64,000 nucleotides of DNA, from positions 99,501 to 163,500 of the forward strand of contig NW_024068019.1 of NCBI RefSeq assembly GCF_009389715.1, read 5' to 3'. Below are positions 1 through 64,000 of this stretch, piece after piece (the stretch's first letter is position 1; each line of letters begins with the position of its first letter). The notes under the pieces were generated by a model. The model did no database searches. It saw only the letters and a list, made by a program, of their open reading frames with translations, and was not told where the DNA came from. A program made the translations under genes and the position numbers. The DNA is from Phoenix dactylifera (lineage: Eukaryota > Streptophyta > Magnoliopsida > Arecales > Arecaceae).

Positions 1-1652
1 TTTTGTCGAATAATGACTTTTATGGCATAATTTTTTCATGGAGTCAAATCCACATGGTGATGGATTAGATTTTAGATTTAGCTCATTAAAAATCATATTG
101 GTTGACTACAAGTCTAAAAAGAAGGCTGGGTCAATGTTTCTTACCATCAAAACAAGGGCTTCAACCTAAATCACTTTGGATCAAACACTTATATGAGCCT
201 TATATGGAGAGCCTCAATTGGATTAATAACTCAGTTGCTTTTTAAATCTGCCATCACTCACAGGTTGCATCTTAACTATTAGAACTCTTTTCTAGTGACC
301 AGCCATGGTTCGAGGTCAAGAGACTGTTTGCATGCTGGTGATAATTTTTTTTTAAAAAAAATTACGACCTAATCACCTAACTTTCAACAATTTAATAACT
401 TCAGTGTGAAATACAGGCATAGGCCAACTCCGGAAGTCTCCACATTGAAGTTTCATGAATAACCATTCTAGTTTTACCAGACATTGTAGAATGTACTAAT
501 ATACTCATTATAGTCATGAATCTTTAAAACAAATGGGTGCAACTCTCCAATTTTACCATTATATACACGCACATATGTATACATATAATCGATCAATAGT
601 ATTACGTTATTGTTATTGTAAACGGCAACCAAATTATTAGTAAGTAGCTTGTTTGACCCTAATTTCAAAATTCGGCTTGATTGATTATTCCACAAGCCAA
701 GCAAGAGCTAGGCTTGGCTGAGTCAAGTTCAGCTTGATTAAATTAGAAATAAGAGTTATATCACAAAGTGTTCTAGTCATTACTTGTAAAAAAAAAAAAA
801 AAACTTCAACTATTATGTTGAATGTGTGAGCATATCTCTGAAGGTCTTCAACCACCGAACTCTTAAAACAACCTACTCTAAGCGGCTTGAGTTTGACTCA
901 AAAAATTAAATAATCTAACTTGAGCTCAACTTGGTACAAGATTAACCGAGTTTAACTGAGACCCAGCGCACTCGAGCTCAGTTCATACCCCTGCTTGTAT
1001 ATATATCCTAACACCATATAAAAGTAGCCATTTTTTCCAACTTTTCAGCTCTTGTAATATCGTTGTTAAGATTTCTCCCTTGGAAGCTTAAAGGAAATGA
1101 TTCTAACTGTGGACCCAAAGGAGTTTGAGAGGAAAATTCTCTCCCCAAGTTGGAATTTGTAACAATATATGCTCGATAAATGTTTGACATCTTTCAGAAG
1201 CCAAATTTATAATGATTTCTTGTTATAACAAACTTTAATCTGTCTAGATTGAGATGTAACGGATATTCAAAGCATGAATACACATTAAGAAATATACATG
1301 AAATGTTCATATATATATATATATATATATAATAGGCTCCAAAAACTACACATAATTTTTTCACCAACCGATCCAAGACTCAAATCTTGTTCAGTAACCC
1401 ATGCCAAATGGATGTTTGTCAATGCTGAGGATGCTGGTAGTGTCATTTTCCTTGTCGGTAACCCTATCTAGCTGCTCAAAAACCGAATTTACCTGTTCTT
1501 ACATAAAAAGAAAAGGAGACATGGATGATCCTTCAGAACTCGGTTATTTATCCCAGACATATATTTATGGAGGTATAGTTTGTTCAGGAGCTTGACAAAG
1601 TTTTCCCAGAGTTATTTACAAAGTATATAATCACACAACTATCGCTTGCTTC
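1..1652. other. Intergenic AT-rich DNA downstream of SYP61
   Basis: No coding exon is recognisable here. The stretch holds a poly-A tract near 788-803, an (AT)n microsatellite near 1310-1332 and a putative hAT-type repeat (listed separately). Reading frames in it are short and have no family resemblance. The right edge includes the 3'UTR of SYP61, whose stop codon is at 1653-1655. Confidence 0.6.
690..992. repeat. Possible hAT-type MITE remnant
   Basis: The segment is rich in GAGCTC/AGCTTGA words and ends at about 992 with TACCCCTG, the reverse complement of CAGGGGTA. That fits the CAGGG terminus common in plant hAT miniature elements. I could not find a matching left terminus or an 8-bp target duplication, so the boundaries and family are tentative. 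A similar GAGCTCGAG-rich segment lies at about 25215-25356. Confidence 0.3.
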
Positions 1653-4600
1653 CTAGGTAAAGAAAACCAGAACAAAAAGAACAATAAAAAGAACTATCAA
1701 GAACAGTATCATCATAATTTGTCCCTTTGCACCAGCCTTCTTCATAACCATGGCCACTTTTTTCTGCACAAGGATGCCATTATCTCCATCATTATACAAA
1801 CTTCCACATAAGAAGATGAAGGAAAGATAATCGGTACTGCAAGAACACTAAAAGATAGTAAAAGGTTTCTGATTTTAATTGTCCAGTAAAACTACAAGGA
1901 ATAAGGATATCCAGGTTTAGTATTAAAAATAATTTTAATCACCATAACATCAAAGAAAAGCGAATAAAAGAGATATACAAGATTTAACACAGCCAAATTG
2001 AAGTAATTGACGGGATGACAAACAGAATACTGGTAGATATTAGTACAAATGCATAAATTAAGAAGAACAAGAAAAGAAGAGATGGTTGTCGTCACTTCCT
2101 GGTTCCAAAAAAAAGAGTCAAAAAGATTAATAATGAAGGCAGCACCTCCAACTGCATGCAGTTCATACCACTAAATGCTTTTCTCTAGCAGAATCTAAGA
2201 CACAAAAAAAAAAGAATATACAAGTATCTAATAGATAAACAAAATTGATGCGCCAACCTGAACAAAGCCAAGCCGATTTGAAGTAGTTTCCATGTCCACA
2301 CTCATATCATCCAAAATCCTCTCCTGCATTACCAAACAAGCATCAAACTTTTCAATAAAAATATAATAAAGCAATACAAAGGAGACAGGCACAGATGCAA
2401 TTTGCCTCTGATATCATGAGTTCAATAATAACCAGGGGTATTATATTTGGTAATCTATCTATTCTTTATTGTTTCTTTGAAGAAGCTTAGAAGAACTGAA
2501 TAAAAATCAAAAAGAAACAAGATACAGATAATTAGAAAAATAACATAATCTTTTTTTTTGAAGGGAAATTCAGTCCAGATAATCAAATTTCGTCCAGAAA
2601 CCACATAAGGTTAAAGAAGTTGAGAAATTTATACCGGGAGGGTAGAAAGAAACAGAGATAAGAATTAGAGGAAGAATAAGGGGAACAAGACAGGAAGAAT
2701 GTTTGGAAAGGAGAAGGTGCAGGATTAAGGTAATATGGAAATAGTCCCCAAAGTTTTAACTCAATACTGAAAAAAATTATAGTTACACCCGGATTAAATA
2801 AATATAGGAGATAGGTTGTTACACATACAATTCAGTTTATCTACTAAATAAAATCCTTAAACAATATTTACTATAAGTTTTTCTCTTTAGCCTCTTTAAT
2901 CAATTTTCTTCAAATCTGTCCCATCACAATGAAGGAGAAGCCCAAGAGAAGGGAAATAACAGTAATGTTTTATTTAAATAAAATCTTCATCAATGATATC
3001 CCCAAATGAAAAGCAGCAACCTCATGCACCAACAAATACTTGTATTTATTGACCTAAAAGATACAAAGGGTACCAACCAATAAAACTTGGGTAAATCTGT
3101 CCTAGCCGCCCCGCCAGATTTTTTCATGAGTGGGCTAAGGATTTCAGGCCCAACCATGATTCAAATCAAGCCATGGTTTGCTAAGTTTTGCTTAGCCATG
3201 CTTGACCAACTCGTTGGATGTCTTATATATCAAACATACATCTAATTATATAATAAAATATAAAATCCATAACATTATAAATCAATTTGGATGGAACACA
3301 TTATAAATACAACAGTTATATCATTAGTTTTTAGAAACCAAAACATATTTAAACTTAAAATCTAAAACCTAAAATAAAAGTAAAAACAAGTGAGTAAAAG
3401 ATGATGTTAGCACTAAACTTTTTGAGCCCTTTTCATTCTCCTTCTCTAGCCAATAACCCACCTTTTCCTCCATTCTCCCTGGCACTGACACTAGACCATC
3501 ATCAACTCTGCCAATATATTGACTAGAATACAAGTTACATCTCTCCCTTGAGCACATCAAGGCCAGATTGATGTTGGTGGCCGTTAGTACCCAGCTTTCT
3601 CTCTCCCTCCACCTTCAACCACCCTCACCACCACCATCTCCATCCATGCCCAACCCCCCTCACAACTACCATCTTCATCTATCCCATGCCCCTTCTCCCC
3701 ACCACCACCATTGCCTGACTTTACCACCACCACCAGTTTAACATTTCCTCTTTCCTCTTTTTCCTTCCTCCCTCCTCCATTCCCCCTCCCTCCCTCTCCC
3801 CTCTTTTCATGACTAAAAATAGTGGTGCATGTTGGATTAACCACAGTCCTGACTTACAAGCTAAAGCATGGATCATTATTGGATCAAGCTAAGTTAGCAG
3901 TCTAGCACAGGCCCAATATTTTGAAGCTGAGTCAGGCTTGAGCCAACTCATTGTTCCTTGCTATGGAACCATGACCCAACCTAAACCCATCTTAGTCCAA
4001 TCTATACTCATGTATACAATTGTATAAGCCTTAACGTCTAGAACCGCTTGCACATCAAGCAATATTTGGAGACAATCCCTAAGCTTAGCCTACTCAAATT
4101 TGCAAAACAAAAAGCCCAATCCAAGACCTATTAATAGTGACAGCAAACACCATCGACTTACCTATTACCTATAGCAAGAATGTTAAACATGATAAATAAA
4201 TAACAGGCGGCTAACTTTTCAATCAGTAATAAAGTATTAGTTCGACAATATCCATTTAAATACTTATGCAGCCATATGATTCATGTGACTCTTTAGAATA
4301 CAGATAATCATGTCATATGATTTTGAATTCTTAGGTGTGCAATATTTAATATGTAAAAGTAGTGAAATTATAGGTCACAATCTAATAAACAAGTTATATA
4401 ATTGTCTGCTTCTTTTGAGGGTATTGTATAATCTAAAATGTATTGCCTAATAAGGGTTGAATGGAGACCTGCACCTGCTTATTTGGAGGCCTAGAGCTAG
4501 ACCACAGGCTACAAGTCAAGCTATAGGCCCTTGCAACTCGGCCTTAAAAGCCGCATCTCAATTTGTAACCAAAATGGCTATGAATAAAGCTGTAGACTCA

Positions 4601-7600
4601 AGGCGGGCTCTCCCCAAGCCCTAACCATTGGTATCTTCTCTCCTGTAACCCCCCAGTTCTCCTCTCCCTGTAACCCCCTGGTTCCCCCATCCACCTACTA
4701 AGCCATGCCCTCCTCCCTCTCAATCTACCCACTCACCCCTTCCTCACCTCCCTCGCCCCACCGACCTCTGGTCCTCCACCCATCTCCCTCACCTTCCCCC
4801 CTACCCTGCCTCTGCCTCATCTCCCTCAGCCCATCAGACCTCCACCCATCTCCATCACAAATCTCAGCTTCCCTCTCCCTGACCAGCCTTTGCCCGGTCT
4901 CCCTTCCCCTGTTGGTGCCCACACCATCTCCCTCACCCATCTCACCTTCCCTACGCCACCTAACATCCACCCATTGCCCTCCAAACAGAGGGGATTGAGT
5001 CATATGAAACTCAAATAAATGCACTTATCCAACTGAGCTGTAGTTTATTAAGTTGCAGGAAAACACTAGCCACAAGGCTTGAAAGAATCCCTAAATAGGC
5101 ATATTTGATACAGCACCCAATCATTTTGGGTAAGTGACCGATTTCGATAGCTCCATCCATTGAAAAAGGTTTTTCTCCCTTAACAGCATGATTGGGAACC
5201 TTTTTCCTCCCTCTCTTTTCTTATCTTCTTTTCTTTCATCATCTTCAACACTATCTAGTACTATCATTACATACTCCTATCTTGCTATTTATATACATAT
5301 TCAAGCCTATTCTCCCTCCTCCTCCTAGGGCAAATAATAAAGTCTATCCATGAAAACTTAACCTATCGTTGCTTAAGTCAGCATGCTTTTTATTGTTTAT
5401 GAATATTATCGTATGTTAAAAAAGGCTTGTTTTTGAAAGAATATCGTTCCAAATACGAACCTAGTAACTCATTCTATTGGTCATCTTTGTCTTCCATGGT
5501 TACTTTCCCAGTTGTCTTTCTTCAATTCATAATTTTTACGTATACTTACCTTGGGATTCTAGTGTTATGAACATTTCCTAGGTTGGCATGATGATTTATC
5601 AAAAAAATAGACCACGAATGATCTCACGTTTAGCCACTAAATAGGCAAGGCCCTCAATTATAGACTTGTAAAGGATGTTCCACAATTATTTACAGTTAGG
5701 TGGCCCTGTTCATAAAATGGAGCAACTTTCCTGACTTCCAATAATATCCAATCATATCTTCAGATCCGAAAAGAAACTTCTGACTTCAGAATACAATGTT
5801 CTTTACTGCATTAATAAGATTGGATGGTAAGAAGTATCATAGAAGTCTATCTGACATAGGTAAATTGGCTCAGCATGTTAGCTATGGACCTTTCCTCACA
5901 AGATGGATGAAGATTTACGAAGTGACAGATTTGTTCTGAAAGTAAGAATTCACAAGATGGAACTAGTCATTGGCTCAAAATGGATTCCAAAAACCTGCTA
6001 GTGGATGGATTAATGGTAGTTCCAAATCTGCTTTAGGTGTGGATGAAAAAAGGAACTCGAATGCTAGCAATTGAGATATGTATAAAACCAAATATGCCAA
6101 TTTTATCTTATTTTATTTAGAAAATGGGAAAAAATCTCATGTTTGTTAGATAGTTTATAAGGAATATATCATTCCATTGCACCAAATGATCAGGACAGTT
6201 TTGAATAAGTTTTGCAGTCAACATGAATTTACTCCTCATCTCAAATTACTATAGTAACAGCTAATCAATCATAACCTCTAAGCAAAGAAGGTTAATAAGG
6301 CTACATTATCATAATCAGTCGGTTAAGCAGTCTTTGGTTACCAGTCCTCTTCTTTGCTCCTTTCTGATAGCGGGAAGGTTGAGTCCATACCCATAAATTG
6401 TAACAAAATCTAGCACGTTTTGTGAAACATCACCTGTCCAATAAGCTCTTCATTTATAGTAAGCCCTACATCTCCAATTCTCTGAACACTTACACTTAGA
6501 TCATCTAGCTCCTCATCTTGTTGCCTGCAGCATCACTTGGCTGGCATCAGAAATCTAGTACAAATACATTTACAGATTAAAAGCACCTAATTTGAAGAAC
6601 CAAGTGCCTTAATCATTCAAAAAAAATACTCTTTATTCCTCTCCATAATTTCACCATGATCATGGGTCCATGGTTTGCAGCTAATTTCCATGTCACAAAG
6701 GAAACAAAATCTACAAGCAAATGAACTACAAGATTTTAAAAACATTTTCAATTCTTTGTGGGGAATATCTGTATGTCTACCCCTCCACACCGTTTTAGCA
6801 TTGAACTAGCCTAAGATGGGAAGAACCATATCTCATCTGGTTGAAGGAACCTTGATAGCTTATTTGTTACTTTCATATTTCCCAGAAGTATCTTGATGGT
6901 CGTTCATCAATTTGAAGAGTTTATTGGCTATTATTATTCAAATCTATATACCAAAGGTTACTACTTTATCGGCATCCAACCCACATATACTGTGGTGGTA
7001 GAGGAACACTAAGGACAACTACTAGCCCCAGAAAAGGAACCCTTCTCACAGATTAATGGGAGAATTTGGATGGAGGGGTGACACAATGTACTTTTGATGT
7101 GAAGCAACATACAAGTGGATAAATCGAGCTTTTTTGTCATGGAAAAATGAATAGAAGAGTTGGAAAACAATAATACTTAATAAGGAGCATCTGTCGATCT
7201 GATTCTGCAGATATAAAATCATCATTGTCTTCAGCAGCATAGTTGTTTGATCTTCCTGCTTGAGAAAAACCAACATTTGGAAGCCTCATAAGCTCCCTAT
7301 GCATCCCACCGGAACCCAAGTTGATTGAGTTGCTTTTCTTCCTTCCATCTTCTAGAGCTTTTCTCACAGTACCCACCTAATAATTACTACATTCGTCAAA
7401 ATATCCAAGAAACCTCTAAACAATAAATCACAAAAGATTAATCAGCATTCCAAAATCACAGTCCAAAATGAATTCTCCTCGCTCAACTTACGAGCTTTAT
7501 ATTAGATTTATGCAAATGCAAAGAAATAACCAAGGTAAAAGATATAAGAAACAAAAAGGCAGTATTGCAGAAATATATTTGAAGGTTTATTAAACTAGAC

Positions 7601-10600
7601 CTCAGTATGAAAAATATAGCACCTGAATACGAGCAATATTTGTCCATCTCCTCCTTTTGTCAAGCTCAACTTCATCGAGGCCATACCAAGCTGGATCACT
7701 TGCAGCAACTGCAATTGCCTTATCCAGTTCATCTACCTTTCTATAGGAAAAGTACTAGTTTAGTAACTGAAGCAAGCAGTAAGATGGAACTGATATGAAG
7801 GTTTTGTCTTAACTAATAAGGGATTAATGCAGATAGATGTACGCTTAAATTGGAATAAATGATGTCTCCTGCAATTTGTGGCTGCACTTGCTTCTTTATT
7901 TCTTCATAATCAATGTTTCTATGGTAAATTGATGAATACTCTAAATTTAAATGATTTAGTAAAGACCATCTGAAACCTTTGACAAGCATTACGGAATAAC
8001 TTTGGTAGTGTTGGTCATGATACCTGCCATTTAATGCTTTCGCAGTTGGCAAGTAGCTGTTTAGTTAGATGAAGATGCTCTCCACTGTTATAAGGGGTCT
8101 CTTCCCATTGGCGGAAACTATCGTGCAGCTTATCAATCTGCCAAAAAAAGTGAACATTAACTTAGGTCTTCACATCTCATATCATGGACAACAATGTAGT
8201 AAGCTGGGCTGCTAAATATCCTTACGGGAAGAAATTCAATATGTCATTGATAGCTAAAATAAAGCATTTTCTTGCACACCACCCATGAGAAGTTTAAGAT
8301 TAGAAAATGAAGTCACAAATAAAAATAAATGTCTAAAAAGTAAACAAGTTTAATTACACAAAAGACATTTATGGTAAAATAAGGTTGTCCAGCAAAGGAA
8401 CAAATTTAAGTATCGAGAAATAAAAGATAATTATAAACAACTATCCTTGTTACATCTGTTTGGTTTCAGTTTTGCACATCCTACTCCACGGCTGAGAAGA
8501 GGAAAATGTAGCTGATCTTTAAACTAAAACAAATTTCTCCTTTAAAACCTCCAAAGATGCATCTCCACCTAATCACTCTACTTAAATATCATTTCACATA
8601 TCCTTATTTCTATCTCCAGCCACTTGCATTAATGCAACGAAGATAGTAAAAAAATTTGAAATCCTACCCTTATTAATTCCAGCTGCATCTTTTCAAAATA
8701 ATTTTAGACTGTATTTTCTACTGTTTCACCACAAGTTGAATCTAACAGTATCAGCAATCAATGCTGCACGAAGGGCCATACTAAAAAATTTACCAATTAA
8801 AGCATTCATAAAATGTTTAAAAAATTAAATAGAGTGGGGATGTATAGCTGATCTCTGATGCAGATTTTTTTGCTGATAACCCCTTTCCACGCTATCAGTT
8901 GAATGAACTGTCAGCAGCTCCATTTGGCTCAGCAGAGTCTGTTCAATTAGTAAAAGGCAGGCTAACACAAGGGATCTAAACTCTAAATGGTTTTTAAGCC
9001 CAAGATAAAGCCAAACAGTGGCTTGCTTCAACTTGGCTAAATTAAGCACGATATATCATATTGATTACAGACATATAAGAATACATACACATACATGAAT
9101 GAGGCTAGGTACATATGTACACACCAATTATTGCAGTGCCGGTACCGTGATCTATGCTAGTCAAGTATGGGGTTCATATGGTGCCATATTGAAACACGGT
9201 ACGCGATGCTGGATCAGTCAAGTATAAGCCGACCACCGACTTTACCTCCTTCACAAAAGCCTCCCAAATATCCTATTTGGCAGTCTTTCCTATGGTAGAG
9301 AAAGGGGAGGTTCCCCAAAGAATGCAATGCCAAGGGTGTGATAAGAACCTGAAAGCCATCAAAGGCAGCATCTACTAAGTTGGTGCAGACAGGGTCAGCC
9401 CAACCCTTAGCCTAAGGCCCCGGCCCAAAAAAGGCCCACGGCCTCAAAGACAAAACAGAAAGAAAAAAAGGCCCCTTTAGTGAGTTCGCCTTAGGCCGGC
9501 CCACTGCAAGGAAGACCTCAAAGACAAAACGGAAAGAAAAAAGGCCCCTCTTAGTGAGTTCGCCTTAGGCCTCCAAATGCATTGAGCCGCTCCTGGGTGC
9601 AAATGTAGGCGACGATGTTGGAGGCATTAGGCAAGCTCGATGGAGTTGGTTGAAGAAGCAACAGAGATGGAAGGAGAGGGGAAGGGGGAGAGAGATCGGC
9701 AAGGGTGGGATGCTTGCAAGAGAGAGGCAAGGAGAAATTAGGATAGCGAGGTAAGGAAAGATTGAGTTGTTAGGGTTGGGATTGGGCCATCAGGAAGAGG
9801 TTAAATAGGAAAAGAACTACTTTAGCCCGATTCAACCTTGGAACCACCCGAAACCACTCAAAACCGAAGCAGCTCATGCCACAACCCGGTTCATCACATT
9901 TCGTCCTTGGGATCAAATCGTGATCTTGATCCATCCCAGTTCTACACCGGTTATGTTCAATACGCACCGAACTGCTCATTTGAGCAAACCTTGGACAGCA
10001 CAAATAACTATTACAAATCAACAATTATTTTTTTTTATATTAGATTTTTTCATATAACAAGGATATCTAATTTTAAATTGAGACAATGTCAATCTTATGT
10101 GCTCAAGAACTTGTTGAATAGAATTTATCTTATCTATTAAACCAAATGTCTATGTTTCATAGTTTAAGATGCATTTCATGCACTAGCTTGAGATCTAATA
10201 GCTAGGGTTACTCCTCCATGAGAAAATGTAGCAGACCATCTTGGCACCTAAGTGTCTGTATTTTTTGGTAGAACAGCTGAGATGTTGCTATGAAGAGGGA
10301 TGTGGGATAAAGGAGCATGAAGAGTGATGGAGCCCTTAACAAGCTGCTTGTGAATAGAGGAGGTTCAGAATATTAATAAAATCAAGATGGATGCAGAGAT
10401 TCGGTCTTCAAACTATGATTGAGCAAAGCTTGCAATGCCCAAGACCACCAGTCAAATTTAAAGCCAAACATGCAGTGCAAGTGTGGCTTATAGGAAATGT
10501 CCAGCCTATCGCTTCTTGAGCCCATAGCCAAAGCTGTTATCACAGGCATTATAAACATTTCAACATAAATCATTCCTGTTAGGATTTGCAAAAGGATCAA

Positions 10601-11233
10601 GAGGTAAACAAGGAAACAGAAAACTTCTCAGTGTTAAGGACAGTCAAGTAGAATACAATTACATGGTGGAAGTGGATAATGATAATATATAGAACAACCC
10701 ATATCCAAATAGTTGTCTTTAGCTCCTACATCACCATTAGTTCTTGTCTAGGTTCAAGTAATATGAAACTGAAAGTGGCTTTAGACTTCTCATCCACATC
10801 ATTACTTTCTTCCTTTCTACCGACCTTTCAGCCTATATATAAGTGACCTCCTCACTAGGGCCACCTTTGGCGTATGCTTTACATGGTTAACAAGCTTAGA
10901 CATTTTCTTCAACTTTATTCTGTTTTGATGTCACTCCCATGCTTCCATTAACATATATCTAAGTCCATTCTTCACAGTTTAAACAGAATTCCACCTCGAT
11001 AACCTTGCTTTACATGCATTTTATGCTTTCATGCCTTTCACTCACTGTTTTTCCTTTTTGGCTTTTATGATATTTCTCCTTACTCCCCTTGGTTAACTCT
11101 ATTCATACATGCAACTAATGCTAACAAACCAATCTTACTTCAAACACACTAAAGTAGATAGAAAAACATGACTTACAGATTCCTGAATTTCATCTTTAAC
11201 AATATAAAATGGATCTTGAGCAGAAGTCATCAT
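1653..11233 (-). CDS. SYP61: SYP61-type Qc-SNARE (syntaxin of plants 61)
   Basis: Trans-Golgi network/early endosome Qc-SNARE for vesicle fusion and plasma-membrane/vacuole trafficking (family knowledge). Seven coding exons were deduced from GT-AG sites with matching phases: 11177-11233, 8024-8137, 7623-7736, 7177-7376, 6434-6524, 2258-2323, 1653-1763. They give 250 aa; Arabidopsis SYP61 is about 245. It starts (M)MTSAQDPFYIVKDEIQES. A syntaxin-6-type N domain covers about residues 7-100, with the conserved DPAWYGLDE and KRRRWT. The SNARE helix is about 156-222, starting at SDRQMLLIKQQDEELDDLS, with Q192 (in IGQERI) the likely zero-layer glutamine. A C-terminal membrane anchor covers about 231-249 and ends VLVFFT. 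Two ATGs are adjacent (11233 and 11230), and the second matches the Arabidopsis start. Introns 1 (3.0 kb) and 5 (4.1 kb) carry repeat DNA. Confidence 0.95.
9130..9993. repeat. Repeat cluster in SYP61 intron 1 with a hAT-like terminus
   Basis: GGTACCGTG-type words near 9138-9205 resemble the CCGGTACCG-rich ends of the hAT elements at 39474-42358 and 62565-62748. The right edge ends GCAAACCTTG at 9993, the same terminus as the 184-bp MITE (ends CAAACCTTG at 62748). I could not confirm a partner terminus or target duplication. A 74-bp tandem duplication lies inside (about 9442-9571). Confidence 0.35.
9442..9571. repeat. Two-copy tandem repeat, period 74 bp
   Basis: A block beginning CCTCAAAGACAAAAC and ending TTCGCCTTAGGCC occurs at about 9442-9511 and again from about 9516. 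The copies are nearly identical apart from a few substitutions and one indel. It lies in intron 1 of SYP61. Confidence 0.7.
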
Positions 11234-11849
11234 GCTTTCACTGATGTTCTCCTACATGGATCAAGAAATATCAGTACCAGTTGAAATACAGAAACTAACT
11301 AAGACATGAGAAAACACATTTCAGTAGTTAGCAAATGAAACATGGCATCCCACCCACAAAAATAACAGGCCCTACAAACAGGGATGATAGACAACTCTCA
11401 GGAAGCAGATAACCCAAAGAGGGAAGAAAGAAAGAAAAGGTTCATGAAACATGCACTATATGAGAAAGTATAAACCAACACATGACAACTGCACCAGAAT
11501 GCTTCCAACTAATATTTGGGGTCACCAAAGCACCCAAAAGTCATACATAGTCATTTGCATAAATCATAACTCTAGTAACGCTTACTTACTATATGCGTCA
11601 ATGTTTTTTAGTAATTAAGTCAGGGTTCATTAAGAGAAGCAAAGAATATAATACTGGGTTCAGTTATGCATGTGAACAGATTATGACATGCTTCTGAAAT
11701 CCAATAAAAGCCTTCAATACCAACAGAAACAGCAAATATCTCTAGTCTCTTTGGTGATATCATGCATAATGCTTGACGGAGATGTATATGGTATCGATTA
11801 TTTTATTCTCTTGCATCAAGTTGGAGGTTCAGGTGCAGTTACAATTTAA

Positions 11850-11851
<2 letters not shown>

Positions 11852-11900
<49 letters not shown>
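11852..11900. repeat. (TC)n microsatellite
   Basis: About 24 uninterrupted CT/TC dinucleotides, upstream of the SYP61 start codon and inside the inferred 5'UTR intron. Confidence 0.95.
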
Positions 11901-11902
<2 letters not shown>

Positions 11903-12239
11903 ACGCATCAACATGATGGCTCTTCGAAAAAATGATGCATGAAGATGTTAAAACTATCAAACCTAATGATTTGTGCTCCCATATGAAACTTTGTTAACTC
12001 TTAGGAGTCACCACAAATCTCTAATTTCTTTTCCTGCCACTTCTCTTTTGGAAGCATGCCCATTCATAGTGACACAAATTTTCTAAAGCAAGCATCAAGA
12101 TGAACATCCCTGATATTGATCGCTTCCTATCCATCAAGAATTCAACAAAGTGCATCGAGAATTTTGATTCAGACCACAAGAACAAAACAAAAAGAAACGA
12201 AAGAAATGAAGGGAGAAGAGAGAGAGAAGGGGTCGGCAC

Positions 12240-12420
12240 CTGAGAGCAGCGCGCAAGGCAAAAGGAAGCGGACGCGGGAGGACGGTTACATCCTTTTCTT
12301 AACTCTTAATCTCTTATTATCACGATCGGCTCGCTTCCTTGCCGACTTCTCCCTCAATCGTCCAGCTTGATGAACCCCTCTCTTAATTCTCTCTTTCTTA
12401 ACCCTCTCTTTCTTCCCTCC
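12240..12420 (-). other. Probable 5'UTR exon and promoter-proximal region of SYP61
   Basis: In the SYP61 coding exon, an in-frame TAG lies just upstream of the ATG, within a context (…TAG followed by GAGAACATC) that resembles a 3' splice site near 11250. About 1 kb upstream the minus strand reads CTCTCAG followed by GTGCC at 12240/12239, a good 5' splice site at the end of a GC-richer leader. I infer a leader exon ending at 12240 and a 1-kb 5'UTR intron. Its upstream end is a guess. Confidence 0.4.
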
Positions 12421-15400
12421 CACTCCCATCGTTATGACCACCTGGAGAAGTACGAAAAATGTGACGTCTTCCCGACAAACTCTTGCGTTGCCTTTTCGGC
12501 TTCATTCCTTCGGCCAGGATGCCACCGCTGGAGCTGGCTGTCCTGTGGGCTTCGGTCAACCGACTTGCGTTTCCAACCTTCAATCTAATGAAATAACTTT
12601 TTGTTCCAAACAGGATGTAAGATTTGGATTCTCATGCAGTGAAGTCTTAAACTGTATTGGCCTCCTCATTTACCTCACCATTTTGTAGGTCGCCAAAAAC
12701 AGTAAAAGTGTGCTTCATGCGTAATGTATAGACATGAAATTTAGCTAAAGATATTCAAACACAAGGATCCCCATGAAAAACATCGTTAGCTGTTGTGACA
12801 GAGATAGCTGCTTTTATGAGTCAATTTTTCTTTGGAATAAAATAATTTTGTTTGCCACGGAGATGGTAGCTAAGTGGAACTGGATCATTGCTTCCACCCG
12901 TTTGGTCCGAATTCGAAACGCACGGGCGTCGATTAAATTGTGGAAACCGGATGCTTTCTGCTCGGATACGTGAGGTGGGAGGGCTTATTGGTCCGCTAAT
13001 AGCATTGGTGGTGCCAGATATGACGTACTCACATAGAAGATTCGTACCGATGCCCAGAGGAATAACCGAGCCGGACCTACGGGTGGGAAGGGTATGAGTA
13101 AAAACGGCCGACGTGCCCAATACACGGTCAGGTCTGTCTGCATCGAACATTTTTCTGGCAGGATGGGAGCCCAATGGGGGCTACTATGCGGGAGTGAGCT
13201 TGTCCCTTCCTTTTCTCTTCCCTTTTTGCTTAAGCAAAAAATAAAAATAAAATTAAAATTAAAAATTAAAAATAAAACAATTTTGTTTTAATGACCATTA
13301 TTAGTTGAAAATATGGTAAACAATGACGGAACAATGTTGGTTTTTTTTATTCTATTCACTGTTCAGATAATTAAAAGAACATTGAAAATGTTAAAAATAA
13401 TGACTCATTATATAATAAACATTATGACCATTTAATAGTCACCTCAACAGTCATCTACTTAAACATTACTACACCAAATACAAGTAGCGCCCTTCGTTGC
13501 TTCATTTGGAGCACTCCCTGGCGACATTCTCGTCGTGAAAACAACGGTTTCCAAGCAAAATGTTGTATGGAACTTGCATGTTTGCACTCAAAATGAGCCA
13601 AAAGCAAGCTGAGGTCATGTATAATCAATACTTTGCTGAATAATTATGACCATCTTATTTCTCTATATTACAATGGAAACCCTTACATCAGGAACTCATT
13701 CCACCTTAATCCATCCATCACTTGCGTGAAAGAATCAACATTAATTAGACACCATTTCGTCTATAACTATGATCTTTTAACAGGATAGGATCACTGTCAT
13801 CCATACTTTTTTACATCCATTAAACCTCGTATGCATAGAGGAAACATTAGAGCAATGGCATTGGTGGATAGCCAGAGCATATGCTTCATATGCTTGCCTG
13901 CTGAATTCCTTAAATTTTGGGATCCAATGGAGAACTGAAGCACGTAATCCAGACTCTCCTGAAAAGCTTGATCCTAGGCTCCTAGCCAGGAAGGCTACAT
14001 AACACAGAGGCAAGTATAGCAGGCACATCGTATACCGAATCGCATGACATGAAGAGCTATAATTGACGCTGGAGAAAGCATGGTCCTAGCCAGTATTAGC
14101 AATACCAAGCTTCCAATATTAATTACCAAAGCATTCATGCCTGCTATCCGCATCTCAGCAAACCATAAAAACCTGCTGCTTCTTTGGGGGCAGAGAAAGC
14201 CAGTAAGCATCACATTGTAGCATCAAATATTTTGCAATAGTCTTCCAGTGGAAGGGCTTGGAGAACAGTTCATAATGAGACAAATGTCAAGTATGTGTTG
14301 CCCACCCAATAAGTGGCCTGTTGAGTTCCAGTGGCTGTTGGAACCTCAATGATCCAGTTAATTTGCAAAAGTCAAATCCTTAAAAAAATTGTGCATCAAA
14401 AACTTCAGAGAGGAATTAGTACTGCCCCAGAAGTTAACTAAGAAACCAGCTGCATAAAACAACAGCTAAGAAACCAGCTACATAAAACAACAGCATTCAA
14501 GGTAAAGTAAAAAGTTGTTCCATAACCGATTTCCTGTTGTCTGCCACACTCAAAAGCACAGGACTTTCAATTGCACCTCCCCTTCCTCACATAGGCCCTG
14601 TCAAGTACTTCTAGTGGTCCATTGCATTCCATGACCTTGAGAGGATATTGGAATGGTGTCAACACAAGCAAGAGATAATTTCAAACAGAAATAAATCTAT
14701 TCTATATTAAGTCAGCTCCCTCTAGAGCAGGACTCTACCATGCTAAGATTGAGAAGCTTTACTTTAGACGGGGATGCATTGCCAGATCAGCTCCATCCAT
14801 GACATGTATGAATTATAAGGATTAAGAACTAATCACTGAAAAAAAAAGCATGATGCCACTACTACTTTTTTAACTAGCATGTTTGATAATTAAGTTATTT
14901 TTTACTTAATAAGAGCCCTTCATTGTAGTCTGTTATAGGTTCTTCATTGTAGTCTGTTATAGGTTGAGAAACTTAGACAAGGAGATATTATATCCAAGTT
15001 TAAATACTCACATCCTATATTTTAGCCTAGCCATGAGGTGTAGGAGAAATAAAGAGAAATGAAACACAACAAAATGCTAAATAGGAATTCCCAAAATAGG
15101 AACCTTTCGAAAGAATAGAACTAAAAATTTTAAAGAGGGCTACTGAAACCAACGTTACCAAATGTTAAAAAAAAGAAAAAGGAAAAGAAATGTAATGATT
15201 ACCAGAAGTATCTCACCTTGACACTTGAAAAAAGAATGGGCACCTCACCCGGTTGATTCAAGGGCAATAAGGCAGAAAAGCATTTCACCGTTCAGTTAAT
15301 GTTTTGTCGCAACAGAAAGTGGAAACTTGCCAATGGTCCAGAGTATGAGGAAACAATTTTGTGATTCTTCTTTTAACTCATTCGGGCATGGTCTTAGCCG

Positions 15401-16706
15401 TTCATGGATAGATGTAAAACAAAATAAGAGCTCAATCTTTGAGCGAAAAAAATGAAATAATCAAAGCAACCAAACCAACCCCTTTGGGGTACCACAAGAA
15501 AGTCTCTAATACTAAAACCAAGCCTTTACAGCAAATAGAATACATGCATCTTTTCAACTAACAATATAGTAAGCATCCAAAAACAAGATTTGCCTGAAAT
15601 GCTTGCAAATATGGAAGCAAAATAAACAATTTTTCCTCATCTATACTTCATTTAAGAAACTCAAGATTTTGTAATTTTTTTTCACAGGTTGGCACATATT
15701 TTAGTTCTTCATGGATATGCCTAAGATTTATCTTTAGACAATGCCTCCTGATGCAACACTTTCTATAAAAGCCTAAGATTTATCTCTAGAAAATGCATCC
15801 TGATGCAATCATCTAACACTTTCTGTAAGAGCCTGTCCAGCCTTCTTCATTCTCCAACTTGAGAATCAGTAGAACATGGACTTTAGATTTTATGAGAAAG
15901 TAGTATTGAATCCCACTGCATTTAGGCAGAAGGAAGCAAAATGTCATGCTGCAATACATCCATCAATTACGGGGGATGGTAAAATAACACTATCAGATCA
16001 AGGAGAATAGAACCATCCTCACCAAATATACACAATCAACAGGGCAGTGCTTGATCTAATTGAATAGCTAAGACAATAGTAAATTGTTAAGAGTTTTTTG
16101 TTTTTATATCAACTTGTAGGTAAGAGTCATCAAGCAAAATGATGCTCTAAAAAAAAATAAAAGACCATTGAAAAGATTTTAAATAGAATTTATAAAATTA
16201 ATGATGTCACAGTTGATAATTTCTAATAATTCTGAAGTAAACATCAGTGACTATATGTATAAATTTTCATAGCATTGGACTCTATGGGATCAAAAGACCT
16301 CATGCCATCCAAAAACATTCCACAAAAACATTCCTCAAAAAACTAGTATTGGTTATTATATAAGATCACATAACATACTTCACATCATAAGCTGCCTGAA
16401 GATGATGATGCATGGGTGAAAAACCAATTCCTTTTTCTAATCTGCAAGGTATTAACCATAAAAGTTGTATACAGCCAATACACAGTCAAACTAACCTGAT
16501 ACTTGGGTAACCTAAAATGACCCAGAGCTCATCTCTTACATTTTATTTCCAAACATGTGAGTCTGATGATGGACCAAATTTGATTCATGTACACACAAAA
16601 TGAAGCAACTTTTTAGCAATCCAACAGTACCAACAGTCCACACAACTCGTGCATATGCATTTACAGCTTCTGTGTCCAGCAAATTATTTATCAAATATGG
16701 AAGCAT
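12421..16706. other. Intergenic region between SYP61 and the ASCC2-like gene
   Basis: I recognise no gene. The part at 12820-13180 is moderately GC-rich and has overlapping open frames on both strands, but no protein family signature. Two open minus-strand frames at about 13777-14213 read hydrophobic stretches without a recognisable domain. A short direct duplication (CTTCATTGTAGTCTGTTATAG) lies at about 14916-14965. A longer one (GCCTAAGATTTATCT repeated) covers about 15719-15833. The rest is AT-rich sequence, including the 3'UTR side of the ASCC2-like gene. Confidence 0.5.
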
Positions 16707-19700
16707 CTAAGAGCCCACCAATCCTGTAAAGTGCTTCTTCATTGCTCTATCTTTTCTATGATGATTCCCGCCACCTCTCCTTCCTCCTCTACCCCGAGGA
16801 TTCGGGTTCCCTCTGCCTAAACTTTCTGCAGCATCAGAGATTGGGTGATCCTGCTCTTCAGCATCCATCAACTTCTTGACAGCCCCAACAGGTAAATTTC
16901 CACCACGACCAAGACCATGAATTATTTCCTTCTGGGCGTAGTTTAAAACAGCTGCTTCCTGAGCATTAGACACGCCAACTGAACCAGAAACTTTGTAGCT
17001 GTAGTTTTTCCCATCCTTAACATAAAATTGTGGCTTCTTCTGTGAACTCCATTTTGAAGTAGAATTGCGCGATGAAGTCTCAACTTCCGATCCTGAAGAC
17101 CTTTCTGATAATGAGCTGTTCCTATTACTCAAGTTATCTGCCTCTTCATATCCTGCTTCCACAACACTCAAAACTAGATCATCAAACGAATCATCATACT
17201 CATCCTCATATTCGTACTCTGCCGCAAGGACAGAAGACCTTACTGCATCTTTATCTGTTCTTGAGTCTAAAACTGCAGTGTCAGGCAAGTCATTATTAGA
17301 CTTCCTTGTGTATCGCCCATATGATGAAACAGAAGAGGAAGGGCCATCTTCATCTTTCCGTGGCATTTTGCTATCCACTTTAGCAGGTGACACAGAAGTA
17401 CGAGATGCAGATTCTAGTAGCACCTCTTTCCCTTTATCACTCTTCTTCTGGGTTGCTGACTTCAGTGGTAGAATTTTCTCTAATGAAGTATCCAGAGATG
17501 AAAGATCTTCATGAAGAGTTCCTTCTAATATCCTTTGAATAACTTCTTCAGGGTCGTGGTTATAAACTTCAAGGCAAGCTGAAAGAAAACCTTTCCCATA
17601 ATCAGGGAATAGGTCCTTAATTTGACTAATTTTAGAGTCATGGATTACAGCCTCTTCATCCGTCTGTGCAGTATCATTCAGCAAAGAGATGGGGATCTCA
17701 GGTTCTTTATTCCAGGACACCGTGGTAGCTGGTGCTGCAATTTGAGATAGGTATTGAAACTGCTCGTCATCCATAAAAATCCATCCTGTAAACAGAGAGG
17801 AGCAAAGAAAATAAAGGTAGACTTTTAACATACCATAGGCAGACTGTCAGACCCAATGTAAATATAAGCATTTTAGAGATAATAGCAGAAATAAAGGTAG
17901 ACTTTTAACATACCATAATCTGACTGTCAGACTGTCAGATTTACTAGAAATCTGTGTTCGTAGAAATATAAGTTGTCAGATTAAAATATTTTGCCCAACT
18001 TCTAAGCATAGTATGATGTCTGCTCAACATGCATTATGAATTACATTGCAGGATGAATCGCACATGTTTTATTTATCCCAAGATAGAATAGAAGGATGTA
18101 ATTCCACAACGACAAACTCAGGCTTGTAGAAAAAGCTTTCAACATACAGAAATACTACGACGATTCATTGAATTATAAATAGGTCCATGAATGGGATTTC
18201 CTGCTGGCCTAAAATACACTTAAATTTGTTTCTTCCTACTTCATAGGTTCATTTCCCTCATTGTTTTAAAAACTGCAGAACATGAGAAGAAGGAAAAAAC
18301 AAAGTGGGGCTATTAAGGTGGCACCCCAACCATAAGCTAAACTTTCTATTCCAATCGTGTCAGCTAACCTCTAAGTTATGCCCTTTTTATTCACCCACCT
18401 ACTAGATCAAAGTAATGATCATCCAAAAACAAGATCTTACATAAATTTCACAAGTTCCTCCGAAAAATAAGTCCCTAAAACTCTTGTTTCCACTACATCA
18501 GAAGTCACAATCCTAGCTTCACGTATACATTAAGCACTACAAAACATATGGACTCCAAAATTGCATATATTTCACAATGGGGATCCTCTGCATTTCAATA
18601 TTGCTAAAGTATATGATAGTTGAAATTATACGTGCTGAACCACACTTAAAATCAGGTGATGGTTGCAAGGCTTTTCTTTAACATCCCAAATAGTCACCAT
18701 GAGCATCTCCAACCGTACATTCAAATGACTGTGTTCACATATATGTACTAAGACTAATGCCAGTAAAGTGATTGTATCATTAGATAAGCGTCCATTTTCT
18801 GAGAAAAGTAGAGAACCTCAGATGTCATCTTCAGAATCAAAAATATAGAGCTTAACAAGCAATTAGCCTTTTCCCCTTCTTGTAAGAATACTGAGAACCA
18901 ATACATCCCAAGATCAACCTATGCTAATGGTTCTAAAATTACTAAACTCTAAAGAACAAAATATATATACTAGTGTGTATACAGAATTTACCAGTGTTGC
19001 GAAGGCCTTGAATTTGCCCCAGTATCTTGAAGTCCTTTTCAAGATTCCGTAGAAATGTTCCACTATGATATTTCTCATATGGAATTGAAACTTCCCCATT
19101 GATCTCTTTAAAGGTTTGAACTAAAATGTCTCCTCTTATGACAGGATCCTCGACTTTGGCTGGAAACATCTTCATAGCAGTTTGAAGGAGACTATCATCA
19201 GTAAGTTGATCATTTAAATAGCAGAAGTCCAGCAATTTCCAACCAAACTTGACTACTCTCACTGACAACATTTTCAAACTGAGAACAATATCTTGAACCA
19301 AGCCAGCAGATAGGTTTTGTTTCCTATCAGGCACATAACTAGAAACAAGTTTAAATCCTTGTTGTAAAGAGGGCAGCAAGGAATCATGTAATCTTGCCAG
19401 GGTACTCAGTAGCTCCTCATTTCCATAACTGCATGCCAAATGAATTTCAAAATCCTATAGAGTATCAGAATCAATTGGAAATTGCCATTAAAAACTATAA
19501 AACTACATGCCTAAATCACTGCACAATATACGGAAGTCAATTTACCTCATTTCAAATGGAATAGAGAAGTACAAAGATGCAGGTTTGTATGCATGAGCAA
19601 AAGCATCTAGAGTCACAATGGCATCATTTATGAAGTCCACGACCTGAACACAAAATTAAATTCTTGTTCAATTATTTGGAAGTGCAAGAGAAGGAAATGA

Positions 19701-22700
19701 TTTAAACCTGCTCAATTATTCTCAGCAAGAACAACTTGCCTCTAAAAAATCTTCATAGAGATGACCATATCCACAAACTTCACGTCCTCTCGAAGCAATT
19801 AGTACCTTTATGACATGCATAACTAAATTAAATATGTTTGTTAAACATAACCATTATAAAAAAAAAAAAGAAAATTCTATGTTTAAAGATAGAGGCATGA
19901 AATACAGAGGCTGTTTCCCAGCCTCAATACTATGAATTTTCAGGTTTAGTGGGGAAAGCTTCATTTCAATAACAATCAGTCCACTGTGGGTCCAGTTATA
20001 ATTATCCGACAAACAAAGGTGTCACAGAGATAGCATGCTGAAGTATACATTATTTAGTAATTAGTATCTTTTCCATTCATGCTTTCATATCGTTTAACCA
20101 CATAAATGGAAGAAACTTCATATCAACAGCCCAAAAAGATAATTTCCCTGCCTTTAAATGAAAAAGGAAAAGAGACTGAAATATGCTTAAGAAAATATTC
20201 ATGAACATCAAAATCAAAAAGAAAAATAACCAAGGAATCATAAGAAGGAAGATTTTCAAAATATTGTAAATCAATAGGTGCTGCACAGAATTTCAAAGTA
20301 AGAACCTACCACGCAATTACTATATACATTTAAAGTCACTCAGACATGAACCAAAATAAAGGCACCCGTAACACAAATGATCGACCTACTAATGGTAGAA
20401 AATGCATATTAAAACATCGTGTGTGTGTGTGTGTGTAAACCACAGGCAGATATGAAAAATATTTCTTTTTATATGCTTGCACCTAAACTTGAACACATTT
20501 ATGGCAAGCACTCGATATCAGTCCTCTAAAACTTATCGTCGAATTTCTGAGCAATGTAACTTGGGCAAAAGAGATGCCTACAATGAAATCGAAAAGGTTA
20601 GTTTAACCAAGTACAGGGACTTAACTACCCTTCAAGGTTCCCCTAGCCTTAAAAGTATCCTAGAAAATGATAAGAAAGGAATGGATCAATATAGGCAATT
20701 ATGACCAAGAGCAAAAATGAAACATATCCTGCATGGTTTCTACTTATATTCATTTATAGACAATTAAAAAAAAATTAATATTTAGGACAAACCAAACCAA
20801 GAAGTTATCAGTACAGCATGTATAGGCAAACCTCTTAAATTCATTGAAGCTTATTGGATCTTACTTGCTTTAAGTAGTTGATGCCAATCATAAGACGCTT
20901 CAAATTATTGACAATAGTTTCAACCACATGCAAAGCTCATGATAGGAAGTACGAATGACTCAGATCCGTTATATAACTAGAAAATTTTGGGTGCATGGAT
21001 GGCTACAACAGCCTTAGGTATGTGTGGAGCACAAGTAAGAAATATGGCAGTTGTGATCCCTTAAAAGTAATAATCCTTTTAGTTATTTATATAACTTAAT
21101 AATTACACAAGTCGATAACTATGACAGCCTTAGGCATGTGCTTCATGTCAGGGCATCGCATGGATAGCCGAGATATTTCACAATCAAAGTTTCTCATTGG
21201 CTCCTGAGCCTAAAGATCCTGCCAATTGCCATAGATTCAAAAACATGGTAAAGAATTCAGTAAATGCATGCCCATAGTGCTGATGGGCTGAAAACTGAGA
21301 GCATTTGAAAACAATGATCAAAAAATCGGACCAAATCTCACAAGCTGGGCAACAAGAGTTTCTAGGATGAACTAGTGGTTCCACTATCTTCACGACATAG
21401 AACTGAGCCACCAATCCACCGATCCACTAACTTCATGACAAAAAAGTGAGCTACCGATCTATCAAAGTCATCCTGCACAGACTTAGCAGAAGATGGAGGA
21501 CCTAAAGATCCAATAAAGTAGTATCAGATGCTTCAAGCGAGGCAAGTGTTGTATATAAGCCAACAAGGTGGACACAAGCGACATTCCTCATCCGAACTTA
21601 GATATGACAGACACAAGAGCTAATTGCTCACAGCAAATTAAATGTCCAAGATAAAATGAGTCAATGTCCACCAATATAAAGATGAGTCACCGCGTAGTCA
21701 AGGCATACAAGAAAAGGAACACAAGAATGAGATCAGTAAAAGATCAGTAAACAGTCACCAGTGTAAAAAGACTGCAAATTATAATTAAGCCAGAAAATAG
21801 AGAAGAAGAAGGGAAAGAAGAAGAAGGAGGAGGCGGCCTGATTCGTTCGGTAGATCCAGTCAAGTGGTTTTCCAGCGCATAGGTGGTTTAAGCTCCTATG
21901 ACCGAGTTTTTAAAAGAGATTTAAATGCTACATAAAGATACGATGGAAGACAGGAATGAATACAAACCTGAGCCAAGATATTCAAAGTTCAATAAATGAA
22001 CTGATGACACCTAAAACTAGCAAAGACATGCTAAAAAAATAAAATAAGAATAAAATCCACCAGTGCTGATAAACAAATTGAAAAACTTAAAATGGATCTT
22101 TTTAGCGGATCAGAGGAACAATCAGGTGTATTCAGGGATTTTTTGTTTTCAGCTGACCAGTAAAAACTTCGCTCAATTTCAGCAAAACATAAGTTTCTAG
22201 TTAGTGCAAGGTGATAAAGAGGATATAAAGGAACACAGTAAGGGGAAACAGAAATCTAAACTCTAGCCTATGAGACAAATCAAAGAAGTCATAGGAAAAC
22301 CATGTTCAGTAATGATTCAAACCATTAGAGAGAAAAGAGAACAAATTGTGCGGCCCTTGCACCTCATTTTTCTGGCACAAGTGATGCTTAGATCACTAAA
22401 TCTAGAGATGGTCCAGCAAACAGCAATAACCATAATGCAACCAGACAGCAAGGATGTCCGATTCAGTATCAGAGATAGGCAATGATTGGAATGTTGCACC
22501 CAATATACACAATCATGATGGGCCATAATCCCTCATATATAATGCTCCAAAAGAACACATCATGACATGGAGTATACAAGGAAATTAGATATACAGAAAT
22601 CATGCATAATGCAGCATTATCTTAAACAATGGCTAAATCAAAATTTTCCAAGATTAAGAAGAGAACCTCTAATGATGAGCTGCATCTTTGATGCATCGTG

Positions 22701-25700
22701 TGAACTATGTTTAGAAAATGTGTTACCACTGAGCTGACGTTGTCAAGGAGCTTTGGCTGGGCTTTGAAAGCATTTGTAACCTGGAAAGAAAAAGGACTGA
22801 TAAGAAAAGAGAGTTTTCATTTACAAATATATAAAATCAATTCCCAGCAGCAAGAAACACCATAGTGAGCAAGTAGAGGAAGAAGGTAGCTCATGGATTC
22901 AATTGACACATACCATCAATCATCAGGTAAAGCTGATCATTTGAGTATAAGACTGTTAGCAACTTGAGTATTTGTGATTAACAAGATTATTAGTTGAGAC
23001 CAGAAACAGCCCTTTGTTTATTTATTATGTAAGAAACATTTTTATTGCTATCTTTTAGAAGGTCTCGTGGAGTCAAATTGGTTTCTTATAGTTTAAAATT
23101 GAAAAGCTCATAGGTTTCTAAAAAGCCGAAATCACTGTTTACAGCAAATGGCTTAAGCACAACATTGCCAAAACTTGCAAGTTTGTGATATGCCTAAATT
23201 TGATTGACTGGACTATGTTACCTAAACACTTCATTTTAAGGTTTCTACACATGTTAGCACTTTTCGACACTTGGACATGGCAAGACACAACACAACGAGA
23301 AACAAATGGACACTCCACTTTGATATTTCTTGCTAATGTCGCCAAAAAGTTTGACACTTGGCACTTTATTTTAGAGTAGCACATGCAGGACTTATAGTTT
23401 CAAGCATCAAACACTTTAAAGGAAGTGTCATTATGTTTTTGATATAAAATTACCATGGTTATGCAGTCATAGCAAAGCGTCATTATGTTTTTAATATAAA
23501 TTTTCATGACTAATATCAATTTAAGCACTAGACACCCACAAGTAACCTTAAATAACCTAATGAATAACCTATACAACTTGCTACATTATGGCTGCTCTAC
23601 TATTTTGTTTGTTAAATAACACATAAATATCTCTATTTTGTGCCTGGATTTTTGGAGGCTTTTGTGTCCAACACTTCAAAACACTTAGCACAGGGTAGCC
23701 ATGTTAGATGTCTAAGTAAACTACCAACTAAAGCTCTTTACTTTAGAAGTTTTAAATAATTTATGTATTATAAATAACTAAAATGGAAGCTCAGATTGTG
23801 TTGAGCTCTCATTTGCCACATGGACATCCATATTAATGATATCATTAATATGGTTCTTTGTTTTAGAAAATAATTGGGTTCTTATATCTATTATATTCTA
23901 CTTCTGTTATTTATTCTATTATATCTATTCTACATTGCATTTTAAGAATAGTTAGAAAAAGGAGAAAAAACTGCACCCAATGCATCACATAGGTTATATG
24001 CTAGTTTAACTATAAAAGGCTACCATTAGATAGCTGCATACATGACATTTAAACAAAAGGTTGGCTTTGAATGGAGCAATTAAAAAGATGTGCCTCTATG
24101 ATGTCATTAAGTAGTCAAAATCTGGACACTTAGGAGAAAACTTAAGAAGCTATATGAGCAACTTGTAGGCGTAGTTGTCAAATAACCTATGTGACCCTAG
24201 TGATGCATCCTCCCAGAGCCTAGGTGATCGGCTAGGCAATTAGGCAACTACCAGATGACAAACTTTACAAAAAAATCTTAAAATAATTTGTGCCTTCATA
24301 TATTCTCATTACTGACCAAAGCTTGCATGGTTTTCAATAAGTTGTCCATAAAAAATGGCTCTAGGATCGCTAAAATTAATTCATGAATACTACTTCAAAA
24401 TTAATAACATTTCCAAGGTTATCGCAATTTGGTTATGGGTACAGAACTTTTCTCTTTCTAAAGCAAAATATAGAAATGATATCAAATATTAGCATCACTG
24501 TATTACTATAATTGAAGATATATGAAAATAAAAAAAAATTACCCTTCTAAAGAATAATAAGATAAGAGGATTGGAAAAGCAAAAGAGAGGCATTTAATAA
24601 TCTTCCCTCTTTTATTACTATGTAGAATGGAACCCAAAAAAATAGGGTTTACTCTTTGAGAAAACTTTCTTTCCCTCTAATTCCAACAAATTGTATTATT
24701 TTATGTTTATAAGCACATATTAAAGTATTTATTTAGAATCAAGATATAGTTCATCCCTTGGATATTATATTTAATGGTCATAATTTTTATTAATGATAAT
24801 TGTTGTAGCTGTTAGATCACAGATCTAATGGCTTTGATCATTAGGTCAATGCCATGTATGAGAAGTCAAAAGTGAAGCTTAACCCCTCTCTAACTCTCCC
24901 CTACTCTACAACACCACCCCAACCCTCTCTTTTTTGCTCTGTTCTCCCTCCCTCTTTTTCGTCTCCCTCTCCCTCCACCCCTACCTTGCTCTCTAAGTCT
25001 AGTCTCTCGAGGGCCTTGATACTTCTTCATCGAGGATAGATCTGGAGTGTTGAGCAACTATGGCTCCTCCTTCTTTGCTCTCTCTCTCTCTCAAGCTCCC
25101 ATTTATCTATTCCTATTCCTTCCTTTCCCTTTTTCTCTCATATGTTAAACCCTACATAGATGACCAAGGCACGCCAACCCCATTGCCCAATCAAACCCTG
25201 GCCTATTATCAAGTCGAGCTTGAGCTAGCTCGATGTGAAATGAGCTGAATATGAGTTGCATTTCCCAACTTAACTCGATCAAATTGACCATTTATAATAT
25301 TGGACGAGCTCGAGTTGGGAAGAGCTCGCTCATGTTTGGCTTGTTTACACCCTAGTTCATACATAGGCAATTTAGCCTAGAGAAGTAAAATGAGAATTAG
25401 GTATCAAATGCATTTAGCATAATAACCAATAGGTATTGTTGATGAGATTGAAAAGCAAACTTCATACTTAAGGATCTAACTTTCAATAAGAAGGTAAAGC
25501 AGGGTCCACAAAGGTGACTGCATGAGATGAGGAAGAGTTTGTCATGTTTAAGTAATGGCTCTCCTATTGAAGTTGGATTAATACATACATATCACGATAC
25601 TCCCCTTTAATGGATAGATTGAATATTGCTCACATTTCTTAACATGAAAACCTCTGTTCCTTCATTTATGCATGCAAGCAAAGAATCTTATTTCAGAAAC

Positions 25701-27522
25701 CACACTAATAACATTAAGTATACATAACTACATGGACCGAAAAAGCATTATTATGTAAAAAAAACAGCAAATCCATGATTGCATTAAAATATTCTAGAAA
25801 AGAATGATTTTTTTGGCTTAAAACAGCATTTTCATTCATGAATGCTTGATTGGATTGAAATCAAAGTTCCATTGCCAGATTTAATTCCATTAAAAAATAG
25901 AGAGCCAAAAAACTGGAAAGAGAAGTAACTATGCTAGAATTTTAGACTCTCCTTGTTCGTCTCCATCTTTTACATTCTTCATGATGGAAGCTTCTATTTA
26001 ATAATCAGAAAATGTCTAAAAGTAGTTTTGCATAAAAGATATTTTATATCATTATGATATCGACAAATGCATCAAAGAAAATTTGCCACTAGCAGCCATC
26101 TTTTCAAAGAATGAAGTGGCTTTATTGTATAATATCATAATGTATAAGCAATGCTAGCAAACTCTATGTGAAAAAAAAAAAATCATGGCAAAGTATATCT
26201 CTAGTTAATATGTTTCCCCTAATCAGCAAAAGTTTTCCCTTACTATACTAAAATAGTTTGATCGTATAAGGAAAAAGCAAGATAGTTAAAAAAAAACAAA
26301 CATAAGATAGGAGCCTTACCAATAACCTAGTCAGTTCTTCGTTGTCATGCCCGTAGATAGCACATATATCCAGTAATTTTGGCAAATCCAGCAGTTTCTT
26401 TTCCTGCAGGAGGGCTATACAGAGAAGAAGTAAAAAAGCCTGATCTCGGATTATTTTCATCTAATAATCAATGCCAATATCCAATTGTTCATAAAAGCAC
26501 AAGCTGAAGCAAGAAAACATAAATGACACCTGTGTGCTCTTTCATGCTAAGGCATTCATTTGCACATGCTCCAGGGTCTTTATTAGAAGATCTGAAAGCA
26601 ATTGGAGTTGCAGACTATTAGATCCACTATATTAGAAACACATGATGCCTTCTTTTGCTTCTCTAAGTAGTGAAATTCGGAAATTGGATGTTGATAGGTA
26701 TATTTATACAGAATACACGAGTTATTCTAATTCTTGAAGCAGATGATTCCAAAGAGGCTAAGAAATAATGAGCTGTAGCTTACATTCGATAAAGGACCAT
26801 AAAGACACGACGGCATAGCTCAAGCTCTCCCACAATAACACCTGCCACAATTCCCCTCGCCCCCCGGTGTGGGAAATCATACCATCTGTGCCTGAACTGC
26901 AAATAACTATCCAAGAAATCATGCAGCGAATCATTCGTTGCCACTGGAAAAGAGACAAGGGGGGAAACAAATCCATCAAAGCATGAAAACCAAGAATTAA
27001 CAACAAAAAGATTCCTCTTCAACTCATCAACAACCTAACTTAGATTTTTATAAAACCAGCTAAATTCTGAGTAAATTCGCAATTTAATAAAAAAACGAGC
27101 TAAAGATATTAGGACTTAAAGATCGGGGTCTCACCTTCTCTCCAGAAATCCCTAGGGCTCATCTTAAGCAGCTTGGAGAGCTCGTCATTGAGGAGATCAA
27201 CGATGCCCTGCGACTCGACGGCGTCCAAGCCCCCAGCGTCGGCCCCGAGACCGCAAGCGACCGCCTCATCCTGCGGCAAGTATCTGACGAAATTCCCGCC
27301 TCCGCCGCGCCTCCCCTTCCCTCCCGGCCGCGCCGGGGCGGCGGAGGACCCCCGCAGCGCAGTGGTTAGCGGCGGCGGAGGCTTGGCGTTGCCGGGGATC
27401 GGGTGATCTCTCGAGGAGGAGGAGGAGTTCTCTCCCTTGGGGACGAAGCGCTTTTGGTTGCGGTATGAGCCCTTGGGGCCGTGAGATCGCTGAGAGGGAG
27501 CGGACGCCATGACCTCTTCCAC
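16707..27522 (-). CDS. ASCC2: ASCC2-like CUE-domain protein
   Basis: Plant homologue of activating signal cointegrator complex subunit 2, a ubiquitin-binding factor of ribosome and alkylation-damage quality control in animals; the plant role is inferred. Nine exons: 27135-27510 (or 27522), 26784-26943, 26530-26591, 26320-26414, 22667-22780, 19740-19805, 19546-19643, 18992-19428, 16707-17785. All phases agree and give 828 aa (832 from the upstream in-frame ATG). Exon 1 encodes a basic, low-complexity head with a GGKGRRGGGGNFVRYLPQDE block. Exons 2-8 are the conserved helical ASCC2 core (DFLDSYLQFRHRWYDFPHRG, QEKKLLDLPKLLDICAIYG). The CUE domain is about 521-560 (SQIKDLFPDYGKGFLSACLE). The tail is acidic, then RGRGGRRGGGNHHRK. 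The donor after exon 6 is GC, not GT. Intron 4 is 3.9 kb and intron 5 is 2.9 kb. Confidence 0.92.
25215..25356. repeat. GAGCTCGAG-rich repeat in ASCC2 intron 4
   Basis: Contains AGCTCGAGTTGGGAAGAGCTC and ends GTTTACACCCTAG, the reverse complement of CTAGGGTGTAAAC. Such ends are typical of short non-autonomous plant DNA elements. I could not verify a target duplication. Confidence 0.3.
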
Positions 27523-27959
27523 CGTCGCGAGCTTGGGAGGAAGGGAAGAAGAACGGGAACCTAAGTATATAAACGTCTTCTTACCATCCGAATAGATCGG
27601 AGGGTTCCAATAAAGAGAACGTTGATCAAACGTCTGATAATTAACGGGCTAGTGAAGCGAAGGTTTGTTAGATGCTGGATAATCTCACCACCGGGTAGAT
27701 AGGGGTCATCTTGACTCGAATCCTTCTCCCCAACCAAACTCAAACCCAACTTGCCAAATCTGACACTCTGGCTCATGGATCCAATAGAGGTCAGCTGACC
27801 CCCAACCTGGCAGCTTGTTAGGTTGGGTTCGAGTCAGAATTTCGCGCAGTAGGGATGTAACAGAAAAATTAAAATTTTAAAAATATTTGATATAAAAGAA
27901 GAATAATGTATTGTTAATAATGATTTAATGGTTTCTAAAAATTAGATATTAGCTACAAT
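27523..27959. other. Upstream region of the ASCC2-like gene
   Basis: Short intergenic stretch that should hold the promoter of the leftward ASCC2-like gene. A TATATAAA word at about 27566-27573 lies roughly 45 bp upstream of the first ATG, but it reads canonically on the opposite strand, so I do not call it a TATA box. Nothing else is recognisable. Confidence 0.4.
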
Positions 27960-28985
27960 AATCATAATAAATTTTTTAAGTCGTGTTGGCGTAGTGCTTT
28001 CTTTGCTCTTTCTTTTGACATAGATTTCTGGCGTTTTTTTTGAACTTGTTGCCCTTCTTATCTTCTTTAGGCCAATTTTTCTCTTCAATCCCCATGGCTT
28101 TCACGCTGGCTTTGCTGATGCCTTCAACTTGGAAGAGTTTCGGCTCCTTTCGGATGTTATCGTGGAGACCTCCGATGTACTTCATGAAGACTGCATGATT
28201 GCTGATGGAGATTTCGAAGAAGATTGCTTGCTTATGACACTCGCTGGAATAGTCCTAGATAGACTGATCATATTTCTGCCATAAGTACTGCCACTAAATT
28301 GGGTAGAATTGATTTTTGATTAGGCTCTTGAATTTATTCCATGTTGGATTCAAAACATCATTGTTTCTTGTGTACAAATTTTACCATATAAAAGTATAGC
28401 CAGAAAGCTTGAGACAAGCAAAAACTACCTTCTAGACACTAGAGTATCTCTGGATAGTAAATATATTTCTAACTGGTCTAGCCAGTTATCTAGCTTTTCC
28501 AATTCAACAACTCTATCATATACAAGAATCTCGATTCGAGCCTCAACTTTAAATGGTTGAAAAGAGAGATTTCTCGTACCTATAGATCGCTCATCCTCAT
28601 CCTTCTCGCTAGATAGTAAATCTTCATCTCGAGTCATAGGAGACAGCTTCGTAACAGAAATTGCTGGTGTCTGTGTTAAAGGTATCGCGAATCTCGAGAC
28701 GATCTCGGTAAGTTGGGCAATCTTCTCTTCTAATTATATGATATGTTTTTTCGTCTCATCATCACCCATTGAGAAAGATCTAGTAGCCATACTCGCTTTT
28801 GTCCTTTGATATATTTGAAGCACGGATAGTCTTTCTCCTAATTGCTTGTATTGCTCACATGTCTGGACCATGAACAGAGGCTCTCACAGATATAGAAGAC
28901 CGGAGCTCTGATGTCAACTTGATCTAATCAGATCAAGTTGGAATTCCATTAGGTAAGAGTATAGCTCTGATACCAACTTGATCCT
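27960..28985 (-). mobile_element. Ty3/gypsy LTR-retrotransposon fossil (leader and gag part)
   Basis: The minus strand carries fragments resembling a plant Ty3/gypsy gag: KYIGGLHDNIRK near 28150-28185, of the LGGLHxxIR gag type, and a NWLDQLEIYL stretch near 28470-28500. Upstream on the same strand, around 28960-28975, is TTGGTATCAGAGC, matching the primer-binding site complementary to initiator methionine tRNA. PBS, leader and gag therefore lie in the expected order. The element is broken at several points and truncated; no pol is visible. A flanking LTR may extend to about 29430 but could not be delimited. It looks old. Confidence 0.7.
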
Positions 28986-29528
28986 TCTGAATACTTGTAG
29001 CGATCAAAGTGATCCACATCGAGCTCAGTGATCCTCCTAGATCAAATGGATATGTTCAGGTATTGAAATGAGACATGCTAAAGTTGAAGCCCATGGTAGA
29101 CCTATATCCATCGTGCTCGGTTGCAGGAAGTAAAAAATAAAAAAAAAATGAGCTATAAAACATCTATAAATTAAAAAAATAAAATTAAAAACGTGATATG
29201 AACTTCATCGATGCCAAAGTGGGAGAGACAATGTTGATTCTTAATAAGAGAAAGTTATAGTATCATGCAAATTGGAATAGCTTTGATGATGGAGCTGCAG
29301 TAAGTACGTACACTCGAGGGTATCACAACCATCAATACTTTCAATCAGATGTATTGCAAGTGCCAACCATCCATACCTTCAATTAGTGACTATAAATTAA
29401 TCTCTCTAACAAATTCTAGAGAAAGGAACCCGGCAAGTATTCCCGACTTTATAGCCTAACATTAGCAACTGTCAATTATATTTGCCCTTCAATCCATTGA
29501 GCCCATTCGCGCGCGCGGAGGGGAGGGA

Positions 29529-31967
29529 ATGCCCCCTTCGTCTCTCTCCACTCTCCTCTCCCTCCAACCCCTCGACGTCCACAAACTCGCCAACCGGTTC
29601 GCCGCCCACCTCCAACTCCTCGCCGCGGCTCTCCCCAAAGCCTCCGCCGCCGCCTCCCTCCCCTCCCCCATCCTCCTCCGCCTCCGCGCCCTCCACGCTC
29701 ACATCCTCGCCTCCGGTTTCAAGCCCCGCGCCCACATCCTCAACCGCCTCGTCGACCTATACGCCAAGGCCGGCGACCTCCCCTCCGCCCGCCTTCTCTT
29801 CGACGCCGCCGCCCCTGCCGATGCCGCTGCGGCCACCTCCCTTGTCAACGCCTACGCCGCCACCGGCCGCCTCCCCCTCGCTCGCCGCCTCTTCGACTGC
29901 ATCCCTCTCCCTTCCCGGGATACTGTCTTCTACAACTCCATGATCTCCGGCTATGCCCGCGCCGGCGACGGCCCGCTGGCCCTCGCCATTTTCCGCGACA
30001 TGCTCCGGGATGACTTCCGGCCGGACGACTACACCTTCACCGGAGTTCTCAGCGCTGCAGCCACCATCATTGTTCTCGAACTCGACCATTGCGGGCAGCT
30101 CCATTGCGCCGTGGTGAAGTCCGGCACGGAGCAGGTCATCTCTGTTTCAAATGCCTTAATTGCTTTGTACTTCAAGTGTGATTCCCCTGAGATAGCAGTA
30201 ATTGCTCGGGAGGTGTTTGATAGAATGGTCAAGAGAGATGAGCTCACTTGGACCACAATGGTTGTCGGGTATGTCAGGAAAAGAGATATAAATGAAGCTC
30301 GTCAAGTTTTTGACAAGATGGAGGGAAGGTTTGATGTCGTTTGGAATGCAATGATTTCGGGATATGTGCATTGTGGGCTTTTTTCAGAAGCATTGGAGAT
30401 GTTTAGAAGGATGAATTCAATTGGTATCTCGCTTGATGAGTTCACTTACACAAGTGTGCTCAGTGCTTGTGCGAATGCCGGGCTTTTCATTCATGGAAAA
30501 GCTGTTCATGCCCACATCATTCGTTCAGGGCCTGACTTCAATCCTGAATCGGCATTGCCCATCGAGAATGTGTTGGTCACCCTATACTCGAAGTGCGGAA
30601 AGACCAATGTCGCAAAAAGAATTTTTGATGATATTAAAAGAAAAGATCCCGTTTCATGGAATGCCATCTTGACAGGATATGTGAATTGTGGTCGCATTGA
30701 TGATGCACTTGCAATTTTTCAGATTATGCCTCATAAGAATGAGTTGGCATGGATGGTGATGATCTCGGGGTTTGTACACAATGGGCTTGCCGAGGAAGGC
30801 TTGAAGTTGTTCAGTCGAATGAGGGCTGAGGGTACCAAGCCTTATGACTATACGTATGCAAGCACAATTGCTGCATGTGGTGAGCTTGGAACATTGGAGC
30901 ATGGGCGGCAGCTCCATGCACAGCTCATCCAGTTTGGCTATGAATCAAGCAACTCGGCGGGAAATGCTCTTTTGACGATGTATGCCAAGTGTGGAGCACT
31001 GGAGGAAGCACGCCTCATGTTCCTTGTGATGCCCAATGTGGACTCTGTATCTTGGAATGCAATGATTGCTGCCCTTGGGCATCATGGACATGGTAGAGAG
31101 GCAATTGAGCTTTTCGACTGCATGATTGGGGAGGGTATATTTCCAGACCGCATCTCTTTCCTAACAGTCCTGTCAGCCTGCAATCATGCAGGCTTGGTAG
31201 ATGAAGGCTTTCGGTACTTTGAATCCATGAAACATGATTATGGTATTATCCCAGGGGAAGATCATTATGCCCGGTTGATTGATTTACTAGGCAGGGCTGG
31301 GCGTATTGGAGAAGGTAGGGATGTAATTAAATCAATGCCCTTTGAGCCAGGCCCATCTATTTGGGAGGCTGTTCTATCAGGCTGCAGAATGCATGGGGAC
31401 ATGGATCTTGGAATTTATGCAGCGGAGCAACTCTTTAAGATGATACCGCAGCATGATGGAACGTATGTCCTTTTATCCAACATCTATGCTGCCGTTGGGT
31501 GGTGGGAAGATGTTGCAAGGGTTAGGAAATTGATGAAAGATCGTGGGGTGAAGAAGGAACCTGGATGCAGCTGGATTGAAGTTGCAAATAAGGTTCATGT
31601 GTTCCTTGTCAATGATGCAAGACACCCTGAGGTGCAGGAAGTATACAAATTCCTCGAGATACTTGGAGTCAAGATGAGGAAGCTGGGATATGTCCCTGAT
31701 ACCAAGTTTGTTCTGCATGATGTTGATCCTGGGAAAAAGGAATATGCATTATCTACTCACAGCGAGAAATTAGCTGTTGGATATGGGCTTATGAAATTGC
31801 CTTCTGGGGCCACAGTTAGAGTTCTTAAGAACTTGAGAATTTGTGGGGATTGCCATGCTGCGATCATGTTCATGTCAAAGGCAGCTGATAGAGAGATAAT
31901 TGTCAGAGATGTTAAACGGTTTCACCATTTTAATAATGGAGAGTGTTCTTGTGGGAATTATTGGTGA
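29529..31967 (+). CDS. DYW-class pentatricopeptide repeat protein (At1g25360 type)
   Basis: Intronless ORF of 812 aa. Family role: sequence-specific binding of organellar transcripts and C-to-U editing, with the DYW domain acting as the deaminase. The whole length resembles Arabidopsis At1g25360 (LANRFAAHLQLL near the start; SWNAMIAALGHHGHG and LLSNIYAAVGWWEDVARVRK further on). Tandem P/L/S-type PPR motifs fill about residues 65-590, then E/E+ motifs. The DYW domain covers about 690-812, with zinc-binding HSE (THSEKLA), CGDCH and CSCG. It ends CGNYW instead of CGDYW; the Arabidopsis protein also departs there (GNFW, from memory). GC content is very high in the first 450 bases and falls to ordinary values, a monocot-like gradient. 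An N-terminal organelle transit peptide is likely but not proven. Confidence 0.95.
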   Translation: MPPSSLSTLLSLQPLDVHKLANRFAAHLQLLAAALPKASAAASLPSPILLRLRALHAHILASGFKPRAHILNRLVDLYAKAGDLPSARLLFDAAAPADAAAATSLVNAYAATGRLPLARRLFDCIPLPSRDTVFYNSMISGYARAGDGPLALAIFRDMLRDDFRPDDYTFTGVLSAAATIIVLELDHCGQLHCAVVKSGTEQVISVSNALIALYFKCDSPEIAVIAREVFDRMVKRDELTWTTMVVGYVRKRDINEARQVFDKMEGRFDVVWNAMISGYVHCGLFSEALEMFRRMNSIGISLDEFTYTSVLSACANAGLFIHGKAVHAHIIRSGPDFNPESALPIENVLVTLYSKCGKTNVAKRIFDDIKRKDPVSWNAILTGYVNCGRIDDALAIFQIMPHKNELAWMVMISGFVHNGLAEEGLKLFSRMRAEGTKPYDYTYASTIAACGELGTLEHGRQLHAQLIQFGYESSNSAGNALLTMYAKCGALEEARLMFLVMPNVDSVSWNAMIAALGHHGHGREAIELFDCMIGEGIFPDRISFLTVLSACNHAGLVDEGFRYFESMKHDYGIIPGEDHYARLIDLLGRAGRIGEGRDVIKSMPFEPGPSIWEAVLSGCRMHGDMDLGIYAAEQLFKMIPQHDGTYVLLSNIYAAVGWWEDVARVRKLMKDRGVKKEPGCSWIEVANKVHVFLVNDARHPEVQEVYKFLEILGVKMRKLGYVPDTKFVLHDVDPGKKEYALSTHSEKLAVGYGLMKLPSGATVRVLKNLRICGDCHAAIMFMSKAADREIIVRDVKRFHHFNNGECSCGNYW

Positions 31968-32265
31968 AAACTGGTTTAATACCAAGTTTGTTCTGCATGA
32001 TGTCGATCCTGAGAAAAAGGAATATGCATTATCTACTCGCAGTGAGAAGTTAGCTGTTGGATATGGGCTTACGAAATTACCTGCTGGGGCCACAGTTAGA
32101 GTTCTTAAGAGCTTGAGAATTTGTGGAGATTGCCATGCTGCATTCATGTTCATGTTAAAGGCAGCTGATAGTGAGATAATTGTCAGAGATGTTAAGCTGT
32201 TTCACCATTTTAAGAGTGGAGAGCATTCTTTCCTTGTGGGAATTATTGGTGAAAACCAGTTTAAT
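31968..32265 (+). pseudogene. Tandem duplicate of the PPR gene's DYW-encoding 3' end
   Basis: The segment at 31981-32265 repeats 31701-31980 (spacing 280 bp), beginning at ACCAAGTTTGTTCTGCATGA in both copies. The duplicated part encodes the DYW domain from TKFVLHDVD onward and includes the original stop region. Copy 2 keeps RSEKLAVGYG and CGDCH. A 5-bp insertion near 32229 shifts the frame at the last residues, so it lacks the CSCGNYW ending and runs on to a stop near 32392. It sits right behind the real stop codon, has no start of its own, and is probably only 3'UTR sequence. Confidence 0.88.
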
Positions 32266-33350
32266 TTATCTGAGTCACATGTGCTCTGGATGGTAAGTTT
32301 AATTTCTAACACTCAAAATTGGTGCCGGTTCTCAAGCTGTTGGATAATTTTTGAGTGCATTCCAACTGTGAAGAAGCTCACAGATAAGGCTTAGCTTAGA
32401 TTTTTAGCTTACAGTTTTGCCTTCTACAGATCTGACAATCTTTATGTTGTTGCATCAGTATGAAAGATTTTTAGGATATGACAATTGATAAATAATAATT
32501 TTATCAGACACATGAAACTTTCCGACCTGCCTATTGTTTTATTGACACTGGAAGTTTAATGCAGGTTCATCAACATTGCTGAGACCTAGACCACCACAGA
32601 ATAGCTTACTTTTACCAAACTTTACCAAATGTTTGGAGGCAGTTTAGAGATAGTACAAAGACAGTGATATCTCCTGTGAGTCATGTCAACTTATTTATAT
32701 TCAGTGTTCACTCTAGCTTTATTGATTCATATGTTTATCATTCTTTGTTAATATTAATAAAATTGGCATTGCCATTAGCCACTAGTTCTGTGTAAGTTGC
32801 TTAATACAGTCTATTGGTTTAATTTTCGCTTTACTGATTTCAGTTTGAAGCCTAAAGTTTGAAAAGAGTTATATAAATTATATAGTTTGAAAAGAGTTTG
32901 AAGCTTGGTAGTATGTCAAGAAATATGTTAAGATCTCAGTGCATGTATACATATACCTTTTATACTTCGCCCTCCTATGTTATTTTGTTATTTAAAATAA
33001 TAAATATGGTGTAGTTTTTGTTTTGACAATTTTGGCTGAATATATAATGCATATCCGAAGAGTGTACAACTTTCTAAACATGTATATCAATGATTAAAGG
33101 CTAGTCATCATCATAAAACTACTCAAAATAGTTTAGATCGGAATAAAAGGTTTGCTGTGTTAGTGAACACTCATGGTACTCTTTTATGCGTGTACCCTTA
33201 TGTGCTGATTGGACTGTACAGATAGTTGGTACGATACATTATATCTTAACAGGATATTAACTCATAGGAAGATATACATAACTAAGAAAAAATATTGATA
33301 GTCTCACTCGTTTCGGTGGAGGCATTTATCCTGTAAGATCTTGTTCTATA

Positions 33351-33577
33351 AACACTTGATGTTGGAGTTAGGAGCTTCACGTGAACAAACTCTATTATAA
33401 AGATGAAATAGAATATGGCTCATTGACTCTTGTATCAAAGACAAACTATGTATCTTATTCTCTGAACACTTGATGTTGGAGTTAGGAGCTTCACGTGAAC
33501 AAACTCTCTTATAAAGATGAAATAGAATATGGCATGGACTCTTGTATCAAAGACATAAACGGTGTATCTTATTCTCT
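33351..33577. repeat. Two-copy tandem repeat, period 114 bp
   Basis: A block starting AACACTTGATGTTGGAGTTA occurs at 33351 and again at 33465, nearly identical through TGTATCTTATTCTCTG. The few differences, mostly short indels, suggest a fairly recent local duplication. Confidence 0.85.
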
Positions 33578-35655
33578 GTATTTGATTTCATTTTTCCTTT
33601 GATGCTTATTTTAATGTGCCATTTTTGCTTAAAAAAGAGATGCTATGTTATGAATTATAGTCTCAACCACCCATCATGCACGCATGTCATCTGGATAATT
33701 TCAGGAATATTATATTTCTAGATTTGAATCTATCAGTTTCCCATAGCTGTGCTCTTATAAGACCTTTATTTCATTTTATAGTTACTATTTTTTTCCTGAT
33801 AAAATGTCAAGGTAAATGACTAATTTATATGGAGCAAAAGTTAAGGTGGGCCGAATCGATTGACATGTGACGATCATTTTAAATAATTGTGAGAATTGTT
33901 TTTTTCAAAGGCCATAGCTGTTCCAAGGGAAACTGGGTTGCGGAAGCTGGATGATCGTTCTTTAAGACTTGACTGGAAGCAATGACTGTCAGTGGATTCA
34001 CTGGCAAATACAACTACATATACACATGAAAGCTGTGATACCGTGACAGTGAGAACGGTGATATATGCTCCAGAATGAACTGCACGCAGATTTCTCATGT
34101 GCAATCACTCCTTGCAGGAGAATTCCTGACAGCAGCCAGAAAGTTGATAACTGCCTTCTTTTCTATATAATCTGCCTTGCTCTGCATTCAGATGGGTCTG
34201 CTACTTATGGGACAGGGCTGGTTAATTACAATTATTGGCATGCAGTCCATGCGAACGTACCAACTTGCTGGTGCTAGGTTTTATTCTTTGTTTCATTGGA
34301 ACCGGAAATGGTTCCAGTGGGTTTGAACTGCTTTCCTATGTTATTGCTTGTGAAAATGGAATTCTTGGGGATATGACCAAAAATGCTAAAGACTAAAACT
34401 ATTGGAAGATGGTTGCTGACCTATGGTTCACAACCTTATCTAATTGCATATGAAACATTCAAATTGATGTTTGGATTTTATTGCTTGTGAAAATTTGGAC
34501 CTACTTTGGCAACAATTCAATTTGTCTTGGTAGCTATAAACTTTGAACATTTGGGTTGTAACCATCTGGCTGGCTTGGGTTAAAGTCAAAGCCAACCAAA
34601 CATGTTTCCATTAAAATATAGTTGTGTGGTCCCTAGGGCAGCACTTTTCTCTAGTTTGCAAACCATTACATAAAGGTGTTTCCATGATTATTAGAAATCA
34701 AAGTATTTATCTATAAGATTAAGGTTCTTACAGGGTGTTGCATGCACAATGTATTAATAAGATTATTTTGCATGATATTGTGAGCGGAAAAATACTGAAC
34801 CTTGTTAAATTGCATACAGAACTATAAATTTTTAATAATTAAGAGTATATATCTTTGACACATGATGAGCTTTAATATGTGGGTGGTCGGAATCAACAAT
34901 TCGCAACTTGTTGATTGCAAATGGTTTCACACTCGTTTTATCAGCAAATAAAAATTTTGATTTATTTGAGGTAAATGAAAACCCTTACTTTATTCTATTT
35001 AAAAATAGAAAAATTAAGAAGAATCCAAATTCCAATTTTGTCTTTTCATCGGGGAGATACAATTGATTGGAACCTTTGAAGCCTTAACTTTACCCTTTCA
35101 AGAAGTAGGTACGGTAAAGCAAACTATTGTGCTAATTTTTTTACTTTCATGACACGAAGGGGCCACGGCAAACTGAAGATTAGAAATGGCCACCCGGCAT
35201 CCGTTGATACGGAACATTCGCAGATTGGTACGAAAGTTGACCTCCTGCTAAATAGCTCATGTGTATTGGAAGGCGAACAGTGCAGCAGACTAGATTACCT
35301 CTTATGTTGTCCAGCACTTCGAGAAGGTTATTTGGACAAACTTAGCATGCATTCCATGCCTAATGTACTGTTTACTTTCACTTGATCTGGTAAATTATAA
35401 TCAAGTTAGAGTTATATGAAATGAAATAAAATGCTGCTTTGACCAAAAAAAAAAAAATTAGAAATATTAACTTATATGCTTGAGATACAAACGATGAGCT
35501 TAAAAAAAGTTAGGCAGCTATTACCATTGCCATCTTTTTTGGGGCAAAGTAGTTAATTATACTATACCCAAAACTAGTACTGAAAATATGTAATGCATTT
35601 GAGAGGAATATAAACAATTGTGGTTTGTATACATTGGAAATTTTTTGTATTGTAT

Positions 35656-35707
<52 letters not shown>

Positions 35708-35720
35708 GTATGTATATATG
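35656..35720. repeat. Compound microsatellite (AC)n(AT)n(GTAT)n
   Basis: Consecutive runs of AC, AT and GTAT units between 35656 and about 35720, about 700 bp upstream of the VSR start codon. Confidence 0.95.
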
Positions 35721-36100
35721 TATTTTTTATCAAAATATAAAAAAACTGAAGTACCATAATAAAAACTAAAATATACAAAAGCTGGTGGAAAATAGATACT
35801 TTTACGTGGGGGGTTAGTTAAAATAGATCATTCACTTAAAAAATTGCATCATAATATTTATTTCAAAAATAAAATCATGAAGCTGATGGAGATGGGAGAC
35901 AGTGACTTCAAAATCATTCACTCCAATTTTTAAGGAGCTTGAAGTCGTACTTTATAACTAAAAAAATATTTATTTAAATAGCAAGATGCTAGGGGTTTAC
36001 ATGCAAAATAATTTAAAGAACAAATATTAAAAGATGTCCCTAATAAAAAAAAAATTTCAGACCTTTAACCATTAACATGCCCAAAACTTGAGCCATTAAA

Positions 36101-36429
36101 GATGGAGGCGGTAACCTTTTCCCTTGCAAGCATCAATAACGACCCCACTTTTCTTCCATGCGGATCCAATCACTACTCTCTGCGGCACCCTTTCTTAACT
36201 CTCCCACCACCCCGCCACTCATCTTCCCCTGAAGCTTCCAACGCTGCTTCAAAACCCCCGTGCCCCACTGTCGCCACTCTTGACCACCAACCAGGTTCTC
36301 CCTCTGTCTCTCTCTCTCTCGCTCGTTAGCTACACTCCCCAAACCCTCTCTCTTCGATCCGCGCCACCTCTTCTCGTCTCTTCTTTCCATTTCGTTCCTT
36401 TTCTTTGGCGTCGGCTCGTGTTGGGGGAG
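36101..36429 (+). promoter_or_regulatory. VSR promoter-proximal/5'UTR region with CT-rich tract
   Basis: Pyrimidine-rich sequence with a CT/TC tract at about 36302-36322 precedes the ATG at 36430. Such tracts are common in plant core promoters and 5'UTRs. The reading frame stays open upstream to 36280, but that part has no conserved sequence, so I treat it as leader. No clear TATA box was found. Confidence 0.45.
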
Positions 36430-39400
36430 ATGGGGCGATCGGATGGGCTTCTCCTAGGGTTCCTCCTCGCGGTTTGGGGGATCGGATTGGGGTTTTGGGC
36501 CTTGCCGGCGGCGGGGAGGTTCGTGGTGGAGAAGAACAGCCTGATGGTGACCTCGCCGTCCGAGCTCCGGGGGAAGCACGACAGCGCCATCGGCAACTTC
36601 GGGATCCCGCAGTACGGCGGGAGCATGGCGGGCATGGTGGTGTACCCCAAGACCAACAGATACGCCTGCGAGAAATTCTCGGCTTCGGATTTGTTCAGGC
36701 CCAAGCCGGGGGCGCTCCCCAACTTTCTTCTTATCGATCGTGGGGGTAAGTATTCTCCAGAAAGAATAATTGAAGTTTGTGTTTTGTTCATATTTCTATT
36801 GGTATTTAATTTATTGGTTTTGAGAGCACAAACTTTTTTGAGCGAATTAAAGGCATAAAGTTTGGATCGGAAAGATGTCCATGAACTGTAACGTGATGGG
36901 TGACGTTTAGTAAGATGTTGGATGATAAGTACAGTTAATTTTGTTATGCTAGTTTTGCTCCCCCACTTTTTAATTAAAGTCAAAAACTCGGCGCTGAAAA
37001 TGTTAAAATGTTCGATTATACTGGAATTTCCTTTCAGTTTGTTCATTTGGAAGTTTGTATCCCAATCACCTTTTAGCTGGCAGAGCGATCTGCAACGCAT
37101 GGAAGTTGCATGGAGTGGCATTTTGTGTTGCATTGATTGGTTATGGACTACAGTCCTTGTCAACCAACATAGGATTCTTATGCTTTTATTTTATTTTACT
37201 TTTTTTAATGCAAGAGGTTGGGGGCTGGCACCTGAACATAGGAGTCTTTTGTTGCTTATCATTGTGAACAAATAATATATAAAGGTAACAATACTGGAGA
37301 GATGTCACGCTTGTCTTCTTCCATTTAACAAGAAAAAGTTCTGTAGTAGTTGGCGGTAGTGGCATTAAATCACATGTCATGCCAGCATTCCTGAGTTCAG
37401 AAACTACCTATCATACTGTTCTCAATAGTTATATTTGAACTGAAAGGCACAACCATGCAAGTAACTATGCTAACTAGATGATTGAGAAATTGTCCATTGT
37501 GAGAAATTAAAAATAGACATATTTATGTATCTTAGCCTCAGACTTTATTCATCAAAATAAGTTAACTAATCTTATCTTGCAAGGTCATGGCTCAGCACAA
37601 ATCACTAAAACTTTCATGGAGATTTAGTTTTCAAAAGTGAAGCTAAGGAAACTATCATATCTTCATAATATTTCAGAAAAAGAAGTTCGATTCCCTCCTT
37701 TTTCTATAAGTTATTAAGCTGAATGAGGGATTGCACTTTTTCATGCAATTGCATCTATGGAGGGGATTTGCCTTATGTCAGGTCAACTTCAATCAATGGG
37801 ATATCTAGAGACACTGTAAAGTGCATTTACTAGCATCATGCTTAGCTATTGGTTTGCAAGACAGATCATGCGTGATTGTGGATAGGTACCCACATTTAAA
37901 AAATGAAAAAGAAACTTTTCTGGTATCTTGATAGTTTCAGGAATATTGCTAAAAGTAAATATCAAGAAGAAAAGGATGAGAAAGTGAGAGCATGTAATTT
38001 CGAAGATTATTGAAGGGGTGAACATTTCATTTAATCAGTATGAGATTCTAGAGAGGGGAGGGGGCTAAACTTGGAGGGTTAGTTCATATTAATTTCTTGG
38101 AATACTGGGTTTTAGGAGGATCTATTAGGAAGTGGGATGGCCAGAAGATTGTTTAAGAAGGAGAATTCATAAATGTTGCAGATTGGACAATAAATGGAAA
38201 ATTTTAAGGCACATATGTGGTTGCTTTCTGGTGGTTTGAATTACTAAAGAAGCTTTAATTACATATAATCACGTCACTTTGCTTTCATATGGTGGTACAA
38301 TTTTTTTTTTTTTTTTGTTGAAATCCTAATAAATTTGAGTCTTCATTTTTTACTAAAACCATTGACTCTTTATATCTGTAGTCTTTAATAAGTAAATTTG
38401 TCTTAATTAAAGTGCCTAAATGCCTAATAGTTGGAATTTGCTTTTGGTGGAGAAAGATTATCGCTAGCAAAATTGTGGGGACAAGGTGATGGGATTGTAA
38501 TTTTTGCTAGTATTTTTATAAGCAGAAGGTTTAGGGCTTAATTAATTTCTTTGAGACTTTCAACTGGAATGCTGAAGTGGATTTTTCCATGATTCCTAGT
38601 AAATATTTATGGATCAGTAATATAAAACCTGTTTGAGTAAGTTTACTAGGTTTTCTTGTCAATTTATTTGGTGATTTTTTTTCGTTTTTGACCCGCTAAA
38701 GTGGTTTTCCTTGACGGCTATCTTAACCAACACTTGACTCCGCTGGGAAGTGTTGGAGCCTAAGCCTTCATTCTTTCCAAAAAAAAGGAAGAAAATTAAG
38801 GTGGTTTGAGAATCCATTATCAATTGTTCGATATGATGGTAAGTGGGCGTGCATCAAGAAATTGGAAACTCAATCTGTATTTTGCTTAGAAAGCTGAGAT
38901 ATGCAAAGAGCAAGTTGGAGTTGGATGCATTTAAGATGTCAAAGGAATTTGATGTATAATTTTCAGAACATTCACAAATTTGACTTTAAGTGGACATGCA
39001 GAACATATTAGATTTGGAGAGACCTAAAAGGGTGGAACTATTGATTTGAAAGGAGAATAAAAGTGGCCTAAACAGGAAGAAGTTTTTTTTGAGGCATATA
39101 TCAAAGCTAATTTAGTGTATAATGAGAGAGAGAGTTCGAATTTGTATGGCAAAGTGGTGAATAGAAGATCATGAAATTCTACCTAAATCTTTGCTTAAAT
39201 ATAGAGGAAGGGGCGTTAAGCTACAAATCTTGAGTTGAAGGGGCAACAATGAGAGAGAGGATTTTAAGTCAGAATAGATGAAAGATACATGTTTCATATT
39301 TTAGGAGAAAAAAGTCCCCAAATGGCTATACCCTTGTCTAATCCAAAACTCTGCATAATATGAAAGATAAAAGTGAGGAGTCTTCTTAACCTTTTAACAA

Positions 39401-42400
39401 TAGAATCTCCCTTGAGGGAACCTTTGTGCCACTTAATAATCTCTCTTGAAAGGAAGAAGATGTGGGTTGGAAGCAAGGTTCGTGGTCCGAGCATACTGAC
39501 GTACCGGTCGGCTCCGGTAATGGTACAGTACCGGTGCCGAACCAAGCGGAACCGATACCGTACCGATGGGGCACATTCGGCCTGGTTTCGACCCCATTGT
39601 CGTTTTTTTTTTTTTTGGAGTTCTCTCACTTTTGGATGTTTTTTTGATGTTTCTATGTTTAGGTTTAAGGTTAAAACTAGATGATACAACTTATTACTTC
39701 CAAATGATTCAAATAATGAGGTGAAGAACATAAAATATCTTCAAATTAAGATACAATCAATTACATACATTTAAAGCACTCTCGGATATCTAAAATCGGA
39801 TCGAGTGGCGATGCTTCTCGTCGATATCTGGATCATCAGCATAATATGAAGGCAGATCAACCCATCTCTCTAACCAAGCGGCGTTGTAGTCTTGTATGCT
39901 CAATCCTCGAGGAATGCATGTCGGGTCATAAGAACTCTCGGATTTCTTGCTGAAGCTCTGGCTCAGAGAGGTGTCTTGATAATATAGCTGTGAAGGGGCC
40001 CATCCGAATATGCCGGTACCAAAATCCGACCCGTAAGACCTTCCAGGCTGCGCAGGGTAGTAGCCACCGGAAGATGACTCCGATGCACTATATCCATAGG
40101 TTGGCTGAGGCCGCGGATAATAGGAAGACTCGGAACTTGATACATCAATGGATTCGACTCCACATGGGAGGTCATTTGCAGCTGCATCCTGGCTTGCTGA
40201 AAGATACGGACCTCGAGGAGCCCTTCTTCGATATGCAATGGTATCCGACCGGCCTATATTAGACGGCCTACCGTGGTCCGTATCTTGTGTAGCATGCGTA
40301 AACTGAGACTCACCGGTGTATCGAAAACCTTCCTCCGGATGTGTCTCATAAGTAGTACCATATTGTTCTCCACTCCCTCCATGGCTAGTAGATCCATCAC
40401 CACCAGAACCTTCATCGCTGCTAGTCCAAGTCTCCACCTCGACACTCTCCATTGGGACCCTTTCCTTTTCTTTTTTCGTTTGCTGGGATTGACGCCCTCC
40501 TGATCGCGTCGACTGGGTACTAGAGCGTTCTCGTCCTCGCATGAGAGGATCATCTCTCTGAACGGGAGCGTCGTACCAGTCATGCGGTGACTGGCTTTCC
40601 TTTAGCCACGTCCTATCAGCTGTAGGAGTGCGTGGAATGTTGCGCTTAGCCCATTGCTGTGGATCGACCATAGCCTCAGTGGCTGTGATGCTAGCTGGTC
40701 GTCGAGGCGATCCTGGCTCATCAAGCTCGGGCTCCTGCTACTGGGCCGCAAGCCAGTCGAGCATAGGATTATCATCATCATCTGTAAAAGTCCTATAGAT
40801 GGAATCTGCATACTTGAGTTACACTTCCTCCTGAATGCATATTAGCCTCAACTGCAGATTGTAATGCATATAAACTAGGTCCTTGAGGCGCTTTTGTGTC
40901 AAACGGTTTCTCTGTTTGCTGTGGATGAGGGCGAAGGTGGACCAGTTGTGCTCACAGCCACTCGAGGAGACCGTTTAGGAGAGGATCTGGATAGCTATCT
41001 GCTTAAGATTTTTTGCGGATCCGCCAAAATGAATCCATCATTCAGCTGCAAAAATATTGAAGATAATTACATTTTACATATATGATGGCCTCAAAGGTGA
41101 AGATAATTCAATTGCAAAAATATTTTGCAGATTTGTATTGTACCGGAATTCATAGTTGTCTTGCTCACGACAGCTAGTCGCTGTCCAAAGCTGCGGCTTC
41201 CCTCTCTAAATAATTTGGTCTGGAAAAATAAGCTTGTTGTAGTATGTTGATCTGGTTACCACTCAACCCTTGAAACACTTGTGGCAATAATTGCACTAAA
41301 ACTGGTGCTGTTCACTGAGCATCTTCCCATGCTCCCAGCCAATATTACGCTCTTGGGGTTGCCCTCTTCTTGATGGCTCCATTCCTACGACCACATTAAT
41401 TTTTTTTCAATTTCTAATTTTTTGTAATTAAAAAATAATTTTTAAAATTTTTAATTAAATTATAAATTATATAAATTCTGTAAAAACAAAAGTTAATGTT
41501 ACCATTAACATCGTCCATATATCAACAACATATTAAAAAATTCAAGACGAAATTGAATCATTGAATCATTTCCTATTTTATGGCAATTTTTGACTTAATT
41601 TTTTTAAGCAATTTGAATGAAATATTAAAAAAAAAATGTAGGGGGAAGAAATTTTATCTTATTTAGTTTCTGAATTTTTTTTGAAGAAAAACGACGCTCT
41701 CCGACCCTTCTAAATTTTTTTGACGCCTTTGTCTTTGCCTTTCTCTTCTTTTCCTCCTCCTTTCTCTCTGCTTTTCCTTCACCTTATTTCTGGATTTGGC
41801 TTTAGCATTTGTTCGGCTTTTATAGTTTTTCGGTAACCACGCTACGGGTGAAGGTGCCACCTGCTGAGGCATTGTGGCACTTTTGAGAGTGCCACAGCGC
41901 GTGGCACTTTCAAGAGTGCCATAGCGCGTGGCACTTTCAAGAGTGCCACATTTTGGCCAGACCGCCAGAGGCACTTTGAAAGTGCCACAAAGTGCCACAG
42001 TGTGTCACTTTCAAAGTGCCTCTGGCGTTGGCACTTCACTTGTGGCACTTTCAAAGTGCCACACTATGGCACTTTCAAAGTACCTCTGGCTAGCGCTGTG
42101 GCACAGCACTGGCACTTATCACCATAGATCCGTACCGGTGCGCACCGATACGAAGCATGTACCGATTGGGTCGGAACCAATTTCTACCTCTGTACCGAAC
42201 CGGTGCCAGTTGATACCGGTCCGAAGCGGTTCGCACCGGTATGAAGCACGTACCGATTGGGTTGGAACCGATTTCTACCTCTGTACCGAACCGGTGCCAG
42301 TTGGTACCGGTCCGGTACGGGCTGAACCGACCGGTGCGGGTCGGTTCAGCAGACACTGGTTGGAAGGATGATGACCGGTATGTTAATTCAGTAAAGTGTT

Positions 42401-45400
42401 GAGAAGGAGTTTAGGTCTGGAAACAAAATGCCTTTTGTTGAAGTTAGATGCCTGCTTAACAAATTTCTATCACTTAGGATTGCATTAGTGTAAAGTCATG
42501 AAAGGCAAGGTTGGCTTCTGTGGCGGAATTGACCTTCACAGATTCAATGATTCATGCATAAAAAATGAGTTTCGAGGAAGAAAACCAAGGTGGACGAAGA
42601 ACAATTGTTGTGACATCCTCGTTCCATGAGGTTGTTGTTGGCCCATCTGCAGGTTTCTCGAACAAAAGGGTTCTCATTTCCTCCTCATTTTCTTTAGAGT
42701 GGTCGCTAAAATGTTAATCTCACAGTGCGTAATGAGGAAAGTATTAAAGAAAGGCTCTCAATGAGAGCCTTATGATTGCAGATATATGCAAATATCTTAG
42801 CTGTAAATGCAAATGGTGCCCTCATCTTCATGAGGTTTATCTTTCATAACTTTGGATATTGGGTAGGAATGGATAAATGCCATATATTATGCAAATGGTA
42901 GATGAGATATGATATCGGGAAGAAAGGCTTGCATGATATTAGTATATGGGAAAATACTAATGGATTGGCCTTAAGTGGTTTTATAAAATATGCTGTGAGA
43001 AAAAAGTGATCTTTTAGGTGGAATTAATGACCACAAGATGTGGGGCGTGGCAGCGTAAGTTTGGCTTGACTAATGATGTTTATTGTTCTCCTTAATGTCA
43101 TTTTCCCCTAAGCTTTTATCTGCTATGCCGGCTGTTGGACTGTGGTGGTGCGACCGTTGGTCAATGTGGATTATAGTGTAGTGTGTAGATATTCTCAAGA
43201 GATGCCTTTATCAGGTAAATGATGTGGGAAAACAATTTCCATGTTTTCTTTGATCAAGGCTGGTGAGGGAAGAACAATTCTTGTATTTGGAGACAGGATA
43301 TTGAAACCAAGTGTACTGGTTTTAGGTACCGTAGGGTTGCTTGGTTTTATGAGCTTTTTTTTTTTGACCATCAAGGAAGGTTCCCTAGTTGTTGACTGGC
43401 CTTTTAAGTTTCATGGAAAGGTCGAACTTTGTGACTGCAAGTTGTAAACATCTGCTTTACATGGATCATTCTTAACAAGGACGCATGTTTCATAATTAAC
43501 CTCATGGTTGATGACAAAGGCTTGGTGGATCATGTAATGATGTCTACCATCCATATTTGTAGAGAATTGCATGTCTATTATCTCTTTGTTCTACATATTT
43601 CGGCACAACTAATCTGCTTGTAAAGTTAAACTCCTTTTGTTAGCTTATTGGTTTAGAGTTCCTAATGTTCTTTTGCCTTTGCTGTTATTTTTCATCATAC
43701 CATGAAGGAGGTGAAACCCTTAGTTTGATATCTAGTAATACCTATTTAATTCTTTAAATTAAAAAGGTTGGGTCAGTCCATAACATGTGTGAGCACATAA
43801 CTGCACGTTGCAAATTATTCAGGCCCCAATTTTTTGTTAAAGGGAATCTTTTAGGGAATTTATAAAATGCATCGTACTCACAATTCAGTTTAAGAAAGAT
43901 GAAGTTAAGTTGACAAACTTGGAAAATCATTCATAAAATAGTATGTGTGTGTATGTAATCATGAGTATATTTGAAAAAGAATTCATCAGTTTGTTTGAAA
44001 ATTTATATACTTTTTTTTATAAAAGAACTCATTTTTTTATTTAAATTTCTATAATTTTCTAATGCAATGCTAATGTATAAGCATATTTAAAAGAAATATT
44101 TTTTAAAATAAACCTTGGATTCTAGATTCAGTATAAATTTCCAATTGATTCAGTCATTGTGAAAAAAAAGAGGTTTATCTAAAAAGGGAATAAGACAAAT
44201 TAGCTTTTTCTTGCATAAGCAATTTAGCACTGACTGTACTAAACTATGCATTCTATATTATTAGATATTCACACCGATACTTTGCAATATAATTAAGCTA
44301 TGGCTCTTATATTGTTGATATTTGGTAACCCCAAATATTAGGCATCATCCTGTGCTGCATATCACCTTTACATATTTTAAGTCAGATTTTTTTTTTTTTT
44401 TGGAATGTGTTTCGTACGTATTATACTTGTGTTGACTACTGTGTATTTTGACAGAATGCCTGTTTGCTAAGAAGGTTTGGAATGCACAGAATGCTGGTGC
44501 CTCTGCAGTGCTTGTTGTTGATGACAAGGATGAACCACTGATTACCATGGATCTGCCCCGAGAGGACGATGAAGCTGCAAAGTATATTCAAAACATAATG
44601 ATTCCCTCCGCACTCATTGATAAAAATTTTGGCAAAAAGTTAAAGAAGGTCGTTCTTAGTGGTGAAATGGTCAATGTGAACCTTGACTGGAGAGAAGCTG
44701 TTCCACACCCAGATGATCGTGTGGAGTATGAGTTATGGACTAATAGCAATGATGAGTGTGGGCCTAAATGCAACATGCTAATGGATTTTCTAAAGGAATT
44801 TAAGGGTGCAGCTCAACTGCTTGAGAAAGGTGGGTACAGTCAGTTTACACCCCATTATATAACATGGTACTGTCCTCAAGCATTCATTGTTAGCAAACAA
44901 TGCAAATCCCAATGCATCAATCACGGGAGGTATTGTGCACCTGACCCTGAGCAGGATTTCAGCACTGGTTATGAAGGAAAAGATGTGGTTGTTGAGAATC
45001 TGAGGCAACTCTGTGTGTTTAAAGTTGCAAATGAGAGTAAAAGGTCCTGGATCTGGTGGGATTATGTGACCGATTTTCACATCAGGTGCCCTATGAAAAA
45101 GAAGAAATATAACAAAGAGTGCGCTGACACCGTTATCAAGTCATTAGGTAAGGTTTATTTTCAAAGTTGACAAATATACTTTAATTGGTTGCTGAGTTAA
45201 CATGATTGGGAGCTGCTATTGTTCTAGTTTTATTATTATGCATAATAAATCTTTATTCATACTTCACGTGTGAAGATATATAAAAGATGGTTCAAATGTT
45301 AATGTACTAGGTTTGTACAAATGATGATAATACACTGTATCTAAGTTGGCCAGCAATTTTCATTGCTATATGTAAAAGCATCAGTTTATCATTTAGTAGG

Positions 45401-48400
45401 ACAGTTATAATATTCTTACATTTAAGCAGGGCTAGATGTCAAGAAGATAGAAAGGTGCATGGGAGATACAGATGCAGATTCTGACAATCCAATTTTGAAA
45501 ATGGAGCAAGATGCCCAGGTCGGTATCTCCTTATATGTTTGGTAGATTGATCTGTCAAATCTGTTATGATGAATTTCATACTCTGAGATGATGCCTTTAT
45601 ACATTCCTTCTGAGTTTGTATTTCTAACTTAGTTCCACACCTAAATGCTAGATGATGAAAATTCTTTGTACAGGTTGGAAAGGGTTCAAGGGGAGATGTT
45701 ACCATATTGCCTACTCTTATTGTTAATAATCGACAATATCGAGGTTAGTCTTGGATATGTTATATTTCTAATTTTAAGGCCATTACTGGTGCTAACATAT
45801 AAAATTGCAGGAAAATTAGAGAAAAAAGCTGTCTTGAAAGCTATATGTGCTGGCTTTGAGGAAACTACTGAGCCAGCTGCTTGTTTAAGTGATGGTAGGA
45901 TTCAGTGGCTGCGAAGTTATTCTGAAAACATTTTTCCATTCTCATAATAGAATTTTATACTTGAAGCATAGGTTTCTGATTCATGCATGCTTTCAATACA
46001 GATATTGAAACAAATGAATGCCTGGACAATAATGGGGGGTGCTGGCAAGATAAAGCCTCCAACATCACTGCCTGCAAGGTTTGAAGTGAAAAAGTATATA
46101 ATTCACATGCTTCTGGTTGTTTCTCTGTCCTAATGGGTGGATTGTCTTTCAGGACACATTTCGTGGCAGAATTTGCGAGTGTCCGGTGGTTGATGGTGTG
46201 CATTTCAAGGGTGATGGTTATAGCCATTGCAAAGGTGATCTTTTTTTTTGTCCCCATCTCAATTGAAATCTGGCAGTTTAAATCTTAGTAGTTTGCTTTA
46301 GAGCAATACTATATCATTTGGACATCACCATCATCATCACCACCATCATCATCATTTTATTTTCACAAATGAATGCTTATCAAAGCAAAGCCAAGTGTAT
46401 ATGTAAAAAATTCAAGTTATACTTGTATTAAATCCTATGGATTTAACTGATGGGCAATTTTTGATTTGACAAAGCTATTAAATTATTGTTATTGTTGCAT
46501 CTTTTGATCACTTCAGTTCTTTGTCTGTACCTGTGAATGTATCCCTCAGCTGCTGTGCGTGCTAAGTAACGCTGATTATCTCACAAATAAGGTTGTTTTC
46601 ATGTTGCAAGAGCTGATTGGTGGTACTTTGTTGAATTCATGTATTTCTTTTATTGCTTGTAAACTGGTCAGATAAGCCATACATGATTTGCCTATGAACT
46701 CATAAAAAGTAAAATTCCTGTTTGACATTGCTTTTGTTTTATGTTTTAGTCTTCAAAAATGCAAGAAGAAAATCAAAACTACACTTATCTCATGAACAAA
46801 GAGTTACTGCTTTCAACAAAGAGTGAAAATAAAAGCAAGGAGTAACAAAGAGTCAAACAAAGAACCTATATTACACATAATACTCTAAAATGTTCCGTGA
46901 TAACTTTTCTTGGCTTCTTTCATTTTTCTTTTTTAAACTTCTTTCAAATTTTCTCTTGAATTTTTTGACCTAAGCTCTGGAACTTGGAGCACTTCTGAAA
47001 TTGTCGAAATGGCTTAAACTGAAACTGCACAAATCTGGCCGAAACCAACTCCAAAACTAACTTTCCAAACCTTGACTAGATGAGTTAGTGGATATATTTT
47101 AACTATGTTAAGATAAGGTGTTGGCATTTTTTGCTTCATTTTCTCATAAGTTTAGTTTAAGGGATAGGATTAATTTACTTGAAATAATGGTTAATACTTG
47201 ACTTTTTAGGTTTTAAGTCATTCTGGCCTATAGTAGAGGTAAGGATATTCCCAAGATTTAGAATCTTGGTGAAATAAAAATTATGGTTTTGGATTTCTCT
47301 TTGTCCATGTCTTTTGTTCTCCGTCCTCACAGCATCACTTGAGGATCACGTCAAAAACAAGGATACCTTTGACCCGGGAAACGGATTCTTTCCCATGCAA
47401 AATTTCTCCAGCAAATCCAATAATATTTCAGATTTAACATGACAAATTGGATCCAGACCTAATTTCTGATTTATTCACTCCAGATTTTTCTGCCTCATAA
47501 TGGCTATTATGACCACTACATAACATTGTAATATTGGTTGTGGCGTGTATCTTACAGTCATTTATTCTTTGTTGTTGTATATATTAGAACACAACTGTTG
47601 TACCCAGAAACTGTTTGAATGGCAATTAAAATATCATGATGACACTAGTGATAGAGGCTAGAAACCTTGAAGTTGGATGATTAAGAGGAAACCGCCTACA
47701 GTATACAGCCGTATCATAGAGAATAACAGCTATCCAGGTTTTCTTTTTTTTGATGCATGCTTTCTCCATAAAAACATTCTACACTATGACACCTTTCAAT
47801 TAACTCTTCATGTTCTCTGCAGCAATTGGTCCTGGAAGGTGCAAGATAAGTAATGGAGGTTGTTGGCAAGTAACTCGTGATGGCAAGACCTTTTCTGCCT
47901 GTCAGGTTGGTTCAGGTAGCTCTAGGTTGCAAAATACTGTTAATCAAATACATGGTTTAGGGTGTTGACTGCTCAATCTTCGTGATGTGCTTTTTTGTTT
48001 TGAAGTGATTTTAGCAAATTCTTGTCTTTGGTGTGTACAGGATACTGGAGACAGCAAGTGCACGTGCCCCCCTGGATTCAAAGGTGATGGTATCAAAACT
48101 TGCGAAGGTAAGATGCTCAGTTAACTATTCTTTCTTCTTCCAGCAGGAAAGTGACTTCTAGCCGTTTTTTCTTTCAATCGGTCTCTTGGCATCCGTCTGA
48201 GGGTTTTTTTGTGGGGGTACCCCCCCCTTTATTCATTACAATAATGTTGTATCTGATAATACATATATTGGATCTTGTTAAAATTGATGCTCAAATCATG
48301 TAAATTTATTTGCTTTACACCTCAAGAAATCATCTCAGCATTTCATATTGCAAAAAGAAAAAAAAAAAAATCTTCCTATACATGTCAGATGATCAAACTC

Positions 48401-49542
48401 TGGCAAATTTGTCATTCTAGGTAATCAATTTCCTTTTTCATCCACAGATATTGATGAATGCAAGGAGAAGACAGCATGCCAGTGCCCTGAATGCAGCTGC
48501 AAAAATACTTGGGGAAGTTACGAGTGCACATGTAGTGGAGATCTTCTGTACATCAGAGAACATGACACTTGCATAAGTGAGATTTGTAATTTATCATGAG
48601 TAATAGTCACATCTTCGTAAAACTCTGTTGCTTGATATTGTTTTGATGTTTTATTTGCAGGTAAGAGTGCAGGTGAAGCCAAGGCAACACAGGCTGCTGT
48701 GTGGGTGATCTTAGGAGTCTTGGCTTTTGCTGCTTTTGGAGCATATATTTTGTACAAATATAGGTTGAGGGTAAGTTGATAATTTCTGGCCGACTATATT
48801 TAAATTCATTAGTTTTGTGGTCCCTGTGATGAGGATTTTGTTCACAGTCTCTTTGGCTTCCAGTTTCTGGGCCTTAAAATTAAATGCAGTTCCCTATATC
48901 AAATGCTTCCTTCTTTATACTTTATGGGAACTATTTCATCTCGTAAACCTCAATTTGGTAATTACTTGCTTGCATTAGCTTAAACCAAAAAGCTGGTAAG
49001 AAAAGTTTTCCTACCTGCCAACTAGCTTGGAGTAAATACAAGAGCCATGTTTGTGCAAAGTTGCTTTAGGATTTTGTGTGAAACCTTGGAAGTTCTGCCA
49101 ATATCACATTTTTGATGGTAGATAAAATCAAAAATATCATTGGCTTCTGAAGTTAGACACTGTAGAATCAAGTAACTGCAACTTTGCATGTCTATGTTTT
49201 ATTGTTTTGACGAATTATTAGCATGATCTTGATTCCAATTACTGAAACATTTTCCTGCCTCCATTTTCTTGATACCTGCTGAAAAAAAATTGACTGGTCC
49301 CTGAAGATTGTTATATCTAGCATCCCTCCTCCCCTCCCCTGCCATGCGGCATTTAGTTTTTGCTAGTCTGAAAATTGTTGTATTTAGGCCATCTATTTTG
49401 ATAATTCTTGAATCTGCATACCTTTTTCTTTTTGTTGCAGTCATACATGGACTCAGAGATCAGAGCTATTATGGCACAGTACATGCCACTGGACAGTCAA
49501 GGAGAGGTCCCAAATCATGCCCATGAACAAAATCATGCCTGA
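36430..49542 (+). CDS. VSR: Vacuolar sorting receptor (VSR3/VSR4-type, BP-80 family)
   Basis: Type I receptor that sorts vacuolar proteins between Golgi/TGN and prevacuolar compartment (family knowledge). Twelve exons with consistent phases: 36430-36745, 44455-45147, 45430-45518, 45674-45743, 45811-45894, 46002-46078, 46153-46234, 47823-47905, 48041-48107, 48448-48576, 48661-48770, 49441-49542; 633 aa, the usual family size. Signal peptide about 1-29, then [19 protein letters not shown] domain about 60-170. Central lumenal domain with [14 protein letters not shown] and RGDVTILPT (RGD 372-374). EGF modules follow, including a calcium-binding type (DIDECKEK…[10 protein letters not shown]). Membrane span about 575-594. 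Cytosolic tail [19 protein letters not shown] with sorting motif YMPL (614-617). The tail ([11 protein letters not shown]) resembles Arabidopsis VSR3/VSR4 more than VSR1. Intron 1 is 7.7 kb and holds a hAT element. Confidence 0.95.
41870..42110. repeat. Subterminal GTGGCACTTT/AGTGCCAC array inside the hAT element
   Basis: Repeats of GTGGCACTTTCAAGAGTGCC and related inverted words (AAGTGCCAC) recur about ten times next to the right end of the element. hAT transposases commonly bind repeated subterminal motifs, so this may be a binding array (inferred). Confidence 0.75.
42142..42320. repeat. 91-bp tandem duplication near the hAT right terminus
   Basis: A CCGGTACCG-rich unit containing GTACCGATTGGGT and TTTCTACCTCTGTACCGAAC occurs from about 42142 and again from about 42233, with a handful of substitutions between copies. 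Confidence 0.85.
46322..46355. repeat. (ATC)n-type trinucleotide repeat in a VSR intron
   Basis: Imperfect CATCAC/CATCAT repeats in intron 7 of the VSR gene; not coding. Confidence 0.85.
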
Positions 49543-50756
49543 AATGGAGGTTGGTTTTCACGAAGGATTCTCTGCTTGATCACTCTACCCCAACGAGAAA
49601 GACATACAGGGCTTGGTGGACAAATAAAAGATGGATGGGGGGAATGCCCACAGAAGGAACATTTAACATTAAAATAGATTTTTAAGGGCCGAGGAAAATT
49701 GTTTGTGTGCCAAGATGGAGTGAGAATTGTAAAGATCTTACTTGTGGTTTGATGACATAGCCCAAGGCATGAACAGTTAACAGAGATGGTGCTCAGTATG
49801 ATGGCCTTTTTAGTTCACATGGACTACCATATTGACAATTTGTTTAATATTTTGTTAAACATTTGGCTGACTTTCTGCAAGTGCAGGGGAGTAATGAAGG
49901 ACTTCTCATTGGTTGCATGAGCTCAAATTACATCTAATAAGATAGATTATCAGTCTTTTTGGTACAATGCATTTATAGATTTGCGGTTTGACAGCATCTC
50001 CAAGGTATGAAAACTGTAGAGATGGCACTCAATATGTTGGTTTCTTATGTCATCCACGCTGCCCTATTCACACTCAAACTTTGTTTTGCATTGTGCTCTA
50101 ATATCTGTGCAGCTAGGAAAGTATTGGAGTCTCTCTCCTTGGATTCACAAGTTTAAATTGTAATGAATGAAGAAGATTTTCCTGCATGCCAGCTAGTCGT
50201 GTAGTTTTTTGTTTGTTGATCGGCTGCTTTACAAAGTTCTTGAGCGAATATATCCATCCACACCACTCACCAGAATATCCTGGAATTCGGCATCAAGTTC
50301 ATGGGACTTATATCTGGTTGGTAGTCGATCATAAGTTTTGTTCTATAGCTGACCCCTGTTCAATGGAAAAGGCTTGGATGATGATAAGGGTTGCTCTCTC
50401 TCTCTCTCTCTCTCACATCCAGTGCTTTTTTGTTATATACTAAATATGAGAATCTTATTTCATGAAATCTCTCTTCGCAGCTGCCAGCTCTCGCTTGTTA
50501 ATACCTCCATCATGCTGGCCATCCCATATCTGCTTCCCTCTTGTTCTCCATATTTGGTTTCCGTATCCATTTATCAAACTCAAGCTGAATGTGGTTTGGC
50601 TGAACCTTTTTGCATGGATTAGGCTAAGCCCTATGGCTAAAATAAATAAGACCATAGAGTTGTAAGAACACAGGCTTGGCCTCAGTTGTATAACAAAATG
50701 GATTCAGATTGAATTGGGGATTTCTCGACCTATTTGAATTACTTCCATACTATAAC
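49543..50756. other. VSR 3'UTR and convergent intergenic spacer
   Basis: Starts with the VSR 3'UTR (stop at 49540-49542). A (CT)n run lies at about 50394-50414. No exon is recognised, and the overlapping open frames at 50374-50665 on both strands have no family resemblance. Confidence 0.5.
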
Positions 50757-51180
50757 AACGTAACATCTCATCCAGAATTGCTAGCCAGAAGGTATTTTTT
50801 GGGTTTTTTAGTTCCGTATAAGTATCCAAGATTTTATAGGCATGTCCACACGGTTCTTCACATACTCTTTCCGTTCGAGCTCTAACGTTTTCGTCAAGCT
50901 AGTAGTTCAAATTTATTCAAATTTAATTACAAGCACCATGATCAGTCTGTGTTCAGCCTTTATAAACTCGTGTTGCATTGTACCCTAGTCCACATAGGCT
51001 ATGGATCGAGTTCGCTCTGATACTATTTGTAACAACTTAAACCTCGCCCAAAATGACTAGATGAAACGTATTTTTTTGTTCCTGTATAAGTATCCAAGAT
51101 CTTCTCAGTGAATAATTGATGTGGGACTAAATACACACCCACACGAGTCCTCGCACATTCAATCAAATGCTATCTATGAG
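50757..51180 (-). mobile_element. TRIM-like LTR-retroelement fossil
   Basis: Two related direct copies, about 50758-50900 and 51029-51180, share a TGTAACA-like start, a GACTAG-like word, GTATAAGTATCCAAGAT and a CCACACG…CACAT block, spaced about 270 bp. Between them, next to the right copy, the minus strand reads AGTATCAGAGC, similar to the initiator-methionine tRNA primer site. Short LTRs, a primer site and no coding room fit a terminal-repeat retrotransposon in miniature. It is degraded and the edges are approximate. A third partial LTR-like piece may lie at about 54977-55005. Confidence 0.5.
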
Positions 51181-51567
51181 TATTTAAGAGAGGGATAACC
51201 CCCATTGTATAGCCGATTTCTTACAGGCGGCTTTGTACTGGATAAAGAAATGACGATGAAACCCAAATCGGCCCAATCCCACTGACAAACCAAGTTACAA
51301 CTGAACGAAGAATCTAACAATCTCGTCATCTGCTTCACAGTGAACATACACAAGAAGAGTTGAGAAGAACATGAGATCTGATCAAGGTGATCATTAAGTT
51401 TCAGTCCTCGAATGGCAGAATAGCTTATTCAGATAAACCGTTTACCATGCAATGAATTTATGAAAAAACTAAGATATAAATAAAGACTTGTGAACATCAC
51501 AGATCCAGCATCATTCTGTTTGGGTGTTAGTGTTGGTGCAGTCTCCATGTCCGAGTCCATTTAGATC
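51181..51567. other. Spacer and 3'UTR of the RSL-like gene
   Basis: No exon recognised. The right part should be the 3'UTR of the leftward bHLH gene, whose stop codon is at 51568-51570. Confidence 0.5.
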
Positions 51568-53188
51568 TTACTGTTGAGATGGAGAAATCTTTAGGTCAAG
51601 TCCAATGTTAATCCCATTGTAAGCGATTGGAGCGTACATCCACAGCTCATCCGAGCTCAGAAGCTGCACAGAGAAATCGCCAACATAATTACATTCAGAT
51701 ATCTTATTATATCAACCTATATTGTCTTAGTAGTTTGGACCTTTTTTTTTGACTATTATATTGTGTTTTTCCAATAACACGACTCAGAGAATCCTCACCT
51801 TAATTTGGAGCTGTAGAAACTTTACATATTGAACTGTTTCTTCAAGCATTGTGCTAATGTCTACCTACAAGATTATGCCAATTTAGACTCATTAGATATC
51901 GAACATTTTCACTCTGAAAGTTTTTGGAGCAAAGCAGGATTGATGCAGTAACCAAAACTTACTTTGGTCCCATTGGGAACCAAGTTCTGCAGAATCCTTA
52001 ATCTCTCATTGATTCTCTCTCTCCTCCTCTGTGAAATTATTGAAATGGCAATAAGATCAGAACCCCGAAAAGGTGGCAGCAGCAACACTGCACTCTTAGG
52101 ATTCAAAATGAAGGCCTTTGGCCAATTCAGATCAAGTACTTACCCTTGCATAGAGGCTTTGGGGATCGGTTGTCGACCCCCGACTGGTTTTTCTTTTCCC
52201 ACCTGGACTCAGAGTTCCTCCTTTGGAGTTAGAGCTTGCGCCGCCTCCTCCATTCAGCTCCTGGGAGGCATTTGAATCCTCCTCTGAGCTGCAGCAGCTG
52301 GAGTTCTGCATATCTAAGTCAGCAGTACTATTCTCTTCCTCATTGCCACTACTAACAATCTTGGCCTTCTTAGACTGAGCCTTCTTCACCTTCTTAGGTA
52401 CCTAATACATGTTCAATCTCTTGATCATGATGTCTAGAACTTGCACCAATAGAAACTAGGCAATATGTTGGCACGTAGCTAAAGAGGAGTTGCATACTCA
52501 CCGGTGCCCAGGCCCGGGCCTTCTTCTTAAGACTTTCAATAGAGGTGCCACCTTTCTCATTCGTCATGGGCTGCTCAGCATCACCTGCATGAAACTTTTT
52601 CTTCATGGTTTGTGAGGTCTGATGGAGAGGAACAGCAGGCACTGATGATTGCTCTCTTGTGCTTCTGAATTCATCACTGCTCGTCTCCTCGGTCGCACAA
52701 ACTGGCTCACTGAATTGATGATATGAAACAGCTGGAAGGGATCGCCCAATAATTTTCTCTTCCTCGATGCTAAAATCCATCGAGGTGGAGCTATTGCTGA
52801 TCTGTGGAACAGCATTAGAATCACTGACGAAGCAGCAGCCTCCATTGTTATCAAGGGGAAGAGAGAAACTACTAGTACTAGTAGTACTACTACTTGTCCC
52901 TTGAGACAAATAGTATGGATTGTTATTAGTTTCGAAGTCTGAACAATTATATAGATCAGCACCATGGTCAGGCCAAAATATCGGTGGCATTGCGATGCTC
53001 ATGTCTTGATCAAGCTCATAAGGAGATTCCTGAACACCTAGCAGGTGGGCAATTATCTCAGACTCTTCAGCCGATATTGCTGCATCAAATGAGTTCCAAC
53101 TTGCTTCGAAGGCCACTACTTCAGGCTCCATTGTGGAGTTACAAACTTGGGTGGTGATAGAAAGGAAGGACTTTGGTTGTATGATCAC
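51568..53188 (-). CDS. RSL: RSL class II bHLH transcription factor (RSL2/bHLH85-like)
   Basis: ROOT HAIR DEFECTIVE SIX-LIKE factors drive root hair growth in angiosperms (family knowledge). Five exons: 52502-53131 (or 53188), 52144-52401, 51963-52028, 51799-51864, 51568-51663; all introns are phase 0 and the bHLH splits across them. The protein is 371 aa from MEPEVVAFEASWNSFD, or 390 from the upstream in-frame ATG at 53188. A Ser-rich acidic N-terminal half is followed by a Lys-rich KKVKKAQSKKAKIV stretch, then TTDPQSLYAR and the bHLH (RRRERINERLRILQNLVPNG, VDISTMLEETVQYVKFLQLQ), then LLSSDELWMYAPIAYNG, diagnostic of class II. The basic region has YAR-RRRER where Arabidopsis RSLs have YAR-KRRE(R/K). 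The gene is convergent with the VSR gene, 2 kb away. Confidence 0.94.
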
Positions 53189-53227
53189 TGTGAGAATGGA
53201 TTGGTGAGGCTTAGCAAGTTGAAACTG

Positions 53228-53235
53228 TATTTATA
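53228..53235 (-). promoter_or_regulatory. Putative TATA box of the RSL-like gene
   Basis: The minus strand reads GCATATAAATACAG. A start site about 30 nt downstream would fall near 53200. That leaves only about 12 nt before the first in-frame ATG (53188) and about 70 nt before the second (53131), one reason to prefer the MEPEVV start. Confidence 0.5.
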
Positions 53236-53879
53236 TGCTGGTTTCATTGTCTCGCCAGCACCAGCTAAATTGTTTGATCATCGATCATAAGCATATTTTA
53301 ATTGTCACCAAGGGGGCAATACAGCTCAGAGAAGGCTAAGTTCAGGCAGGCAGTGGAAGGATTTAAAAACTGGGAGTCTTCTCAGGAGAATAACACAATG
53401 GCTTATCTAAGATTCTGTGAAGTAGGCATTCAATGGGCTTCTATAATGGGTCCAAGGGTCTAAAGCTAATGATTGAAAGGCCATAAGCTTATGATTAAGA
53501 GAGGCTTAAGTTTAGGAAGGAAGGGGAGGCGAGAGGGAGTGTGAGAAGTGTGTGATCTGGCAATTGGGAGAACGTGGGGAGCGTTGCTAAGGAATTGAAT
53601 GAAACCAGGGAAGAAATTTTGTGGGAATAAAGAAAGGAGGAGAAGAGGAGAGAGAAGAGGCATGCAGGAACGTGGGGTGGGGTTCTGGAAATTGTTTTAA
53701 TACCTAACCACTATTTCTTTCTCGGGCTCACAAAATTATTGGGATGTCATGGTTTGGGCCAGTTGCAAACAATTTGTCAGCACTTAGTGAATTACATGTG
53801 AGTCCTTTTTGTTAGCTTGGAAGAAGATTTAGTAACTTGGGAGATCACTCTATGGAAGTTTTGTGTTTAACTCTATCCC

Positions 53880-53984
53880 GTGTCTCTTCAAAGACATTTG
53901 ATAAAATTGGAACAATACAGAGAAGATTGGCATGGCCCCTGCGCAAGGATGACACGTACAGATCGAAGAATTGTTCCGAGTTTT
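53880..53984 (+). pseudogene. U6 snRNA-like pseudogene
   Basis: About 105 nt match the U6 spliceosomal RNA from GTGTCTCTTCAAAGACA (5' stem-loop) through GATAAAATTGGAACAATACA, the invariant ACAGAGA, and GCATGGCCCCTGCGCAAGGA. Several positions differ, the 3' end has only four T's, and the upstream sequence lacks a recognisable plant USE (RTCCCACATCG) or a well-placed TATA. It is therefore probably a retrocopied or decayed snRNA copy and not an active gene. Confidence 0.85.
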
Positions 53985-55050
53985 GAGTTAATTCACTATT
54001 TTGCAGGGTCAATCTTCTGCTAAAATGAATGTAGGAAAGTGCCATGAGTGACTAGTCCCATGTGAAAGGCTATATAATATGTTTTGTTTGTGCCAAGTCT
54101 AGTTGTTTAGGGAAGAGGTTGTTTTTCTAATAGTAAAAGAAGAATTTCTCACCATCTTCAGCTCGAAGTAGTAGTCTTCATATCCATTGCTTCTATTTGT
54201 AGAGATAATAGCAATTTGTCTCAAGAAGAAAAAAAAAAAGCTACCAATGTTTTTCACCAAGCAAGCAAAATTGAATTGGAAGGACATTTTTCTCACTTCA
54301 TTTAATAGATAGGGTTCATAGAAAGTCTCTGATGAAGGAGAATTCGTTCCTATACTATGTCTATGATACAACTACCATGAGACAAGGCTAGTTGGTGGAT
54401 TCAAAGTTTAAAGAAGAAGGGTAACATAACATTGTTTGGGATGACAGATCTATTTCTAACTTAATCAAAGGGATGTTCATCAGTAATAATGGAGCCCCAT
54501 CTATAACCCAGTGGATACAAGCACTGATTTAAGTCATTTTGTTATGGCCTGTGGCTGATATTATTATTTTTAAAAAATGAAAATTGTGGGGGCAGCTTGC
54601 ATCAATGAAGAACTTAATTATGGCTATAAGCTCTATGGACATAATGACCAGGTTTGCAACATGATTACTTTCACCTGCAAATCCGTTGACTCATCATGGT
54701 TGTCACTTAATCTTATTAGGGCGTTCCGTTAACTATAAAAAAAAAATTGTTACGGAGTCATCTTTCATTGCACATATCACCTCTCAAAGCAAGTTGTGAG
54801 ACATGCAACTAGTTATTAATATCTAATTAAGTCACTCGAGATACAAATAAGATTACAAACTAAATTTTGATGATCCTGAGATAACACCACGATTCATGCT
54901 AAGTTTACAACTTGGTTTTCGATTCTAATAAGTATTTTACCACCATTTTCTTCCTCTAACAAATCCTTCTACCCATGATGTAACAACCTAGAACTTTACA
55001 CAAAAAAAAAGACACCCAAGAAGATGTTATTTGGATACAATATATTTTTT

Positions 55051-55053
<3 letters not shown>

Positions 55054-55120
<67 letters not shown>
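55054..55120. repeat. (TA)n microsatellite
   Basis: About 33 uninterrupted AT dinucleotides; a likely site of replication slippage and assembly uncertainty. Confidence 0.95.
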
Positions 55121-55125
<5 letters not shown>

Positions 55126-57317
55126 ACAAATTTTGATCCTATAAGTGTTAGAAGGCCTTATTTGGATAGCATAATAATACATTAAGATAAGAGATGCCAG
55201 TGAAGATTGTTTACAATTTGTTAGTACTCTAATTCATGCATCTCAGATGCTTCATATATTTAATGAAGATTAAGTGCTGGGATTAGATATGAAGATCTTG
55301 TCTTTAATAAACAAAAACCAAAATCCTTGGGTTTAAGAGCCAAATGAGTTTGATTGCATAGGATTAGAAACACCAACATTTGACAATCTGATATATTAGA
55401 TTGGAGATGCTTCAAGGCACACCAAAATGTTTCTTGGACATATTCAATATTGGCTTGGCAATTTTATTCAATCAGCCCCTTGCATCACACCAATTTCTAT
55501 GAGCTTACCAATCCACCTGTGCGGAAGAGAGGTTTTTGCTCCACAATATTAGGCACCAACTAGTATTGTTCAGATAGATTAGATATATGGATTAGAGGTT
55601 GTCCCTCGTTTATAATTTTACGTTAGAGAGGGTCTACTCTGCCGATTCTGGCCGGCTAGCACGACTCTTGGTGGAGGTTTGGAGTAAGATTTGAGAGCTG
55701 TCACCTGGTGGGACGCCACTTCTTAATATTGGGGCTTTCTACCAACTTTGGACCAAGAAACTATAAGATCATATATCACTTAGTGCTACATATACTCGAT
55801 TGATTCATTGGGTCTCTAAGACCAAATGATGATTTGCCAGGAAGCATCTTCCTAAATGAGTGGCAAAAACACCACAATCAAGAATAAGTCAAAAAAATTT
55901 TATAAATAGTTAACACCGCGTGGTAATTTGATAGACTCATCAATGATTGAAAAAGATTTTTTTTTTTTAATAAATTCAACAAGATTATTGCATTGCTCAC
56001 AATTTGGTTGAAATCGAAACCTGTAATGGATCCAAGGTAGGTACAAGAACCTGACCTGATTACATATAAGCCATTGGCCAATCAACCCTTCCTAGTTTGC
56101 ATCATATATGAATGATTCAATTCCTTAGTCTGCTGCTCATTCACTCCCTTCTCAAACCCTAATTGTATGCATACCAACTCGGTATCGTTCTCGCAATCTC
56201 TCACACCCATTGCCAAGCTCTGATCTAGCCTTTGTGTGCTCTCATGTTTATTTAGGAGAAAGACACTATTGTCTTTAAGAGTGTTGCCACTGTCACCGCC
56301 CTTGATGCTGAAACTAATAGGCCTCTCCCTCTGGTATCGGTTGCTTCAATTCTTTTCTTTCTTCAATTTAATCTGCTGATCCTGATGTTAAGTGACGTAT
56401 ATTGATTTTTGAGTTTCGGAAGTGTTGGATCTGCGATCTTGATTTTTGATTTGTAAGCATCGCAACCTGTTGAATTTTTAGGGCCATGCGAATGTTCCAT
56501 TCTTTTATATTTTTGCTATAAAACAAGGTTGATCTTGAGTGGAGAAGAAAGTATTATGATCATTAATCAAGTGAAACGCTACACATACATGCTTAGATAT
56601 TCATTTTTCATTCATTTTTTTTAGTTTAAGAAATATTTGATTTTCTAAAAAACAATAATTTTATTTGTCATTCTTATTATTATTAAAAATTTGGTTTATT
56701 GCATTCTATATTTTAAACTTTTAACTTGTTTAATGTCATGCAAGATGGTGACATTTAATTTTTCATTTTTTTTTATTTACATAATTTGTATGCTAAAAAA
56801 AATTAATTCTTGCAGATTTGTCTGTCTCGACCTGTTCTAAATTCTAATCCAGTATGTCTTAATTCCATCCATCCAATCTTGCCTCCCAAGAGACTTTGAC
56901 ACGTCTCAACAGATGGCTATTAGCTGTTTGGTACAAGCGAAGCCTCCCCCAACAAAGTCTCATGGGCCAAAATGTCACCTAGGTCTTCCCCCCCTGCACG
57001 TCTTGTTAGGGCAGCAAGAGTATTCCCATGTAACCTAGAGATCACACGAGTCAATAAAAAATATCAGAGCTGCCTCCTGTCTTTTTCTAAGGCCAAAATG
57101 ATTCGCTTATTTTATTAATTTCATGCATGCGAGAAAGCTTTTCAAACAGATGGGCCAATCACTTGATGCCTGCTCATGGGACATATTATTAGATTATTAT
57201 ATATAGTAAAAGATAATTTAAAAAATATGCATCTTATCGTGGGATGATATGGTCAGAAAGTACATAGATATTCATGTCCGTATCTACATGGGGTTATATG
57301 GGGTTTCCTCTGAATTT

Positions 57318-57350
57318 GGGACGAGGGACGAGGGACGAGGGACGAGGGAC
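57318..57350. repeat. GGGACGA heptanucleotide array
   Basis: Four full GGGACGA units plus a partial one, purine-rich on this strand and surrounded by AT-rich DNA. Confidence 0.9.
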
Positions 57351-59785
57351 AATATTTTAAGCTTTTAGATGAAAGGATTGTCTTAAAACTGTTTAAACTT
57401 GGGCTTTTTTTAGGCTTTGGACATCACTTAATTAGCCAAACCTGATGGAAGAAAAAACTTTGATACCTCTATTCCACCACACGTTGGGACCTCGACCTTG
57501 TGGGATAAGCTGCACACGTGTGAGATGGTGTGGCGACGGATGTTAACTGAAAAAATTATTAGATGGATCAGATCTACCGTAGACCTAAATAAAATAATTT
57601 CATCAAAATAATTTCATCTTAAATTCACAGTGAACCTGATCCACCTAATAATTTTTCGTATTTACTTGGCATGCAGACTAAAGTAATACTACACTCTATT
57701 TGTCTAACCTTTTAGACATCCTCAATAAATTCATCCACATCTAATACCATGCTAGAAAAAAAAAAAGGCACTCTGATGCATCAACAGCAAATATGGAATG
57801 CGTGCCTCAAAGTCAAAGGATCTCAAATTTACGTAAAAGCTACAGTAAATAGGTCAAAATCTACACTCATAGATTTCCCACCTGTAGCCTGGGGTCCCTA
57901 TATACTCCAAATATCTGTCTGATCTATGTAAGCAACATGTGCTAGATATTAGTAATGTGCTGAAGGTGATCTATCTTTCCGACTGTAGATATGAAAGAGC
58001 CCCAAGGAGCCCTGAAGGAAACTAGAATGGTGTATCATCTGTACTAAATGATCTCAAATGAAAAGGACTCATGTCATCAAACATTAAATATTAGAAATAA
58101 TCAAGCTTAACTATTACAAACAATTTAGTGAACCATGTACACTCAAAAAACTATGATCCTTATATATACCACTGTCACCTCATTAGGATTCAGAAATGCC
58201 TGCACAAGATGTAGAAGAATCTCTTACAAATAAGTGTAGATCCTGATGCCCATTTAAGAGTGTCTGCATTACCTGATTCAGATGCTAGTTTGTGTCCTGC
58301 AAACAAGGACGAAAGCTGTGTAGGGTTTACCGGAAGCAACCAACAGAAAATGGGGGGACACAAGCTTAATCTGACATGAAATACTATCTGAGATGCTGGC
58401 CACTATTGCAACCTGGGTCTATGGCTCTCCCTTAATTCATATTATAAACAAATGGATGTTTGAACTTGACCAATAAATTCCACATCGAAGAACAGTTAAA
58501 CAAATAGAGGTACCATGCCATGGAAGAAAAAGTGCAAGTCAAACAAAACATAATATCACTAGTTGACTATGAGGCTTTATTTTCTAATACCCAACAAGTC
58601 AACTACATCACAAACACATAACTTGGCAATGCTTCAATAGTTGAATAATAGGAGCACTCAGCAGTTGAATTTATGCCTTAACACTAAGATTCAAATGAAT
58701 AAGAAGGTGCTTAATCGAACCAATAATCCCCACATTACATAGAAGTTAAATTGATGGAGAAACCATGGACAGGGAAGAATATGTGCAAGTCAAACCACAA
58801 AAAAAAAAAAGAAAAAAAAAGCTGACTATTTGGATTCTTTTCCCCACACCTACCGAAGTCAGCTGCCTTGATGAAGAATAGAAACATTTGTCAGTTGGAT
58901 TCATGGTTTCTCCCTTAACTCACAAACACAATCCCCAATTGAAGAATATTTAAATAGATGGAAAAACCATTTCAACAGAGGGCTAAGTTAAATACAAAAA
59001 ATATTACTAGTTGACTACTTATTTCCCCATACCCACTAAGTCAACTGCACTCCAAACATCATCAGCTTCAACACTCAATGTGGAAGAGAGCACTTTTAGG
59101 AACATCAATATGCACAAGTATGAAAGACATTCTTTTTTAACTTTACATAGATAATCAGCAACCACAAACATTGAGTACCGCCTGTTAATGGCAAATCCAT
59201 AACCATCTCCACATTACTCAAGTCACCATGGTCACTTTGTTTCAAACAAAGAACCTGGCTCTGAACCCCACTTGAGAATAAAGTGCAAATATCCAAGAGA
59301 GAATGGACTAATCCAACGAGAACTTACATCACATCTGCTATAGACCTTCTCAAAAACCTTAAGGAAAAAAACAGATTTTGGCAAAAATATGTTTTAGATT
59401 GAGTTGATGGCATCTCAAACAGCAAGGAAAGCATAGCTAGCATTGTCTGCATATTTGTGATGGGAATCGCAACAAAGGAAGACATAACACAAACCATCCT
59501 AGGAGCACAAGAGATTGGGCTATCAACAAAAAGATAACAACATGTATCCAAAAGTTGTACATGGTTTCCAAGGGAGGGAGATGGTTAAAATGAAGAGAGA
59601 ATAATTTAGAAAGCAAAGGTTCTTTGAACATCACTGGTAATCAACATTTAACCACTCTCTAAGGAGCAGTTTGGCGGCTTTATGTTTGCTATGCCTCAAG
59701 AAATTCACAGAAGGGAAATGGGCTGGAACAAAGGCCCAGAAACCAGAAACTTTATGAACTAGCATGGGAAAAGGCTAAACAGTAC

Positions 59786-60727
59786 CTACTGAGGTTCATC
59801 TTCTGGCACTTCTTCACCAAGACTGCGCTGTGCCAATCGATAGTACAGGATGCCCATTGTTGCCAAACATGCCCTGCAGATCCGCACAGATTTCATATTA
59901 AGCTTCTTTGCATTGGTTTCTGCCTACAATAATCACTGTCAGGGAGGAAGAAACTTGTGCTGGATGAAAAATTGATACTCCAGCATGAAACTAAAGAACC
60001 TTAACTATAACCGTCAAGCCATGTTTGGGCTACTTGTTAGCACAAGATGCCACTATGCATTTATGCGAACAAGCACCAATATGCATTTAAGCAAACAAGT
60101 CATAAAATAATAAATGATTGCATCGACAAGAAAGCAGCCTGGACCATGTTATGCACTTTGATAAATCTGCATGAACCAGCAAGCATATGAATGTGGTTAT
60201 ATATGAAGAGAGAGCTCCTACTGGAACATGAAAACAGACCAAACCAGAAATACTGGAAAATAGACATATTAAACTACGAAGCAAACGATATCCTGCAAGT
60301 TGTGATTGCAATATATGAATTCAAGAATGGAATGCTGGTTTTATGTTGACTAACATAACATGTGAAAATGAATAGAGAGCAGCAATATAATCTGGACAAG
60401 CTCAAATGTTCATCTAGTATGAAGGCTATTGCATGATCATAGCAGCAAAATTTTCAACTACAATGCCAGATCAAGGTTTTGTGCTCAATAACAGCCAATA
60501 AATGAAGAATAGATTTGAATATTAAAAGAATCTAGAACATTACATGATCGCCATCACAAGTAAGATTTTCCTTGGGTCCATCCTTGATGATCTTTGTCGC
60601 ACACGTCCTTCTAGAACATCATTTGTATTAGTTAGATCTTTGCGTGGTGGTGCAGTCACTGGTAGAGTTGGTAATGCATTAGACCAGAAAGGTAGCAACA
60701 TCCTCAAAAACTTATGACGGAAAGGAC
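59786..60727 (-). CDS. Last two coding exons of an unidentified single-pass membrane protein (partial)
   Basis: Exons 60544-60727 and 59786-59873 join in phase (donor GTAATG, acceptor CTGCAG) and give about 90 C-terminal residues. The first part reads PFRHKFLRMLLPFWSNALPT, then VLEGRVRQRSSRMDPRKILL. The splice junction falls inside a hydrophobic helix (ILLVMAIMA continuing CLATMGILYYRLA). An acidic tail GEEVPEDEPQ ends at the stop. The basic MDPRK before the helix and the acidic end suggest a single membrane span with a short tail. The first exon starts in mid-codon, so more exons lie upstream (beyond 60.7 kb, perhaps outside the window). I do not recognise the family. Confidence 0.6.
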
Positions 60728-61130
60728 CTGCAATTCAAAATACCAGCACTTTTCATCGGGTTCCACATATTCCAGATGTAACATGATATAGCTTACAGTA
60801 AATTAACCATATATTCTACTTGCATGCTAATATATGCTGATTCAGTAAATTATTCCATCTATGCAAGATCATCAAGATTCTGTTTCAGATCACCCAAAAA
60901 AGGAAAAATTACACCTTGACCCCCCCCCCCGGCATCCCCCAAGTTGCACACCAATGCCCTAAAGTTTAAAAATTTTTAGTTAGGTCCTTTAAGTTAGCTG
61001 ATTAATCAAATATGATCTTGCGGCCGGTCCACCACACAATGCCATTAGTGCATCGTCCCAGATGATGAAAATACTCCCTCCGTTGATCCTGAATGATCAT
61101 CCAGCCAATCGTCTAGCCCCCATCTTCGAG
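60728..61130. other. Intron or upstream DNA with a repeat-like segment
   Basis: Contains a C10-11 tract (about 60919-60930) followed by CACCAATGCCCTAAAGTTTA and TTAGGTCCTTTAAG. The TTAGGTCC(C)T theme recurs in ends of plant repeat families. It probably lies within an intron of the minus-strand gene ending at 59786. No terminal repeat was confirmed. Confidence 0.35.
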
Positions 61131-61920
61131 TTGTGAAGAGCGCATCTCATCTTTCAACTTTGGACACAATCTACGCCATCCTCAATAGGACAGCAATCAA
61201 AAAAAGAAAAAAAAGTAAACAAGATCCCAATGAGTCTTATCATCACCCAAGCTTACCCCTCGTCTCCTCTGCCCCCATGGGCTCCACCTCCATCAAGAAT
61301 GGCGATGGCACTGCCCGCTCCTGCCATGCCTTGCCCTATTCCTTTGCCTCCATCTCCTCATGCTTGTCTCCATTACTCTAACCGCTTCACCCTCCATGCC
61401 TTAGCCTCCTTCCTCTTTACCACCAGCAACCACAAGAACCTCTTCGTGATCTCTCAGCATGTCTTCCTCATCCTCCACAAGATTAAGGCCTCTGAGCTCG
61501 CCAGCAACAACACCATCAAACCTTGCCAAGCCCAACCTCTGCCAGAGCTCAAGCTCTTCCTTACCCGCCACCCCTTCCCTTTGGCAGGACTCCCACTCCA
61601 ACATCAACACCATGGTCTCATCCATCGCCAACTCTTGCGCCCGCCTCACCCACCCCCACCACACCACACCCCACTCCCAACCCCCACCGCGCCCGCTCGC
61701 CCCGCGCGACCTCCTTTTCTTGATGCTAGTGTTCGTTTTCTTAGAGACGGCAACAAGCCTCTCCTTCATATTGGTGCACTTTTTTGGATTCATCTTGAGG
61801 TTGTCACCGATGATCCCCAACATGATCTGGAACTCAGCATCATTGGGGATGCCAAATTGTGCATCTTGTTGGTCTTCTCGTGCTCCTCGGCTTTGACCCT
61901 CTCATGTGAATGAGGAGCAT
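61131..61920. other. GC-rich unassigned segment, possible decayed or captured coding DNA
   Basis: A C-rich block with long overlapping open frames on both strands (plus 61230-61913; minus 61401-61823), unlike the AT-rich surroundings. On the minus strand the part near 61700-61880 reads GIPNDAEFQIMLGIIGDN and then a Lys-rich stretch, which looks protein-like but belongs to no family I know. It could be a gene fragment carried by a repeat, a pseudogene, or part of an exon of the neighbouring gene. Confidence 0.35.
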
Positions 61921-62556
61921 GGTGTCACTACCATATTGGTCATCTCACTAGATCTCACCAGCATGCTTTTCATGGATCTCAAGTGTCCAGGTGTAACCAC
62001 TACAACAGAGAATTATTTTGTAAAAAAAAAGTGGAAGGGGCTTGGACAGAGTTCACTGTGACACATCCAATTGCATGTAAAACCTTGTTTATGTAATAGT
62101 CAAGTATTTATATAGCAATTTGCAAAGTTTTCTTTTTCGATATGTACATGGTTAATAAATCCACTCCTCTCTCTCACACAAATGCGTGTGCACACAAACA
62201 CAAACAAAGGCAGTATAACTTACAAGATAAAAGTGTTTTTAACATATTATAGACATAATCAACCACATTTGCACCACATTAAGTTTTCTACTTCATGGAT
62301 ATAAAGTTTCCAATTATCTACCAATTAAGCATCAAATCTTTGTTGATGACAAGTTTCACAAACATCACAACAGTCTTTGCTTTTCATGAATGCAGTAACT
62401 AATAAGTGCATCAACTAAAGATGGAAGTAGTGTACATGCAGTGGATTAATCAACGGATTGCCGAATCATATGTACTACCAATGTAAAACAACAATAACAT
62501 CCCACACATGAGTATGAAATCATACAACTGCATACTTAGTGAAAATATATCTCCGT
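61921..62556. other. AT-rich DNA without recognisable features
   Basis: No exon, repeat boundary or RNA gene recognised apart from short CT and CA runs near 62165-62205. Confidence 0.5.
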
Positions 62557-62564
62557 ATTGGGAC

Positions 62565-62748
62565 CATGGTATGCCATACCGTACCAAACCGAACAGTACC
62601 GGACGTACCATACCATACCAGTCTGGAATTGGTACAGGTACCGGTGACGTATCGATCCTCGGTATGCCAAAAAAATTCGTACCGTACCGTACCGATACTA
62701 TGCTAGTGTGGTACCGTACGGGGTCCGGTACTGGTACGGCAAACCTTG
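62565..62748. mobile_element. 184-bp hAT-type MITE
   Basis: Inverted ends CATGGTATGCCATACC and, on the other strand, CAAGGTTTGCCGTACC match at 13 of 16 positions. Flanking 8-mers ATTGGGAC (62557-62564) and ATTAAGAC (62749-62756) match at 6 of 8, both differences being G/A transitions, as expected of an aged target duplication. The interior is rich in GTACCG/CGGTAC like the ends of the 2885-bp element at 39474, suggesting that they belong to related families. It has no coding capacity. Confidence 0.75.
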
Positions 62749-62756
62749 ATTAAGAC

Positions 62757-63345
62757 TAACAAATAATTAAGTTGTTTAGAGGGACCATTGCTGGGGCTCC
62801 AATAATTCTCTAGCTCCAGGATCATGCCATGGATCTTGAGTCTTGCAAGTATTTTCTTGTCTCTTCTATCTCTCGCTAGCACTGATAGCTAAAGGGAGCA
62901 TTTGACAGCAGTGGCAGGGAGGAAACTCTCCCTCTCTCATTAAGTCATTATACAATATATATAAATTTCTGAAGGATTTTATATTCATGGAAGCCCTTTG
63001 TGTGCATATAGTTGTAATTTAATCCTTCCATACTCCTTAGATCCAATAAGGCTCTAGGGAAAAAAAATTACATTTATTAAGCCATAGCTAGTATGCACAA
63101 GAACCATCAGGGTCCTACATGATCAAACACATAAAATCACACATACATCTATTTACAAATGAGAGATACAAGTAAATAGTCTCTAAATTAATGTGAAATA
63201 ATGATAAAACACTTAGAACTAGAATTTTTCATTTCATCGTACCAAGCCTTAGTAACATATAAAAGGATCCCATGTTGGACAACCTTAAATCTTGTTATAT
63301 CATATGCATAATGAGTTCACATCAGCTCAAAATAATAGTGGATGA
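62757..63345. other. AT-rich DNA without recognisable features
   Basis: Nothing recognisable beyond simple AT-rich sequence and a short A-tract near 63061. Confidence 0.5.
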
Positions 63346-63349
63346 AGAA

Positions 63350-63710
63350 CTCCTTGGCAGTTTCCTACCACCCTAGAAGGGCTTCCAGCACTTGGCCACC
63401 CTGAGGGTTCAAAAATACTGAAATCATATGGACCTGGCAAGCGCAGGACTTGAGAGTCTCCACCCATTGTCGGACAAAGGTCTGCACATAGCTGGACTGG
63501 GGTCCTGCCAAGAACAGGAAAGACCTCCTTGGCAGCTCTATACCACCCCAAGCAGAGAATCTAGCCCTTGGCCACACAAAGGATGGTACTGTGGGAGCAT
63601 CCCTTGTGTAGCTTAGGCAGGACTCAAGTCCTAACTGCACTGGTCATGGGTCCACAAAGAGGCAGATCAGGTCTTGCCTAGGCCAGGAAGGCCTCCTCAA
63701 ATTCAAGGCC
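63350..63710. repeat. Two-copy repeat, period about 176 bp
   Basis: CTCCTTGGCAG followed by TACCACCC and CTTGGCCAC occurs at about 63350-63402 and 63526-63578. A later GCAGGACT word recurs at similar spacing (63443, 63617). The copies are diverged and more GC-rich than the flanks. The repeat family is unknown. Confidence 0.55.
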
Positions 63711-64000
63711 ATAGCATATGGCATGACAAAGGTTCAAGACCAATTTATGACCAAATGTATACATACAAACAAGTTGGGTATGAATGGACCAAACCCTATA
63801 TGCAGAGATTCATAATATTGCATTTTCTGCACATGGACATGATAAGAGACTTCAATATCAATTGCACAAAAACAGCCTTGGCACAAGACACCACCGTAGG
63901 ATTTAAAGAAAAAGAATGCAAACCATCAATATTGACCAGTGACATGGTTCGCCGAATTGGAACTGAATGGTGTACTAGCCAGGGACCAGCTCAGCACAAT
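63711..64000. other. Window edge, nothing recognised
   Basis: AT-rich sequence without an exon that I can support. It may belong to an intron or the upstream region of the minus-strand gene ending at 59786. Confidence 0.4.

Follow-up and report, generated by a model that had tools for sequence, protein, structure and literature searches.

A palm block of SYP61, ASCC2-like, PPR, VSR and RSL genes belongs to a collinear pair consistent with the palm whole-genome duplication, and its likeness to two Arabidopsis segments probably reflects real synteny

Does a run of five neighbouring genes in the palm Phoenix dactylifera preserve an arrangement whose parts are now divided between two regions of the Arabidopsis genome, and, if so, what is the history of the palm segment itself? 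The window considered here, meaning the whole stretch of 64,000 nucleotides analysed, comprises bases 99501–163500 of contig C372, and the genome searched was the 773-Mb assembly of 2391 contigs. An earlier note had named a SYP61 gene, an ASCC2-like gene, a PPR gene, a vacuolar sorting receptor (VSR) gene and an RSL gene, in that order, between positions 1653 and 53188. Domain and PDB matches, together with the placement of the coding pieces, located all five there in the order claimed (Table 1).

Table 1. Genes and other features located in the window (positions are those of the window; strand "." where none is assigned).
Feature	Position	Strand	Evidence
SYP61-like Qc-SNARE gene, seven coding pieces	1653..11233	-	Pfam STX6_10_61_N and SNARE
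Anchor sequence	13560..14300	.	Matched elsewhere only on C6 (13.0857–13.0864 Mb) and C1018
ASCC2-like CUE-domain gene	16707..27510	-	Pfam CUE; coding pieces placed
DYW-class PPR gene, one exon	29529..31967 (open frame 29466–31967)	+	E motif and DYW
Incomplete duplicate of the PPR 3' end, just past the stop	31979..32252	+	274-column match, 91%
VSR gene, long first intron	36430..49542	+	Main exon matches PA and VSR_TRX
RSL-type bHLH gene	about 51568..53131	-	HLH and assumed motif; identity to assumed RSL3/RSL4 sequences
Right-hand stretch, collinear with C6 in five pieces	58578..63881	.	DNA and translated comparison

With respect to the individual genes, the SYP61 pieces run from 11230 to 1656, so the gene extends further to the right than a short gene. 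A PDB search with the ASCC2-like protein at E 0.1 returned a single entry, 2di0 (ASCC2), covering the CUE part, and the PDB match of the VSR gene was VSR1. The bHLH part of the RSL gene matched Pfam HLH and then, with a lower score, bHLH_LHW, while a Pfam search with its first exon gave no match. Pfam cannot tell RSL genes apart from the rest of the bHLH family, so the name was given on the strength of an assumed motif and of identity, which is 72.6% to an assumed RSL3 sequence and 71.1% to an assumed RSL4 sequence, values that do not single out one Arabidopsis RSL as the counterpart. The short bHLH region separates RSL genes poorly. The VSR and RSL genes are convergent neighbours in the window, and they are convergent on C6 too, with matching strands.

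The right-hand stretch contains a candidate minus-strand gene, with likely exons near 59786–59923 and 60543–60734. The strongly conserved segment 59751–59870 within this stretch reads by eye as the last exon of a minus-strand gene, and its six frames gave no Pfam match. A structured RNA was also considered for this segment and rejected, as on both strands it folds no better than shuffled sequences; no Rfam match was found there, and the one sub-threshold match lies elsewhere.

The history of the palm segment is clarified by a second copy on C6. We extracted 200 kb of C6 and compared it with the window by blastn and tblastx, and the two were found to share order and strand from the PPR gene through VSR and RSL (the latter at about 13.1585–13.1601 Mb on C6) to near the right end of the window. 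The exceptions to this collinearity are repeat-like stretches, specifically 39750–40098, which is out of order, and 50753–51165, which matches several places. The PPR relatives on C6 and C1018 are 85% and 86% identical at the amino acid level, respectively, whereas the next best match in the genome reaches 45%. To the left, a 741-base anchor was used in a whole-genome DNA search in which three candidates were scored, and its order and orientation on C6 and C1018 fit the block. As this anchor lies between SYP61 and ASCC2 and is matched only on those two contigs, ASCC2 falls within the collinear run. C1018 bears RSL, VSR, PPR and the anchor in matching order with the whole run reversed, and its likeness to C6 (98.8% over 4.7 kb) leads us to take it as the other allele of C6. 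Repeat-like stretches aside, matching genes in matching order and orientation are therefore present at two places, as expected of a homoeologous pair.

In terms of age, we estimated dS between the window and C6 copies by the Nei–Gojobori method. The PPR gene gave 0.302 (713 codons), the main VSR exon 0.385 (229 codons) and two parts of the RSL gene 0.428 and 0.36; values for five short VSR exons were scattered from 0.07 to 0.53. In published work, the palm duplication has a Ks peak of about 0.32, corresponding to ~75 million years (PMC10787024), and the event has been assigned to the ancestor of the palms (PMC6535811). The values for the PPR gene, the main VSR exon and the RSL parts lie near the published peak, and the C372/C6 pair accordingly fits the palm duplication.

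The two copies differ in gene content, as ASCC2 is missing within, and SYP61 is missing beside, the collinear stretch of C6. In a whole-genome search, the 355-residue last exon of ASCC2 matched its own locus as the single hit, with none on C6, and SYP61 matches fell in the window, on C14 and on C10 (58–87% per piece), again with none on C6. Within the 200 kb of C6, a search at E 0.01 detected nothing for SYP61, and for ASCC2 a single weak hit, which involved the glycine-arginine-rich tail and lay on the unexpected strand. The C14/C10 pair of SYP61 loci is not accompanied by the PPR, RSL or VSR matches expected if the block had an older copy there. We infer that the absence of ASCC2 and SYP61 from C6 reflects loss. 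The earlier note had described the gene set as a possible pre-duplication block; the collinearity with C6, the dS values and the genes absent from C6 contradict that description, and the window is instead the more complete member of a pair of palm segments consistent with the palm whole-genome duplication.

We now turn to Arabidopsis, where locus numbers follow the chromosome in steps of ten. SYP61 we take to be At1g28490, solely from the co-occurrence of both terms in the same papers. For the remaining genes, published passages identify RSL3 as At2g14760 and RSL4 as At1g27740 (PMC7082380; PMC3257299, the latter with bHLH names), VSR3 and VSR4 as At2g14740 and At2g14720 (PMC8812904), At1g27752 (previously At1g27750) as the locus of a CUE protein of 656 residues (PMC9400066), and At1g25360 as OTP90, a PLS-DYW PPR (PMC7076377). 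The locus numbers given in the earlier note for these six genes agree with those passages. Given the numbering in steps of ten, the CUE gene adjoins RSL4, and VSR3 lies two steps from RSL3. We compared these distances with a chance model in which 27,400 genes (an assumed figure) are placed randomly and the distance to any of four RSL genes is scored. The resulting chance values are 0.0004 for CUE within one step of an RSL gene and 0.0007 for VSR3/4 within two, values that flatter the case since the thresholds were chosen after the numbers were known. SYP61 lies ~75 locus steps from RSL4 (chance 0.02) and the PPR gene ~238 steps (chance 0.07), these thresholds too having been set afterwards. 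The claimed match to two Arabidopsis regions thus stands for CUE with RSL4 and for RSL3 with VSR3 and VSR4, by locus number and far beyond chance, though with post hoc thresholds, but PPR and SYP61 are weak when taken alone. Our literature search found no publication naming At2g14740 and At2g14760 together, or At1g27740 and At2g14760 with synteny, and gene-family papers, supplements or synteny databases may report the block. For rice, RSL locus numbers are given in PMC11427827, and the same kind of search found none for rice VSR and SYP61.

The likeness to Arabidopsis also depends on whether the palm genes are counterparts of the right family members. There are seven VSR matches in the palm genome, comprising those in the window, on C6 and on C1018 and two further pairs. 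AtVSR1, taken from PDB letters, best fits the pair at C12:4.7 Mb and C3:19.3 Mb (79%), ahead of C6 and the window at 72% and 71%. With an assumed AtVSR3 sequence the best fits are instead to C6, at 81%, and to the window, at 79%, the C12/C3 pair reaching 75%. Judged from one exon and, for AtVSR3, one assumed sequence, the window VSR thus appears nearer to VSR3 than to VSR1, as the reading in the earlier note requires. When an assumed OTP90 sequence was used as the query, C1018, the window and C6 came first at 54–55%, and the next match reached 46% over part of the length, so that the window PPR is likely the counterpart of OTP90 (At1g25360). At the four other VSR places, no hit of the bHLH search lay within 0.5 Mb, the nearest being a 54% match on C12 at 0.91 Mb; VSR–RSL linkage is therefore unseen in older palm copies, and any such pairs came apart. 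A candidate older VSR–PPR copy on C1 (VSR at 6.010 Mb, DYW PPR at 6.030 Mb) was put down to chance. The PPR gene at this site is the best match to the assumed OTP90 sequence outside the block, and a reverse search with it returned many near-equal matches in which the window and C1018 copies were not first.

Further neighbours were named before searching, from assumed Arabidopsis numbers: TAF4B, IFRD/SAT32 and an APS kinase, of which IFRD and TAF4 were searched. We take IFRD/SAT32 to be At1g27760, the Arabidopsis neighbour of the CUE gene, and TAF4B to be At1g27720, with TAF4 presumably At5g43130, near RSL5. The APS kinase, assumed to be At2g14750, should fall between VSR3 and RSL3. At1g27760, At1g27720 and At2g14750, and likewise At1g27730, were not found in passages of PMC3257299. 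IFRD gave three matches in the genome, at C372:52513–52821, at C6:13026986–13027300 and on C391, the last of which may be another allele. The C372 match is 47 kb to the left of the window, and the distance from IFRD to the anchor is 60 kb on C372 and 58 kb on C6. TAF4 gave ten matching pieces at three loci, one at C6:13.594 Mb, 0.43 Mb to the right of the RSL copy, and the other two elsewhere, on C15 and C16; proximity of this kind has a chance of 0.4 to 2.3%. IFRD provides strong evidence of a shared neighbourhood, and TAF4 weak evidence. The composite palm order of TAF4, RSL, ASCC2 and IFRD is also that in which the Arabidopsis loci are numbered, with two of those numbers assumed. Separately, C16 also has an RSL-type match, 2.2 Mb from its TAF4 locus.

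Other accounts of these observations can be weighed at three levels. At the level of the contig, C372 might be an assembly chimera of unrelated pieces, and it does fall outside the long, low-numbered sequences of the assembly. Nonetheless, IFRD, the anchor, PPR, VSR, RSL and the right-hand stretch occur in the same order on C6, the order of anchor, PPR, VSR and RSL recurs on C1018, and sequence that matches C6 flanks both SYP61 and ASCC2 on either side, all of which renders a chimera barely conceivable. At the level of the palm pair, ASCC2 and SYP61 might be later arrivals in the window copy, transferred there once the palm duplication had taken place, instead of genes that C6 has lost, an account with which the failure to find either gene on C6, beyond the weak match to the ASCC2 tail, is compatible. 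Against such a move, both genes are multi-exon, and having several exons each they are not retrocopies; the last exon of ASCC2 has a single match in the genome; and the Arabidopsis counterpart of ASCC2 is also numbered beside an RSL gene. We consider a move of this kind highly improbable.

At the level of Arabidopsis, the palm pair could be real and the match nevertheless a coincidence, aided by a selective choice of locus numbers. Those numbers were at first unsourced, as were the ones behind the IFRD and TAF4 tests, and the PPR and SYP61 positions relative to RSL4 have chance values as high as 7% and 2%. The numbers for CUE, RSL4, VSR3/4 and RSL3, however, were read from papers and carry chance values near 0.0004 and 0.0007, IFRD is present on both palm copies, and the VSR gene appears closer to VSR3 than to VSR1. 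Coincidence is on these grounds unlikely, and the synteny with Arabidopsis is probably real.

Taken together, the observations are very probably explained by ordinary angiosperm microsynteny, in which an ancestral block was doubled in palms, its C6 copy lost ASCC2 and SYP61, and its pieces were split in Arabidopsis by duplication and loss. From published and some assumed locus numbers, we infer common descent of the palm block with the Arabidopsis segments, which would make the block older than the palm duplication. The ancestral neighbourhood would have held, in palm order, IFRD, SYP61, ASCC2, PPR, a VSR3/4-type receptor and RSL, possibly with TAF4 beyond. The palm whole-genome duplication would have doubled this neighbourhood about 75 million years ago, after which the C372 copy would have kept all of its genes and the C6 copy would have shed ASCC2 and SYP61. 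In Arabidopsis, further duplication and loss may have left chromosome 1 with RSL4, CUE/ASCC2 and, more distantly, SYP61 and OTP90, and chromosome 2 with RSL3 and VSR3/VSR4. Such linkage needs no function, since survival by descent suffices. A more ambitious proposal, namely that IFRD, SYP61, ASCC2, PPR, VSR3/4 and RSL (with or without TAF4) were together in the monocot–eudicot ancestor and that VSR and RSL have been held side by side by selection, for example through shared regulatory sequence, seems to us very unlikely.

If the block is indeed ancestral, position could be used to match root-hair RSL genes among palms, grasses and Arabidopsis. The locus also offers a modest example for asking which of two duplicated segments retains its genes. 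It is a normal, well-kept instance of gene-order conservation and leaves the general view of plant genome evolution unchanged.

When set beside known systems, the C372/C6 pair resembles segments of the palm whole-genome duplication in order, strand and dS, and relative to such segments nothing about it is unusual; its C6 copy is without two genes. The Arabidopsis RSL4 (At1g27740, At1g27752) and RSL3 (At2g14720–At2g14760) segments resemble the palm block in having the same families side by side by locus number, and differ from it in that each retains only part of the palm set. Finally, an angiosperm-wide microsynteny survey describes small gene runs conserved across flowering plants (PMC8190143), and the palm block resembles these short retained runs.

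The PPR gene is followed, directly past its stop codon, by a second copy of its own terminal part, which retains 91% identity over 274 columns. With respect to the sister copy of this gene, the frame on C6 (the sister region in the same genome) is open for 732 residues and the match ends at query residue 733, as against a frame open across 827 residues on C1018, the contig taken as the other allele of C6. This contrast in frame length reflects either an allelic difference or an assembly error.

Coordinates of the features discussed
Feature	Sequence	Position	Strand
Repeated PPR 3′ end	window	31979-32252	
Frame in long VSR intron	window	39790-40737	minus
U6 snRNA match beside RSL	window	53882-53985	
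Conserved 120 bases	window	59751-59870	
PPR sister copy	C6	13122612-13124780	
PPR sister copy	C1018	41481-43943	
IFRD match	C391	263948-264256	

The 315-residue intronic frame, for which Pfam returned no match, is perhaps a mobile-element remnant. The U6 match (90.6 bits), just short of which the C6 alignment to the window ends, is probably a pseudogene; on inspection by eye, the 120 bases preceding it lack the promoter boxes of plant U6 genes, and no T-run follows it. The IFRD match on C391 scores equally with that on C372, the window's own contig, and C391 is possibly an allelic contig of the left part of C372.

In the right-hand stretch, 120 bases share 98% identity with C6, against mostly 65-95% in the surrounding sequence, and this segment reads as the last exon of a putative minus-strand gene.
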